A DNA stretch of 63,183 bases. Source: Stentor roeselii (lineage: Eukaryota > Ciliophora > Heterotrichea > Heterotrichida > Stentoridae). The notes beneath the pieces are model-generated. The model worked only from the letters and a program-made list of their open reading frames with translations. It was not told the DNA's origin and did no database searches. The stretch covers positions 1 to 63,183 of the forward strand of contig RSEH01000270.1 in NCBI GenBank assembly GCA_006503475.1, given 5' to 3'. Made by a program: the position numbers and the translations under genes. Positions 1 to 63,183 of this stretch are shown here, piece after piece (position 1 is the first letter of the stretch; each line of letters starts with the position of its first letter).

Positions 1-2550
1 TAACTGACCAAATCTGAAGTTAAAAAGTTTCAAAATTTAATACTATATTATTAAATGTAAGTAAATTTGGAATTTCATGGTGATTTCAAAAATATGCTAT
101 TTATATATAACTTAAGAATTTTTTAAGCATTTATATCTAAACTCTAAGATTCAATCATCAAAACTTTTAAAATTATAGTAAATTTAAAAAAAATTAATAT
201 TATTCACTAATTTATGATAATATTATTTTAAGGTACATAATATTTGATCTTAAAATATTTTAGATTTCTTGGATAATTTATTCTTTGTCAATCTATTTTA
301 CTAAAATTGTAAGTATTTTCAACATGAATATTGAAGCCAATTTAAAAAAAAAAAAAAAATTAATAATTTAGCATATAATCTTGTATAAAATTATGGTTAT
401 ATAAGTTAAATCAATTTATTATTAGATTAATTATCTAATCATTTGAATTTAACGTTAATATAAATTATTTTGTAAGTAAAATTACTGTCCAATAATTCTC
501 AAACATTAAAAATTTTAATAAATATTTAATTGTTTGAAAAAGTTATAAATTAGAAGATATAGTAAATGCTTAGGATATTTGAATTAATATTTACAATAAA
601 TAATAATTCTTAGGTATATTTTAATTATTATTTTTTATTATAAATTTTTTTAAACAAAAAATACAGATTTTAAATCATTTTAAAGTTTAAGAATTTGAAG
701 AATTTAAATAATTTGGATAAAGCGTATATAATGATATTAAGGATATCATTCTAAAACTTTATTAGTTTGAATCTCACTTAAAACATAAATTTATTGTAAA
801 AATACAAAACTATCAACTAAGTTATAATTTTTTCCATTTTGTTTTAGATGTTTGTTCATATATAATATTTTCATGATATAAAGTATCATCTAATTTTTTA
901 CTGCAAAGAGTATTATTAAATTATCATGATTTCCTATATAAGCTCAAATCTCATCTAATTATTTTATTTTATAATTTTTTGATTAGTATTATGGTTGATC
1001 TTTTTATTATATTTAAATTATAATCATATATTTAATTTAAGTAACTTAATTAAACTAAATTAAATAATGTGAATTAAAATAATAAAGAATATTAACTTAA
1101 ATTAGCGATAACTTTCAAAAAATGTAGAAAATGAAATGGATTCCAGGAAAATCAGAATGAATAAAAATCAAATTTCATAGATATCAAAAATTTCCTCTAT
1201 TTCAAAAAAATTTATACTTATGATACATCCTCCTATGGAATAAAAAGGTTTCCAATCTTTTATATGGTTCAAGTCAAATAAAATTTTGGGAAATTTGAAT
1301 TGTGATGAGTAAATTGACATGTTATGAGAATTAGGATGGTGAAGATGGAAGATATTAAAAGGATCAAGTGAGCCATTAACTCAGGAAAAATTTTCAAATA
1401 TCACTTGAGTTAGGCTCGCTTTAGTTGACAATGACTTATTGTTTTAAGATCGAAAATAATTAAAAAAAAGTTTAATATATTTACATACAAGATTTATGGA
1501 ATTTCCAATGAGAATCTTGATTAATATAAATCTTTAGTATGCATCAATATAAGTCACTATGATTTTAGTTAAAATACTTCCTTAGACAAATGTTTTCGTA
1601 TCCTTAAGAAATATACAGCAATCAATTGAAATTCCAATTATCCAGCTATGAACAAAAAGTATTATCAAAGATTTGAATACTTAATAATTATAAGGCTCCA
1701 TACAAGTCTCGTTCTAACTCTTTTCTTTGAAGAACAGGATCCATTCCTAATATAAAATTCAAGTTCATCGAAATAATCAAGACCCGCTTAAATATATGGG
1801 AATATAGCATATTGTATAACTATTTAATTAAATACTATCATCAAAATTTCCCAAAAGAGGTGAAAGATGAATAAATCAAAATCTTATAAACTTATTAAAC
1901 TAATGATTTTTAGGTATACAATTTTCGTTAATCTCATAGCTTGAACATTATGGAGAGTATAATTCCTTGTAATTTTCATTCTTATTAATAATTTATAGGT
2001 CTCTTGATTTAGAATTTAAGTACCTGACCCAAATTAAAGGAATTTCAAGTCTTAGGATTCATATTCTTAACATTTAAATAATCACTATTTTAAGTTGTTC
2101 CTTCTTTATATCCTTTTTATTGTAAACCAATTAATCTCATTCAAAAGATGTAGCCTTTTTGTTAAAATATAGACATTATAGATATTTATTATTCTCTTTA
2201 TTAAACTACTATTCAAATTTATATAAATTTATAGTGCCATTATGGCTCTCATGGGATTATGAAAGGGATTCTTGTAATTGATTGAAAGATTATTGTGCTA
2301 CTAAAGGCCTATCATTTCTTTCGCAAGTTAGTTTTTAAACTCAAAAAGCTATAAATCTAATAAATTTGAGCTCATCCATAGCAGTTATACATAATCAATC
2401 AACACCAATAACTCATTTAGACCACTTTCTCTATTTAAACTGAAAAATAATTCAGTTTCCTCAACATAAAACACTTTTTTTCATCCTCAGGCCTTCCAAC
2501 TCATGGTAAAATTTGAATTTCTTGCAAATTAATTTCAACCATTAATATAA
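1..2550. other. AT-rich stretch without an intact gene
   Basis: All six frames are broken by frequent TAA/TAG and I recognise no conserved protein. Positions about 1130-2400 are less extreme in composition than 1-1100 and may contain a decayed gene, but no family could be named. An imperfect inverted repeat lies at about 1363-1425 (arms reading roughly AAGTGAGCC..TAACTCA and its complement, with a loop of about 20 nt). The last 40 bases before 2551 would carry the promoter and 5' leader of the cysteine-rich gene, whose start is preceded by TATAA. Confidence 0.6.
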
Positions 2551-5500
2551 ATGGGCATCGTATTCAAACTTTTAACACTTTCCTTGATAAGTGTTCTTAG
2601 TAAGAGTATCTATTCATCTAACAACTCTTTAACAAGTGTTGAGGTGGAGTACAATAACAAATCCTTAACATTTGCGATGCCTTGTGAACCACAGTGCGAA
2701 TTTTTACAAGAACATAAAGAGCTGAAAGAAATTCTTAAAAGTTCAACCCACATGAATTTAACAGACCCTTTAGAGGTAAAAAGCTCAATTTTATGCAAAA
2801 ATTATCAAATTCTTAATGATCCTCTTGAAAATTTTAATTACGATATTCTGGCATGGGTGGTAAATGATGGCGATTTCAAATCCTTTATAGTTCAATGCAC
2901 AGAGGTTAAGTCATTTCCAGTTCTTTTGCAAATATCAAAGACTCAATTGAATTACTTAATTTCCGCAATAGACGCCATCCTTATAAATGAACATCTTAAA
3001 AATCATAAAATTAATATTGGCGTTTTTTATGAGAAAAAAGGAAAAGAAATGCGAACTGATAGGGCTTTGCAATCTTGTAACTGCGCTTATGGCTGTGTAA
3101 GGTATTCTGGGTATACTTGTTATTCATGTAGTGAATTTTGTAACACTTGTGATTCTATTGTAAACACTAAGGTTGGGTACTTGAGTGGGTTGCTTATGAA
3201 TAGATGCTCTTCGGTTTCAAATTGCTTTGCGAACTGTGCTGTATGCACGACCTGGTGTAGTGAATGCAATACTGGATTTGGTTCTGGTACTGGTGGCTGT
3301 GTTTGCGCATCATCTTGTACTACATGTTACCCAGGATGTAAAACTTGCAGCGGTGGATCAAACGGCTATGGAGCTGCCTGCACTGAGTGTGAAAAAGGAT
3401 ACTTCCTAGTCTCTTGGGGTTGTATAAAATGCCCTAGTTACTGTGCAGATTGCACAAGCACCGAATGTTTAGAATGCGTTTCTGGAACTCTTATATCAGG
3501 CACATGTACTGATTGCGATAGTATCAGTCCTTTTTCAGTAAGTGGATTATGTCTAAGTTGTAACAGTGAATGCAAAACATGTGAAGATTCTAATAAATGT
3601 CTGACTTGCATCGATTCTAATTCAGACCCTTCACCTACTCAAGGATGTGTTTGCAGGGAGAAATTTTATAGTACTACTAGTTTGACAGTTGATGGATCAT
3701 GCAAATCCTGTAACAGTGAATGTGAAACATGTCAAGAAGCTGATGTTTGTTTGACTTGCATCGATTCTAATTCAGAACCTTCACCAACTCAAGGATGTGT
3801 TTGTAAGGAAAAATTTTATAGTACTACAAGTTTGACTGTTGATGGATCGTGTACATCTTGTAATAGTGAATGTCTTACATGTCAAGAAGATGATATTTGT
3901 TTGACTTGCATCGATTCTAATTCAGAACCTTCACCAACACAAGGATGTGTTTGTAAGGAAAAATTTTATAGTACAAGTAGTTTGACAGTTGACGGGTCAT
4001 GTAAATCTTGTAATAGTGAATGTCTTACATGTCAAGAAGATGATATTTGTTTGACTTGCATCGATTCTAATTCAGAACCTTCACCAACACAAGGATGTGT
4101 TTGTAAGGAAAAATTTTATAGTACAAGTAGTTTGACTGTTGATGGGACTTGTAGACCTTGCCATGCTGCCTGCGGAGCATGCAGTCAAAGCGATCTCTGT
4201 AGTACTTGTATAGAATCAGAGTCAACAACAAGTGACTGCAAATGTAATACAGGGTATTATTTTTTTGGGTATTCTGGTGATGATATATGTGCCAAATGCG
4301 ATCAAGAATGTCAAACTTGCTCTGAATCTGATAAATGTCTCACTTGCATTGACTCTAATGCCATTCCTGATGCTCAAAAAGGATGTGTCTGTAAATATGG
4401 CTATTATAACAAAGAATCCCTTACTAATAACGGTTCTTGTCTTCCTTGCAACAACAATTGCAAATCCTGCACAGATGATTTAAAATGCACTCTCTGCATC
4501 GACTCAAACGCAATACCCGATACCCTAAAAGGCTGTAAATGTAAAAACGGTTATTATAACACAACTTCTCTATCCAAGGATTCAACATGCGAAGCATGTT
4601 CCTCAGACTGTCTTACCTGTTCAGATAAAAATATCTGTACAAGTTGTCAAGATCCAAATGAAACTTTAACTTCCCAAGGAGAATGTAAATGTGAAGAAAA
4701 ATTTTATAAAAAAATAATTGATGGGAAATCTTCTTGTGAACCATGTAATGCAGAATGTTCTTCCTGCACCTCATCAACAAGTTGTATAACTTGCATATCT
4801 TCATTCACATTAATCAGTAGCAGTGGAAGTTGTTATTGCGAGCCAGGTTATTACAACGTCTCTGTCCTTGTTGAAAAAATATCTTGCCTTAAGTGCTCTA
4901 AGAACTGTTTAACCTGCTCAGAAAATGAGAAATTTTGCACATCATGCAGTAATAATTTTTTTCTTTATAAAAATTCTTGTGTTAAAGAATGTCCAGAGGG
5001 TTTTAAAGGGGAAAAAAAATTGTGTGTTAAATGTTTAGATGGAAATTGTGAAGAGTCGAATTCTGAAAGTGATTCAAGTTCTTCAACTGAAAATGCTGAT
5101 TATATGTCTTTTGCACATGGGGCATCATACTACCCATTCACTATTTCGACCGTAGGGATAACAGTAACCATGATTGGCTTTAAACTAATTTTTACTACTA
5201 TGCAAGCAGGTCCTTTAATTTTAAGTTTTTCTGGAATTATTTCGACTTGCTGTGGAGGATTCATCTTTGCATGTTTGGCTTATTCTACAACTCCAGGACA
5301 TTCAAAACGACTTCTTTCGAAATTTGGATCAAGTGGAGATGTTGATGCAGAATTTGTAGCTCTTTATGTTGTAACATTATTTATTATTATAGAACAATTA
5401 ATTTTCAACATGGTCTCAACTTTGATTTTCTATTTAAAGTATTTTAAAGAAGATAGAATAATTTATACCTGGAAGAAAAATCATTCAATTGCAACTTCTT

Positions 5501-5958
5501 TTATTTTTTCAGTTTCTTGTGTTTTTAATTTTAACGTCTTGCATTTATTTTATTGCAGGATTTTCAATTTTTCTTGTTTTTCAGCGAAATTCGAAAATAT
5601 GTTTAATGTTAGAAAACTGATGATGAAGTTAGGAATTATTTTCGTTGTATTTATTTGTGGGTCTTGGGTAGTTGTTGCAATTTACTTGATTATTGCTAAG
5701 GATAGAGATCAAGTTATTTGGAACTTTGCCTTAGATATGTTGATAATTAATGTGTTTTTTTCAATGTTACAATTTTTGGAGTTAGTGAAATTTTGGAGAC
5801 TTTGTAAAACCCAAAATTCTGAAACGGATATGCATATGAAGCAGGATTCTAATAGAAATTTGGAAACTGTTAAAGGAAAGGTTGAAGTAACTATTATTCC
5901 GACTGTTATGCATCAGGATGGCAAATCTTTAAGTAGAATCAGTCAATCTCATGATTAA
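2551..5958 (+). CDS. Large cysteine-repeat, multi-pass membrane protein (receptor-like, furin-type repeats)
   Basis: The 1135-residue protein has a signal peptide (about residues 1-20, hydrophobic LLTLSLISVL), a unique ectodomain (about 25-170), then about 680 residues of regularly spaced CxxC motifs of the growth-factor-receptor/furin-repeat type. Its C-terminal 280 residues (from about 852) hold six or seven hydrophobic segments and a polar tail. Four 50-residue units (nt 3541-4140, period 150 bp) are nearly identical; the last two differ at only about five bases, so they are a recent tandem duplication. The start is preceded by TATAAATG and no intron is needed. Ciliates have large families of such cysteine-rich membrane proteins, mostly of unknown function. 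A surface receptor or adhesin is plausible but unproven. The C-terminal membrane part has a paralogue at 62281-63183 on the other strand. Confidence 0.9.
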   Translation: MGIVFKLLTLSLISVLSKSIYSSNNSLTSVEVEYNNKSLTFAMPCEPQCEFLQEHKELKEILKSSTHMNLTDPLEVKSSILCKNYQILNDPLENFNYDILAWVVNDGDFKSFIVQCTEVKSFPVLLQISKTQLNYLISAIDAILINEHLKNHKINIGVFYEKKGKEMRTDRALQSCNCAYGCVRYSGYTCYSCSEFCNTCDSIVNTKVGYLSGLLMNRCSSVSNCFANCAVCTTWCSECNTGFGSGTGGCVCASSCTTCYPGCKTCSGGSNGYGAACTECEKGYFLVSWGCIKCPSYCADCTSTECLECVSGTLISGTCTDCDSISPFSVSGLCLSCNSECKTCEDSNKCLTCIDSNSDPSPTQGCVCREKFYSTTSLTVDGSCKSCNSECETCQEADVCLTCIDSNSEPSPTQGCVCKEKFYSTTSLTVDGSCTSCNSECLTCQEDDICLTCIDSNSEPSPTQGCVCKEKFYSTSSLTVDGSCKSCNSECLTCQEDDICLTCIDSNSEPSPTQGCVCKEKFYSTSSLTVDGTCRPCHAACGACSQSDLCSTCIESESTTSDCKCNTGYYFFGYSGDDICAKCDQECQTCSESDKCLTCIDSNAIPDAQKGCVCKYGYYNKESLTNNGSCLPCNNNCKSCTDDLKCTLCIDSNAIPDTLKGCKCKNGYYNTTSLSKDSTCEACSSDCLTCSDKNICTSCQDPNETLTSQGECKCEEKFYKKIIDGKSSCEPCNAECSSCTSSTSCITCISSFTLISSSGSCYCEPGYYNVSVLVEKISCLKCSKNCLTCSENEKFCTSCSNNFFLYKNSCVKECPEGFKGEKKLCVKCLDGNCEESNSESDSSSSTENADYMSFAHGASYYPFTISTVGITVTMIGFKLIFTTMQAGPLILSFSGIISTCCGGFIFACLAYSTTPGHSKRLLSKFGSSGDVDAEFVALYVVTLFIIIEQLIFNMVSTLIFYLKYFKEDRIIYTWKKNHSIATSFIFSVSCVFNFNVLHLFYCRIFNFSCFSAKFENMFNVRKLMMKLGIIFVVFICGSWVVVAIYLIIAKDRDQVIWNFALDMLIINVFFSMLQFLELVKFWRLCKTQNSETDMHMKQDSNRNLETVKGKVEVTIIPTVMHQDGKSLSRISQSHD
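3541..4140 (+). repeat. Four tandem 150-bp coding repeats
   Basis: The units begin near 3541, 3691, 3841 and 3991, and the phrase TTGACTTGCATCGATTCTAA recurs with a spacing of exactly 150 bp. Units 3 and 4 are about 97% identical and unit 1 is the most diverged. The period is a multiple of three, so expansion or contraction keeps the frame of the cysteine-rich ectodomain. Confidence 0.93.
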
Positions 5959-6688
5959 AAAATGCATAGTTAATAGTTTAGTTTAGAAAGTAATTAGTTG
6001 ATTTTTTTTTATATTATTTGAAGAGTACTGAATATTGAATGTAGATTTCACATATTTTTCATTAGTAGATACTTTTCATGTTTTTTGATTGAAACCCTGA
6101 CATTAGTCTCTTTTGAGCGATACTGAAAAGTGTTGTTATGAAAATAGTAATGAAAAAATATAATTTAGCAAAGGTGATATGCGAAAATCAACTTCTTATT
6201 AAAAAATGATTATCTACAATTTTTAAATAACTGTATTTACGCCTCGATTACTTTTCATCTTATTGAAAAATATTAACAGAGTAAAAATTTTTATTAAAAA
6301 AGGAATATATATGATCCTTGATAGGCCATATATCATTAATATCCACCTCATCTTTTAAAATTATCGTGATTAATACCCCTTTATTCTTCATAATATCAAC
6401 ATTTTTTATTTACTTATTTGCCGAGAAGATCAAATACATTAATGTTTTAATACCTAAAGCAAAAATTAGTAATAATACAGATATAACAATATAATTATTT
6501 AACCAAAAAAATATTGTGTCTAAATATCATCTAAAGAGTTTAAAATATAAATTCTTTATAATTTAATATTGGTAATTAAATTATAGATGCTCATTCATGA
6601 ATGACTGACCTCATAATATAATTATCTAACAAACTAAACATACCACCATGAAATCCTTAATAAAACTAACAATTTATCAATCTAACAC
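5959..6688. other. Convergent intergenic region, no gene seen
   Basis: This is AT-rich sequence between the stop of the cysteine-repeat gene and the stop of the sorting nexin gene. No conserved frame, RNA gene or repeat was recognised. The right end (about 6600-6688) is C/A-rich on the + strand, as at other left edges of gene blocks. Confidence 0.6.
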
Positions 6689-8146
6689 CTAGTCCTCATG
6701 CTTCAAATTCAGCCAAAACTCCTTCTCCCTAAGAGATTTTTCCAAAAAAGCTTCAAAAATTTCAGATAAAACCTGTTCAAACTTCTCATCTCTATCAGCC
6801 TGAAACCACATTTTTTCCTTTTTGATATTATTTTCTATATTCAAAGTTTCCTTTTCCAAATCCTTCAAATTCCTTTCAATAACTTTAATCTCAGCTAAAT
6901 ATTTTTCAGAGTCTTCAAAGTAGTTCATAGATTTTTTAATTTTTCTTTCAATAAGAGCTTCGAGTTCTGAGTATCTTTTAATCACATTTTTGTAATCATC
7001 AAGTGCTCCTTGAAGAGCTTCAATTTTGAGGTTTTCAATGTTTAACTGTTGACTGATTTGCTTAAGATGACGGAATTGGTCAAGGGTTGACATTTTTAGC
7101 ATTTGCATGGATTTGCTGAAGTTGGGGTTGTGAAGGAATTGCATTGATTGGGTCAGTGATAATGACTTTTCTTGGAAGGTTAGGTAGCTTGAAAAATTTG
7201 AGGATAGAGAATAAGATGGGATTTCAATGTTTTTCAAGTATCTTTGAATTTCTAGCATTTCTTTGTTAAATGGGATTATCCGGAAGTTAAAGATTTGGTT
7301 CATTTTTGCTTGAATTTTTGATACGATTTGGTCGATTGCATCTTCAAGGTCATGATACTTAAACTTCCCTCCAATCTTTTTCATATTTTCTCTAAGTTTC
7401 GGGAACTCAGAATCCGTAGCCGTCAAAAAAATCCAAAGCTGTTGAGATTTCTTTAAAGTTGAATGTTTTAACAATATACTTAAAACTTTTTCAAGTTTCA
7501 ACCTTCTAATCTCAGCTTCAGAAGCATCCTGTAAGAACTTAAGAGTTTTTCCAGGTAAAGGAGGAATACTGAGTCCTTTATAGTTATCTTTAAGGTTCTG
7601 ATAAAGCCACTCAAAGTCTTTAAACCTCCTAAAAACATGAAAACGTTCATTTTTCATGAAAGACACAATTTCATAAGTATAGTAATTATTTATTCCGAAC
7701 ATACCAGATTTGACAAGTTTCGTGCTTTTTATATAAATACTTTCTTTGGACTTAACTTCTAACTCAGGATCTTCAATGACTTCTTCAATCAAAGGTTTAG
7801 GATTTTCTATCTTTTCTTCAATTTCATGAACAGGAAGCTGAAAAATGTCCTTTGAAGTTTCTTCAAGTTTAACATCTTCAAAGTATTTCGACTCAGTTGC
7901 ACTTTCTTGTAACTTGCTTAAAATGATATTTGGAGGAGGTTGTTCATCAGAATCAAAGCCTTGGTAGTTGAAGCAATCAGATTTTTCATTTACTTGAAGA
8001 TTTTTAAAAGGTTCTTCAAAAACTAGAGACTCGTTGATATTTTTTCCTTCAGATTCAAGACTAACAGTCCTTACGAATTCCGGGTTGCAAGCAGTGAGAT
8101 AGATAGAGTTATGGGGACTATCAAGATCAATAAAAACTTCTTCCAT
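6689..8146 (-). CDS. PX-BAR sorting nexin (SNX1/2/5-like)
   Basis: The 485-residue protein has an acidic N-terminal region (1-140) and a PX domain (about 140-255) with a basic stretch followed by RRFKDFEWLY and the IPPLPGK loop that bind phosphoinositide. A long helical region (about 270-485) matches a Vps5-type BAR domain in length and heptad pattern. Such proteins tubulate endosomal membrane and form the membrane coat of retromer or ESCPE-like carriers. The ATG at 8146 lies only 3 nt after the stop of the upstream gene (8150-8152) on the same strand, so the two genes have almost no room for separate untranslated regions. The family assignment is secure; the exact SNX class is not. Confidence 0.85.
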   Translation of the reverse strand: MEEVFIDLDSPHNSIYLTACNPEFVRTVSLESEGKNINESLVFEEPFKNLQVNEKSDCFNYQGFDSDEQPPPNIILSKLQESATESKYFEDVKLEETSKDIFQLPVHEIEEKIENPKPLIEEVIEDPELEVKSKESIYIKSTKLVKSGMFGINNYYTYEIVSFMKNERFHVFRRFKDFEWLYQNLKDNYKGLSIPPLPGKTLKFLQDASEAEIRRLKLEKVLSILLKHSTLKKSQQLWIFLTATDSEFPKLRENMKKIGGKFKYHDLEDAIDQIVSKIQAKMNQIFNFRIIPFNKEMLEIQRYLKNIEIPSYSLSSNFSSYLTFQEKSLSLTQSMQFLHNPNFSKSMQMLKMSTLDQFRHLKQISQQLNIENLKIEALQGALDDYKNVIKRYSELEALIERKIKKSMNYFEDSEKYLAEIKVIERNLKDLEKETLNIENNIKKEKMWFQADRDEKFEQVLSEIFEAFLEKSLREKEFWLNLKHED

Positions 8147-8149
8147 ATA

Positions 8150-8929
8150 TTAATTATTAATTTTTGTTTTCACAGAATTTACGACTTCTCTTTCCAAGTC
8201 CATAACTTTCTGTTTCGAGATATTTTCCATCATTTTTTTCTTATCATAATACTGTTCCAGTTCCTTTTTCTTATTTTCATGATATTTCTTCTTCTTTTCC
8301 TCATCTTTCTTTCTTTTTTTCAAGTCTTCTTCGAACTGTTCCTTTAACACCTCGTTTCTCACTTTTAAGTCTTCTTTATACTTAAAAAGCTTTTCTTTTT
8401 GTTTTTCTGCATGTTTGAGTCTTGCCATTTCAAGTGCATAAAAATTTTTCTTCTGTCTTACTTCTTCTTCTTTCATCTCTTGAATCATTTCAATTTCTTT
8501 TCGAATCTTTTCTTCTCGATAAGTCTCGATTTTTTCTATCAATTTCAACTTTTCCGCGTTTGGAAGAGATGAAGTTCGTTGTTGGTTCGATGATGCAAAT
8601 CGAGTTTCTTTGCCTTTAAAACGAATTGTGAAGTCTTTAGGCTCACTTTTAGGAAGTTTTGGCATTATGTCTGAAATGTCAAGGTTCTTTGTGTATGCGT
8701 ATACTGAAAAGTTTTCTTTTGTTGGAGGTGATAGAGATGGCATCTCGTTTACTGATGAAAAGTGCTTGCAGGGAATTCTTAAGGTGCAGACTACGCAACG
8801 GCCTTGCTGGGGTAGACCTGATTTTAACTCGTTTACTTTGTAGCTGAATTCTTTAGTGCGCAGTTCTTCAAGGGCAGCTTGTAACTCACGGCCTTTTTGT
8901 TCTAAGGCCTTTTCAAGATCATCTTCCAT
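8150..8929 (-). CDS. Coiled-coil protein of unknown function with a CxxC/PCKH motif
   Basis: About 259 residues. I chose the ATG at 8929 (MEDDLEKALEQ, preceded by TATA), since the frame upstream offers only a GTG. The N-terminal part has a possible zinc-binding segment (CVVCTLRIPCKH, about residues 45-57). The C-terminal 130 residues are a highly charged Lys/Glu coiled coil. No family was recognised. It sits between the sorting nexin (3 nt downstream) and a CTD-type phosphatase (27 nt upstream) on the same strand; the dense tandem arrangement may reflect shared transcription, but ciliate genes are normally monocistronic. Confidence 0.75.
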   Translation of the reverse strand: MEDDLEKALEQKGRELQAALEELRTKEFSYKVNELKSGLPQQGRCVVCTLRIPCKHFSSVNEMPSLSPPTKENFSVYAYTKNLDISDIMPKLPKSEPKDFTIRFKGKETRFASSNQQRTSSLPNAEKLKLIEKIETYREEKIRKEIEMIQEMKEEEVRQKKNFYALEMARLKHAEKQKEKLFKYKEDLKVRNEVLKEQFEEDLKKRKKDEEKKKKYHENKKKELEQYYDKKKMMENISKQKVMDLEREVVNSVKTKINN

Positions 8930-8956
8930 TATAACTGTTCCTAAAAAATCCACATA

Positions 8957-9943
8957 TTAGTAAATAATCTGAAAATTCTTATCACCCCTTCTCAAGTCCT
9001 CATAAGAAAGAATCCTTCTGATATTCTTGCTTAGCTTCAACAGTTCATTATCATTACCATCTCCAAACCAGCTGCTAATAAGAATTCCATTTTCCTTCTG
9101 CTTAGCAAAACTCGAGGCAAGATTATCAACAATTATAATATCCTTCAAATTTTTCTTCAATATCGAAAGGTCTTTAACAAATCCATGACTAGTTAAAATG
9201 CAACTTTCTCGATAAAGTCTTAATTTTACGAATTCTCTGCAAGGGTCAAGCAAGTCGATGATGGGATCAGCGTAATTTTTAACACTTGCTGTGAAAATCA
9301 CGACGTCAGCTAAGCCTGCGGCAGTTCTGATAAAATCTTTGGCAAAGGGCCGAATGCTGACTTTTAAACTTAAAGTTGAACCGTCGGGTAAGATCTTTGT
9401 AATGATGTGGTCTGGCTTCTTGTTTGTTGGAGAGGCGTGGATTAGGGTCTCGTCTAAGTCTACCACAACTGTTTTTTTCACTTGAAGATAAGATTTTTCT
9501 AGTTTGGGTAAAAGTGTGACTTTCATGGTCACCGGGTCTGGGGACTTCACGTAGTTTAAACGATTTTTCATTGAAATTGAGTTAAAATCTGATGGAGAAG
9601 GGGGACTTGGGCTTAGGTGTTTCGGAAAATCAAGTCTGTTTTTGAACTGAGACACAGATTTTGACTGATTTGTTTTGAAAAAGTGAGGAGTTTCCAGGTA
9701 TTTTAATTGAGGTTGACGAGTTGAGTTCGTAGAAAAGTCAAGATTGCCTCGAAAGTCTAGTTCTGAGATTATTGCAGGAGGGGGAAAATAGTTTCGGGGA
9801 CTCTTTTGGAATTTTAAGTCCTCAAGTTTTAAGTTTGACGGAAGCTTTTGCATTGATTTCGATCCTCGTTTATGTAAAGATTGATTATAATCAAAAAAAA
9901 ATTTCTTTGTTTTGAAATTTGGACTGAAATTTTCATGATTCAT
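8957..9943 (-). CDS. FCP1/SCP-type (HAD) phosphatase
   Basis: The 328-residue protein has a disordered, proline- and serine-rich N-terminal half. The catalytic domain (about 155-325) contains the DxDxT nucleophile motif as VVDLDETLIHAS (about 158-169), IRPFAKDFI, the VVIFTAS strand, and the IIVDNLASSF and NGILI..WFGD motifs typical of NLI-interacting/CTD small phosphatases. These enzymes dephosphorylate serine or threonine, classically the RNA polymerase II CTD or Dullard/lipin substrates, and are expanded in ciliates. The ATG at 9943 is divergent from a small gene starting at 10121. The actual substrate cannot be read from the sequence. Confidence 0.88.
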   Translation of the reverse strand: MNHENFSPNFKTKKFFFDYNQSLHKRGSKSMQKLPSNLKLEDLKFQKSPRNYFPPPAIISELDFRGNLDFSTNSTRQPQLKYLETPHFFKTNQSKSVSQFKNRLDFPKHLSPSPPSPSDFNSISMKNRLNYVKSPDPVTMKVTLLPKLEKSYLQVKKTVVVDLDETLIHASPTNKKPDHIITKILPDGSTLSLKVSIRPFAKDFIRTAAGLADVVIFTASVKNYADPIIDLLDPCREFVKLRLYRESCILTSHGFVKDLSILKKNLKDIIIVDNLASSFAKQKENGILISSWFGDGNDNELLKLSKNIRRILSYEDLRRGDKNFQIIY

Positions 9944-10120
9944 TCTGTGAATTATTTTGAGTGAATCTTAGAAGAATATTGAGTTTTGCAAGTATCGAAA
10001 ATTAAAAATTTTAATAATTAGGAAATTTTTCAGAAAGGATTTTTTACGTTTTTTGAGTTGATTTAGATTTTTTCTGAAAAAGTGAAAATTTTGCAATTTT
10101 TGAATGTTTTGGACTTAAAA

Positions 10121-10534
10121 ATGCTGCCTGTCAGGATTATTAGAAGAAAAAGCTCAGTGGAACACTATCAAAATAGCTTTTTGAAGGAAATTGACTTTAA
10201 TCCTGATATATCTAAAGAAATTAGAGATGTTGTTGAGTTCCGGTTTAAGAGAAGCAAGACTAACTCGACTTATGTGTTTCCAAGAAAACAGGTTTCTAGA
10301 GTTGAAGAGTTTTTGATGGCGAAAAGAGAGAAAATGCAATCAAAACAAATGTCGATGAAAAATTTATCATATGAAAAACTTCCAGATTCAACTGCTAAAG
10401 CAAGCTTCTTGCACAAGAATAACTCATTAAATCGTAACAAGATAATGAAAAAAACAGTCTCTTTAAGTTTTTTGGATAAGTTTAATGTTGGTTATAATCG
10501 AAGATTAAGAATGATTAACAAACCAGCAATTTAA
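10121..10534 (+). CDS. Small basic protein of unknown function
   Basis: The frame from the first ATG encodes about 137 residues (MLPVRIIRRKSSV...). The open frame extends upstream to a GTG at 10082, but ATG 10121 is preferred. The protein is rich in Lys, Arg and Ser with no membrane segment and no recognised domain. It is divergent from the phosphatase gene at 9943 with 177 bp between the starts. Its codon use resembles the neighbours, so I treat it as a real lineage-specific gene, with moderate certainty. Confidence 0.6.
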   Translation: MLPVRIIRRKSSVEHYQNSFLKEIDFNPDISKEIRDVVEFRFKRSKTNSTYVFPRKQVSRVEEFLMAKREKMQSKQMSMKNLSYEKLPDSTAKASFLHKNNSLNRNKIMKKTVSLSFLDKFNVGYNRRLRMINKPAI

Positions 10535-10929
10535 ATACTTTTAAACTATTTACTATTTTCAGATTAAGTACTCTCAATTAATGTTTTCAAATTTTTTTCT
10601 ATTTAGCATAAAGAACACTCAAAAAAGTGAATGATTAAAATTCCAGCAACTCTCTAAATTTGTAAAGTCGTAAATATTACTAAAGTTGTTTAATTACTCA
10701 AAAAAATTAATGCTCTCATTTAAAGTTTTCACTAATTTCTATTCACCATGAAAGAAATCCTTCAAAAAGTAAATCTTTATTTCAGTAATGAAAAAATTAT
10801 CATACGTCTTATAACACTCAAAATATTCATTTAAACTTTTGTAAAAATCTCATAGTTAAAGTTAAATAATTATTACTACCTTCATTAAAGTGTAGTAGTT
10901 CCTTAAATGGTTTAAATCAAAAAGCTGTT

Positions 10930-11310
10930 AAAGGTAAATGAGGAAAAGGAGGAAATTCACAATATCAAAGAAAAAGCAAGCACCTACCTCGAAATCTACA
11001 AAATCTGGCCTACAGTTCCCAGTAGGAAGAATTCATGGACATCTCAAGGAAAGGATGATGATCAGAAATTGAGTAGGAGCGACTGCGACAATATAAACTG
11101 GAGCTGTTTAGAGTATCTCACTGCTGAAATACGAGAACTCGCAGGATGTACCAGTAAAGATTTGAAGGACTAGAGAATTAGTCCTAGGCATATACAACTA
11201 GCGATTCGAGGTTATGAAGAACTGGATAATTTGATTAAAGCGAGGGGGAGTGATTCCTCATATTCATAAAAGCCTTCTTTTTTTACATAAGGAAAAAGGT
11301 TCAGATTCTT
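10930..11310 (+). pseudogene. Histone H2A.Z pseudogene
   Basis: Translation in shifting frames gives the H2A core in order: SGLQFPVGRIHG, then VGATATI, then [30 protein letters not shown], and finally [10 protein letters not shown]. The RGYEELD..LIKA and [10 protein letters not shown] endings match H2A.Z rather than canonical H2A. Damage includes in-frame TGA and TAA codons in the first half, a one-base deletion just before the EYLTAE block (GTTTAGAG where GTTTTAGAG is expected), a TAG before RISPR, and a further frame shift before the GVIPH tail. No 15-nt intron explains these breaks. It therefore looks like a dead copy, possibly of the functional gene elsewhere. Confidence 0.88.
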
Positions 11311-11774
11311 AATTAGATTCTTGTAAATATGAGCAACTAGTAAATAATATTAAAGTTAATTTAAAGGGTCATTATAGAGTTTTTCGATTTTCTGGTTTGA
11401 TGATTTTATAAATTCTCTCATTATTATAAGTGTATTCTTATTTTGTTAGATACACTTACTAAAATTGTTAGTTAATTTAGAATAAATTTACATGCATGCA
11501 TTATTATTATAATAACGAATATATTTGTTATGAGTTTAAAAATTCAAACTTACAATAAACATGATTTAGATTGAAGTAAATGAATTGCTTTAAAGCTTTT
11601 AGGATTAAAAAGCAGAGAATATACTCGAAATTTTTATTTTATGAATAAATAAATTTTGCTAAGAGAAACTAAGATTTCATCTAAGAATACTTCTTTCATT
11701 CTAATTCAAAAAATTTTGAAAATTCAGAATCTTACCATATTTATTCTGCAAAATTTTAATAAATGTCAATATAC

Positions 11775-12180
11775 CCTCTTAGAATTACAATATCTGATCC
11801 CATGTCAAAAAGTGATTAATATCACATCATAAAGAAAACAAGATTAGAATTCAGCATCGAAATAGCAGAAATGATCGATGCGAAGGTGAAGAATTTAGAG
11901 ATAGTGTATGTGAAGAATTATGAAATTTCAAGTTATATCATAAAGGAATATTATATTTTATAGTCAAGGTAACAGGAGGAAACGGGCCATTATTTACAAC
12001 TAAATATAGAATTTTAAACACTGAGATACAAAGATATAACTGGATGAATAATTTTTGGAGAAAATTTGGGACTATTATTCAAGCAGCAGAGGTGGTTTAT
12101 ATGATGATTCCTGTTAAACCTTTAGAATTGGCTGAAATGGCCGTGTTATCTTGGAGGAAAAAAATAAAAAAGATAGGCTA
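11775..12180 (+). pseudogene. Possible relic of a PX-domain (SNX1-like) gene
   Basis: Fragments in shifting frames resemble a PX domain: ITISDPMSK (compare the SDP start of Vps5-type PX domains), then KVTGGNGPLFTTKYR, then RYNWMNNFWRKF, then an IPVKPLE stretch that could equal the IPPLP loop. Several stops and frame changes interrupt it. The similarity is by eye only and could be chance; it does not look like a recent copy of the intact sorting nexin at 6689-8146. Confidence 0.3.
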
Positions 12181-12774
12181 ATTCCTATTTAGTATAAAGA
12201 GAATTCTGTAATTTGGAAAGCCAGGGTAGGATAGGGATTATTAATTTTCTATTTTAGTTAGTATATGATAAATTACTTCATGATAAGCAATAAAGTATCT
12301 CTAGAATGAAAATCTACTTAATATAACAATATTCATTCTAGCCACCTTTCTGAAATCATGCGATAACTAAACTATGCATCAGTAATTAATATAGCCTTTC
12401 ATTAGGCAACATGCATAATGTTTTCATTATATTTTTAACTTGATTATGTAATTAATTTACAAATATGATTAAAGCCGTAATTAAATTGGTTATTTTTCAT
12501 CTTTCTTTTAATTTAAAATTAAATCTAGTTTTAATCAATTGAAAATATAAGAATTCATACTCAATAAAATCAATAATGAAAAAAATTTGTGTAAAGGGGT
12601 TACAAACAAAAAAATGCTATATAGAAGCTTAAAATAAAACCTAATAAAAAATCTAAATAATTCTCAAATAAAGTCTCAAGTTAATATTTTCTTGTCTCTC
12701 TTTATCCAATAGTCAAAGTAAACTTTCGTTTGGTAAAAGTTGAAATTTTACATGATTCAAAATGATTATAAAAT

Positions 12775-13347
12775 ATGTTTAAGAACACTTTTCAATCTGG
12801 GTTCTTATCCATCCTATACAGCATAGGTGCTAAACCTTTGCAAATTTGGGACAAAAGTGTTCGAAATGGTCATATTAAAAGGATAACTGATACTGATATC
12901 CAAAGTTCAGTACTGGAAATTATGGGAACAAACGTCTCAACTACCTTCATCACTTGCCCAGCAGACCCAAACCAGACCCTAGGAATAAAGCTTCCCTTTT
13001 TAGTCATGATAATCAAAAACTTAAAGAAATACTTCACATTCGAGGTCCAAGTTTTAGATGACAAAAACATTCGCAGAAGGTTTCGAGCTTCAAACTACCA
13101 GAGTACCACCCGAGTCAAGCCTTTTATTTGCACGATGCCCATGAGACTTGACGAAGGGTGGAATCAAATTCAATTTAATTTATCTGATTTCACTCGAAGG
13201 GCTTACGGGACTAACTATATAGAAACTTTAAGGGTCCAGCTTCACGCAAACTGTAGACTGAGAAGGATTTACTTCTCTGATCGGCTTTATTCGGAAGAAG
13301 AACTTCCGCCTGAGTTTAAACTGTTTTTACCACTGCAAAAGCAATAG
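12775..13347 (+). CDS. CFAP20: Cilia- and flagella-associated protein 20
   Basis: The 190-residue, single-exon protein is recognisable from end to end: [18 protein letters not shown] at the start, then [37 protein letters not shown] and [17 protein letters not shown] at the end. CFAP20 (BUG22) is an inner-junction protein that joins the A and B tubules of doublet microtubules in cilia, and in ciliates also affects basal bodies and tubulin modification. Length and sequence are almost invariant across eukaryotes, so confidence is very high. The start is the first ATG. It is followed by 230 bp containing a G/T-rich tract before the COMMD4 stop. Confidence 0.98.
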
Positions 13348-13576
13348 GAAGTTAGATAAGCGATCGAATAGATTAACTTTTGATGGTGAACTGCTGGGTA
13401 AACTGGGAGGAGGAATTTTAAGGGTTTTTTAGTTTGTATGAGGTAATTTGGGAGAATTTAAGTAGATTTAAACTTTTCATTCCCTTTCAAATTTACGCTG
13501 ATTGTTGTTTAACTAAAATCTTGATATTTCTGATTCAAAAATATTAAATTCTAACATCCATTCAACTTAATTCAAC

Positions 13577-14182
13577 CTAAGAATCCCTAACTTGAAGCCT
13601 CTGCATGATATCTTTAGCTCTAAGCAGTTCATGGGCCAATAAGTTAATCTGAGCAGAGCTCATAACAAGTGGTTGCTCACCTCGATCAGTTCTAACCTTC
13701 ATAGATGCAAAAGTGTTTCTAGTAACCAAATCATAATCAACTTTCCAATCAATTTTCTGAAACCTGTTGACTATCTATTCCTTACTCCTAACAAACGTCT
13801 TCTGCAATTCCAAGTTCATAGCCGAGAAATTCTCAGCATAAACCTTTCCAAGCGAGACCGCATTTTCCTGAGGAATTCCAAGTTGTGCTATTTCTTCACT
13901 TAAAACATTAGAACTAACATCAAACTTGCAAGCAGAGGTGAAAATAAAATGAACAGCAGCAAAAGCCGATTGTATTTCATCTCGATTTAATCCTGAATCA
14001 GCCGACATTTTCCAAGCTTTTTGCAAGTCAAAGTCAAGCCGAGCGATTTTCTTAGCAATTTGAAGTGAAATGAGTTTAATTCTGACAGAGTTCTAATTAA
14101 ATCTTACAAGTCTCGATAACATGTTGACTTCTGAGAAGAACCACTCAGGAGGTTCGATGTCTCCACAGAACTTAAACCGCAT
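13577..14182 (-). CDS. COMMD4: COMM domain-containing protein 4
   Basis: Three exons joined by two 15-nt introns (14093-14107 and 13771-13785) give 191 residues. The protein starts MRFKFCGDIEPPEWFFSEV, the N-terminal signature of COMMD4, has the helical HN domain, and ends with the COMM domain (about 115-190, WKVDYDLVTRNTF). COMMD4 is one of the ten subunits of the Commander complex, which works with the CCC and retriever assemblies in recycling endosomal membrane proteins. Without splicing, each intron inserts an in-frame TAG. The start is only 27 bp from the divergent start of the DHHC gene at 14210. Confidence 0.95.
13771..13785 (-). other. 15-nt intron 2 of COMMD4
   Basis: GTAAGGAATAGATAG, phase 1. 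Removal restores the COMM domain (TFVR-INRFQKIDWKVD). Confidence 0.94.
14093..14107 (-). other. 15-nt intron 1 of COMMD4
   Basis: GTAAGATTTAATTAG, phase 0, with A at position 10. Removal joins SRL to NSVRIKL. Confidence 0.93.
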
Positions 14183-14209
14183 TATTAATTATATTCCACA
14201 TTATATACA
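14183..14209. promoter_or_regulatory. 27-bp bidirectional intergenic spacer (COMMD4/DHHC)
   Basis: Only 27 AT-rich bases separate the two divergent ATGs. Any shared promoter must lie within this stretch or inside the coding regions. Confidence 0.6.
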
Positions 14210-15088
14210 ATGAGTACTATTGTAAGGAACTCGGGCTTTTCCCTGCCGCTTAACTCTCAGCAAGTTGCCAGTTGGTGTGTTGCTTTGTTCAATTTGCTTA
14301 TGAGTGCCGTGATTTTTATGCCGACTCTATCGTTGGATGGTCAGGTAGTCTTTAATTAGGTCGCTTTTGGAATAATTTTTTACATTTCACAGTTTTTGGT
14401 TGTGGTTTTCGCCGCCATCGCCACTTATATTAACCCTGCTGACCCCTTTGTTAAGGCGAAGGCTAATTCTAATGAAGCTATGGAATGTGAGATTGGACAG
14501 TCTATTTGTACTATTTGCAACTCGGTTATTTCTAATCAAAGTAAACATTGTGGAGCTTGTAATAAATGTGTGGACGCCTTCGACCACCATTGTAAATGGC
14601 TAAACAACTGCATAGGAGTCCAAAATTACAAATATTTTATCGCCCTTCTTTGGAGCTTGGAGATAAATATCATAATTCTGTTGATCTTTTCAATAGTTCT
14701 ATTTAGCGACTACAGCACTAACTTTGATTCATTCTCAGAAAGAGTAGAAAATCCTGAAGTTTATATCGCATTTATTGCTCTTACCTTCTTCGATTCGATT
14801 TTTGTGCTTATTGGATGTTCTTATCTTATTTTTTTTCATACTTATCTCAAGTGCAAAGGCATCAGCACCTTTGACTTCATTCTTTTGAAGAGGGAGAGAA
14901 AGGAAAATAAAGAAAAAGATAAAGGAAACAAGGAAACTGCTAATCAAGACCAAGAACATCGAAGAAAAGATCGAAAAAAAAGTAAGGATGTTGGATCTGC
15001 TACTCCAAGTGATAATTCCAGGGAAGATCTTGGAAGGAAGAAGGCGAAAAAGGATATTGATGATGTTGTCATTCAGTTTGAGGACTAG
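14210..15088 (+). CDS. DHHC palmitoyltransferase (ZDHHC1/11-like)
   Basis: Two exons joined over a 15-nt intron (14345-14359) give 287 residues. Exon 1 supplies the start MSTIVRNSGFSLPLNSQQV and the first membrane segment; the NGWSxPL..Q..W type of start is seen in ZDHHC1/11 relatives. The cysteine-rich domain (about 92-132) has the zinc cysteines CTIC..HCGAC..C and the catalytic DHHC at about 120-123. Two more hydrophobic pairs follow, then a Lys/Glu-rich cytosolic tail. The enzyme S-acylates cysteines of membrane proteins. It shares a 27-bp spacer with COMMD4, and a small gene begins 14 nt after its stop. Confidence 0.93.
14345..14359 (+). other. 15-nt intron of the DHHC gene
   Basis: GTAGTCTTTAATTAG, phase 0. 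Removal joins SLDGQ to VAFGIIF. Confidence 0.93.
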
Positions 15089-15102
15089 AGTTAGATATAA
15101 TA

Positions 15103-15435
15103 ATGGAATTTGATGAAACTTGCATTGAGGGGTCTTCGAAACAAATCTTGTTTGCTACTCCTGTGCAGGTATCTGGGTTTAGGAAAAAGTATTTAAGGTC
15201 TTTGTCGCCGAGCATGGCTACCAAAGCATTTAAAAAATCAATGCATGAGTCTAGCAACTTACAAGACATGATAAGTAAACTTCTAACCAGAAGACTAACC
15301 AAATCCAGAGAAGCCAAAAGAGTAAGTTCAATCCAAATGACAAACCCTCTCCCTCGAGTCCGAATGCCTCTAATAAAAAGAAACCGAGTAAAAAAGCTAA
15401 TCTTCAAAGAAAGCCTGCGTCTAAACAACCTGTAA
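15103..15435 (+). CDS. Small basic protein of unknown function
   Basis: 110 residues from the ATG at 15103 (preceded by ATAATAATG), 14 nt after the stop of the palmitoyltransferase. The second half is strongly basic (Arg/Lys-rich) and helix-prone. No membrane segment or recognised domain was seen. It is convergent with the CK2 beta gene (35 bp between stops). A lineage-specific gene is the best guess. Confidence 0.6.
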   Translation: MEFDETCIEGSSKQILFATPVQVSGFRKKYLRSLSPSMATKAFKKSMHESSNLQDMISKLLTRRLTKSREAKRVSSIQMTNPLPRVRMPLIKRNRVKKLIFKESLRLNNL

Positions 15436-15470
15436 TCTAAAACCTTTCCTTCATTAATTCATTAGAAAAA

Positions 15471-16157
15471 TTAATAAACCCTATATTTCGTATCAATCTT
15501 CAAAGAAAACGCTCCTCGTCCATTATGCACTTTAAACCCATAAATCTTCGGACAATATTCCTTATTTTCCTGAATCGGGTACAAAAACGGGAAGTTCTGC
15601 ATCAAAACATGTGGAAAAGACGACCCAAAATACGCTCCATCCAGTTCAATATTCCTGTCCTTCGGGTAATAAACATCCGAACAACGAGGACAAAAGACTT
15701 TAACCCGACTAGTCCGAATTTCATTCGACATTCCAACAGGAATCACATTGTTCTTGTCACATAAGACTCTTGGACATACTCCAAACTTCCCTGATAAGAA
15801 CTTTTCTCTCATTATTGTCAGCCCGATGGGAGTTTGAATGAATCTCGCGTGAATGAGTCCGTAAAGATCTACACAGTTTTGGTAGAGTTCTAAGTACTGA
15901 TCGTTTTGCAAGTCTTCGTCGTCAGGTACTGCACCGTTTAAGATCTGGTAAAGAGCGTCGCTGAAATTAGAGACTTTTGAAGACAGGCCGAAAAAGTTTG
16001 ACTTGTCTTTTAAGAAGTCTTCTGTTACCTCGGCTAGGTAGTCGTGACCTTCTAATGAACAGAACCATTGGGTCCAACATGATTCTCCTGAATTGTTTTC
16101 AACTTCGTTTTCTTCGATGCTGGAACTGTTGGAATCGTCGGAAAAACCTTCAGACAT
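15471..16157 (-). CDS. CSNK2B: Casein kinase II regulatory (beta) subunit
   Basis: The 228-residue protein has a Ser/Asp/Glu-rich N-terminus that looks like a CK2 autophosphorylation site, then the conserved WxxWFCSLEGHDYLAEV-type segment, the GLIHARFI helix, and the zinc finger CPRVLC ... FCPRC (about 128-160) that mediates beta-beta dimerisation. The tail ends in the GFKVHNGRG region that contacts CK2 alpha. It controls substrate choice and stability of the CK2 tetramer. The length is typical (human 215), the start is preceded by ATAAATG, and no intron is needed. Confidence 0.96.
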   Translation of the reverse strand: MSEGFSDDSNSSSIEENEVENNSGESCWTQWFCSLEGHDYLAEVTEDFLKDKSNFFGLSSKVSNFSDALYQILNGAVPDDEDLQNDQYLELYQNCVDLYGLIHARFIQTPIGLTIMREKFLSGKFGVCPRVLCDKNNVIPVGMSNEIRTSRVKVFCPRCSDVYYPKDRNIELDGAYFGSSFPHVLMQNFPFLYPIQENKEYCPKIYGFKVHNGRGAFSLKIDTKYRVY

Positions 16158-16756
16158 TTATTTGAAATTAGAAGGGCTGGGGTTTTGGTTTGGATTTTTT
16201 TTTGGAGGAGTTGGATTTGATGGTTTAGGGGAGAAGGGGAGAAGGTTTTTTGGAATTATGGAAAATTGGATGTTTTTGGTGGGGTTTTTTATTAGATGGA
16301 TTTAGTGGATTTAGGAATTTTTTTAAGTTTTTGAGAAATTTAGGTGGTTGATTTATGTGATAAACAAGTTTAAGATTTTACAGAGATTTTTTATGGTTAG
16401 ATTATAATGATGGTGAAGTGAGATGTGATTAGATTTTGCAGGATTTTTATTTTTATGTTGGTTTTGTATTCTCTGATGACATCTAATTGTTTATGAAGTT
16501 GGAAAAATTTATAAATTTTTCAGTTTTTGAATCTTTTGATAATTCAATATCTATTCCAAGTTTCTTTTTTTTCACTTTTGTATAATTTTGTTATTGACTG
16601 ATATCATAACTTCTAAAAAATTATTATCTTGAACTATATTAAATAGTTCGGATAATGAAAGAAACTAAAAATGATAAACAATAATAATGATAACATCCAA
16701 TAGCTAATAAAAACATTATAAATTCCAAAATTTCAATTTGATTTAAAAATATTATA
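16158..16756. other. Intergenic region with a G/T-rich tract
   Basis: Positions about 16165-16320 are strongly G/T-rich on the + strand (runs such as GGAGGAGTTGGATTTGATGG); this is the upstream side of CK2 beta. 16320-16756 is ordinary AT-rich sequence. No gene was seen. Confidence 0.6.
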
Positions 16757-17293
16757 ATGAATAGTTCAAATGACTCTGAAAGAAGTGACCAAGACTCTCA
16801 AAAAGACTCACAAATTCCCAGCAAAGCCAAGAAAATCTGTACCTACCTAAAATCTCATAAATTTTTAGTATCATCATTGCTATTTTGTCTAATGCTAGTA
16901 CTTTTAATATAGGATTTTATTTTTGCAGCACTGAACAAAGATTCCAACTGCAGTGAAGCAGAAAGGTAAAAAAAATTCAGTGAACTTTTCGAATATTTGC
17001 TTCTTTTCAACACTTTCTCAGTTCTTTTTGTAATGATTATAAAAAAGCTTATTTACGAGTCGCCAACCCGCAGATTGAAATGTGACGATTTCTGCAAATC
17101 GATTATTTTCACATTAATCATGATGAGCTTGTTCCTATTTTCATTAATGACTTACATTCTGCATAAGGATAATTCATCCTGCAGTAGTAAGATATTAGAC
17201 TTCATGTTTGGAATCTTCCTTCTTTATTCTATTTCAATCGCTACTTTCTTCCTCTACTCCTTAAACCACTTCATTTTTTCCTTAAACTTCTGA
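16757..17293 (+). CDS. Four-span membrane protein of unknown function
   Basis: Three exons joined by two 15-nt introns (16898-16912 and 16966-16980) give 168 residues. A Ser/Asp/Gln-rich N-terminal tail (1-30) is followed by four hydrophobic segments separated by short loops, with cysteines in the second and last loops. The layout resembles small tetraspan proteins, but no family motif is present. The stop is TGA followed immediately by TAA. Without splicing the frame is broken by TAG and TAA. It is a real gene by structure, of unknown function. Confidence 0.75.
16898..16912 (+). other. 15-nt intron 1 of the four-span membrane gene
   Basis: GTACTTTTAATATAG, phase 0. Confidence 0.85.
16966..16980 (+). 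other. 15-nt intron 2 of the four-span membrane gene
   Basis: GTAAAAAAAATTCAG, phase 2. Exon 2 is only 53 nt long. Confidence 0.85.
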
Positions 17294-17336
17294 TAAAAAA
17301 TTCTCAAATCGATAACTCTAAATAATTATAATCATC

Positions 17337-18362
17337 ATGGGCCGAAAGTCAAATCAACGCAAAACAGCTAGACCGACGCGGCAAAAGACATCCAACCTTG
17401 AAGACCTGTTGATGACATCTTCAACCTTAGACAGTTTCACCGAGCGTCGATTTTCTCCCGATTCTCTTCGAAGCCTACGTAAAGAGCTAAAAGACGCGAT
17501 AACACAAATATACAGCAAGTTCATCCAAAGGTTCATCCAAATAAAAACCCTGCGCCTAAGTCTATCCGACCCAGAAATCCAGATCCCCGCAGAAGAGTTG
17601 GTGATAGAAAAAAATTACTGTAATGAACTGACACAAAAGGTGAAACAACTAGTTCACCTCGACTCTTTGACTGAAATTTACTACACATTCTGCAAGAGCG
17701 TCATTCACTTCGCCTCACAAGTCGACTCAGAGTTAAAAAGTCTTCCATTGTGCAACTTGACTCGAATGGCCTGCATATTAGAAGCTTATCAAGTGATGTT
17801 AAACTCAGCAAGGGAACTCAGTAAAGTCACAAGCGGGATTTTTGAGAACCAGCCAAGTCACGTCACTTGTGAAACTGTCACGAAACTTGCATTTTTTGAA
17901 TATGTGCTCAAAAATTTTACGATTATTTTCACACAGTGTGAAGAAAATTTGATGGTTTTTAAAGTCAGGATGATTGAAAAAGAACTTCAGGAACTTAGTC
18001 GAATTGTTAATGGACTTAATAGGGATAATCATGCTGGAGCTAAAGTTCTGCCTAGTGTTTGTCAGACTGATAAAAGTTTAGATGAAATTGTCAGCTTTAT
18101 TAATGGAAGGGATGAGAAGAAGAATAGGAGGAGAAGGGTTAGTAAAGCTTCAACTGCTGAAACTTCGGGATCGCCTTCAAGGCATCGATCTTTGGATATG
18201 CTTTGGAGGGATGAAGAGGATCATGGAAATTCAATGGATAATGAAATCAGAGAGTTTCAGGCAAAGTTGGAAAGTGCTGAACCACTGTTAAAGAGACTGA
18301 AACCAAGTTTGTCTGAAGAATGGCTAAAGAAAATAAGAAGTCAAATCATTAAGAGTGATTAA
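17337..18362 (+). CDS. Alpha-helical protein of unknown function
   Basis: 341 residues. The N-terminus is basic and low-complexity (MGRKSNQRKTARPTRQ). The middle (about 55-250) is helix-rich with scattered Cys and Leu but no repeat I can name. A basic RRRR-type patch lies at about 262-270, and the C-terminus forms a charged helix. No known domain was recognised. The start follows 43 nt after the stop of the membrane gene, on the same strand. Confidence 0.75.
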   Translation: MGRKSNQRKTARPTRQKTSNLEDLLMTSSTLDSFTERRFSPDSLRSLRKELKDAITQIYSKFIQRFIQIKTLRLSLSDPEIQIPAEELVIEKNYCNELTQKVKQLVHLDSLTEIYYTFCKSVIHFASQVDSELKSLPLCNLTRMACILEAYQVMLNSARELSKVTSGIFENQPSHVTCETVTKLAFFEYVLKNFTIIFTQCEENLMVFKVRMIEKELQELSRIVNGLNRDNHAGAKVLPSVCQTDKSLDEIVSFINGRDEKKNRRRRVSKASTAETSGSPSRHRSLDMLWRDEEDHGNSMDNEIREFQAKLESAEPLLKRLKPSLSEEWLKKIRSQIIKSD

Positions 18363-18700
18363 TTATTACACTTATATTATTTCGGTTAATTAGGTGTATT
18401 TTATCATTTTCATGTGTTTTGGTCTAGAATATACTTCAAGAAAGTGATTAGGTTGATAAATATAGAAGAAATTAATAAATAAAAAGTGTAATTCAAAATG
18501 AAGCGGAGTAGTCCAAAATATCATCTAAATGCTATATACTGAAATGTATGAGGATGAAATAAGAAAATCACAAAAACCTTCAATAACTAATACACACAAA
18601 ACCATTTAATGATAAAATCACAATATTCATTAAATTGTAATATATACGAAAATCCTTTTATATAACCAACATTTTTTTGGTCGATTAAAGTCTTCAAAGT
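18363..18700. other. Convergent intergenic region
   Basis: About 340 bp of AT-rich sequence between two convergent stops. Nothing recognised. Confidence 0.6.
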
Positions 18701-19054
18701 TTACCCTCTTCTAGCAATAAAGTAATGTTTTTTATCATAAATTCCGCCTGATTTTCTTTTCTGATTAGTTCGAATCCCACTACAAATTTTATCATTTTCT
18801 TTAATTTCTTCATTCTTTGCATCACCTTGTGAGAATTCAGAAGTAAAAATTCTTTCTTCTGCAATTTTTATTTGTTCACTGGAAGATGTTATCATTGAAG
18901 CTCGAAATTTTTCAATATCTGGAGGTTCAAACATCATCCGAATATTTGACTCTTTTAATCTTTCCTTACTTTCTTCCATATCAATGACTTCCAAGTCTTC
19001 TTCATCTTTGGGGACTTGTCCTTGTCCAATACAAGAGCAGTGTTTGCATCCCAT
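18701..19054 (-). CDS. Small protein with an MGCKHCSC acylation-type N-terminus
   Basis: 117 residues. The start MGCKHCSCIG has Gly2 and several nearby cysteines, the pattern of N-myristoylation followed by S-palmitoylation. The rest is acidic and disordered with a basic tail, with no recognised domain. It may be a membrane-tethered signalling or scaffold protein (inference). Its start is only 12 bp from the divergent start of another MGxxC protein at 19067. Confidence 0.7.
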   Translation of the reverse strand: MGCKHCSCIGQGQVPKDEEDLEVIDMEESKERLKESNIRMMFEPPDIEKFRASMITSSSEQIKIAEERIFTSEFSQGDAKNEEIKENDKICSGIRTNQKRKSGGIYDKKHYFIARRG

Positions 19055-19066
19055 TAAGTATTATTA
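19055..19066. promoter_or_regulatory. 12-bp spacer between divergent start codons
   Basis: TAAGTATTATTA lies between two divergent ATGs. It is too small for two conventional promoters, so transcription signals must overlap coding sequence or be extremely compact. Confidence 0.6.
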
Positions 19067-19363
19067 ATGGGAAACAACTGCTGTGGAAATCGTCACAAAA
19101 AACCCGAAAACGACGATCATTCAACCGACTGGACCACCAGAAACACAACAAAAGACTCCCCTTCCACCAAGTCGATTCCACCCTCAATGGAAAAAACAGG
19201 TGAATGTCCCTATTGCAGTTCAAAGATCCAGATTCCGTTTAACCTAAAATACCTAGAATGCAGCCACTGCAAAGAAAAGTCAATGCAAGACGGCTGTACA
19301 ACAACCCTTTACAAGTAACCCTTAATCAGACTTCCACTAGGTCACTGTCTACGTCAGTCCTAA
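19067..19363 (+). CDS. Small zinc-ribbon-like protein with an MGNNCC acylation-type N-terminus
   Basis: A 15-nt intron (19315-19329) gives 93 residues. MGNNCC fits dual acylation (Gly2 myristoylation, Cys5/6 palmitoylation). After a disordered Thr/Ser-rich region comes a probable zinc ribbon, CPYC ... CSHC (about 47-69), followed by further cysteines in the spliced tail (LPLGHCLRQS). Function unknown. It is divergent from another MGxxC gene 12 bp away and followed after 38 bp by a CTD-type phosphatase. A fusion with that phosphatase was considered and rejected because the only joining intron would be 17 nt and lack the GTA start. Confidence 0.72.
19315..19329 (+). other. 15-nt intron of the MGNNCC gene
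   Basis: GTAACCCTTAATCAG, phase 2. It extends the protein by 10 residues. Confidence 0.78.
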
Positions 19364-19401
19364 CACTCGCAAGTCTTCAAATAATAATCTCATGTAATTT
19401 A

Positions 19402-20814
19402 ATGTCAAAGAAAACCGCTTTGGTCAGCGGGAAAGTCCCAAAACCAACAAATTTTTCAAACCAACGTTCAAATCAATACCTTTCCCATTCCGACACCTTT
19501 CTCCCGGCAGCGAGTCCTCCTCAACCAAAAAAGTTCTTCATCAACCTGCAAGACTTAGTGAAAATCGAGGAGATCCTTTCAATACTAATAGAAAAAGTGA
19601 CCCAAAAAGAAAGTGCAAGTGAAGAATGTGAGAACTGGTGGAAAATCACTGATGAAAACTCTATCATTCATATCGACTCACTATTCAAAAAACCGGAAGT
19701 GAGGCAAAGTCTTCGAGAAGCTGTGATACTTGAAGCGGTAGGGGTGACCACTGTTGAGTATCTTGATCATTCAGCACTTGGCAATGACCGCACTCGAAAT
19801 GCACTTATTGAGATGCTTGAAGTGATTCATCAGAATATCTTAGTCCTCATCGATGTCGTCCTTCATCGCCTGCCGAACTCGTATTCGACTAACTCCTGGG
19901 CAGTAAAGCTTCAGACAATAACTTACCAAAAACGAAAGACAAAATGTTCAAAATACGAAAATGTTCATCTTTTACAGCAACAAAACGTGAAAATCAAAGA
20001 AAAAATACAAGAAATGGCTCATGAACATACAAATCCAGGAGCAGTTCTTACGAAATCTGTTAGAAGTCTTTTGTTCTTGATTATTCAAGTTGTTAGAGAA
20101 ATTGAAAATTTTGAAGTTGTTTTGGCGAGGGATAAACTTCGAAATGCGATTTGTGAAGAAATTGAACCGCCTTTGTTGAATACTACTGAGTCGGTTGATT
20201 ATGATGGGGAACTACCCTCGGTCAAGCCGCCTTTTCTGCCTGTGTCGAGAGGACCTGGGTACACCTTGGTACTTGACTTGGATGAGACTTTAGTGCATTA
20301 CTTCGAGTTGGCTGGGGAAGGAAATTTTTTGGTCAGGCCTGGGTGTAAAGAGTTCCTGGAAGAAGCTTGCAAACATTATGAAGTCGTTATTTTTACTGCG
20401 GCGCTTCAGGATTATGCTGATTGGGTACTTGATCAAATTGATCAACCTGGATGTATTTCACATCGGCTTTATAGACAACATGCGATTCCTGCAGGAAATT
20501 ATTATATTAAGGATCTTTCGAGGATTGGAAGGGATATGGCTAAGGTTATTATTGTTGATAATGTTGCGGAAAACTTTCAAATGCAACCTGATAATGGAAT
20601 TTTGATTAGGTCTTGGTTTGATGACCCTCATGATAATGCTCTGCTGGAACTTTTACCCCTTTTGAAAGGTATGATGTAAGTAGAGATCTCGGTTAAGAAG
20701 GTTAGAGATGTTAGGAAAGCACTTCAAAACTTTAGGGATCAGATGTTGAGACTTATTTCTAGAGGAGTACCAAATCCGCATTTGAATTTGCGTTTAGAGG
20801 ATGGATGTCTTTGA
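19402..20814 (+). CDS. FCP1/SCP-type (HAD) phosphatase, larger form
   Basis: Two exons joined over a 15-nt intron (20669-20683) give 465 residues. The N-terminal 270 residues are helical and unrecognised. The catalytic domain has LVLDLDETLVH (DxDxT, about 287-297), FLVRPGCKEFL, VVIFTAALQDYAD, SHRLYRQH, the KDLSRIGRD loop, VIIVDNVAENF and NGILIRSWFDD. It belongs to the CTD small phosphatase/Dullard class acting on phospho-Ser/Thr. The intron interrupts the last helix; splicing adds KKVRDVRKAL and a short tail ending at TGA 20812-20814. ATG 19402 is preceded by TTTAATG. The window contains another intact member (8957-9943) and a possible dead one. Confidence 0.9.
20669..20683 (+). other. 15-nt intron of the larger CTD-type phosphatase
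   Basis: GTATGATGTAAGTAG, phase 1. It restores about 43 C-terminal residues. Confidence 0.88.
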
Positions 20815-20865
20815 GTTTTTGAGTAGTTTACCTAATAGATTATTTTATAATAACTGGAAAATTGT

Positions 20866-21657
20866 CTATCTGAACTTTAAATCATAAGAATCAGGCAGAA
20901 ACTTTTTCTCAACTTCTAACTTCCGCTCAAGATACTTATCAAAATCAATATTTTTCGATATTTTTTTAAGCACTTTTTCCTTTTGAGGGTAGTAATCAGG
21001 TAGCATATCTTTCTCACCAAAAACCCTACTCCTCGCGACCTGTTTATCAAAAGAAGGTCCAGACTTAATCTGCACAGGTGCCGGGTAAAATTCAAACCGT
21101 TTCTCACTTAAATTATGCTTCATCCACAGAAAGTCTCTTGAAAGTTGTTTCTCAAAAGTGAGTCCAATCTTATCTATAGCAATCGGTTTGAGTTTCGCTT
21201 CTGAATGATGATGAATTTTTACTATTTTTTCCAAAGGTTTTCTTTTTACCGTCAGATTTTTCTTGAACTTCACTGTTGGAATGTGCTTGTCTTGTGCTTT
21301 GTAAGAAGGGCTGAAAAGTTCTCTGGATTTTAAAATATTATCCAAATTGGAGTCTTTTGGACTTTTTGGTAATTTTGGACTTTGAGCTACTGAAAATGAC
21401 TCGATTTTTGATTTTTCTTCACTTTTGTAGTCGACAGGTGGACTCGGGTTTAAGGACTTGATTAAAGCTTCTAGAACTGAGATTTTTTTTTTTTTATTTT
21501 GGGACTTTTTGCCTTGGAGTGTTGAAGGGTGATGGCCGAGGATTTGGTCTTTTTCTTTTAGGATTTTGTGTCGGTTTATGCTTGTTTTTCCAGCTTTTGA
21601 GATCAGGTGGTAACCAGATTGGGAAGATCTGGACTCATTCTCATTCTTCACGTACAT
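20866..21657 (-). CDS. Basic protein with FEKQ/FDKQ motifs, unknown function
   Basis: 263 residues, Lys- and Ser-rich and mostly disordered. Three related motifs lie in the C-terminal third, LTFEKQLSRD, PSFDKQVARSR and IDFDKYLERK, each a short phenylalanine-acid-lysine unit followed by a basic helix. Such spaced F-[ED]-K repeats are often short microtubule- or partner-binding motifs, but this is inference. It lies downstream of the FYVE-PIPK gene on the same strand and is convergent with the phosphatase at 20814. Confidence 0.72.
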   Translation of the reverse strand: MYVKNENESRSSQSGYHLISKAGKTSINRHKILKEKDQILGHHPSTLQGKKSQNKKKKISVLEALIKSLNPSPPVDYKSEEKSKIESFSVAQSPKLPKSPKDSNLDNILKSRELFSPSYKAQDKHIPTVKFKKNLTVKRKPLEKIVKIHHHSEAKLKPIAIDKIGLTFEKQLSRDFLWMKHNLSEKRFEFYPAPVQIKSGPSFDKQVARSRVFGEKDMLPDYYPQKEKVLKKISKNIDFDKYLERKLEVEKKFLPDSYDLKFR

Positions 21658-21828
21658 ATAAAGATTAATTTCAAGATGTAATAAATTATTGATCTAAGCT
21701 TAATCGAAATGATCCAAAATAACTTCAATCAAATCTCCCTCCTTAAAAAGACTCTCACCATAAAAACTTAATTCCAATTAAATTTCATTATACCTAAATA
21801 TTAATCCAAAAAGCTATCCCTCCAAAGT

Positions 21829-24800
21829 CTACTCATCCTCCAATTCAATAAAGAAATAATTCGCGATACTTTCACGAAACCTAGTTTTATACGATGCAGG
21901 TGAAGTAATAGTAGGCAAGGCAGTTCCAACAGCTTTTTTATATTTATTTTCAATAACTTTTTCAAGTGTGTACTTCGCAACATAATCAATGATCCCAGCA
22001 GTGATAACATTAGTCCCTTTCCCAATAGCAAGTAAAAGTGAATAGTCAATCACATTATTCTTAGAAAGGAAAAGTGAGTCATTAAAAGCTCCAATTTCAA
22101 TCGCTTTCTTAGCTTCTTTCGAAATCATCAAAGGCAGTCCAGAAAAGTCTTCCAAAAAATTCCTGTCCATTTTAGTTTTCTTTTCCCCAACAGCGACTTG
22201 CCTTCTATGATTAAATGCGCCTTTTAAGTCATAAACCTCGATTTCCTTAGGCATCGTATGACAGATCTGCTCATTCAACAACACCCACTTCGTCTTCGAT
22301 TTTCCTTTAGTATGATTTTTTATATAAATCCTGAAGCACCCTAAAGTTCTCGACATCAAACAAGGCATATCATGAAATTCCGAGTTACAAAAATGTTTAA
22401 AATAATTCGGTGCAAGTTCTTTAAACATCTGAAATTCCTTCTCATCAACAACCTTTAAAATAAACAACCCGTTGTTACTTTTAAAGAAAGAAGCTTTACT
22501 TTTCCCCAGCTGCTGTTTTTCAGACCTAGAACTGAGTAGTCCTTGTACGACTTCCGCATGATTTTTAAAGACCTTGTCTCTAATAATCTGGAATTGTCTT
22601 GGGTAAAAAGCATGCACATTGAAAGTGATATGATTTCCATAAACCGCATTTAAAGAGTCTTTCCCTGCGAGGGTTTTAAAGTAGTCCTCGTCTTGAGTAG
22701 TGAAGTTAATCTGAAAGTGTGCTTCATTATTATGCAGCAGTTCGCTTTCGATCTTATCCAGGTCCTTAGAAGACGGGATGTTATAAAGTACCTGCTCGTA
22801 GTACTCACTGCTGTTGAGAGCGTAAGCGATTACACTCATGTAATCATTTTCCTCGACTGGCATCACTGAGTCGTTTAAGCCGTTGGGCAAGGTGATGTTT
22901 CCTTTTTGAAGAAAAGCGAATTCAGCTTGTGTCAAAATGTCTTCTTTTATATGTTTGTCCAGACGTGAAACTGTTGACTCTCTTCGCAACCGGGTCCCTT
23001 CGTCTTCATTTATAAAAGACGCACTTGGACTTGAACGACGCTCTCCTGAAGACCCCCCGGAACTTGAGACTGTTTCGATGTATGCACGATCTTTACGCTT
23101 TCCTCGAGGTATCACTGGAAAGGACTGGAGAAGGGCTTGTCGAAGTTCTAAAATCTTTAAAAAGATGGTTTTTCGCTTTTGCTCTACTTGAAGGTAAGTT
23201 GAGAATTGATCTGGGGAATAATCAGAAACTTCTTTTAGCAATGCGACGAAACCTTTGTTGACTTTGTCTAAATTTATAGAAAAGTTCTTGATGATGTCAT
23301 CGTAAATTTCACCTTTTTCCTCACCCAGTTCTTTTATTATCTGGTTGCAAGTGTCTCGGTACCTCAAAAGTACTTTTTCTATCAAGGCACTTGCATTATT
23401 CTTTAAATTTAAAAGACAATTTTCCATTGTTTCCTTAAAAAACTTGGACTGATCAGAAGCAACAACAGGAAGTACCTGAAAACAATTATAATTTTCTTGA
23501 AAAATAACGATTTTCAGGTTTTTCACATGAAAAATAAACCTACTGCTTTCGAAAAACCTGTGAGTGCACTTGATTCCCTTGACAAACACCTTCGAGCTCA
23601 TGAAAAAGTTGCAAAGGAACTTAAAAAACGAGTATTCCCAAAAAGAACGTGAAACCTGCGTCGCTGACGAGTCACTTTTCCCGCAATGTTTACAATCACG
23701 AGTCATAAAGATGTCATTTGAAGAATTCGGCAGATTTGACCTGCTAAAAGCGATTTTAATCCTTTGTCGTCCTTTAACGTAGTACAAGGTATGAGCGCCC
23801 CATGATTTTTTACAGTCATTGCATTCCTGGTCAGACTTTTCAGCTGCCATCATGATGAACTCTCCAAGAGTCATATCTTTTTGCTTGTAAAATTCAACTG
23901 AGTTACTTTCTGGCTTCATGCACATCTCGTTTTCAGAGATGACCAGATGTTTAAAAGGCATTTTCATGCACAGCAGGTCGAGAAATGGGTTTGAAATTAT
24001 GTTTAAAGAAAATTCTGATAAAAAAACCTTTTCTAGTCTTGTGTTGCGATATTCTACTAAAAGGGTTCGGATTAGTTGCTTCACTGGTCGCAGGTCGAAG
24101 TTCTTTGGACTGGATAAAAGAATTGTTCCGAATAAGGATGGGTCGTTTAAACCGGTAAAGTGGACTAAAAGGGACTCGCCTTTGCTGTCTTGGAAAAAAG
24201 AATGACATTGGCCTAGGAAGTTCCGCTCGTGATGGATTTGGTCGGTGTTGCTTAAAACTTTACCTTGAGTTGCTCTTGCTATTATTTCCATCACTTTTTT
24301 CTTTACGTTTATTATTGCAGTTATGTTTGACTTTGTTAGTTCGTTTAGAAAGTGCTGAGGTAGACCTTTGTTGCATATTATGATCTTTGGACCGATGCTT
24401 AGAATTTTTTTTAAGGTTATACTGGTCAAAGAGCACTCCTGATCAATCAACTTATCCATAGAAACAAGTACCTTTTCCCCATTATTCCCTTCACTAATTT
24501 CCTTAATCAGTAAAATTTTCGGATTCTGTATTTTTTTACTCATTTTCTTATTCGCCAAATTCTTAGAAAAAGCAACTCCAGGGAAAAAATCAGACAATTT
24601 CAAATCACTCGACAAAATCTTCTGAAATTTGACATACCTTGAAATATCAAGTGTATCCCCTCTAAACTGCAAAGAAGGAAAAACATTTCTAACAGTTTTA
24701 TTGACAACATCAACTACAACCTCAATAAAATCACAAGAAACTCCAAAAACTCCAGCAAGTTCTTCAGTTCTTTTCCTAAGAAAATCTTCAGTCCAGTTAT

Positions 24801-25227
24801 CCAAATGCGAGGCCTTATTAAGTTCATTTAAACTTTGTTCTACTTCATGAGGCACATCATTCGAGAAGGTAAAGACTTTAACTGTTTCAGGTTCTTCATC
24901 AGAACTCGCATTTGACTCTTGTTTCTGATCTCTATGAAAGGAGCTCATCGAAGACGGGGCTTCTGAGGAGCATTGCGCTGTAGCCGTTGAGTTCATTCTT
25001 TTCATCACTAAAGAATCAAAGCACTTTCTACAGATTCTCTTCAAGTACCTTCCCCGAACCACTTCTTTTTTCTTCAGAGTGCACTTGGAGCAGAAGATTC
25101 TGCCACAGTAGCGACAATGATGCCTTCTGCGAAAAGTCGTGAAAGGAACTTCACAATTCATGCATGTTTTCGTACCTGAATCTCGGACCCAGAGTTCTTG
25201 ATTGACTGGAAATATTTCATTTATCAT
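21829..25227 (-). CDS. FYVE-CCT-PIPK lipid kinase (PIKfyve/Fab1-like)
   Basis: The 1132-residue, single-exon protein has an N-terminal FYVE finger (about 8-75: WVRDSGTKTCMNC, RRHHCRYCG, RICRKC) that binds PI3P. The middle region (about 180-420) matches the CCT/TCP1-like GIDD domain. A C-terminal PIP-kinase domain (about 830-1125) has DLKGAFNHR and IDYSLLLAIG, the equivalents of DLKGS and MDYSLL. It should make PI(3,5)P2 on endosomes and the contractile vacuole or lysosome system. It is about half the length of human PIKFYVE and lacks a DEP domain that I can see. Its start is 19 nt from the stop of the upstream STPGR gene. Confidence 0.93.
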   Translation of the reverse strand: MINEIFPVNQELWVRDSGTKTCMNCEVPFTTFRRRHHCRYCGRIFCSKCTLKKKEVVRGRYLKRICRKCFDSLVMKRMNSTATAQCSSEAPSSMSSFHRDQKQESNASSDEEPETVKVFTFSNDVPHEVEQSLNELNKASHLDNWTEDFLRKRTEELAGVFGVSCDFIEVVVDVVNKTVRNVFPSLQFRGDTLDISRYVKFQKILSSDLKLSDFFPGVAFSKNLANKKMSKKIQNPKILLIKEISEGNNGEKVLVSMDKLIDQECSLTSITLKKILSIGPKIIICNKGLPQHFLNELTKSNITAIINVKKKVMEIIARATQGKVLSNTDQIHHERNFLGQCHSFFQDSKGESLLVHFTGLNDPSLFGTILLSSPKNFDLRPVKQLIRTLLVEYRNTRLEKVFLSEFSLNIISNPFLDLLCMKMPFKHLVISENEMCMKPESNSVEFYKQKDMTLGEFIMMAAEKSDQECNDCKKSWGAHTLYYVKGRQRIKIAFSRSNLPNSSNDIFMTRDCKHCGKSDSSATQVSRSFWEYSFFKFLCNFFMSSKVFVKGIKCTHRFFESSRFIFHVKNLKIVIFQENYNCFQVLPVVASDQSKFFKETMENCLLNLKNNASALIEKVLLRYRDTCNQIIKELGEEKGEIYDDIIKNFSINLDKVNKGFVALLKEVSDYSPDQFSTYLQVEQKRKTIFLKILELRQALLQSFPVIPRGKRKDRAYIETVSSSGGSSGERRSSPSASFINEDEGTRLRRESTVSRLDKHIKEDILTQAEFAFLQKGNITLPNGLNDSVMPVEENDYMSVIAYALNSSEYYEQVLYNIPSSKDLDKIESELLHNNEAHFQINFTTQDEDYFKTLAGKDSLNAVYGNHITFNVHAFYPRQFQIIRDKVFKNHAEVVQGLLSSRSEKQQLGKSKASFFKSNNGLFILKVVDEKEFQMFKELAPNYFKHFCNSEFHDMPCLMSRTLGCFRIYIKNHTKGKSKTKWVLLNEQICHTMPKEIEVYDLKGAFNHRRQVAVGEKKTKMDRNFLEDFSGLPLMISKEAKKAIEIGAFNDSLFLSKNNVIDYSLLLAIGKGTNVITAGIIDYVAKYTLEKVIENKYKKAVGTALPTITSPASYKTRFRESIANYFFIELEDE

Positions 25228-25246
25228 TTATTACTACCTGTACAGA

Positions 25247-26644
25247 TTAAATCCATGAAATGTTGTAAGTTCGCTTTACGAAAGAGTTTTTTTCTTTGTA
25301 AGAACCAGGACCGATGAACTCGCCATTCGCACCTGGCTGGATGTAGGACCCGATGCCTGATTTGAAACGAACTTCTGCACCTATTCGAGGACCTGAATTC
25401 ATTTGACCTTCCACGTAGTACTGGCCAGGGTCTGGAGACTGTTGATGCTTGTTTGTTCCGAGCTTTCGGGTGGAGGATAAGTCGAATGAAACGCCTTTGT
25501 AATGTCGAGATTTTTCAGAAATTTCATAGTTGCCTGGACCTGGGACTTTATTTTCACCGATTGAATGAACGTATAAATCGCTTAAATCTCCGAAACGAGC
25601 ACTTTTTAAATTTATTGGAGAGTGTCGTGCTGGAAGTTCTGGAGGGTCGTATGAACCTGGACCGACACTGTCTTCGCTTCGGTCTTTGAACCTGATTTCA
25701 TGCGGAAATTGAAAACCTTCTTTTTTGTTGGAGGAGTAGTTATAACGACCAGGTCCTAAAGGACTCGAAGACACAACTCGATTACAATCCCGTTGCGAAT
25801 GAGAAGCAAAAACCGCATTAGGTAAAATTTTCTGATTAATTTTCCTAGTTTTTTCCGTCCTTTCCTGAATAATTTTCTTAGCAATATCAAACTTCCTCTC
25901 AAGTTTCGACACAAAACATCCAGGTGCAGGTCTAACAACTGCCATATTAGGATTATAAGACCCAGGTCCCGGTGACAAGCTTTTCGAGTCCTTAAACCTT
26001 TCAGTTTTACTAACAACCTGAAAGTTCAAAGAGTTGCTGACATCATTTTCAAGATGATAACACCCAGGCCCTAAATTTTCACTTCCTTGAAACCTGTGAA
26101 ACCCTTTCTGAATCTTCGACTTAGAAAAAAGTGAAGCGGGTTTTCTAGGTTTAACCTTTTCATACTTCGGGTTGTAATCTGCAGGACTAACTTTATTGTT
26201 TTCCCCGTCGTATATCGCCAACTCGTGTCTCTCGAGCAAAGGGATTGAAGCAGGCACTGGGCTTGGGTGGATGCACAATGTTTGAACTAGCTTTTGGTCT
26301 TTTTTGTCTTGGGCTTGTTGGCTGTGGTAGGAACCTGGACCTGGCTTCCATTTGCATTCGTAACTTTGGAATCGAGCCGAACTTGAGTTGAAAGGGTTGC
26401 GGTGAGTTGAGGATGAGGTTACGGATGATGTCATGTAGGCTCCTGGACCGGGAATGTCTTCAAACCTGTTGCTGCTTAAGTCGCTAACGGCACGATCTGA
26501 TCGGTTGAATACGTGGCTTGGCTTGTTTTGAGATGTGGGTGATGAGTAGTAACCTGGACCTGGAATGTCTTTTAGACTTGAAGGGTCAGTTACCCGTTCA
26601 GCTCTACTAAGATTGATCATATTGAACTTTATATTAATATGCAT
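25247..26644 (-). CDS. STPGR (sperm-tail PG-rich/SHIPPO) repeat protein
   Basis: 465 residues from the first ATG, or 457 from the second at 26620 (MINLSRAERV), which I think is the likelier start because the upstream ATG is only 2 nt from the previous gene's stop. About ten repeats carry the PGPGxY motif (IPGPGYY, IPGPGAY, PGPGSY, LGPGCY, LGPGRY, VGPGSYDPP, PGPGNYEI, IGPGSY). Proteins of this family bind microtubules, several as lumenal microtubule inner proteins of axonemes or along cortical microtubules. A ciliary or cortical role is likely. Confidence 0.9.
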   Translation of the reverse strand: MHINIKFNMINLSRAERVTDPSSLKDIPGPGYYSSPTSQNKPSHVFNRSDRAVSDLSSNRFEDIPGPGAYMTSSVTSSSTHRNPFNSSSARFQSYECKWKPGPGSYHSQQAQDKKDQKLVQTLCIHPSPVPASIPLLERHELAIYDGENNKVSPADYNPKYEKVKPRKPASLFSKSKIQKGFHRFQGSENLGPGCYHLENDVSNSLNFQVVSKTERFKDSKSLSPGPGSYNPNMAVVRPAPGCFVSKLERKFDIAKKIIQERTEKTRKINQKILPNAVFASHSQRDCNRVVSSSPLGPGRYNYSSNKKEGFQFPHEIRFKDRSEDSVGPGSYDPPELPARHSPINLKSARFGDLSDLYVHSIGENKVPGPGNYEISEKSRHYKGVSFDLSSTRKLGTNKHQQSPDPGQYYVEGQMNSGPRIGAEVRFKSGIGSYIQPGANGEFIGPGSYKEKNSFVKRTYNISWI

Positions 26645-26646
26645 AA

Positions 26647-27402
26647 CTAAAGTTCTTCTTTGTCATCATTAATAAGACTTTCAGGAGATCTCTTAGGTTT
26701 AGAACTAGTAACATCCTCATCATCCTCTCCAGTAAACTTATTCATGACCTTCTGATACTTTTCCTTCATTTCCCACCAAGTATGAACATTATTCGGTTTC
26801 CTTCCCTTCATCGGTTTAGGCCAAGCACTATCTTCCTTTTTCTTCAAATTCACATTTAACCTTCCAACAGAAGTAAAAGAATAACTGCTTTCCTCCGCAT
26901 TAATCTGAGTATAAAATTCCATTTCCAAACTAAGCCGAATTCTCTGAGTACTTCTTGCACAATTAGCAGTAAAAGTCAATTTACTTTCCGTGATTTGCAC
27001 TTCAGGATTAGTAACTTCCAAACAACCCGGCGAGTCCAACCGATGAGAAAACTTGACATCCAAGAAAATCATTGACGGCGACTGCGCCCATTGATAAGCC
27101 GGAGAAACGACTTGCATTGTTGAGGAATGTTCCAAGGCTGTTATGAACTTTTCTAACTTTCGCTTTAAGGCTAAAGCGTTTACTTTCAGTGATGGGTCGA
27201 TTTGGACTTCTTGCTCCACTGCTTTGATTACGAGTTGAATTCCTGCATCGTACCAGCCTAAATCTTGACAGCTTTTTATGCATCTGAATAAGGTTTACTC
27301 GTTTGTTGGAGAGAAGGAATTTGATGATATTGCAGAGAGAAGAGATTCTTCTGAGTCTAGAGGACAGCTTAGGGATTGAGTCAGAAACAGCAAAAGGAAC
27401 AT
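26647..27402 (-). CDS. ER-lumenal CS-domain (p23-like) protein with C-terminal KEEL
   Basis: A 15-nt intron (27284-27298) joins a first exon encoding a signal peptide (MFLLLFLTQSLSC) to the main frame, giving 246 residues. After a cysteine-containing helical segment comes a CS domain (about 105-200), starting PAYQWAQSP and ending in KKKEDSAWPKPM, the fold of p23, HACD3 and NudC. The C-terminus is acidic and ends DDKEEL. A signal peptide plus KEEL predicts a soluble ER-resident co-chaperone. CS-domain proteins are usually cytosolic, so this location is unusual. The frame upstream offers no ATG without the intron. Confidence 0.85.
27284..27298 (-). other. 15-nt intron of the CS-domain gene
   Basis: GTAAACCTTATTCAG, phase 2. 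It joins the signal-peptide exon to the body of the protein. Confidence 0.87.
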
Positions 27403-28746
27403 TTTTGAATGAATATGGAAAATTACGTGGAAAGATTAGAGGAAGTTTGGGTTTTTTGATTGGATTTGGAGTGGATTAGGGAGTTTGATTTTTTTGGATG
27501 ATTTTTTTTGGGCAGGAGTTGTTTTGATTGTGAATGATGCTTGGATATGGGTAGAGGAGGATTCTTTTTGATGGTTGGGATTTTAATATTTGAAATGTTT
27601 TGACTGGATTTAAATTTTATTTATGAGTTTTTTGGACTTGGATTTAATGAGGATATAGAAGGGTTATTTTGGTGTGATTAGCTGGGCTTTCAATGTAGGA
27701 AATAAAAATATTAAACTGGTTGGAATTTTTTTGGTGATGGAAATAAGATGAAATTTTTATTTATTATTGAGATAAAGAGAAGATATATGTTGAGGATTAG
27801 AGAGCCTTGAGACTTAAGGTAAATTTTAAATAATCTATGAAGGCGATAGAAGGAATTTGGCTAAAATGTATAAAGATTATTGAGAAAAATTCGGATCTAA
27901 GGTTGAAACCATTCTGGTAAAATATATTCCATAAACTCTTCTTATTAGGGTGATAGTGAATTACAGCTTACATATAACCAAAATCCTTTCTATGCATTAT
28001 TCATAAAGATTAATAAATTAAAAAATTTAATTCAAATTTAAATAGGCCATAACTGGCTTACCTATTGTACTAAATATATTATATTCATTATTATCCATAT
28101 GAAATATTTTAATTCTATTCAATCTTAAAAAATTTTGAAAATCAATATAGAAAATTGCATATTTGGTGCATATATATATCAATTTTTGAATATTTAACGA
28201 ACAATTCACAAAAATTTTTGCAACCGTTAAATAATTTTTTTAAATGGATTTAACTGCAGATAATTAGATCGTTATTATCTTTTAAGTTTAATAGATGATT
28301 TTAAAGACCTTCAATTTTAAGATATTTTTGATAGTCAGAAACAATGAAAGAACGAGCTCATAAATTAAAAAGCTACTCAGTACAATCAAAGCTCATCTCA
28401 ATAGCAACGGAATAATAGAGTCAAGAATGAAATGAAAAATTCAATTATATGATATTTAATATTATTACATTAAGTATGAACCGAAAGTATTGAATAATTT
28501 TTTCTATTATCATTCACTTTCAATAATATAAAAAAATCTTAAACTTTTAAACCTTAAAATATAAATCTTTTGACAAACTCAAAAACTATCTTAAAGTTGC
28601 AATATTTTCCTTAAAATCATATCAAATCACTCACAACATAACATCCTTTGAAAAATACTCAACCATCATAAATTAAAAAATCCTCTAAAATCTCATCAAA
28701 CAATCCATAAAAATTCTCTAAACCTATCAATTCTTAAATTAAATAC
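27403..28746. other. Long intergenic region with G/T-rich then C/A-rich edges
   Basis: 27410-27760 is G/T-rich on the + strand. The centre (27800-28600) is ordinary AT-rich sequence. 28630-28746 is C/A-rich on the + strand. No gene, RNA gene or recognisable pseudogene was seen; small open frames here lack conservation. Confidence 0.6.
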
Positions 28747-30030
28747 TCAACACAACAAATTTTTATGAGTCCTGGGGACAGGCATAGTATCTCTAACATT
28801 GCTGAGTCCAGTAATAAAAAGTAAAAGTCTTTCAAATCCAAGTCCAAATCCAGCATGTTGCATAGTTCCATACTTCCTCAACTCAAGGTACCATTTGAGT
28901 TCATTTTTATCAGGCACAACTTTTTCCAAATAATCAAGTCTCTCTTCCCTGACACTTCCACCAACGACTTCCCCGACTCCAGGAATAACAAGATCAAAGT
29001 TATCAGCAAATCCATTATTTTTCTTCATATAAAAAGGTGTGATTTCAGCAGGATAATTTCTAATAATAACAGGCGCTTTGAAATGCTGGTCCTACTTATT
29101 TCCTACCACAAGCCATCTTTCCTCTTCAGTCGAAAGTCCAACCTCATTCTTCCCAGTAAGTCTTTTCGCATCATCATACTTAATAACTTCCCATTTTTTC
29201 CCAATAATTTCCTCAAGTACTTCTTTTTTCCTTTCTAAAATCACTAAATCATTTGAATTATTTTTCAACAAATGAGAAACGGTTTCTTTAATCAAGTCCT
29301 CCGCAAGTCCAAAAGTTTCTTCAAGTGAAAAATGGACCATTTCAGGTTCAACCATCCAGAACTCAGCAAGATGTCTTTGAGTATGAGACTTCTCAGCTCT
29401 GAAAGTCGGTCCAAAAGTATAAATCCTTCCAAGTGAACTTGCGAAAATCTCTCCATGAAGTTGTCCTGAGACAGTTAAAAATGCTTTTTTTCCGAAGAAG
29501 TCTTCAGAGTCTTTGATTTCGAACATTTCTCCAGCCCCTTCGCAGTCATTTCCAGTGATGACTGGAGTGTGAATGTAGTAAAAGCCTGCTTTGATAGTAC
29601 CTTGTCTACGGAAATAATCGTGAATCGCAAAACTTGACTCGGATCGCAGTCGAAGAGAAGCCGCGATTGTTTCTGTTCGAGGGCGAAAATGAACGCAGTC
29701 TCGAAGGTGCTCGAATGAATGGGCTTTCTTTGCGAGAGGATATTCCTTTATGGATTTTACCATGTCGCTTGTACCTAAGGTTATTATTGAGTCACCTTGA
29801 AGCTCTAATGCTTTTGGACCCTGGACTATGCAACCTGATACCTCTATTGAACTACCTGTTACTAGAGAAGGGACTTTTTCTGATGGCATCACGATCTGCA
29901 GTTTACCGGAACCGTCGTCTAACTCGATAAATGTGAACTTTTTTTGACTACGTACTGTGCGAACCCATCCTGAAAGACGAACCGATGTTGAAGGAAGATT
30001 GGCTAAGATAAACCCAATCCTGGTCAACAT
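28747..30030 (-). CDS. Asparaginyl-tRNA synthetase, bacterial/organellar type
   Basis: Two exons joined over a 15-nt intron (29092-29106) give 422 residues. The N-terminal OB-fold anticodon-binding domain (about 15-95, SGWVRTVRSQKKFTFIEL) is followed by a class II core: HFRPRTETIAA, HTPVITGNDCEGAGEMF (motif 2 region precursor), FGPTFRAEKSHTQRHLAEFWMVEPE (given here only as FGPTFRAEKSHT), and motif 3 GFGLGFERLL near the end. Splicing restores ERWLVDQHFKAPVII, matching the family exactly. CVHFRPRTE and NDCEGAGE are typical of bacterial and mitochondrial AsnRS, so it probably serves mitochondria. No clear targeting peptide is present. It ends with TGA at the length expected for the family. Confidence 0.95.
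29092..29106 (-). other. 15-nt intron of the AsnRS gene
   Basis: GTAGGAAATAAGTAG, phase 0. Removal gives ERWLV-DQHFKAPVII, which fits the AsnRS family without a gap. Confidence 0.96.
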
Positions 30031-30180
30031 TTATAAAACATACAAGAATATTCGTCATAAAGATAAGATATACTTGTCTAGATTAAAAGGTATAAAAATT
30101 TAACTTGCAAGAAAAACAATAATAAATAATTACTATCCTTTAAACCTATTTCAATATCAATTATTAAATCACCAATCTAA

Positions 30181-30288
30181 CCTAAATTTTCATAAATAAT
30201 CCAAAATCCTAATCCAACTCAAAACAATCCCAAATTTTCAATCCTCAATCTTCCCTAAATTTTCATAAATAATCCAAAATCCTAATCC
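30181..30288 (+). repeat. 35-bp direct repeat upstream of the thioesterase gene
   Basis: The phrase CCTAAATTTTCATAAATAAT plus the following 15 bases occurs at 30181-30215 and again at 30254-30288, a 73-bp offset, with no mismatch that I see. The surrounding 30130-30310 is C/A-rich. Confidence 0.9.
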
Positions 30289-30320
30289 TATAAATCAACC
30301 TTCTTCCAATTCCCTAAAAA

Positions 30321-31562
30321 ATGAAGTTACTTTTCATAGTTTTGATCCTCCAAGGTCTATCCCAAACAATCGAGTACTCTTCACTCATCTACGGGATGCT
30401 AGAAGGTGCAAGGCTAGTGGACAAAGTATCAATCGGAAGATGCAAAAACACAAGTTCCCGTGAAAAAAGAACGATAACCTTCGAAAACTTCTTATCCGAC
30501 GCAATAACCTTATCAACCAGCTGCAAATGGCAATCATCCTCAGAAGTTCTAACCAATTTCAAATCCAACCGACAATCAGTCCTAAAAGCATCAGAAGAAC
30601 TAACATCATTCATCCTCTCAGTTCTAGATCGTCATTCCCGTGCAATGAAAAACGACGGAGTTTCAATAGGCCAAATCTTAGAAGGCAAAATCGCTTCTCT
30701 TTCTCCATATGTTCTGAAATTTCGCTTTGAAGGCGAGATGGTTTTAAACAAAACTGAAAAAACTCTTCCAGTCGCAGTTTTTCATGGTCTTGGAGACTGT
30801 TGTTGTTTTTCAGGAATGACTGAATTCACCAGGTACATCGCGAAAGAAGCCAATACTCAGGCCAAGTGCATTGAAATTGGAGATGGGCCGACTGCTTCTT
30901 GGTTGATGGGAATGTCTTTGCAAGTGCAGACTGCTTGTGCGAACTTAAAAAAGATTAGCGGATATGAAAATGGAGTTAATTTGATTGGCTTGTCTCAAGG
31001 AGGACTTCTGGTTAGGGCTTTGGCTGAAAGCTGTGAAGTTCCGATAAGGAAAGTGATTAGTATTGGAGGACCGCAAATGGGACTGGTAAAGACTCCGGTT
31101 TGTAAGACTGGGTATTATTGTGATATTTATCAGGATGCTGTTAATATGGGCGTTTATTCTAAAGTCCCGCAGTACCATATGGGACCTTCTGGGTACTATA
31201 AAGACCCGACACAGTATGAGACTTATGTTGAAAAAAGTGGATTTTTAGCATGGATTAACAATGAAAAGGAAAAAAATTCGACTCAGTTTCAGAAGTTTGT
31301 TGAAATTGAATCACTTGTTTTAGTCATGTTTAATAATGATTCAGTTACTGAACCGAAAATCACTCAGCACTTTGGGTATTATAAGAATGGGTCTAAGAAT
31401 ATCTTGCTCGGACTTAACAAAACTAATGATTATGTTAATGATATTCTTGGACTCAAGACTTTAAATGAATTAGGGAAAGTCTTTTTAGAGAGTGTCGAAG
31501 GAGACCATCTGCAGCTCACCTCGGCTGATATTCAGAGAACTGTAATTCCTTATTTGTTTTAA
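30321..31562 (+). CDS. Palmitoyl-protein thioesterase (PPT1-like)
   Basis: 413 residues with an N-terminal signal peptide (KLLFIVLILQGLSQ). The alpha/beta-hydrolase core begins at about residue 150 with VAVFHGLGDCC, has the nucleophile in GLSQGG (Ser about 224), NNDSVTEP (likely Asp) and GDHLQL (likely His about 396). PPT1 removes fatty acyl groups from cysteines in lysosomes. The roughly 120-residue insert between the signal peptide and the catalytic core is longer than in animal PPT1 (about 306 residues in total) and unrecognised. The DTWD1-like gene starts 7 nt after its stop. Confidence 0.93.
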   Translation: MKLLFIVLILQGLSQTIEYSSLIYGMLEGARLVDKVSIGRCKNTSSREKRTITFENFLSDAITLSTSCKWQSSSEVLTNFKSNRQSVLKASEELTSFILSVLDRHSRAMKNDGVSIGQILEGKIASLSPYVLKFRFEGEMVLNKTEKTLPVAVFHGLGDCCCFSGMTEFTRYIAKEANTQAKCIEIGDGPTASWLMGMSLQVQTACANLKKISGYENGVNLIGLSQGGLLVRALAESCEVPIRKVISIGGPQMGLVKTPVCKTGYYCDIYQDAVNMGVYSKVPQYHMGPSGYYKDPTQYETYVEKSGFLAWINNEKEKNSTQFQKFVEIESLVLVMFNNDSVTEPKITQHFGYYKNGSKNILLGLNKTNDYVNDILGLKTLNELGKVFLESVEGDHLQLTSADIQRTVIPYLF

Positions 31563-31569
31563 AGTTATA

Positions 31570-32307
31570 ATGGAAACTCCTGAAATTTTTGATAGGATTC
31601 ATGTTAGTAGTTTTGAAACACTTCAAAATGCGGTTAGGACTCGTTGTCCGTCGTGTGGAAGTTTCAGGAAGTACTTTTGTTATGAATGTTGTGTACCTCT
31701 TGTTGAGAATTTTCCACATATTGACCTTCCTGCTAAAGCTCTTATACTTAAATGCAAAAAGGAACCTAGGAGTAAGAGCTCGGTGGTTGTTGTTAAAGTT
31801 ATTTGTCCAGAAAGTTCTGAAATTGCTGATTGTCTTGGAGAAGATGATTCGATCCCTGTGTTTGAGCCTGGGTCTTGGGTTTTGTTCCCTGGTCCAGAAG
31901 CCAAAAGTTTCAACGAACTTACAGATGAAGAAATCAGAAACATAAAGCAATTAATTTTCATAGACTCTACTTGGCATCAAACAAAGTCAATGTTAAGAAA
32001 TCAAAATTTGAACGCTGTTCCTAAGTTGAAACTGGAAAACCATACAACTGCTTTCTGGAGATACCAGAGTGTATCGAAACATTCTTTAGCAACAGTAGAA
32101 GCAGTATTTTACGCATATGAAGATTACCATGAAGAAATGCACAAAAGAGGGTTTTTTGATGATAGACCGATTGGAAGATACGATAATCTTTTATGGATGT
32201 TTAAGTTCAACTATGCTCTAATCCAAAAAGAGTACACTGAAGGAACCCACAAAAACAAGAACTTTCGTCACATGCCAGGTTATATTAAGAAGAATTTCAA
32301 TAAATAA
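31570..32307 (+). CDS. DTW-domain protein (tRNA-uridine aminocarboxypropyltransferase, DTWD1-like)
   Basis: 245 residues. An N-terminal zinc-binding-like region has CPSCGSFRKYFCYECC (about 20-36). The C-terminal part carries the family motif as FIDSTWHQTKSM (about 134-145), with the DSTW form typical of DTWD1, and later HSLATVEAV. DTW enzymes transfer the aminocarboxypropyl group of SAM to uridine (acp3U) in tRNA; DTWD1 acts on U20 in humans. Single exon. The start ATG is preceded by TATAATG and lies 7 nt after the upstream stop. Confidence 0.9.
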   Translation: METPEIFDRIHVSSFETLQNAVRTRCPSCGSFRKYFCYECCVPLVENFPHIDLPAKALILKCKKEPRSKSSVVVVKVICPESSEIADCLGEDDSIPVFEPGSWVLFPGPEAKSFNELTDEEIRNIKQLIFIDSTWHQTKSMLRNQNLNAVPKLKLENHTTAFWRYQSVSKHSLATVEAVFYAYEDYHEEMHKRGFFDDRPIGRYDNLLWMFKFNYALIQKEYTEGTHKNKNFRHMPGYIKKNFNK

Positions 32308-32358
32308 TTGATTAGAATTAATACCCTAAAAAATTTCCTTTTATTCATATTGTTCTAA

Positions 32359-33318
32359 ATGGAGTCCAAAGAGACCCGAGTAAAATTCCTGACACTCAAC
32401 TTATTCCTTCGCCCTCCTCCTATCAGTACAAACGAAAGCGATTATAAAGACCAACGCGCTCAATACTTCGCCTCCTCATTTCTTTGCAGATATGATATCG
32501 TATGTCTTCAAGAAGTATTCAGTGCCTTATCAAACCGTCGAAAGCGCATCCTAGAAAAAGCCTTTGAATTCAAATTTCGTTACATCGCAGAAAGTCCAGA
32601 CCCTCCTTTAATGTCCGGTTGTGTTTTAGACTGCGGGGTGTTAATCCTAAGCAAATTTCCAATAATCGAACAAGATTTCTTCCCTTATCAAGAGTCTTTA
32701 CACCCAGATCGATCAACTTTTAAAGGTTTACTTTATGCAAAAATAGACATTAATGGCTCAGTGCTCAATGTTTTCACTTCTCACCTTCAATCAAAGCATC
32801 CGACAAGTAGCAGTAAAAAGTATCTTGATTATAGACTAATTAGAAGGACACAGCTCAGAGAAATTTCAGAGATTGTCGCTTCGAAAGTTAGAAATGGGGA
32901 AAGTGTTGTTATTGCTGGAGATTTAAATGTTGATGGACGAGAAGAACTCAAACCTCCACCTTTTCCAGTATTTTGCAATTAGGATATTGTTCTTGATGAT
33001 TATCAGTGCATGGTTAGCATTTTGAATCAAGCTTTTCCTTTTGTTGATGTACTTAGGAATAAGTTTGGTCAGACACCTGCTACTTTTGGAAGAATTGGGG
33101 AAGACGGAAAACCTCTTGAAACTGTTTTAACCAAGGACGATCAAACAATGTGGGATGAAGGTCTCGACCACATTTTCTTCTACTCAGAAGGCAACAGCGA
33201 GATAGACTGGGACCAGGTGAAAGTAGAGCCTTTTTACACACCCCGACAAGTTTTCACTCAAATCAGTGACCACGCCGGAGTGCAGGCAGCATTCAAATTT
33301 CTAAAATCGACTAACTAA
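32359..33318 (+). CDS. Endonuclease/exonuclease/phosphatase-family enzyme, neutral sphingomyelinase-like
   Basis: A 15-nt intron (32968-32982) gives 314 residues. The motifs of the DNase I-like fold are in order: LTLNLF near the start, VCLQEVF (metal-binding Glu), GVLILSKFP, FTSHLQSKHP, AGDLNVDG (Asp/Asn pair) and SDHAGVQA near the end (catalytic His). The LILSKFPI..F and HLQ segments fit bacterial-type and SMPD2-like sphingomyelinases, which cleave sphingomyelin to ceramide. There is no C-terminal membrane span as in SMPD2. Other DNase I-fold phosphodiesterases remain possible. Confidence 0.85.
32968..32982 (+). other. 15-nt intron of the sphingomyelinase-like gene
   Basis: GTATTTTGCAATTAG, phase 0. 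Confidence 0.93.
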
Positions 33319-33333
33319 TAGAAAATCATATAA

Positions 33334-34026
33334 ATGTCTGAAAGGTGCATCCTATGTAACGAGTGTACAGGAGACAAGTTCCAAGTAACCAAAAAATAGA
33401 CTAAAAGTCTTTGCCTCTCATGTAAGCGAAAAATCATAAAAACGAATTCACAGTCCTCAGAATGGTTTTATTCGAACACAGATTCAAACACAGTCTGCGA
33501 GTACTGCTACGAAAAACCATCAAAAATCGCCCTTTCCGGGAGCAGTTACTCAATAATCTGCCTCGAATGCTCAACTCACTTCGACACAATCATTCCAATT
33601 CACTGGCTGAACCTGATCCAATCAACCCGAAATCCATTAATTTATGAAGAACGTTTAATCCAGTTGAACCAAAACTTCAACCCAGCAAGAGAAGGTATCT
33701 TAGCTTCAATAACCGACGTCATTTTTGAGTTAAACAAACTTTACAACTTTGTTATTAAAGAAATCGACTCGAATGAGGAAAAAAATCTGAAAATTTTACA
33801 AGATTTTGAAAAGAAAATATTAGAAAAGTCAAACGACCTTCAACAGAACTTACCTTCGAGCTGGAGTGAAGAGATGCAGATTTTCACTGTGAATCTCGAG
33901 TCTTATCTTTCAGACATGGTCTCGACAGACCTCCTCCAGCCGAACGAATTAGAAAAGTTGATAAAAGAGAAGGTAAAACTAGAGATCAGTCAAACAGACG
34001 ATTTTTCTTATCTCTTAGCAGATTAA
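33334..34026 (+). CDS. Protein with four CxxC pairs (zinc-binding) and a helical tail
   Basis: A 15-nt intron (33385-33399) gives 225 residues. The N-terminal 75 residues have four CxxC pairs (CILC, CLSC, CEYC, CLEC) suited to two zinc ions, with a B-box/RING-like spacing but not a clear match. The C-terminal 140 residues are acidic and helical, probably coiled coil. TRIM-like proteins share this order (zinc module then coiled coil), but I cannot assign it. Its stop is 7 bp from the stop of the convergent TPR gene. Confidence 0.78.
33385..33399 (+). other. 15-nt intron of the CxxC gene
   Basis: GTAACCAAAAAATAG, phase 0. It joins the first and second CxxC pairs. Confidence 0.88.
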
Positions 34027-34033
34027 ATAATAA

Positions 34034-34819
34034 TTACAGTGACCGCTTCAAAGGCATGGTCTTTAAATTGTCATAAGGACTGTTCCGTCCTGTGTAGACC
34101 CTGACAGGTGTCAGGTCCGCTCGAGACTTTTTAATCCTGGGAAGTGTGGGCGTGACAGAAGGAAAGCGACGATGTCCTTTCTCAGAAAAATCATGAATTT
34201 TTTCCTTTATTCTCCCTTTTTTCCCGATTTTCTCTAAAGTTGCTTCAAGACTTCTAGTCATCGGGTGGTTGTTTCCAAGTTCTTTACAAATAGAATAAGC
34301 TTGAGAGTAATGACTGTAAGATTCTTCAAATTTTCCAAGATATTCCAACTCGACTCCTGAGTTGTAATAAGATATCAACAAGTTACTTAAAACTCTTCCG
34401 CTTACTGGATGGTCTTTACGCGCTTTTTCTAAAAATTCAGTCGCTTTTTGAGAGTGGATTATTGCTTCTTCGTGCCGTTTTAAACTTGATAAAATTGCGC
34501 AAATGTTTAAGTGGGATGAGGCTAATGCTGAACTTTCAGCATTTAACTCGATTTCTAGCTCTAAAGAACGTTGGAGATATGAAAGGGCTACTAACGGCTT
34601 CTTGCTTTTTTTGTAGTAACAGCCGAGGTTGTTGAAGGTGATGCTGAAGAGCTTTAAACGTTTTGGCATGAAGTCGGAATCTTCGTTATTAAGGATGTTT
34701 TCTGCTTTTTTTAGTAATTTGAAAGTGTCTTTGAAGTTTTCGAGGAGGAGGTAGTCCATTGCAACTTTGTTTAAACGGAGGATGACTGTCTCGATATCTG
34801 TTAGTTCCTCTTCTGTCAT
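34034..34819 (-). CDS. TPR-repeat protein
   Basis: 261 residues. At least three tetratricopeptide repeats (about 55-195) are visible: FNNLGCYYKKSKKPLVALSY, then SHLNICAILSSLKRHEEAI, then YYNSGVELEYLGKFEESYSHY. The C-terminal 50 residues are basic and disordered. Such proteins are scaffolds; the partner is unknown. The start ATG is 61 bp from the divergent gene at 34881. Confidence 0.85.
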   Translation of the reverse strand: MTEEELTDIETVILRLNKVAMDYLLLENFKDTFKLLKKAENILNNEDSDFMPKRLKLFSITFNNLGCYYKKSKKPLVALSYLQRSLELEIELNAESSALASSHLNICAILSSLKRHEEAIIHSQKATEFLEKARKDHPVSGRVLSNLLISYYNSGVELEYLGKFEESYSHYSQAYSICKELGNNHPMTRSLEATLEKIGKKGRIKEKIHDFSEKGHRRFPSVTPTLPRIKKSRADLTPVRVYTGRNSPYDNLKTMPLKRSL

Positions 34820-34880
34820 TTTTATTATTTAGAGGTTTTTAGAATAATTTTAGATCCTTGGATTATGTCTTGATATATAA

Positions 34881-35291
34881 ATGGCTTCAGGGACTGTCAA
34901 AGATGAGATCTTGAAATTGTTGGAAAAGTTGAATAATCGGGTTGAGCAAACAAATAAGGAAATGAGTTCTTTAGCTAAAGGAAGTTTAGATTCTTGGAAA
35001 AATAACCTTCTAGATTCAACTTGCACGGCTTACAATAGAATCTTTGAAATTTATGATGAAAGTGTAGTGAGTACTTCGGAAGCTTTGCAATTGAAGGAAG
35101 TTTGGAAGTATAGGGACCAATTTATAGCTGACCATTCATTGGCGAAGAGGATTAACATGACTCTATGGACAAACTTGCCTATATTTTTACTCTCTAAAGG
35201 GCTCAGAAGAATTCGGAATCCTATTGTTTTTACCACTATTGCCTCATTGGTGGTTTTACCAGAGATTATTAACCCATTCAACCGTAGTTAG
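34881..35291 (+). CDS. Small helical protein with one C-terminal membrane segment
   Basis: 136 residues, helical and charged over the first 95. A hydrophobic stretch (PIVFTTIASLVVLPEII, about 113-129) follows a basic patch (GLRRIRN), typical of tail anchoring or a mitochondrial membrane protein. No family was recognised. Start ATG 34881 is preceded by TATATAAATG. Confidence 0.72.
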   Translation: MASGTVKDEILKLLEKLNNRVEQTNKEMSSLAKGSLDSWKNNLLDSTCTAYNRIFEIYDESVVSTSEALQLKEVWKYRDQFIADHSLAKRINMTLWTNLPIFLLSKGLRRIRNPIVFTTIASLVVLPEIINPFNRS

Positions 35292-35317
35292 CTAAAGACT
35301 AATCAAAAAAAGTAATC

Positions 35318-35902
35318 TTAAATTTCAAGTCTATTCAATACGATTTCAATAGCATCTTCAATCCAATTTTTATCTAAAACACAGTTCAGTTTAATATTTT
35401 CAAAAAATTCATGTAGGTCTTTATTTTTATATATCCTCCTCTGAACAATTATATCCAGAAGCATATTTGAAAGTTCTTTAACCTGCTTTTCCTTATTATT
35501 ATGGCCCGAAAAACTTTTTGAAGTCTTAATAGTTTCTTCATAGACTTGTATTTTTTCTGGTCTTTTCAAAACTCTTTCTAAAAATTCGGGTTTTAATCTG
35601 GGGTCTTTCTGACTTTTTCCCCTTAAAAATAATACTGGATGTCCAATCATATCATAAGCTTTCTTTTTCCTTTCAATCATACTTCCAATTTCACCAACTC
35701 TTCTATTCAAATGTTTGATTTGTTTTAAATGTTCACCCATGACCCATCTTTTTTCCCTGTTTTTGCTTTCAAGGCTATGCCGATAGCTTAAAACATTTTT
35801 TTTTTCCTTTTTCCTTCTTTTCTCCCTGGAAGGTGTCACAGAAAACTCATTTTTTGGTGTGAAAGACGAAAAAATTCCTGTTTGAAAGTTGAAAGTGCTC
35901 AT
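35318..35902 (-). CDS. Basic protein of unknown function
   Basis: 194 residues, Lys/Arg-rich, with a low-complexity N-terminus (REKRRKKEKK) and a helical C-terminus. No recognised domain. It is divergent from ribosomal protein eL37 with 23 bp between the two start codons, and it is convergent with the small membrane protein gene (26 bp). Confidence 0.72.
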   Translation of the reverse strand: MSTFNFQTGIFSSFTPKNEFSVTPSREKRRKKEKKNVLSYRHSLESKNREKRWVMGEHLKQIKHLNRRVGEIGSMIERKKKAYDMIGHPVLFLRGKSQKDPRLKPEFLERVLKRPEKIQVYEETIKTSKSFSGHNNKEKQVKELSNMLLDIIVQRRIYKNKDLHEFFENIKLNCVLDKNWIEDAIEIVLNRLEI

Positions 35903-35925
35903 ATTGGATGGTTAATAAATAGAAA

Positions 35926-36216
35926 ATGGTAAGCTTTACATAGGGTAAAGGCACACCGAGTTTTGGTAAGAGACACAGCCACACTCATACTCTTTGCCGT
36001 AGGTGTGGCAAAAGAGCTTTCCATAAACAGACAAAAGTGTGCGCTTCTTGCGGCTTCCCTGATACGAAAATGAGACATTTCAACTGGGCTCACAAAGCCA
36101 CTAGACGAAGAGGTGTCGGAACTGGCAGAATGAAGTATTTGAAGAATATTCCTAGAAGAGCCAAGAATGGATTTAGGGCTGGCACCACTCCTAAGCCCAG
36201 GGTTCAGCAGAAATAA
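35926..36216 (+). CDS. RPL37: 60S ribosomal protein eL37
   Basis: A 15-nt intron lies directly after the ATG (35929-35943), giving 91 residues that start [22 protein letters not shown]. The zinc ribbon CRRC ... CASC, the HFNW segment, GTGRMKYLK and the [10 protein letters not shown] ending identify eL37 clearly. It sits near the peptide exit on the large subunit. Splitting a ribosomal protein gene right after its start codon is known from other eukaryotes. The start is 23 bp from a divergent gene, so this highly expressed gene must use a very compact or internal promoter. Confidence 0.97.
35929..35943 (+). other. 15-nt intron of eL37, immediately after ATG
   Basis: GTAAGCTTTACATAG, phase 0. 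Exon 1 is the start codon only plus the 5' leader. Confidence 0.96.
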
Positions 36217-37774
36217 ATTATAGTTAGATAGATTGAGATTGAATTGGAGTGTAAGAGTTGATGGAGAGTTTGGAAGGTTTAAGTCGCTTGTGGAAGATGA
36301 ATGGATTTGGAGATTGATTGGAGGTTTGGATCATTTTTTAGGATTTGGATGGGTTTGAGGTGGTTATAGTTAGATTTGGAAAGAGGTTGGATTGGGGTGT
36401 TGATTTTGGGATTTTTGAGAATAGGGAAGTATAACTTTGGATTATTTTTAGAGAGGTTTAGTGTTTTTAGTTAAATATTAAGATTTATTTGTTTTTTGAT
36501 CATTATTGATGCATAACTTTGGAATAGACTAAAGTCTTACTCCAGGTTTTTTAATATAAAAGAACTCTAATGATTTAAACAACTCAAAGTTCAAGTTTGA
36601 ATGCAAAAAAAGAAATATATCCAGAAATTCATAAAATATGATTGAGTCTTATATCAAATCTGAAAAATGAACTACTCTAAATGCGTAAATAATATTTCGA
36701 TATAAAAAAGCGAAATACTTACTTTATCTCAATATTTCTGATTTTAGTCTGCCAAGTCGATGATTCTATATTAAGTAAAAAATGAATTTTAATCATATAT
36801 TTGCTAAATTGAATGCAATCAGTTTCATGGAACTCTAAGAAGTATCTGTAGTACTACGATGAAATTAAGTAACATTCTGCAATCGTCATGGATCAAGGTT
36901 TCAGGTGATTTTATCCATTCAGTACTAATCATTAACGAAGGAATCAAATATAAAATATTAAAAGCCGAGCTAAAATATGTATTTCTAATATACTAAATCA
37001 GAGTCTTTAGATAATAAACGAAATACAGAAAGTCACCAACAATTTATCAATGAACTTACAAGTTTAGGCTCAGGTGAAAAATATAAAAAATTGAAAAATA
37101 TCTTATTTGATAATGAAACTCTTTCAGTTTTTTTAAAATATCAAATATCTTGATATGAAAAAAAATTTTATTGAACCAGGAGGGAATATTCAAATAGACT
37201 TAATGATTTTACTCTTGAGGAAAAAACTAAATTTATTGAAAGATATTGGCCATTATTAATTTTTTTATCTTGGCTCATGATCGACTCTTGTCAAATGACG
37301 GGCAATACTTATTTCAAGTTTTTTCTATTGAGTTATCAAGGATTAGATTGTAAATTTTATCGAAATAGTAAATTTAAATAAGGTTGTAAATTTATTGAAG
37401 TTGGAGATTGTTGGAATAAACAGGTAACAGCCATTGAGAACGCTGTTAGATTCGATTAGTACAAATAATTGATATGAGAAAGGAAGAGCTTTTTAAAATC
37501 GGAGAATTTTACTTGGAAAAAAAAATGCGTAGGAGCAAAAAAGTGAAAAGAAGCTTATCCTGAGTGCAAAAACTCACTATGGAATGATTAGATAATTCTT
37601 AATTAAGTAGATCATCTTTTATATTATTAGATTCTAAACTTTCAACTAAATCATTTGTCTGAAAAAAAAATGAAACTACAATTTTTTTCAATACTTAACT
37701 AAACTTAAATAAAAAATACACGATTTCTACACTCAATATCTAAAACCATTTCTCTTCCAAACCAATTCAGAATT
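36217..37774. other. Intergenic region with G/T-rich edge and a decayed frame
   Basis: 36225-36475 is G/T-rich on the + strand. 36500-36980 is plain AT-rich sequence. 36990-37600 holds a broken reading frame (next entry). 37690-37774 is C/A-rich on the + strand, at the left edge of the ABC transporter gene. Confidence 0.6.
36990..37600 (+). pseudogene. Decayed coding sequence of unknown family
   Basis: One frame is unusually open given the AT content, with phrases such as DFTLEEKTKFIERYWPLLIFL and CKFIEVGDCWNKQVTAIENA (each quoted in part), broken by several TAA/TAG/TGA codons. Standard 15-nt introns do not remove them. I could not name a family; it may be a relic or an entirely fortuitous frame. 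Confidence 0.4.
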
Positions 37775-40700
37775 CTACTGATTACCTAGGCTAACCTCAA
37801 AAAGATTTCTATAAACCGAATTTTCTATCAAGACCAAATCATCATGTTTTCCAAATTCAACACATTTGCCCTCATCCATGACACAAATAAAATCGCTATC
37901 AACAACAGTAAGTAATCGATGAGCAATAACAATTAAAGTCTTATCTCTAAATTTTTCCTTCACCATTTTTTGCACAAAGTAATCAGTCATATGATCCAAG
38001 TTAGAAGTAGCTTCATCCATGACAACAACAAAATTTTCCTTCAATAAAATCCTTGCAAAGCACAAGAGTTGAGCCTGTCCATCAGAGAGTTCGACTTCAT
38101 CATTATCAACAACAGAATCCAACTTCTTTTCAAAACTTTCAACCACGTCTTTCAAGCCGACTTCATTTAAAGCATTCCAAATCTGCTCATCTGAGTAATT
38201 TTCGAAAGGGTCGATATTTTCCCTTAAAGACACTGCGAAAAGAGTAGAAGATTGAGGAATTATTGAAATTTGACTGCGAAGACAGTGCAAGTCAATCGAT
38301 TGGTAATCGATTCCATCGATAAAGACTGTGCCAGATTCAGGATTTACCATTCGCAGAAGAACTTGAATGATTGAAGACTTCCCAGCTGCAGTTCTTCCAA
38401 CGATTCCTACTTTTTGCCCGGATTTAATGGAAAGGTTCAGACCTTTCAAACAATGAGGAAGGTTTGGCTGGTATTTCATGAAAATATCTGAAAAAATAAC
38501 TGAACCTGATGAAAATTTTAAGATTTTTCGTGATTTGTTCTGTTCTTTTGGAAGAGTTGAGTAGGTTAAGAGGCGGTTCACTGAAGACATTGAAGAACTC
38601 AGCTCAAAGGTTGACTTTGTGAAGTAAAAAGAGAGTCCGAATGATGAAAAACAAGAGATCAGACAGTATGAAGCTAAAGATTCAGATAAAGATGATTTCA
38701 ATAAAAGGATCAGAACAACACTAAAGCTTGAGATAACGAAAGATATGAAATCAGCGTAAAATTGAGCAAATCTTTGAGTGGATTGTAAAGTGAAAAAAGT
38801 GTCGTAATGCTGGAAAACTAGCTTTTCTATATCATTGTAATATTTTTCTTTGAGGTTTAGGTTTCTGATGGTTGTGATACCTGTTAAAATCGATGAAATA
38901 CTTGAAATAACTAGGCCTCTGCAAGTGATTTCAACGTTTTTTATGCTGATTACTACGGGAAGGACTTTTTTGAAAATCATGTACATGCATATTACCCAAA
39001 ATGGAAGGATAAGTACTGAGAAATAAACAGTCATAGCTGAAATTATGATTATTTCTAACATGAAGATTCCATTAGAGACACTTTGGAAGAAATTCACTTG
39101 AAGAGGCCCGTCGATCACCCCGATGTCTTTTGTAAAACGATTCAAAATAATACCTGCTGGGTTTGAGTTGAAATGGGACATAGATGTGTTGATTAATCCT
39201 TTTAATGCTTTATTATGAACTTTTTCAGAGCAGGTCAATAGCTGGTTGACTAACACGTAAATCCGCACAGAAAACGTTAAAAAGCAGACAAATACCAGAC
39301 CTCCGCAGATTCTAATAAAATAATCAGAGTTTTGAGTAGTTGATAATGACCATAGTGTCTGGTAATAATAACAAGACTGATAAGTAGCTTGAGCTACTAT
39401 GAAAAATATCGCAAGAAGCAGTAAGGTCCAGAGATTTTTAAAAGATAGTTTAAGAAATTTCCAGATACTTTTCATCTTTAAGGGTTCTTCTTTTTCTTCG
39501 ATATGAGGGTTATTTTCTTTGTCTTTCTTGTTAAGATCATTGGAGATATTTGATTTTCGGGTTTCTATTACAGTTTCCATTCTCAAGCCATTCAGTTTTA
39601 ATTCGCTCGGACTTCCAAAAAACTCAACTTCCCCGTTTTTTAATTTTATGATCTTATCAGCATATTTTCCAAACTCTATCTGATGAGTGGCAATAATCAA
39701 CCCTTTTCCTTTAAGTAACTCTTTAAAACAACTGAAAAAAATATGATTTGCAACAGAACTATCAAGAGCACTTAATGGATCATCTAGCAAAAAAATATCT
39801 GCCTGAGAATAAACAACACGAGCAAGACAAACCCTTGCCTTCTGGCCTCCACTCAAATTACTTCCTCGATCACCAACCACATGAAAATCCTTAAGCGAAA
39901 AACTCTGAAAATCCTGTTGTAAAGCACAGGAATTTACTGTTTTTTCATACAAATCCTCATAAAATTCCCTTCCCATCAAAATATTATCTCTAATAGTCCC
40001 ACTCACAAGCCAATGATTCGAAGACAAATAAGCGATTTTTCCTTGAACAGTGAATTTCGAGTAATTTGATTGAAATTCATGAATTAAACTTTGCAAAAGG
40101 ACTGACTTGCCTGAACCAATCCTGCCTGTTAGAAGAATGACTTCATTTTTCATTAGTTTGAAAGAAACCTTTGATAAAAGTTTAGGAAATTCTTCGATAA
40201 GTGAAATATTCGAGTCATCTGGAACCACTAACGAAGAATTCAAATGAATTGCTCGTGGCTCAGGAGTTGTAGGATGATAAACTGAGAGATTTTTTACTTT
40301 TAATAAAAAAGGCTTCACTGATTCTACTGTAATAGTTTTTTTTTTTTCAATCGAATGTTCTTCAGTCAAAAGAATTTCACCGACTCGGTCAAAGAGTTGA
40401 AAAATCGACAAAATAGTAGAAATTCCGTAATTGCAGTAAAGGACAAGGTTGAAGTGAGTGGTATAAAGAATAATCACCAGAAAATTATACTGCTTCGGAG
40501 TAAACAACCCGCCATTTACAACAAATACAAAAAGTGTCAGAAAAATAATAAAAATAATCCCCCATTCCGACAAAACAATAATAATCGCTGCAAAGTTTCC
40601 ACTTTTTCTTCTGTTTTTCACTTCTTTTCTCCTTTCCTCACTGATTTTTTCATAAAACTTTTTTTCCCACACGTAAAATTTCATCAACTTGATTCCATGA

Positions 40701-41482
40701 ATGAGTCTTTCAATCATTTTCACCCTCGTATCACAGATTTTTTCTGCTTTTTCTCGGAATTTTGAAGAAAGATTTGAAATTAAAGCGATCAAAGGTAGAT
40801 GAAGGATGATGAGCCCTACACCGATGATGCCGATGACATCAAAGTAAAAGTAAATGATTACGATGGCGACAGTTGCAACAATGGGGATACTAAAAACATA
40901 AAGGGAATAATGAATAAGCTCGAAAATCTCGAAGTCAGTACTCAAAGTATTATAAATTTTCCCTGTGAAATCTTGCTTAGAAAGAGAGGAATTATTGAGT
41001 TTAAGAATTTTTTCTGTAATGAGAAGACTAAGAACTGCCCTTATTTGCCCTGATAGAAGAAGGGAGTTATAGTTAGATAGTCCTTGAGTTATGACTATCA
41101 GGAAACTTGAAAATATGAAAATAATTGAGAGGATTAAAGGTTCTGAATAGGATGAATCTTTTTGGTAGAGGTACTCGACCATTGAATTTATTAGTAAGGA
41201 TTGAAGGATTGTTATCACTTGGCCTAGGTTAGTTAGCAACGCTGACTTCAGGTAGGGCTTGTAGAGTGATTTTATCATTGTTTTGGTGAAACTAGGGCGG
41301 GCATGTGTTGAAGATTGGCTCCAGTTTTGAGATACCTTTTGGAGCATCTCTTTTATTTTATGAGGATCTGGAGCTTTTAGCATGTTTTCTATTGATGGAG
41401 AGGATGCCAGGTAGAGCTTTAGAGGCTTGTACATCCAAAATACAAAGATTTTACTGATGGTACTTGCGGATTTGAACTCCAT
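37775..41482 (-). CDS. ABC transporter, C subfamily (MRP-like full transporter)
   Basis: 1235 residues: TMD1 (about 80-375), NBD1 (about 395-640), TMD2 (about 680-960), NBD2 (about 985-1225), without an extra TMD0. NBD1 has Walker A GRIGSGKS (about 450), LSGGQ and DIFLLDDPLSALD, with Asp replacing the catalytic Glu as is usual for ABCC NBD1. NBD2 has GRTAAGKS (about 1025), LSDGQAQ and VVVMDEATSNLD. ABCC proteins export conjugated organic anions or drugs. The third Walker A glycine of NBD2 is Ala and the signature is LSDGQ, both unusual. Single exon; the start is the first ATG of the frame. Confidence 0.95.
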   Translation of the reverse strand: MEFKSASTISKIFVFWMYKPLKLYLASSPSIENMLKAPDPHKIKEMLQKVSQNWSQSSTHARPSFTKTMIKSLYKPYLKSALLTNLGQVITILQSLLINSMVEYLYQKDSSYSEPLILSIIFIFSSFLIVITQGLSNYNSLLLSGQIRAVLSLLITEKILKLNNSSLSKQDFTGKIYNTLSTDFEIFELIHYSLYVFSIPIVATVAIVIIYFYFDVIGIIGVGLIILHLPLIALISNLSSKFREKAEKICDTRVKMIERLIHGIKLMKFYVWEKKFYEKISEERRKEVKNRRKSGNFAAIIIVLSEWGIIFIIFLTLFVFVVNGGLFTPKQYNFLVIILYTTHFNLVLYCNYGISTILSIFQLFDRVGEILLTEEHSIEKKKTITVESVKPFLLKVKNLSVYHPTTPEPRAIHLNSSLVVPDDSNISLIEEFPKLLSKVSFKLMKNEVILLTGRIGSGKSVLLQSLIHEFQSNYSKFTVQGKIAYLSSNHWLVSGTIRDNILMGREFYEDLYEKTVNSCALQQDFQSFSLKDFHVVGDRGSNLSGGQKARVCLARVVYSQADIFLLDDPLSALDSSVANHIFFSCFKELLKGKGLIIATHQIEFGKYADKIIKLKNGEVEFFGSPSELKLNGLRMETVIETRKSNISNDLNKKDKENNPHIEEKEEPLKMKSIWKFLKLSFKNLWTLLLLAIFFIVAQATYQSCYYYQTLWSLSTTQNSDYFIRICGGLVFVCFLTFSVRIYVLVNQLLTCSEKVHNKALKGLINTSMSHFNSNPAGIILNRFTKDIGVIDGPLQVNFFQSVSNGIFMLEIIIISAMTVYFSVLILPFWVICMYMIFKKVLPVVISIKNVEITCRGLVISSISSILTGITTIRNLNLKEKYYNDIEKLVFQHYDTFFTLQSTQRFAQFYADFISFVISSFSVVLILLLKSSLSESLASYCLISCFSSFGLSFYFTKSTFELSSSMSSVNRLLTYSTLPKEQNKSRKILKFSSGSVIFSDIFMKYQPNLPHCLKGLNLSIKSGQKVGIVGRTAAGKSSIIQVLLRMVNPESGTVFIDGIDYQSIDLHCLRSQISIIPQSSTLFAVSLRENIDPFENYSDEQIWNALNEVGLKDVVESFEKKLDSVVDNDEVELSDGQAQLLCFARILLKENFVVVMDEATSNLDHMTDYFVQKMVKEKFRDKTLIVIAHRLLTVVDSDFICVMDEGKCVEFGKHDDLVLIENSVYRNLFEVSLGNQ

Positions 41483-42119
41483 TAGTATTATATTAGATTT
41501 TTTTATAGGGATAAAATAGACTTCTTATTGACTAGAAGCATATTATTGTTCTTCAGCGAGTTATTCTTATAATCTAAAATTTATTTTCTGGTTTAGCTGC
41601 TAAGAATTCCCTATAAAAGCTGGATATAAATACAGATAATGTTTAAATTTCCATTTTCCTAAAAATATTATGAATTCTGAAGATAAATAATTTAACACAT
41701 ATAAACACAAAAAGTTTAAATACCCTTTGATGAGGCAGCAACAGTAGTTAACTGGCATTGCATCACCTTTCTTTTAATTAAAAGCCCTAAAAAAATCCTA
41801 CAAGGAGATGTTTTAGTATATTCAAATCCTCAAGGGACCTTGATTAATGGGAACTTCAGGATCAACAAAAACATCGTTTTTCTACCCTTAGTAACAATTT
41901 TGACCTGAATGTTTACAACTCTACAAAGACCCTTAAATGATTTTGATTATAAAGAGACAAGCCAATTAATTTATAAGGTATAAGCCTCAAGAAATAATTT
42001 CTACTAATTCTCTCACTGAGAGAATATTTATTTTTTTGATGAACTTTAAAAAATTTTTCTGATGTGAAAAATCGATGAAATTATAAAAGTTTAAAGCTAG
42101 ATAAAGTCTCTAATTATAT

Positions 42120-42410
42120 TTTAGGTAATATTATTTTTAAAGAGCTGTCTGAAAGAGAAAAGAAAAGAGTTTTTATATGCCTAAACCTTGTAAGGTGGCT
42201 TTTTAGTGATAGATTTAGATGAGAATACTTTAGGTTTTATTATTTTTATTGACTTTTTTGTGATAAAGCTAATTAAAATCATATACACTAATGGATTTTC
42301 AGTTTCCTTGTCAATTCATCAACTCAGTAAAGAAATATTTGAGTGGATTGATATAGTTATCGTCATCAAATATTATCAGTCTAATTTGTTTCTGATAAAT
42401 CACTAGAGTA
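42120..42410 (+). pseudogene. Possible relic of a CTD-type (FCP1/SCP) phosphatase
   Basis: The frame reads LVIDLDENTLGF, like the DLDETL nucleophile motif, and 40 residues later FSVSLSIHQLSKEIFEWIDIVIVI, whose order resembles the SIRPFAKDFI..VVIFTAS region of intact members in this window (quoted partially). Motifs beyond this are missing and the Asp-Thr pair is disrupted by an inserted Asn. The assignment is by eye. Confidence 0.35.
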
Positions 42411-42613
42411 TTAGATAAAGTTAACCCGATTAGGATATACATAATCTTAATTAACAGGAAATTTAAATTTAGAATGAACTTCAAAATACATCAAACTCCA
42501 AAAAGTCAATAATTAGGTCAGAGTCTGCTTTGTTGAATCATTATTCTGGTTGAGAAGATTTGATCATTCTATTTTCAGTGAGATTATAAAAATCCGCACG
42601 AAAATTTTCCATT

Positions 42614-43600
42614 CTAAGTACCTCTTTGTGGATATGACACAAAAATTTTAAATGCATTTTCCGAAATAAATTTCTTTTGAGAAAAACAAAAGTCCTGAGG
42701 AAAGATGATTAATATCCAGTCCTGGAAAATTTCGCTAGTTTTCTTTTGAGGAGTCACTAAAAACTTATCTTCCTTCTTATTTGGTTGCATGATGAATCCC
42801 AAAGCGCCATCAGAGAAGCAAACCTTTCTCTTGTTTTAAAACTAATGAGTTAAGATGCAGATGATATCCAATGAAAGATAGTCTTTGGGCTCAAGCCCAT
42901 CAGCTTCGTATATAGAAATATCTGTGATAAGTATTCCTGAAACCAAGAAAACCACTGATACCAAGTTGCAAGCTATGATGTTCAAGATGTTATTAACCTA
43001 ATCTAAATATCAATACTTATCAAATCTTCCCATATGCTAACAGGTAAAGTCCTAAAGCGATTAATCCAAACCCTCCTGAGAACCTAAAAACAGTCCCTTC
43101 CGAGACAAAGTACAAAGAATAAACCGCTACAAGGAAATTACTCATCACCAAAAAGATATCATCTTTCATCCTTCAAAACATCAGCCCAATGAAAACTCAA
43201 TAAACACTCCAAAACAAAGTCCATCAAGAGTAAGTCTTGCAGCAATCAAAAAGCTTCAGCGATATTCAAAGCACTTCCACTTGAACTATATAGAACAGTA
43301 AACAACACAAAAAAGCCCCTTCTTTAAACATGGTCTGTCTATTCATCAGTGTTTCATGGTCCTCAGGCAAAATGTCTTCTTCTAAAATGCTTTAATCGCG
43401 AAGTTGTCTTTCGAACTTAAATTGACTCCTAGAAGACGAAGGTCACTCCAGTCAAATGGCAGTCCAAGACGTATTTCAGCACGATTACATTGAAAAGATT
43501 GTAAATACCAAGTGATGCCAAGATCGAAATCTGTATTATTTTCATTCGCATTGTGCACCAGACTTTCGACAGATTTAAGAAGACGAAAACATTTTAGGAG
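42614..43600 (-). pseudogene. Decayed multi-pass membrane protein gene
   Basis: Hydrophobic segments occur in order on the minus strand in shifting frames: ILASLGIYNLFNVIVLKYVL, AFLCCLLFYIV, FLVMSNFLVAVYSLYFV, GGFGLIALGLYLLAYGK and VSVVFLVSGILITDISI, then a soluble tail (about 42614-42835). Frame changes and stops separate them. The regular order suggests a real former gene. No family was recognised. Confidence 0.5.
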
Positions 43601-43639
43601 AAGAAGATATGAATTCTAAACGAAACTGATTGTTTTACA

Positions 43640-43950
43640 GGTAATCCAGTGAAGGAAGACACTTTTATCTTCTGTGTTCCCATGTGCGCTCCTCATATTG
43701 AAATGACAGATTACAAGTACCGGATAAAACTCGTTCCAGGCAACTTGGAGAAGAGCAAAGCAGAGAATTTGATCACTTAAACCTGGCTCAGCATTGCAGA
43801 AGCCATTGATCCTGAAAAGCAATAAGTAAAACTGAGTTAATCAGTGTGATCAGTGGAAAGGTCTCCATCGCTTCAATCGCAGCGAAGAAAATCCAGCAAA
43901 TGAACAAGAAGGCAAAGGACCTGCTAAATCTTAGACTAGAATATAACTAA
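43640..43950 (+). pseudogene. NEMF/Rqc2 C-terminal fragment, dead copy
   Basis: The frame reads PMCAPHIEMTDYKYRIKLVPG, matching the conserved PVCAPY..L.NYKYKVKLTPG block of the NFACT-C domain of NEMF (Rqc2, ribosome quality control), followed by KSKAENLI, a TAA, then WLSIAEAID, another TAA, and after a frame shift LISVISGKVSIASIAAKKIQQ (quoted to 20), the equivalent of the PGKVKVS segment. Only the C-terminus of the gene is present. Confidence 0.75.
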
Positions 43951-44254
43951 TTAGGAAAAATCATCTCACTTGCGAGTTGTAACGAAAATATTATATGCAC
44001 TGCACTTTGTCTAAAGACGACAGTTAAGACACAGGCTACACCCACTTTTCGCAATGTTGATAAAGAAAGTCTTGATTGACACAAATGGCAAGTTTCAATT
44101 AATTCATCGATTTCCATTACTAGAGAATTTCTGATAAATTTTCGATTTTTTGGACTGGTTTTTTGTGTTTGCTGTTTTTTTGAATGGAAAGGAAAAGGTT
44201 TTGAAAAATTTTGAAATTTTTTCGGTTTAGATGAAATAATTGACTCAATTTTTT

Positions 44255-44554
44255 TCAGGTCTGAAAATGACTTGGTTTCGAGGGTTTCTGATATTTGGAA
44301 GATATTAATCCTTGAATTGTTTGGATATTAAGGAAAGAATTTTCTGGATTTGCTGGATACAGGCCTTGGTGTAGATTCACACTTGCTTTTTCGCTGAATT
44401 TATAGAATTTCTGTAGAAACAATAGGATACACTTGTTTGTTTTTATGGCTTTAAAGAGCTGACTGTGGGGGTAGAAGTGGGCTACACATAAGATATTTTT
44501 ATTTGTGCAAAAACAGACGAATTGACTGATTCTGTCACATTCTGAGCATTTCAT
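44255..44554 (-). CDS. Small Cys/His protein (zinc-finger-like), uncertain gene
   Basis: 99 residues from an ATG preceded by CATAA. The N-terminus has CSEC, CFC, C and HFYPHS (about 3-31), compatible with a B-box-like zinc site. The rest is not recognised. The stop is TGA, after which the frame stays open for about 45 more codons. It borders the graveyard region, so it could also be a truncated relic. Its left flank is G/T-rich rather than C/A-rich, unlike other block edges. Confidence 0.45.
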   Translation of the reverse strand: MKCSECDRISQFVCFCTNKNILCVAHFYPHSQLFKAIKTNKCILLFLQKFYKFSEKASVNLHQGLYPANPENSFLNIQTIQGLISSKYQKPSKPSHFQT

Positions 44555-44974
44555 TTATGAGTCTTTATTAATATGGTATTTTTTTTAAATAGAAAATTTG
44601 GATTGTTTCTTATTGATGATTTTTAGATAGGCTATATGGTGATTTATAAGAAATAGTTAAAGAGAAGATAAAATATTTTATAAATTAGGATTATGACTAG
44701 ATCGAAATATTTATGATGATTGTCTTATATGAATTCAAGGAGATTTATAGTTTTCATTCAAACGAAATCACCTTTTTATTTCAGATATCCGTATTACACA
44801 ATACCGTATTACACAATATTATAATTAGTAACTTTCTTATGTATCCAAACTATCAGCCAAAATTTATCATATATTCAGAAAAGGAACCTAAACATCATAA
44901 TAACTGTTACGAAGCTTTTTCCATCACTATACTCTCTGTTCTTTACTCTAACTACCCTGTAAAGTATCTAATAA
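44555..44974. other. Intergenic region with a 15-bp tandem duplication
   Basis: AT-rich spacer between two divergent genes. An open frame at 44713-45027 overlaps the next gene's start and looks like chance. Confidence 0.55.
44789..44818 (+). repeat. Perfect tandem duplication of 15 bp
   Basis: CCGTATTACACAATA occurs twice back to back. It lacks GT..AG limits, so it is not an intron pair. Confidence 0.9.
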
Positions 44975-47900
44975 ATGGAAATTTCATACCAGTTATACAA
45001 CTGGCTAAAGGATTCAGGAATCATTAAAGGCATCTACGAAAAAGTTCATTACAATATAATCCTTAATGAAAGTGACAGTGAAAAGTTAGAACTCGGACTA
45101 CTTCTAAAGGTTTTTCCATCTTTTATGAGTAATTTACCTAAAGAATCAGAAATGCAGCAAATTAATACAAAAGTCGCTCGATTAAACAATTGGAACCTTT
45201 TGATCAAACCTTTAGAAACTCTGGGTGTTGATTTCAACAGCGATATTAAAGCTCTTATTGTTGCTGGTGATCGTCAACAAGTTGCTGAAGTTATTCAGAA
45301 CCTTTATAAATCAATTAAAGTTTTCACGAAGAAAACATCAGCTTTGACAAGCTTTGAAGGAGGAGTTTTGTTAAATAATCTCAACCCGGCTAGCTTGTTG
45401 GTAGATACTCAGTCTGTCTTAGAATTTATGGTTCTAAGCCTCTGCAAAGTTCTTAAAGTAACAACCAAAGTAGCTGTGGGTCTATTAGCTCAAAACGGTA
45501 CTTTTTTAGTACAAATCTTGAAAAAAGGTGTAAAAAAGGACTTAACCCCAATATATGACTGGTACGATCTAATAGAATCCAACTTCGAATTTCTCTTAAA
45601 ACTAATGAAAGAAGAATCATACACCACCAAAGGTTTAAACCTTCTAATATCAGGAATTTTCAGCCCATCAGAAGAAGTCCAAGACAAAACCTTCACTTTC
45701 TTCAGCAACATCCTTCCAACATTTTCCGACTTAACAGACCTGGCATTCGACTGGTTCAAAGCTTCTCCAAAAGTCCTTTCTCAAGTCTTTTCCCTGTTCC
45801 AAACTCGAGTAGACCCGACAAGTGCCGTGAACTTTTTAATAGTTTATTCAAATCTGGACTATCAGTTATTCTGGACGAATTTGAAATCTTTCTGTGGAGA
45901 GACTTTGAAGTACATCAAGTTGACTGCAAAGCTTTTGCCAAGTTTCGCTTTTCTTGACGTGATTAATGATATTTTTAATTCAGGACTTCTTCAATGCTGG
46001 GTGGACCTGAGTTTGAATTCTGAGAATGAAGTGAAAGGCAAAGGGCAGTATTTGATGTTTTTATGTGATATTTGGTGCTCTTTTATTGAGTACTTCAGAG
46101 ACCATGAAGAACTCTCTGTTTCTATTATCAACTTTATGAAAAGAGTAGTAAGAGATGGAAGTAAAGGGTTGAAAATCGTCACTTTAGGGCAGATTTTCGA
46201 GGTTTTTGATACTTTTTCGCAACAAAAGGTGAAATATGCGCCGATTTTATATAAAACTGTTATTTTTATATTGATTGAGCACTTTAGCAGCTATCGGATC
46301 AGAGAGTTCATCACTGCGAACCTGACCCGTATTTTATCTGAAAACGATTCAATTCCTTTATCTCCATTAATCGACCCACTAGTAAAACAACTGCTGCTAC
46401 TCAAGCCTCTTCAATTCCAAATCTCTGATTTCGACCTCCTCGTCGCCCTAAGCCGCCACCCGACCCTTTCAATAAAAGAAGCAATCCTACTCATCGACCT
46501 TTGCGGAAAAATCATAACAAGTGACTCACTTTATTCCCTTTCCTCAGAAATTCCATTTCTCATCATTTCTTCAAGGTTCATTCACTATTCAGCCTTCCAA
46601 GACTACCTCTTGAAGTTGATTTCCATCATTTTCAATCTTCACGCAAATAAAAGGTTCTACGCTGAAATTTTCAAAGGAAAAGAAGCCCGCCCGGTCATCT
46701 TAGTGCAAAAAATTTTAGAACTGGAAAATGACGAGTTTAACAATAAACTTCGACAACTTCTTAACTACGCGTTTTCTGATTTGAAGTCAGTAAAAGACCC
46801 GCAAGTTGAATATTTGTTTAAACTTTTGATGGAAAAACCTGGCTTTTTCATGTCACTTGTACCTGCCGTGAGTCAGAAGTTCGAGTCGGTGAATTCTTCT
46901 CAGTCAAACCAGAACCGAGCACATCAAGAAATAGAAAAAATCAGGAATAGAAGACTTTTAAAAGAAAATCAAGAAAAAATGCAGGTTGAAAAAAATTCTT
47001 TGAAACAAATCGTGCAAAAAGTAAGTCTTGAGAAAGAGATTAAAAAGAGGAGAATTGAACTTGGAGTAAAGAGTCGACTTTATGATGAAGATGAAGAAAT
47101 TTTAATTGCTTCTCCGGCGTCTTTTAACCTTCCTTCCACTTTTTTAAGAGTGCAGGATGAGTTACCTGAGATTCAAAAACTACTGAAAAGTTTGTTTAAA
47201 CGTCACTCAAGGGTCAACCGAGCCCTTTTCCAGAAGTTTGCAGGAAGCACTAAAAACCCAGGGTCTTTAACTCCAAGTTTCGAAAGACTTTCACGTAAAA
47301 AAGATGAAATGTCTGAAAGTGACTTTTCTCTATTATTAAAACAGTTCAGTATATTAAACCTGAAAATTTCCGTCGGGGAAATGAAAGCTTTATTTGCAGA
47401 ACTCTGCAAAAACTCTTCAAAATTTATAAATTTTCAAGATTTTCCTGACTTGCTTTACATGCTTTCATCTTTAATCGCGAGTAAAAATCCTGCATTGGCG
47501 AAACTTCCTGAAATTCTTATTCTAAACGACTTTTATTTATCTCTCGCGCAGTCATCTGAAGGTATCATCCCGAAGCACTTTTTTACAGAACCTGATCCAG
47601 GCAATGCAGATCGAGAAGTGATTAGAGTTCTCAACGCGAAGCTAGAAAAAGACCCAGAAATGCAATTAAGCGAAAATTACAAAAAATACGAAGAAATTGA
47701 AATTTCTGTCAGTTATCAAGTCACTTTCGGTAAAAAATCAAGAAGAAGAGTCATCGTTATTCTAGATGAAATTCTTTTCGAGACTTTTGGTTTTCATTTT
47801 TTAATGCCGGTCGTTTCGACCACAGTGAAAACTCGTGCGAAGGGGATTTTAAAGGCTGTTGAAGCAGTGCCGGGATATTTGAAAAAAGTTGAGTCTAACC

Positions 47901-48529
47901 CCAGGTTTTTAAAGCTTTCGAATCATTTAAAGTTCCACGCGATGCGTTTGAATTACTCAGAAGATATCATCATTGAGTGCTCGCAGATGCTTGATGATCT
48001 TATCTTGACAATTGAAAAAGGAAAAAAACAAGTCATCAGTAAAACTCCTAAACCTGCAGGAAGTCTTCAAAATAAAATAATTCAAGAAAGAGAAATTTTC
48101 GAAATGGAAAAAACTTTACAGGTTCAGAGAAGTGAAGAAAAACGTAAACAAAGACATCAACTTATCAGTGAAAAAGTTGAAAAACATCGATTTGACAAGG
48201 AATATCAAGAAATCATCGAAAACCGTGAAAGAAAAAAGCAACTCATGCAAACTAGAATCAAAGAACTGGAAAAAATGAAAGTGAAAAAACTTGAAAAAAT
48301 GGAAATTGAGCGAAAAATCTTAGAATATCGGAAAAATAAAGAAGAAACCACGAAAAAACCAGCAGGATCAGTGAAAAGTTTCAGAATCAGTCACATCATC
48401 GACATGTCTAAAATTTCTCCAATGAAGTCAAAAAAAGTGATCACCTCAATTCCAAGCCGTCAGAGTTCCGAAGTAAACAAATCCTCCTCAGTTCCTAAAA
48501 ACTTCTCAAAGTTATTTAAAAAGGACTAA
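44975..48529 (+). CDS. Large helical protein with CH-like N-terminus (SPEF2/CLAMP type), probable axonemal protein
   Basis: 1184 residues. The first 105 residues resemble the CH-like domain of SPEF1/SPEF2-type ciliary proteins (LYNWLKDSG ... LNNWNLLIKPLETLGVDF), a microtubule-binding fold. The next 550 residues are helical with a HEAT/armadillo-like pattern. There is a charged coiled coil at about 650-700, an EF-hand-like helical pair around 780-840 without a clear calcium loop, and a long Lys/Glu coiled coil at about 1020-1120. The Ser/Lys-rich C-terminus is disordered. A motile-cilium role is the best inference; I cannot name an ortholog. The ATG 44975 is preceded by AATAAATG. Confidence 0.85.
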   Translation: MEISYQLYNWLKDSGIIKGIYEKVHYNIILNESDSEKLELGLLLKVFPSFMSNLPKESEMQQINTKVARLNNWNLLIKPLETLGVDFNSDIKALIVAGDRQQVAEVIQNLYKSIKVFTKKTSALTSFEGGVLLNNLNPASLLVDTQSVLEFMVLSLCKVLKVTTKVAVGLLAQNGTFLVQILKKGVKKDLTPIYDWYDLIESNFEFLLKLMKEESYTTKGLNLLISGIFSPSEEVQDKTFTFFSNILPTFSDLTDLAFDWFKASPKVLSQVFSLFQTRVDPTSAVNFLIVYSNLDYQLFWTNLKSFCGETLKYIKLTAKLLPSFAFLDVINDIFNSGLLQCWVDLSLNSENEVKGKGQYLMFLCDIWCSFIEYFRDHEELSVSIINFMKRVVRDGSKGLKIVTLGQIFEVFDTFSQQKVKYAPILYKTVIFILIEHFSSYRIREFITANLTRILSENDSIPLSPLIDPLVKQLLLLKPLQFQISDFDLLVALSRHPTLSIKEAILLIDLCGKIITSDSLYSLSSEIPFLIISSRFIHYSAFQDYLLKLISIIFNLHANKRFYAEIFKGKEARPVILVQKILELENDEFNNKLRQLLNYAFSDLKSVKDPQVEYLFKLLMEKPGFFMSLVPAVSQKFESVNSSQSNQNRAHQEIEKIRNRRLLKENQEKMQVEKNSLKQIVQKVSLEKEIKKRRIELGVKSRLYDEDEEILIASPASFNLPSTFLRVQDELPEIQKLLKSLFKRHSRVNRALFQKFAGSTKNPGSLTPSFERLSRKKDEMSESDFSLLLKQFSILNLKISVGEMKALFAELCKNSSKFINFQDFPDLLYMLSSLIASKNPALAKLPEILILNDFYLSLAQSSEGIIPKHFFTEPDPGNADREVIRVLNAKLEKDPEMQLSENYKKYEEIEISVSYQVTFGKKSRRRVIVILDEILFETFGFHFLMPVVSTTVKTRAKGILKAVEAVPGYLKKVESNPRFLKLSNHLKFHAMRLNYSEDIIIECSQMLDDLILTIEKGKKQVISKTPKPAGSLQNKIIQEREIFEMEKTLQVQRSEEKRKQRHQLISEKVEKHRFDKEYQEIIENRERKKQLMQTRIKELEKMKVKKLEKMEIERKILEYRKNKEETTKKPAGSVKSFRISHIIDMSKISPMKSKKVITSIPSRQSSEVNKSSSVPKNFSKLFKKD

Positions 48530-48587
48530 ATATCTTCTTCCTCTAATATTCTTTTTCCACAATAAACTTTTTCCATAATAAACTTCG

Positions 48588-48929
48588 ATGGGCTGCAGCT
48601 GTGCAAGTGAAAGACTTCAAGAAGAAGAACCAGTGACCAACGACATTTACATCGAGATAATAAACGAGCACCTTCAAGAGCATCCTCTTCTTCTTTACAC
48701 AACTTCTTCAAGTGAAGACAGCAAAGTCCTGAAAGATCTTCTTCGTCAAGAAAACGTGGATTTTGAGTACTTTGACCTTGACAAGTTACGAGAAGGTGAA
48801 AAGATTTCGCATACTTTAAAAAAGCTCACGTTTTACAAGGCGCCTCCTTTTGTCTTCTATAACAAGTCTTTTATAGGCGGGGTGGTTGAGTGCAAAAAAC
48901 TATTAAAGATAATAACAACCCAGAATTAA
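48588..48929 (+). CDS. Glutaredoxin-like protein with MGCSC acylation start, no active-site cysteine
   Basis: 113 residues. MGCSC fits N-myristoylation plus palmitoylation. From about residue 33 the fold resembles glutaredoxin: strand PLLLYTTSSSEDS where CPYC normally stands, helix KVLKDLLRQENVDFEYFDLD, then KAPPFVFYNKSFIGGVVEC, equivalent to the cis-Pro TVPQVF and the IGG glutathione loop. The CPYC cysteines are replaced by Ser/Glu, so it probably has no disulfide exchange activity. A membrane-tethered glutathione or Fe-S sensor is speculative. It ends one base before the stop of the convergent RBR gene. Confidence 0.8.
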   Translation: MGCSCASERLQEEEPVTNDIYIEIINEHLQEHPLLLYTTSSSEDSKVLKDLLRQENVDFEYFDLDKLREGEKISHTLKKLTFYKAPPFVFYNKSFIGGVVECKKLLKIITTQN

Positions 48930-48930
48930 A

Positions 48931-49932
48931 TTATTTTACCAGTCTTCTGAACAATGCTGCCACCCCCCTGCCTGTGAGATAAACGTTGAAACAGGCGTAG
49001 ACTAGGACTATCAGCCCTACTAATAAGAGATAAACTGCAAGGTAAAGAAATGGCTTGACTAGCCAAAAGAGTTTAGACCTTGGAAGGTAGTCGTTTATTG
49101 ATTTGCCGCCGGGATTCGCCATTATGTACCAGGGACAGATCAGCAAAATTATGATCATTAGAATAGGGGACATTGCAAAAGTAATCAAGTATAAAAAACA
49201 CTCTAAGCATTTTCCTTCGTCTTTTCCGTTCTCACTTTTCTTCTCGTATGCACCGATTCTCCAGATATAAAAACCGAAATGGAATGGAAAAGTTATTCCA
49301 GTTAGGACCACGAATAATATGACTAAGAAAGATGGCCGGGAAAAACCAATCAGGCAGTTGAACCAGTCGTGTCGGTGGTTTAAGAAACCTCCACATATCA
49401 TGCAGAAGGCAGTTCCACATCTGCAAGTCATATGAGTGCACCCTGACTGTTTTTCCACAAGAATCTTGCATCCAGGGCAAGCCCTGGCGCCACTTTCCTT
49501 GACATACAAACAAAGATCGCTTTTCTTCGAACACGTGTGTCCAGCCTCATAGATCTGGCTGCAGTCTTCACAAAAAATAGTCGAGCATCGGTCACAACTC
49601 AGAATTTTCAAGCCTGAGTACTGAGAATGCCCTTGACAGTCAGGTTTTGGGCACCACCTGGTGAGAGGGTTGATTGAAAGAAGATATTTCGAGTTTTCTT
49701 CATTGAACTTATTTATTTCTTCCTTTGTTAGAAGATTTGAAACAGGCTCTTCGAAGTCTTTGTTTGAACAGAAGGGCTCGGGGCAGGAAAGCTTGAAAAA
49801 CTCGTGAGACGTTATTATTGTTTTTAGGTAAAGCGTCATACAGCTGCTGCAGAAACTGTGAGAACAACTTAGGGTTGTGAAGTCAGATGATCGTTTCGTG
49901 CAATAGCAGATACTGCAGAATTGTTCTGACAT
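48931..49932 (-). CDS. RBR-type E3 ubiquitin ligase with membrane anchors
   Basis: 333 residues: RING1 (about 5-55: CSICYC, C-H-FCSSC), IBR (about 90-135: RWCPKPDC, CDRCSTIFCEDC) and RING2 (about 150-180: CPGCKILVEKQSGCTHMTCR), including the catalytic Cys in GCTHMTC. Three hydrophobic segments follow (about 200-225, 247-272, 290-322), like RNF19/RNF144-type enzymes anchored in the ER or other membranes. It would accept ubiquitin on Cys and pass it to substrates. Its start overlaps the predicted 3' end of the Rab gene by about 50 bp, and its stop is 1 bp from that of the glutaredoxin-like gene. Confidence 0.93.
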   Translation of the reverse strand: MSEQFCSICYCTKRSSDFTTLSCSHSFCSSCMTLYLKTIITSHEFFKLSCPEPFCSNKDFEEPVSNLLTKEEINKFNEENSKYLLSINPLTRWCPKPDCQGHSQYSGLKILSCDRCSTIFCEDCSQIYEAGHTCSKKSDLCLYVKESGARACPGCKILVEKQSGCTHMTCRCGTAFCMICGGFLNHRHDWFNCLIGFSRPSFLVILFVVLTGITFPFHFGFYIWRIGAYEKKSENGKDEGKCLECFLYLITFAMSPILMIIILLICPWYIMANPGGKSINDYLPRSKLFWLVKPFLYLAVYLLLVGLIVLVYACFNVYLTGRGVAALFRRLVK

Positions 49933-50584
49933 TTAAAAGGATTATTATCATGGGATTTACTAGGAAACTGATATAACAACGACGCTTCTTTTTAGGTTTA
50001 GTTACAGGTCTTAAATCGATTTTCGGCCTTTCAACCACTACGACGTCCTTGTGTTCCTTCCACCGATTGAACAAAATCCCACAAAAATCCTTAAAAGCTT
50101 CATGAACATTTAAGCCACTCCTAGCAGAAGTTTCCTTAAAGCCAGAAAGTCCATTTTTCCTAACAAAATCCTGAGCTTCTTCCGTAGTGACTTCCCTGGA
50201 CTCACCTTGGCTGATAAGATCAATTTGATTAGCGACTAAATAAACAACGACATCACTCGATGCATTTTGTCTAATCTCTTCAAGCCAATACTTGCAATTG
50301 TCAAAAGTATGTCTAGCAGTGGCATCATAAACCAAAAGTACTCCATCAGCCCTTCGATAAAAGCTTCTTGTAATACTTCTAAAGCTTTCCTGTCCAGCAG
50401 TGTCCCAGATCTGCAACTTGATGCTAGTTGATCCGATTTCCACTTGTTTACTTCCGAATTCGACGCCAATAGTCACGTTGTGTTGCTCATTGAAAGTGTC
50501 TTCGCTGAATCGCAGGAGAATGCAGGACTTGCCGACGCCAGTGTCCCCTACGATGATGACTCTAAAAAGGATGTCTTGGTCCAT
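49883..50584 (-). CDS. Rab-family GTPase (Rab2/4/14-like), C-terminus uncertain
   Basis: The core (1-170) has GDTGVGKS, TIGVEFGSK, WDTAGQESF and RSITRSFYR, as in Rab2/Rab4/Rab14. The G4 motif is NQID rather than NKxD and G5 is SAR rather than SAK. Residues up to about 203 end in KPKKKRRC, but then the frame runs on for 30 hydrophobic residues into the start of the RBR gene and stops at TGA, without the usual two C-terminal cysteines. The true 3' end may use an unseen splice or the copy may lack prenylation; I could find no 15-nt intron that yields a CC end. The start is ATG 50584, 142 bp from the divergent channel gene. Confidence 0.85.
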   Translation of the reverse strand: MDQDILFRVIIVGDTGVGKSCILLRFSEDTFNEQHNVTIGVEFGSKQVEIGSTSIKLQIWDTAGQESFRSITRSFYRRADGVLLVYDATARHTFDNCKYWLEEIRQNASSDVVVYLVANQIDLISQGESREVTTEEAQDFVRKNGLSGFKETSARSGLNVHEAFKDFCGILFNRWKEHKDVVVVERPKIDLRPVTKPKKKRRCYISFLVNPMIIILLNVRTILQYLLLHETII

Positions 50585-50726
50585 TAATTCAACAGATTAT
50601 AGGAATGGGTTTTAGATGTTTTTGCTTGAATCACTGAAAAGAAGTCAAATGTTGAGATGGATGAAAAGAATGACTTGGGTTTAAGAAGGGTTTCGGAAGA
50701 GCTGGGAATGAATTAGGTTATATTTA

Positions 50727-52709
50727 ATGGAAATGAGACTTGATGGTGACTTGCTGAGACAGTCCAGGAGATGGAGTTCGATTTCTTTGGTTGAACAGGC
50801 TTCGAAGGCGAAGTTTGAATATGAGAATGCCTTGAGAACGTTTAAATTTAAGAAAAGACTGAAAACTGATTTTTTTCCTAATCGGAAAGGTCCTCGACGC
50901 TACTTGAAAAAATGGTCGATTCAAGGATTGAAACAAGAAAGCGTTACTCAGATCTTGTTTTTAATCAGTAAAACTATAGCCATCTTCGTTGAGTCTATCT
51001 TGGTTCCATATATCCTCTGTTTTTCTCCATTAAATCTGAATTATATTCAATATTCGATACAGTTTCTTGAAATTTTATTTTTTTTCGATGTTTTTCTGAA
51101 ATTCAAGTCTCAATCTTTCATTAATGGCCTGAGAACAAATGATAGAGGTTTAATCGCAATGAAATATTTAAAAAATGATCTTTTTTGGGACTTGCTTGCT
51201 TTATTTCCATTTAATTTTGTAGTTCCGAAGGCGTTTATAGAGGAAGAGTATCTTTATATTTCATTTAATCAACAAGATCTGGTTAAATTTTTGTGGGTTT
51301 TTAAAATGATTCGTTTGAGGTACCTTAAAGACTTGACTTATTCAATTGAAGACTTTTTAGTTGGTTCTTTTTTGTTGGAAATTTTTCAAGCTTTGAAGTT
51401 TTTCTTGAAAATTTTTATCTGGACTCATTGGCTTGCTTGTATTATTTTTGTTGCTTATTCTAGAGGACTTGAACATGAAGCAAGTTTGTGGAAGTCTTTT
51501 GTTGGAACTGTTGAAGATAGGTATTTGAGGAATATTTATCTTGTGCTTGAAACTATGACGTCTGTTGGATATGGTGATATGCTACCGAAGACTCAAGTTC
51601 AGTTAATTGTTGCTATTTTTTCGATGTTTTTCGCTTGTGTGCTTTTCGGTGGAATTATTGGTACTTTCCAGAATTATATTGAAAATTTTGACTCAGATAA
51701 TAGGTATTATGACTCGATTATACGAAGACTCAAGACCCTTCTCTCCAAGAACGATTTTCCAGAGTTCTTCAAAGCTCGAGTAGTAAAATACATTCACTTC
51801 ATCCAAGAAATCAACCAAAAAAACGACCCAAAAAACCTCGACATCCTAGAAGGTCTCTCAATCCCCCTTAAAGAAGAAATATTTATAATAACACGAGGAA
51901 ACCTATTAGCCAAAAGTCTAATTTTTCACTTTTACTCCGGCGCTTTTTTAAAGTTTCTAGGTCATAAAATGAAAACTGAAATTTCAGCTCCAGGCGACAT
52001 GATTTTCAAAGAAAATGAAACAAGTTCCAAGATATACTTCATTTGTTGTGGAAGAGTTCAAATTTACCATGAACAATCAAAGACTGTTTTTCGAGACTTG
52101 AAACATTCGAAGTATTTCGGCGAGATTTCTTTTTTTCTAGGAAAACCAAGAACGGCTTCTGTGATGTGTCTGGTCTTTGCAGAGTTTCTTACTTTAGAAA
52201 GAAGTACTTTGTTTAAGGTGTTGCAGTCGAGACCGAAGGAAAATGAAATCACGAATGCGGTTTTGTATCAGATTAAAAAGTACAAAAGTTTGAGTTTTAT
52301 TGGAATTCGATGTTATTTGTGTAGGAAACTTGGACATGTCGCTAAAAATTGCACGGAATTCGTTTTTAATATTGATAAAAATACTCTTATTGCCATGGCT
52401 GAAGCTAGAAAACATGCTGGACAGGTCAATTTTAATGATAGGGATAGAAGGGGAATAAGGAAGCAGAAGAATGTTCATTATTTGATGAGGTTTAAAGGAA
52501 TTAATGCTAAAGGTGTCAAGTTTACACCTGGGACTATGTATGCGGAGAATAAAAGTATTGTTGATAAGGCTTGGAATCTACAGGATGATAGAATTCAAAG
52601 TACTTTGTTGCAGAGCTATTGTAGTTTTAGGGAAAGTGTTGAGAGTGAAGGCTCTGCAGCTGTCGAAGGGAGTGGAAAGGATTTCGTAACTTTTGGTGAT
52701 AAGGAGTGA
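50727..52709 (+). CDS. Cyclic-nucleotide-binding potassium channel with C-terminal CCHC zinc knuckle
   Basis: 660 residues. A six-span channel core (about 75-320) has the potassium selectivity motif TSVGYGD (about 275-281). A C-linker (325-415) and a cyclic-nucleotide-binding domain (about 418-510: APGDMIFKENE, YFGEISFFLGKPRTAS) follow. The voltage-sensor S4 has few arginines. After the CNBD comes CYLCRKLGHVAKNC (529-542), a perfect CX2CX4HX4C zinc knuckle, the retroviral type of RNA or ssDNA binder. Such an attachment to a channel is unusual. The gene ends at TGA; the frame stays open for 28 further codons, but TGA is a stop elsewhere in the window. Confidence 0.93.
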   Translation: MEMRLDGDLLRQSRRWSSISLVEQASKAKFEYENALRTFKFKKRLKTDFFPNRKGPRRYLKKWSIQGLKQESVTQILFLISKTIAIFVESILVPYILCFSPLNLNYIQYSIQFLEILFFFDVFLKFKSQSFINGLRTNDRGLIAMKYLKNDLFWDLLALFPFNFVVPKAFIEEEYLYISFNQQDLVKFLWVFKMIRLRYLKDLTYSIEDFLVGSFLLEIFQALKFFLKIFIWTHWLACIIFVAYSRGLEHEASLWKSFVGTVEDRYLRNIYLVLETMTSVGYGDMLPKTQVQLIVAIFSMFFACVLFGGIIGTFQNYIENFDSDNRYYDSIIRRLKTLLSKNDFPEFFKARVVKYIHFIQEINQKNDPKNLDILEGLSIPLKEEIFIITRGNLLAKSLIFHFYSGAFLKFLGHKMKTEISAPGDMIFKENETSSKIYFICCGRVQIYHEQSKTVFRDLKHSKYFGEISFFLGKPRTASVMCLVFAEFLTLERSTLFKVLQSRPKENEITNAVLYQIKKYKSLSFIGIRCYLCRKLGHVAKNCTEFVFNIDKNTLIAMAEARKHAGQVNFNDRDRRGIRKQKNVHYLMRFKGINAKGVKFTPGTMYAENKSIVDKAWNLQDDRIQSTLLQSYCSFRESVESEGSAAVEGSGKDFVTFGDKE

Positions 52710-52903
52710 GGTCTTGAATTTCAAGAATCTCATGAAGTTAATTTTAAAAGAATTCAAATACTGAAAATATTTAATAATACATATATTAAGTTATAATTAG
52801 CTACACACTGGTAAAACAAGAATTCTTAGCTGTTGATATGCAATAGTCATAAATCTTTAATCTAAGAAAAATCTAAAATTCTATAATTTTACTTTTTCTA
52901 ATT

Positions 52904-53332
52904 CTAGACTTTGTGATTACTCATTTCATCTTGCACAGAATCATGTATCTTTTTATGAAGTTCAACTAATTCGTTAATCATATCCCAACGATTTTCCTCT
53001 AAACAATGAATCACAGTTCTAATGACATACTTCTTACACTCTGGTTCAATTTTCACAAAAACCTCTCCTATTCCATCAGAAAGCTTCTGCTGATAAATCT
53101 CTTTCCACATAGGATCACGATAAGGATAGAGATCAGCGATAGTAAGCGTTAAAATGCTTTCAAAAATGCAAAAATCCTTGAAATCAATCGAAAAGAAATT
53201 AGTTTTAAACTCGCAGTTCAATTTGGGGTAATCTTCAAATGGCTGAAAAGCGATAACAAAGCTTTTATCTTCATTTTTCCCAACAACATTAAAAAACCTC
53301 TCTTTAAGTCTATCCTGCAAATTGACTTCCAT
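52904..53332 (-). CDS. Small protein of unknown function
   Basis: 142 residues from the first in-frame ATG at 53332; the open frame continues upstream only to a GTG. Mixed alpha/beta composition with several aromatic and Cys residues; no membrane span and no recognised domain. Its start is 48 bp from the divergent RPF1 start. Confidence 0.65.
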   Translation of the reverse strand: MEVNLQDRLKERFFNVVGKNEDKSFVIAFQPFEDYPKLNCEFKTNFFSIDFKDFCIFESILTLTIADLYPYRDPMWKEIYQQKLSDGIGEVFVKIEPECKKYVIRTVIHCLEENRWDMINELVELHKKIHDSVQDEMSNHKV

Positions 53333-53380
53333 TACCTTTATATCAAAATTCAACTCTTCACAGTAACCCACTTACTATTA

Positions 53381-54319
53381 ATGGTAAAGCAAAAAGAGTC
53401 CTCAACATCCTCACTCAAAAAAGCGATACCATGGGTGAAAAATCGTTCACGTAAGCTCCAAATGATGCTACAGCTGAAATTCGAGTTAAAAAAGCAAAAA
53501 AAGCAAGAAAGACTTCAACGCAAGCAAGACCGAGCCTCAAAAGGCCTTCCAGTACTTTCCAAATAGCCTTTAAAGCCACGGACGATAGAATCAATGCGAG
53601 AAGCTGAAGACTCTCTCGTGACCGAAGACAATCCGGAGGTAAAAATCGACGAGTCTCTCGACGAGTTCTCCAAATACTACTCAGGCGAAGTCTCTCCTAA
53701 AGTCCTTCTAACAACCAAAAAAAACTCATCACCGAAGTTAATCTCCTTCTGCAACGACCTGATCGGAGTGATTCCAAACCTCGAGTACTACGACCGTCAA
53801 CAGTTCACAGTTTCAGAAATCATCGAATTTGCGAAAAATCGAAATTTCACAGACTTGCTGATATTCAGTGAAAGGCTTAAAAAACCTGATGGACTTTGCA
53901 TGGTTCATCTTCCTGATGGCCCCACTGCACATTTCCGAGTTTCGAACTGCTGGAAACGAAAAGAAATCCCTAATCACGGAAACCCGACAGGGTATAACCC
54001 GGAGTTGATCTTGCAAGGGTTCGATACTCGCCTCGGTCAAAGAATCGCGCGGATGTTCATGGCGCTCTTTCCGCAAAGGCCGGAATTTCGAGGAAGATGT
54101 GTTGTTACTTTGAAGAACCAACGAGATTTCTTGTTTTTTAGACATCATCGGTACTTGTTTAAAGATGAGGGAAGAAAAGTCATTTTGCAGGAAGTCGGAC
54201 CTAGAATGACTTTGAAACTCAGGAGACTTGAACAGGGCACTTTTCAAGGAAAACATGCAAAACAGGAGTTTTTGTATCAGCCGAACATGCAGGTCAGCCG
54301 AAAGAAGTTCTTTTTATAG
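53381..54319 (+). CDS. RPF1: Ribosome production factor 1 (Brix domain)
   Basis: Two exons joined over a 15-nt intron (53552-53566) give 307 residues. Exon 1 is basic (KKQERLQRKQDRASKGLP) and joins to PLKPRTIESMREAED, the PRTIE..RE motif of RPF1. The Brix domain (about 100-290) shows PKVLLTT, DFTDLL, HLPDGPTAHF, RLGQRIARMFMALFP and FFRHHRYLF. The end is the QEVGPRMTLKLRRLEQGTF segment (quoted partly). RPF1 works in 60S subunit assembly, in 27S pre-rRNA processing. Its stop is 12 bp from that of UNC119. Confidence 0.96.
53552..53566 (+). other. 15-nt intron of RPF1
   Basis: GTACTTTCCAAATAG, phase 0. Confidence 0.95.
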
Positions 54320-54331
54320 ATTAGGCCTAAA

Positions 54332-54874
54332 CTAACTTAAGGGAGAGTAGTTGTATTCTGCCTTGTTGTGCATTATCAGCTTGTTTTCGACGAAGTAAAA
54401 ACTGTCTGATTTTGTCTCCCATGGAGCACCGATCATCTCGGCTTTTACACTCTCTGGAAGACTTGGAATCTCGTATATCACCTCCCAAGTGTTACGGGTA
54501 CCTGGAATGCAGAATTCTAGGTTGAAGTCGAAACTTTTTAGAAGGGTTGAACGGAAGTAATGACGCTCGATCATTCGGAAGTTTCTTACTTCTTTTCCTC
54601 CCACTTTAAAGCCAATGGTACTACCCAAAGCAGTCAAGTTCAAGAAATCCGGTCCCAAGTGGTACTTAATAGTGCGAATAGAGTCATCCTCAGGCAGATC
54701 TTTAACTTCTTCATCATCCGAATTCTCAACTTCAAATAAAGTCGTTCCACTTTCCAAGTCCCTAACCTTGAAATAAACAAACTCGATTCCATAAACATTA
54801 GCAGCCAAGGGACAAAGAAACCTATCAGTAGCTTCAGTTAATGAACTTACGTATTGCGGACTGATATCTTCCAT
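54332..54874 (-). CDS. UNC119: UNC119-type lipid-binding chaperone
   Basis: 180 residues of the GMP-PDE delta/UNC119 beta-sandwich. Visible blocks are FKVRDLESGTTLF, then NFRMIERHYFRSTLLKSFDF, FCIPGTRNTWEVIYEIP and SDSFYFVENKLIMHNKAEYNYS (each quoted to at most 20), as in UNC119 rather than PDE6D. UNC119 extracts N-myristoylated proteins from membranes and delivers them to cilia, with release by ARL3. It has a short N-terminus without the disordered extension of animal UNC119. It starts 14 bp from the stop of the DYRK gene on the same strand. Confidence 0.96.
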   Translation of the reverse strand: MEDISPQYVSSLTEATDRFLCPLAANVYGIEFVYFKVRDLESGTTLFEVENSDDEEVKDLPEDDSIRTIKYHLGPDFLNLTALGSTIGFKVGGKEVRNFRMIERHYFRSTLLKSFDFNLEFCIPGTRNTWEVIYEIPSLPESVKAEMIGAPWETKSDSFYFVENKLIMHNKAEYNYSPLS

Positions 54875-54888
54875 TTATTAAAAACACA

Positions 54889-56358
54889 TTATTTCTTCCT
54901 GAAAGTCTTCTTCAAAGCACTAGCAACAAAGCTTTTCCCGACTTCTCTAATCCAAGGATGGTTCAAAGCATCTTCAGGGCTAATTCGATTCCCAGGGTTC
55001 CAGTCAAGACATCCTGACTACTTCTTACTTTTAACGAGATCCACAAAGCTCGGGTCTTTATTGACAAGGACATCCTCCAGTCTGCGACTGTCGGGGATTC
55101 TTAATTTTCCAGTGGGAGTAGCAGCGTTTTTTATTTTTCCTTTCGGGCCTAAAAACTTCTTCGCTTTCAACCCGCTTTCAATTAAGTCAATAGGCGGGTG
55201 TCCGATGACTTCAATGATTGCATTGAGCTGGTCTTCCTCGTTTTCACTGATAAAAAGAGGTGAGCCTGTCGACAACTCAACCAAAATGCACCCAAGAGAC
55301 CAGATGTCAATGGCAGCAGTGTAAGGAACTCCTAAAATCACCTCTGGGGCTCTATAAATACGACTTTGGATGTAATAGTAAATCTTTTCCTCCTCGAAAC
55401 AAGATGAACCGAAGTCAATCAACTTGATGGCAGACTCGTAAGGGTTGACCAAGGCAATGTTTTCTGGTTTCAAGTCGCAGTGAATCACGCGACTTTGCCT
55501 TAAAATCGACAAGGCTGTTAAAAGCTGAACACAAAAACGACGGATTAAACCACTTGAAAAACCTTTAAAACTATTTGCTTTCAGCAGGTCGTAAAGAGTG
55601 AAACTTAGAAGTTCGAAGACTATGCAAAGATGTTTACGGAACTTGAAACTTGCGAGGACGTTGACAAAATTTAAAGCAGTTCTTTTTTCAGCTTCTTTTT
55701 TAAGGTAAAAAAGGATTTTTAACTCGGTTTGGGACTGTTTCAGGTACTTTTTCGAACTTTTGATGATTTTCACTGCGACTTCTCGCTGTAGTTTGTGGTC
55801 CCAGCACTTGATGACCTGCGCAAAGGACCCGGAGCCGAGGACTTCAAGGATTTCGTATTGGAAAGCGATGTGGTCTCCAGGGACTATCGCGTAATGAGTG
55901 TGGATATCATCGAAACCGTTGTTCTTTAAATTAGCGTCAGGGATGATTTTATTGCTTTTCAGTCCCACATAGTAAATCTCGTCGTATTCTGCCATTTCGC
56001 ATAGTTCAAACTTACTCAAAGTCCCTGAAAACAAGTCTATTGCCTTATTGTAAGGCAAGGGCAATAAATGCTCTCCTGGCGTCAATTTGTTGATTCCTGT
56101 CGTTTTATTAGGAGATATTTGTCTTTTCAGTTTTTTTAACTTTTTCTTTGAAGACAGGCCGAATGTAGCTCGAGGGGACATGCCTTTTAGCTTGACTGTT
56201 AGTTTTGATGATGAATTGTTAGTCAGGATCGAGTTTGAATATGGGGAAACTACTGAGTCTGTGAGTTTCAATGGTGTGAACTGGTTTTGTGAAGTGATTT
56301 TGCTTAGCTTCGGGTTTTTACTTGAACTGCGGTGTTTTGGACTGAGACTCTTAAGCAT
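54889..56358 (-). CDS. DYRK-family protein kinase
   Basis: A 15-nt intron (55014-55028) restores the last 46 residues (RCLDWNPGNRISPEDALNHP), giving 484 residues. After a basic, serine-rich N-terminus (1-150) comes a complete kinase domain (about 165-465): LGSGSFAQV, VAVKII, HCDLKPEN, DFGSSC, and the activation loop YYIQSRIYRAPEV with the conserved YxQSR tyrosine that DYRKs autophosphorylate. DYRK2/Pom1-type kinases act in cell polarity, division and cilia. Without splicing it would lose the end of the catalytic domain. Confidence 0.95.
55014..55028 (-). other. 15-nt intron of the DYRK gene
   Basis: GTAAGAAGTAGTCAG, phase 1. It completes subdomain XI and the C-terminus. Confidence 0.95.
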
Positions 56359-56398
56359 TAGATAATAAAGCTTACACTATGAATTAGCTAAAATTAAC

Positions 56399-57286
56399 TT
56401 AGTTCCCTGGGGAAAACAGGTCAGAAATACTCTCTTTTTTCACGAAAGAGTCATTCATTCTCCCTCTGTGAATGTCATCTGCTACATCTTGTGAGATTTT
56501 CGAGGCATTCGTACTAAGGACGTTACCTGACTTCTCACTAGAAATAACATAAACCATAATTTCCCCACTATTCGAATGTAAAAGTATCTGATATCTTTCT
56601 TTTTCTTCCGGTGGAAATGACTCAGGATTAGGCACTTCTAAGTTAGTTCCAGGTGGAGCTCTAATAGCCAAAAGAGTTTCATTGGCACATTCAGTAAGAT
56701 TAGGTAAATTCCTGATATCATCATAAGTCACATAAGCATATTCAGTATAATCCGGATTTTTCGTAAGATTCGCAAGGCTCTCCTGTATCTGGCTAGTCCA
56801 ATAATCAAGTTTCTTCTCTTCCTCATTCAGTGCTTCTAGTTCCTTGGTCAATGCAGTACTTTCACACAAGTACGGTTCTTCATTGTCATTAGAATTTCCG
56901 ATCCACTGAATCTTGTTCTTATGTTTCTTCTGAATCAAGCCAATCCCTTCTAAAACATTCGTGATGTCGTAAATTCTGCGCTTTTGGACTTGCAACTTCT
57001 AAATAACAAGTACCTCGACCGCGTCGTTCAAGTCGATGCACTTGTTTTCAGAGGACTGGATCAGAGACACGAACTTCTTGGTCAGGACTCCTAAAGAGTT
57101 GTCCATTCGACCTGAATGGCCACCGTCGCCCTTTTTGGATGAACCGTTCCGACCTGGATATTTTTTACTTTTTCGCTTGTTTGGTGAAGGGTTTTCCTCG
57201 TCGTCGCACTCGAACTCGTCTTCGGAGTAGTAGTCTTCTTCTTCTTCGTCTTTGACCTTACGTTTGCGTAATCGGGAGGAGTTCAT
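56399..57286 (-). CDS. E2F-type transcription factor
   Basis: Two exons joined over a 15-nt intron (56999-57013) give 290 residues. An acidic, disordered N-terminus (1-60) is followed by the winged-helix DNA-binding domain (about 62-125), which the intron cuts: [40 protein letters not shown]. The leucine-zipper/marked-box dimerisation region (about 135-245) follows. The C-terminus ESISDLFSP resembles the retinoblastoma-binding core xxxDLF of E2Fs. It should pair with a DP protein and control S-phase genes. The stop is 40 bp from the DYRK start. Confidence 0.94.
56999..57013 (-). other. 15-nt intron of the E2F gene
   Basis: GTACTTGTTATTTAG, phase 0. It interrupts the DNA-binding domain. Confidence 0.95.
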
Positions 57287-57625
57287 TTATTTGAAAATAT
57301 GAAGGCTGGCCGGTGGTATCTTTTTGAGAGGGAGATATGTTTGAGGGAGATTGAGATTATTTGAATGAGAGGGGAGAGGGGGAGATTGAAAGAGGCAGGG
57401 GTTGGAATTAGAATTGATTTAGGTGGTTTTTTAGGAATTTTTTGAGATTTTTGAGGGTTTTTAGGGTTTTTGGATAAATTTTAGGTATTTAGTGATTGTG
57501 GAGTTTTAATTGAGATAGTGATGGGTTTAAGTTTATTTTTAATAATAGTCTCTAGATTAGTCTAGGAAATTTATTATATTATTAAAAGAAGTTATTATTA
57601 AACCCAAAAGGTAAAAATTTTATAA
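57287..57625. other. Intergenic region, G/T-rich on the + strand
   Basis: 57290-57500 is strongly G/T-rich, with runs such as GGGGAGAGGGGGAGATT and TTTTAGGGTTTTTGG. Its complement is the C/A-rich upstream side of E2F. No gene was seen. Confidence 0.6.
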
Positions 57626-58717
57626 ATGGTAGTAATCGACCCTTGGATTCTTATCAAGCAGTCAATATTCGGTTTGATGCCATTGATCTTAATATCAATT
57701 CTAGGAATTTTCCTAACAACTCTAAAAATCTTCGACAAGAAAACGATAAATTCAATCGCTCTCGGATACAAAAACATTTTCAATCCATTTTTTATCTTTT
57801 TCAACACAGTCTCCGTGATTTCAAAATTCGACATCTACACCCTTCTACCTCTGATGACATCTCCATTCATAATGCTCCTAACAGGCATATTTATAAATTT
57901 TCTTCATTCTCTCTTTTTTCGAGCTCCTAAAAACTATTCAAGAATCGTGAAATGCGTGATTGCTTATTCAAACACAGCGAACCTTCCAGTAGTCCTTTTA
58001 AAAGGCATCTGTTCGCCTTACGGTCCTTTAAACGGCAACGAAAAATGCGTAGATTCGAACTCTTACATCGCGATTCAATTTTTAGTTTACACTGTGATCG
58101 GCTGGAGCTACGGCTGGAGCATGGTGTCCATGGAAAAGCAAGACAGCGAGACTTTATTGGTAAAAAATTCTGAGATTTTCAAGCAACCTTCGCTTTTTTG
58201 CAGTATTTTGAATAATTTGACCTTGCCTGGACCTATCGCTTGCTTTTTAGCTGTCATTTTTGGATTCATTCCTGGAGTTAGTCAGTCACTTTCGGATAAA
58301 GAGTCGGTTTTTTATTCTGTTGTTGATTTCGGACTTGGTATTGGAATGACTGGAGTTGTGTTTGGACAGGCGACACTTGGGTCGAATTTGATACTTTTGA
58401 AAGAGGAAAGCAGGAATGTTATGAGCTTTTCTTATATTCTTTCAGTTGTTTTCTTTAAAAATTTCGTCATGCCTGCGATTTCTATCTGGATCATCTATGC
58501 TGCTTGGTATGGAGGAGTCTTTGGTGAAAATATTGTGATGGCTTATTATTTGTTTATTTGCTTTTGCAGTCCCACTGCACTTCTTTTTCTGTTGATTTGT
58601 CAGAATTTGGAATATGGAGTTATGGTGTGCACTTGGTTAATGCTTGGAATTTATAGCTTCGCTATTCCTACTTTTATAGTTTTTTCATATCTCTTTTTTA
58701 TTTTAATTGAGATTTAA
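57626..58717 (+). CDS. AEC-family membrane carrier (auxin-efflux-carrier-like)
   Basis: 363 residues with about ten hydrophobic segments in two groups separated by a central polar loop (about 160-190). The N-terminal half has LGIFLTTLKIFD and AYSNTANLPVVLLKG, the asparagine-rich crossover motif characteristic of AEC and PIN-like (PILS) transporters. Yeast and plant relatives work in the ER or plasma membrane and move organic anions or auxin-like substrates; the substrate here is unknown. The start is ATG 57626 (TTATAAATG) and the gene is convergent with the next. Confidence 0.87.
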   Translation: MVVIDPWILIKQSIFGLMPLILISILGIFLTTLKIFDKKTINSIALGYKNIFNPFFIFFNTVSVISKFDIYTLLPLMTSPFIMLLTGIFINFLHSLFFRAPKNYSRIVKCVIAYSNTANLPVVLLKGICSPYGPLNGNEKCVDSNSYIAIQFLVYTVIGWSYGWSMVSMEKQDSETLLVKNSEIFKQPSLFCSILNNLTLPGPIACFLAVIFGFIPGVSQSLSDKESVFYSVVDFGLGIGMTGVVFGQATLGSNLILLKEESRNVMSFSYILSVVFFKNFVMPAISIWIIYAAWYGGVFGENIVMAYYLFICFCSPTALLFLLICQNLEYGVMVCTWLMLGIYSFAIPTFIVFSYLFFILIEI

Positions 58718-58735
58718 TTATCTTAGAAAGGAAAT

Positions 58736-59068
58736 TTATGATTTTTTTGATCTTGTTGTTCGTTTTTGTATTTCATCTTTAGTTATCTTGACAGGGACTG
58801 ACCCGTCATCGTATTTTCTTTTTTCCTGAAAATTATTAAGAATCTCAAGGTGCCTCGTAGCATTTTCACAATAAAACTGAATAAGTTCCTTTACAATCTC
58901 ATCCGCAGTAAAGTCCATCATCATCATTTCAAAACTCAAGGGCAAAGACGATGAATTTCCAGGTTCCCTAAGTCTTTTAGCAAAGATCTCCATATTAATA
59001 TCAGGTTTCCTAAGCACCTTCTCCCTTAAAATCTGGGCATCTTCTTGACTAACTTCAAAAGACTTCAT
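58736..59068 (-). CDS. Small helical protein of unknown function
   Basis: 110 residues, acidic then basic at the C-terminus (KRTTRSKKS). A run of four methionines and a helical segment (TADEIVKELIQFYCENATRH) are visible. No domain was recognised. It lies 15 bp downstream of the histidine-kinase-like gene's stop on the same strand and is convergent with the AEC carrier (18 bp). Confidence 0.65.
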   Translation of the reverse strand: MKSFEVSQEDAQILREKVLRKPDINMEIFAKRLREPGNSSSLPLSFEMMMMDFTADEIVKELIQFYCENATRHLEILNNFQEKRKYDDGSVPVKITKDEIQKRTTRSKKS

Positions 59069-59083
59069 TTATAAGACCCTAAT

Positions 59084-60685
59084 CTAATAAAAACAGTCTT
59101 CACTCCAAGAATTACTAATTTCTTCAGTAATAACTTCAGTTTCAGCAGAAGCTCTTGGTCTCATTCTAAATATTTTCTGAGGAGGCTCTGAAAGTTGGAA
59201 AGGTTTCCAAGAAATTATATTTTTTTCTGATTTCATTGAAAATAAATAAGGTCTTTGGATTTTTAACGATTTTTCCAGCATTGCCTTTAACATAAAAGAA
59301 ATTGTTACTTCTGAGCCTGTCATCTGGAGGTTGTGAACTGATCCTCCTAGGATGTTTAACAGCCAAGGAAAGAGAGAGACTGTCATGTCGTATTCTTCTC
59401 GGATTTTTATCAAATGGTCGGTGTTGTTTTCCATCTTTAAGAGCAGGGAAAGCGATGAAAGAGTCGCTTTTGTTGAGGTGAAGTGCAAGGTGTAAAAAAG
59501 GTCGCAATCTTGATGGTTCAGAAGTTGATTCAGGTGGAAGTTGATTGTTGTTTTTGGATCGATGAAGTAACTGATTATGTGAATCAAGGATTTTATTAGA
59601 AGGTGGTGTTTTAATATGTCGGAAATCACTTGGCTTAGAGGATTTTGAACGTGAAGGTTGAGGGTTATGTTTAGGCACTCTAGATGTTCCCAGTATAGGT
59701 TTATGCAGTTTGTTACTTCTTGATCGAAACTGAAAAAGTTCTGATTCATTATTGGCTGGCCTGTTAGCATCTCGGTTATGTTTATGGTTTCTTGTTGTGT
59801 GTACATGTACCTAATTAATTTGCAGCAATCCTCAATATAAATCTTTTCGTTTTTCGAATACCTTTGCTCAAAAATCATTTTCAATTTAACTTGAGAAGCA
59901 AAAGATTTCCTATAACTCTCTAAAACAAACTCTCTTTTTTTCCTGCTAAAATTGGTATTATCAAAAGTAATCAAAAAGCAGTTAACATCATCCAAAGGTA
60001 CAAGTTTCATAGAGATCCAAAAGTTGAATTTTCCAACTGATTCAAATAAAAAGGTCGAGTCTTCTTCAGGAATTTTCATTTCTTTAGCAACCCTTATCAT
60101 CTCTTTGAACCTTTCAACTTTTTCATAAGAAATAAGTGAAAAAAAGTCTTTTTTTTGAGTAACATTAAACAAAAAGTCAGCTTTTTTATTACATTTTGCA
60201 ATTTTTCCATTTTCATGTATGAACAAAACAGGGACCTCTAAATTGTCAGATATTTCTTTTTTGTTTAAGTAAGACTCTTCGAACTTTTTTCGAACAAAGA
60301 AAAGATTTTCAGAGTCTTTTGATATGATCATGAGGCAGATACTCAAGAAGAACAGAAGAAAAGTTGAATGAGTTTCAAGTCCTTCAATTAAAAGTTTCAT
60401 TATTTGGAGGATTATGAACTGGTAAGCTGGCCTTGAAGACTCGAGATGCAAACAAAGGTTGATGATTAATGTAGATGTGGAGTTTGAGCCAAGAGTGAGG
60501 ATGTAATATACGATGTGAACTAAACAAAACGACTTTAAAGATAGAAAAGGCAAAAATATTAAACCTTTTGTTGTGCTGATGGAAAATATTGACAGAAGCA
60601 TTATCAATGAAAGCTGGAATTTGTTTGATTTCGATGGGCATGGTGGGAGATGAGCTTCGATTATCTTGATGAACTCAATTTCCAT
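59084..60685 (-). CDS. Degenerate membrane histidine-kinase-like protein (PAS plus HATPase remnant)
   Basis: 533 residues. Four or five hydrophobic segments (about 25-125) precede a PAS-like region (about 150-250: FIHENGKIAKCNKKADFLF). The C-terminal third resembles the end of a HATPase domain: SLFPWLLNILGGSVHNLQMTG, then SEVTISFML, the counterpart of LVxLMGGxI..S..G.GSxFxF (quoted to 20). The phosphoacceptor H-box and ATP-binding N and G boxes are not recognisable. It may be a pseudokinase sensor. Assigned from order and shape, so with moderate certainty. Confidence 0.6.
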   Translation of the reverse strand: MEIEFIKIIEAHLPPCPSKSNKFQLSLIMLLSIFSISTTKGLIFLPFLSLKSFCLVHIVYYILTLGSNSTSTLIINLCLHLESSRPAYQFIILQIMKLLIEGLETHSTFLLFFLSICLMIISKDSENLFFVRKKFEESYLNKKEISDNLEVPVLFIHENGKIAKCNKKADFLFNVTQKKDFFSLISYEKVERFKEMIRVAKEMKIPEEDSTFLFESVGKFNFWISMKLVPLDDVNCFLITFDNTNFSRKKREFVLESYRKSFASQVKLKMIFEQRYSKNEKIYIEDCCKLIRYMYTQQETINITEMLTGQPIMNQNFFSFDQEVTNCINLYWEHLECLNITLNLHVQNPLSQVISDILKHHLLIKSLIHIISYFIDPKTTINFHLNQLLNHQDCDLFYTLHFTSTKATLSSLSLLLKMENNTDHLIKIREEYDMTVSLFPWLLNILGGSVHNLQMTGSEVTISFMLKAMLEKSLKIQRPYLFSMKSEKNIISWKPFQLSEPPQKIFRMRPRASAETEVITEEISNSWSEDCFY

Positions 60686-60940
60686 ATTATGAATAGTTTC
60701 TGTTCATCAAAAGAGATGGAATATTTGAATTATTAGGTGTATATTGGTTGGAGTATAAGAGTTGAGACTGTAGCTTTTAGAATTATTCAAGAACATATTC
60801 TTGATTTTTGCTTTTTTATTACTGCAGAGTTATAAAAAATTTGATTAAAGTATTAAAATATTCTATATGCAAATTATATCTAATAAGCATTTTTACTTAT
60901 ATGATACTATCTTATATTGAATACAAACTAAGGATTTATA

Positions 60941-61279
60941 TTATTCAAGATCAATCACAACATTATCATTAGAAGTTCCATGAATCAAACTAGCAAATCT
61001 ATTAAAAACTCTTTCTTTTTCAGTATTTTCACTCTTAAGCACCAAGTAACCATTGTCTATCTTTAACAAACATAACTCAAGTGCTCTATTTAAAGCATTT
61101 TCCTGAGTTAAGTATTTACTTGATCCTTCAACAACCTTTCCCTCCTCTCCATTATTCCATTTCCCATATCGTACCAAGTTTCTCGTCCCAATATTCCAAA
61201 CTTCCCAAAACTTATTCTTTTCGACTTGAACTAAATAAAGCTTGTCACCTTTTTTGACTCTATCAGGAGGATCCACCAT
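60941..61279 (-). CDS. Stand-alone WGR-domain protein
   Basis: 112 residues, almost all one WGR domain (about 15-85): KFWEVWNIGTRNLVRYGKW, with the expected aromatic and arginine positions, then the long helix ENALNRALELCLLKI (quoted to 20). WGR domains of PARPs sense 5'-phosphorylated DNA ends and couple to catalysis; here no PARP or other domain follows. It could be a DNA-end-binding regulator, or a fragment. The start is the first ATG of the frame. Confidence 0.75.
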   Translation of the reverse strand: MVDPPDRVKKGDKLYLVQVEKNKFWEVWNIGTRNLVRYGKWNNGEEGKVVEGSSKYLTQENALNRALELCLLKIDNGYLVLKSENTEKERVFNRFASLIHGTSNDNVVIDLE

Positions 61280-62280
61280 AAGTATAAATTTTACTGAAAA
61301 TAATGAAAATTATGCAATCTCTATAATTTGAGTCTTTTCTTTTCGGCCTTCAAGTCTATGAATACTTTGAATATTCTGGGATTCACTGAAGATTTTTTGA
61401 AAAAATTAGGAGTTGATGATATCATATCAGGTAATTCTAGAATGAATAAAAGGAGATAATGAGTATTGATTGTTGGGTCGATCTAGCTTTTAATTATTCC
61501 CTGTTAAGCCATTTCAGATTTTATATATAAATCAAGAATTTTTTTGAATAACTTTACCATCTTCTCCTAAAATTAGCAGGGATTCTTTTATGTGTTTGAA
61601 TATTTTAGACAAAGTAAGTACATGAAACATGTATATGTTATCAAAGTTAAAGATCTTTTTAATTATGGATCTGCTTTAATAGATAAGATGAGTTTAAAGA
61701 TGGGCTATATATCATTAAAATAATAGGTATCTTCTATAATCTAGATTTATTTAGGTAATCGTTTCGAAAAGATCACTAATGATTTAAGGTTCTTATAAAA
61801 CTATTTGAAATGAAAGTTAATAATTTTAAAACACTTACATTAAGTAATTAATCATTGTTTAAAAGTTGTTCTAAATTTAGGTAGTTTTAGTAAAATAGGA
61901 ATATGTTGGATGAGCTAATAAATTAAGTAATAAAAATAAACCTACTAAGCATAATTTCTATTAATTTTTATGAATAACATATAGAAATCTATGAAAAATT
62001 GAATAATTTTGTACTTAATTAATAATTATTTCAATTTGAAAATAATCTTCGTTTCTAAAATCCTTGTTTATTATATATGTTACTTGAAGATGCAAATAAT
62101 GCTTTTCTCTATAATTCACATTCATAATTATTCACAAATGACTATAGTCACATAAGTCAATCCTTATAGATGAATATTTTACTGATAATTAACAAATTGG
62201 TAGAATTTCGATTACATATTCAGTGTTTCAATTAATTTCAAAAAAAAGCCTAAACTACTTAGTTTCTCCTAACTTAATAA
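61280..62280. other. AT-rich intergenic region
   Basis: About 1 kb with no intact gene. A short open phrase at about 61360-61460 (MNTLNILGFTEDFLKKLG) stops after 34 codons and matches nothing. The remainder is very AT-rich. Confidence 0.6.
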
Positions 62281-63183
62281 TTAACTAGCTATGTTTTTAT
62301 CTCCTTTAGATAGAGAAAAAACTTTATTCTTATGATTCTTAACAGTAAGAATACTAGTGACTTCCAGATTACTAACATTTCCTTTGATATTTTCAAAGTT
62401 CCTGTTAGCATCTTGCTTAATCTTCAACTCTGTTTCAGAGTTTTGAATTTTCGAAAGTCTCCAGAATTTCACTATCTGTATAAACTGTAAAATCAAGCAA
62501 AAAACATTGATTATCAGCATATCCAAGGCAAAGTTCCAAATTACTTGATCTCTATCCTTAACTAAAATCAAGTAAATAGCCACAGCTAACCAAGAACCAC
62601 AAATAAACACGGCGAAAAAGATCCCTAGCTTCATAAACAATTTTCTAACATCCAGCATATTTTCGAATTTAGCTGAAAAACATGATAACCCGAAAAGACT
62701 GCAGTAAAATAAATGTAGAATGTTGAAGTTCAACAGAAAGGCCAATGAAAAAATCAAAGAAGTTGCACATCCATGATTTTTCTTCCACGTATGAATTACT
62801 CTATCATTTTTAAAATACCCGAAATAGAATATCAAGGTAGACACAACATTAAAAATGAATTGAACTATCAGAAGAAATAATGTCACACCATAAAGAGTAA
62901 CAAGTTCTATATCAATTTCTCCATCACTTGATTCAAAATTAGAAAGCAAGCGTTTTGAATGCCCTGGAGTTGTAGAATAAGCCAAGCATGTAAAAATGAA
63001 TCCTCCACAGCAAGTCGACATAAATCCTGACAAACTTAAAAGCAAAGGGCCTGCTTGCATACTGGTAAAAATGAGTTTAAAGCCAATCATCCCTATCATA
63101 GTCCCCACGGTCGATATAGTAAACGGGTAGTAAGATGCACCTTTGGTAAAAGACATGTAATCAGCATTGCTAGTTGAAGAGCT
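62281..63183 (-). CDS. C-terminal membrane part of a second cysteine-repeat protein (partial)
   Basis: The frame runs to the window edge; 300 residues are visible. They begin SSSTSNADYMSFTKGASYYPF, matching SSSTENADYMSFAHGASYYPF in the gene at 2551-5958 (quoted partly), and continue with the same six or seven membrane segments (CCGGFIF, CLAYSTTPGHSKRLLS, WAVAIYLI-type) and a similar polar tail. The cysteine-rich ectodomain would lie beyond 63183. It is a clear paralogue, in opposite orientation. Confidence 0.93.
   Translation of the reverse strand, partial: SSSTSNADYMSFTKGASYYPFTISTVGTMIGMIGFKLIFTSMQAGPLLLSLSGFMSTCCGGFIFTCLAYSTTPGHSKRLLSNFESSDGEIDIELVTLYGVTLFLLIVQFIFNVVSTLIFYFGYFKNDRVIHTWKKNHGCATSLIFSLAFLLNFNILHLFYCSLFGLSCFSAKFENMLDVRKLFMKLGIFFAVFICGSWLAVAIYLILVKDRDQVIWNFALDMLIINVFCLILQFIQIVKFWRLSKIQNSETELKIKQDANRNFENIKGNVSNLEVTSILTVKNHKNKVFSLSKGDKNIAS

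What the first reader, a model, noticed from the sequence alone, without database searches (positions are those of the whole stretch)
13771..57013. Fifteen introns of exactly 15 nt, with an invariant A at position 10
Every splice I could establish removes exactly 15 nt: GTA at the 5' end, A at position 10 in 15 of 15, and TAG or CAG at the end. They restore conserved blocks in COMMD4, AsnRS, eL37, RPF1, DYRK and E2F. This is seen in the sequence and matches the published 15-16 nt introns of Stentor. All those found carry an in-frame stop if retained, partly because broken frames are how I found them. Stop-free 15-nt introns could be hidden inside frames that look intact.
Basis: partly seen in the sequence, partly recalled or inferred. 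Interest (0 to 1): 0.75.

Follow-up and report, generated by a model that had tools for sequence, protein, structure and literature searches.

The report
Fixed 15-nt introns, mostly stop-carrying
This stretch comes from a Stentor-like ciliate whose genes are cut by tiny introns of exactly 15 bases, a kind already known, and the sequence suggests that most of them are kept carrying a stop signal so that an intron left in by mistake would end the protein early.

Summary
On 263 kb of this genome (window plus 20 stretches), a gene model allowing any GT-AG length peaks only at 15 nt. A length-by-length scan gives 37 candidates at 15 nt and 2-9 at each of 20 other lengths; all 37 have A at position 10, though this was not required. 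Length-shifted motif counts suggest about 5,260 such introns in the 44.4-Mb genome. The type is published for Stentor coeruleus. Stop-free introns exist: 29586-29600 in the AsnRS gene is one, with a 5-residue insertion at the same place in relatives at 68-69% identity. But they are scarce: the class lacking both built-in stops is about 4.5-fold depleted genome-wide, and stop-free sense copies show no excess (12, against a mean of 11.4 at other lengths), where about 36 more would be expected if stops were neutral. Best reading: ordinary spliceosomal introns locked at a multiple of three, with selection keeping a stop inside. No RNA data were available.

The parts
13771..13785 (-). 15-nt intron, phase 1, second intron of a COMMD4 gene (13577-14182)
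   Evidence: retained form leaves a 6-residue gap against human COMMD4, with the exact edge ambiguous
14093..14107 (-). 15-nt intron, phase 0, first intron of the COMMD4 gene
   Evidence: 5-residue gap in 2 of 2 COMMD4 chains
14345..14359 (+). 15-nt intron, phase 0, DHHC palmitoyltransferase gene (14210-15088)
   Evidence: frame and motif; outside the DHHC match
16898..16912 (+). 15-nt intron, phase 0, gene of unknown family (16757-17293)
   Evidence: frame and motif only; no Pfam family
16966..16980 (+). 15-nt intron, phase 2, same gene
   Evidence: frame and motif only
19315..19329 (+). undecided 15-nt candidate, phase 2: splicing would add 10 residues to the small gene 19067-19318
20669..20683 (+). 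15-nt intron, phase 1, NIF-type phosphatase gene (19402-20814)
   Evidence: junction lies inside the NIF match of the spliced protein, gaps not examined
27284..27298 (-). 15-nt intron, phase 2, gene of unknown family (26647-27402)
   Evidence: frame and motif only; no Pfam family
29092..29106 (-). 15-nt intron with a stop, phase 0, AsnRS gene (28747-30030)
   Evidence: junction aligns without a gap in 3 of 3; the ORFs of P0001, P0003 and P0004 end there as VGNK, VSSK, VKLN
   Evidence: 5-residue insertion against 3 of 3 solved relatives shown and 9 of 12 aligned relatives; the other 3 have five residues there too
32968..32982 (+). 15-nt intron, phase 0, endonuclease/exonuclease/phosphatase gene (32359-33318)
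   Evidence: junction inside the Exo_endo_phos match, gaps not examined
33385..33399 (+). 15-nt intron, phase 0, gene of unknown family (33334-34026)
   Evidence: frame and motif only; no Pfam family
35929..35943 (+). 15-nt intron, phase 0, directly after the start codon of ribosomal protein eL37
   Evidence: alignments to solved eL37 start right after the intron; Ribosomal_L37e from residue 2
53552..53566 (+).
   Evidence: frame and motif; outside the Brix match
55014..55028 (-). 15-nt intron, phase 1, DYRK kinase gene (54889-56358)
   Evidence: 5-residue gap against DYRK2
56999..57013 (-). 15-nt intron, phase 0, E2F gene (56399-57286)
   Evidence: spliced protein matches E2F_TDP 64 to 64; retained form gaps 4 residues in E2F4, none of that size in E2F8

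Best explanation
These are ordinary U2-type spliceosomal introns of a heterotrich ciliate, fixed at 15 nt: GTA is the 5' splice site, A10 the branch point, YAG the 3' splice site, and the lariat loop would be about 10 nt. Because 15 is a multiple of three, a retained intron never shifts the frame, so only a stop inside it can expose the unspliced mRNA. Most introns carry such a stop, built into the splice sites: TAG at the 3' end in phase 0, TAA or TAG from GTAA/GTAG at the 5' end in phase 2. I infer that selection, probably through nonsense-mediated decay, has removed most stop-free introns and left a minority. Shown from sequence: length, A10, stop content, depletion of stop-free forms, and a stop-free example with an insertion at the same place in relatives. 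Inferred: splicing itself, use of A10 as branch point, and decay as the selective agent. I hold the intron reading at about 0.97 and the selection reading at about 0.75.
For: 15 nt is the only length peak and A10 is 37 of 37 unforced. Genome-wide counts 10,648 at 15 nt against 5,290 at 14 and 5,484 at 16. Boundaries at 6 window introns fit homologues. U1, U2 and U6 genes carry ACUUACC, GUAGUA and ACAGAGA. Scarcity of stop-free introns: odds ratio 0.22 (0.06-0.42) for the class lacking both built-in stops, and about 36 (22-66) stop-free introns expected if neutral against no excess seen (12 against a mean of 11.4). In phase 2, -3 is C in 7 of 11, and in phase 0, +4 is C or T in 11 of 19, so neither TAG nor GTAA/GTAG is simply demanded by splicing. 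A UPF1 domain is present.
Against: No RNA evidence. The tool's own control for the motif (read backwards) gave 10,180 against 10,648 forward; I set it aside because at 14 and 16 nt it exceeds the forward count more than twofold. Splice-site compensation could produce part of the odds ratio. The neutral expectation rests on only 34 introns and assumes independent positions. At least one, probably two, stop-free introns are real, and 7 of 12 stop-free sense hits were never tested by homology.
Confidence: 0.8

Rival explanations
1. The introns are real but the stops are incidental: splice signals favour GTAA and TAG, weak 5' sites are paired with strong 3' sites (compensation), and finding introns by broken frames does the rest.
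For: An odds ratio below 1 between +4 and -3 is also what compensation would give; every intron of the gene model carries a stop by the way it was found.
Against: Stop-free copies were counted separately, in sense frames, and show no excess. Phase 0 copies ending in CAG number 5, against about 2.5 at the four other 3n lengths and 2.8 in codon shuffles, where about 19 more would be expected; compensation does not predict a phase-specific shortage. In phase 2, CAG is the commoner end, 7 of 11.
Confidence: 0.17
2. Conserved stop-free introns such as the AsnRS one are regulated: retention adds five residues and makes a second protein form.
For: The AsnRS insertion is stop-free here and in P0003 and P0004.
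Against: The five residues differ between relatives (TIKAG, MKHLG, TFHSG) and agree only where the intron motif demands it. Phase 1 offers few places for a stop, so persistence by chance suffices.
Confidence: 0.05
3. The segments are not introns but real coding insertions, sequencing errors or frameshift sites.
For: No transcript data; 8 of 14 window introns rest on frame and motif alone.
Against: A fixed 15-nt length does not mend a frameshift; the motif is the same across unrelated genes and enriched only at 15 nt; spliced forms fit homologues.
Confidence: 0.02

Closest known systems
Stentor coeruleus 15-16 nt introns (PMC9505925: abstract and sections 1, 2.1, 2.2, 2.5 read; Slabodnick et al. 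2017 not held)
   Same: 15 nt, GTA...AG ends, A10, AT-rich, few introns per genome, standard code, canonical U1/U2/U6 motifs
   Different: 16-nt introns are 7.19% there; here at most a small class (+194 over the 14-nt count, about two standard errors). PMC9505925 holds none of the words stop codon, in-frame, nonsense or retention. Species identity not established.
Blepharisma stoltei 15-16 bp introns (PMC9942806, passages only)
   Same: Heterotrich tiny introns
   Different: Blepharisma reads UGA as tryptophan; here TGA ends genes (16 of 149 model genes)
Selection against translatable introns in Paramecium (PMC11334263, passages) and Nyctotherus (PMC2633312, passages)
   Same: Stop-free introns with a length divisible by three are rare; in Nyctotherus 3 of 40 stop-free introns against 60 of 105 with a stop have such a length
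   Different: Paramecium mainly avoids lengths divisible by three; here nearly every intron has one, so only sequence can carry the safeguard

Membership tests
Heterotrich (Stentor-type) tiny spliceosomal introns | length 15 nt as the dominant class | tested here: met
   and genome-wide 2, 34, 35
Heterotrich (Stentor-type) tiny spliceosomal introns | GTA...AG ends and A at position 10 | tested here: met
   A10 37 of 37, GTA 33 of 37
Heterotrich (Stentor-type) tiny spliceosomal introns | a minor class of 16 nt (7.19% in S. coeruleus) | tested here: inconclusive
   +194 over the 14-nt count, about two standard errors; one plausible local case of 5 candidates
Heterotrich (Stentor-type) tiny spliceosomal introns | major-spliceosome snRNAs with canonical recognition motifs | tested here: met
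   U1, U2, U6 found with motifs; U4, U5 and the minor-spliceosome RNAs were not searched
Heterotrich (Stentor-type) tiny spliceosomal introns | removal from mRNA | not testable with these tools
   no RNA data
[quoted passage not shown]
Selection against translatable introns (Paramecium type) | avoidance of lengths divisible by three | tested here: not met
   nearly every intron is 15 nt
Selection against translatable introns (Paramecium type) | nonsense-mediated decay of retained forms | not testable with these tools
   UPF1 zinc-binding domain present; decay itself not tested

The most novel reading that the evidence does not exclude
The genetic code sets how a ciliate guards against retained introns. 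Where UAA and UAG are stops (this genome, Stentor, Blepharisma, Nyctotherus), the splice sites themselves (GTAA/GTAG, TAG) can supply the stop, so introns can sit at a length divisible by three, even be locked there. Where only UGA is a stop (Paramecium, Tetrahymena, Stylonychia, and Loxodes in part), splice sites cannot supply it and such lengths are avoided. Phase 1, which has no built-in stop, is the weak spot where stop-free introns persist across species. Against it: in Tetrahymena one ultra-short class (22-44 bp) is overrepresented at 3n lengths and poor in stops, though its authors suspect annotation artefacts (PMC5014332, passages).
Probability: 0.35. Interest if true: 0.62.

Novelty: new member of a known kind. 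Interest (0 to 1): 0.42.

Why it matters
Fifteen-nt introns stand at the short end of all intron sizes cited in the papers I saw, and at a fixed 15 nt the length itself cannot protect against intron retention. If the stop content is kept by selection, the splice-site sequences of a whole genome become readable as a record of mRNA quality control. In practice, ORF-based gene finding in heterotrichs will keep five spurious residues wherever a stop-free intron lies; the database AsnRS copies P0001, P0003 and P0004 and the EMC2 copy P0121 do so. I met no report of stop content in heterotrich introns in the listings of searches or in the passages read, but the Slabodnick 2017 paper and the supplement of the Blepharisma paper were not readable here, so it may be in print.

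Tried and rejected
34405-34419 (-), stop-free, phase 1: rejected as an intron, because the TPR_12 match runs over residues 100-152 to profile 3-56 with no room for a five-residue insertion. 57154-57168 (-), stop-free, phase 1, in the E2F N-terminus: not testable, it lies before the conserved domain. 10910-10924 (+): a weak model with GTT and AAG; not supported. 18525 (intergenic) and 14699 (antisense): no conserved or long open frame when spliced. 20989, 54498, 59967, 60217, 62704: antisense to model genes, not examined further. A position-weight score did not separate stop-free introns from background: the supported AsnRS intron scores -1.08, reached by 36% of background. PP2C hit on L018: inconclusive, the two alignments shown do not cover it. 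Of the 12 stop-free sense hits, I tested 3 with relatives (AsnRS, EMC2, L012), 1 with Pfam (34405) and 1 with solved structures (PP2C); 7 were not tested. I chose the three partly because they looked intron-like or conserved, so they are not a random sample. Codon shuffling as null gave 16.9 expected (sum over phases) against 12 seen; I rely on the length controls, mean 11.4, or 13.0 at the four 3n lengths. Counts differ with gene-model settings and must not be mixed: 36 of all lengths, 37, 38, 34 of those 38 with the full motif, 32 after low-scoring genes were dropped. Species not identified; S. coeruleus would be about 83 Mb (recalled) against 44.4 Mb here. In one search only the best 120 of 8,000 scored proteins were listed, and I aligned 12 of them.
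Full report
WHAT WAS CHECKED. The window is contig C197 of a 44.4-Mb assembly in 522 contigs. The code looks standard: open frames with all three stops closed reach 1,249 residues, 16 of 149 complete model genes end in TGA, and in 135 scored kinase domains (of 1,346 first-look candidates) the 13 in-frame stops, in 12 domains, are TAG (10) or TAA (3), never TGA.

LENGTH. I wrote a codon-usage gene model and ran it on the window plus 20 stretches of 10 kb (263,183 bases). With every GT-AG length from 9 to 80 nt equally allowed it chose 36 introns, 15 of them 15 nt long; no other length was chosen more than 3 times. Allowing one length at a time, 15 nt gave 37 and each of 20 other lengths (10-14, 16-30) gave 2-9; GTA with A at -6 occurred in 33 of the 37 and in 0-2 at each other length. 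A10 was not required in that run, yet all 37 had it. Counting the bare motif with no gene model gave 78 at 15 nt and 25-52 at the other lengths from 11 to 24. Genome-wide, both strands: 10,648 at 15 nt, 5,290 at 14, 5,484 at 16, an excess of about 5,260. The tool's own control, the motif read backwards, gave 10,180 at 15 nt, which speaks against an excess; but at 16 and 14 nt the backward pattern gave 13,723 and 10,958, more than twice the forward counts, so it is not matched in composition. A 16-nt class is at most small: +194 over 14 nt, about two standard errors. Introns sit early in genes (18 of 27 in the first half), and 24 of 149 complete model genes have one, close to the 18-20% quoted for Stentor and Blepharisma (PMC10946202, passages).

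Fourteen are supported and one (19315) is undecided; each is in the parts list. Homology places six: COMMD4 intron 1 (5-residue gap in 2 of 2 chains) and intron 2 (gap of 6), DYRK (5), E2F (gap of 4 in E2F4 and none of that size in E2F8; the spliced protein matches E2F_TDP 64 residues to 64 positions), eL37 (alignments start right after the intron) and AsnRS 29092 (no gap across the junction in 3 of 3). Of ten spliced proteins scanned, eight match Pfam families over the cut-off and two match none. Eight introns rest on frame and motif.

STOP-FREE INTRONS EXIST. At 29586-29600 (-) the motif lies in phase 1 inside an open AsnRS frame. Its five residues are an insertion against 3 of 3 solved relatives shown. 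Of 12 relatives aligned, 9 lack it and 3 keep five residues there: P0001 (99% identical), P0003 (68%) and P0004 (69%), reading TIKAG, MKHLG and TFHSG. These differ except where the motif, read in phase 1, demands agreement. The same three ORFs end at the next intron (29092) as VGNK, VSSK and VKLN, which is what a phase 0 intron of the motif ending in TAG would give. A second case is EMC2 on L022:2837-2851 (+), phase 0: gaps totalling 5 residues in the 3 EMC2 chains shown, all probably the same human protein. P0122, P0125, P0128 and P0129 lack the five residues, the near-identical P0121 has them, and five other relatives do not cover the site. A third, L012:689-703 (-), phase 0, is only compatible: P0132, P0139 and P0140 read VIFKQ, VIFTQ and VISKQ where this genome reads VSLNQ, but no relative lacking the segment covers it. 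A fourth hit, 34405, is not an intron; PP2C is inconclusive; seven of the 12 hits were not tested.

BUT THEY ARE SCARCE. In 179 model genes (68,667 codons), stop-free sense copies of the motif number 12 at 15 nt, against 4-17 (mean 11.4) at 12 other lengths from 12 to 24; at the four other 3n lengths they number 8, 11, 16 and 17. From the composition of 34 stop-carrying introns, with position 4 taken from phases 0 and 1 and position -3 from phases 1 and 2, about 36 (bootstrap 22-66, 60 resamples) stop-free introns would be expected beside them if stops were neutral. Genome-wide, classes by +4 (R or Y) and -3 (C or T) at 15 nt are YC 1,432, YT 1,941 and RC 3,390, and RT 3,885 by subtraction; YC at 16 nt is 1,294. 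With background shares from 626 local hits at other lengths, the YC excess is about 137 where independence predicts about 618, odds ratio 0.22 (0.06-0.42). YC is the class with neither built-in stop. Splice-site compensation could give the same sign, but it does not predict the shortage of phase 0 copies ending in CAG: 5 seen, about 2.5 by chance at the other 3n lengths, about 19 more expected.

MECHANISM. U1, U2 and U6 genes carry ACUUACC, GUAGUA and ACAGAGA, so recognition is probably ordinary; U4, U5 and minor-spliceosome RNAs were not searched. UPF1 zinc-binding domains are present at 8 places, one at 198.9 bits. The step from stop to decay is inference; selection against translatable introns through decay is described for Paramecium (PMC11334263, passages). 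In Nyctotherus, which stops mainly at UAA, 3 of 40 stop-free introns have a 3n length against 60 of 105 with a stop (PMC2633312, passages). Loxodes depletes 3n introns (mode 17 bp), while heterotrichs are quoted at about 95% of 15 bp (PMC11441545, passages). Together these suggest the code-dependent strategy given as the novel case; it is a comparison across published summaries, not a test.

VERDICT. By sequence evidence the introns are real and of a published kind; the species could not be named. What is added is a measured scarcity of stop-free introns in a genome locked at a 3n length, with one well-supported exception in the window and one or two outside it.

Noticed in passing
window 3558-4145: Tandem array of a 150-bp unit, 3.9 copies, 91% matches, inside a long open gene 2551-5958 whose product begins with a signal-like, cysteine-rich stretch.
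   Followed up: no
G000, (C52, C515, C90 twice, C49, C505 twice, C1): Eight places match the UPF1 zinc-binding domain; one scores 198.9 bits, the other seven 52-83 bits, so UPF1-like proteins seem multiplied.
   Followed up: no
window 28747-30030 (-): The AsnRS is of a bacterial type: apart from a few unnamed relatives, the named best hits are bacterial; an organelle or transferred gene is possible.
   Followed up: no
L011:8296-8310 (+); L014:4706-4720 (-); L023:8509-8523 (-): 15-nt candidates with GTG or GTC instead of GTA but with A10; two end in TAG and look like real introns.
   Followed up: no
L019:1053-1068 (+): A single plausible 16-nt intron, GTA start and A at position 11, among 5 candidates of 16 nt.
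   Followed up: no
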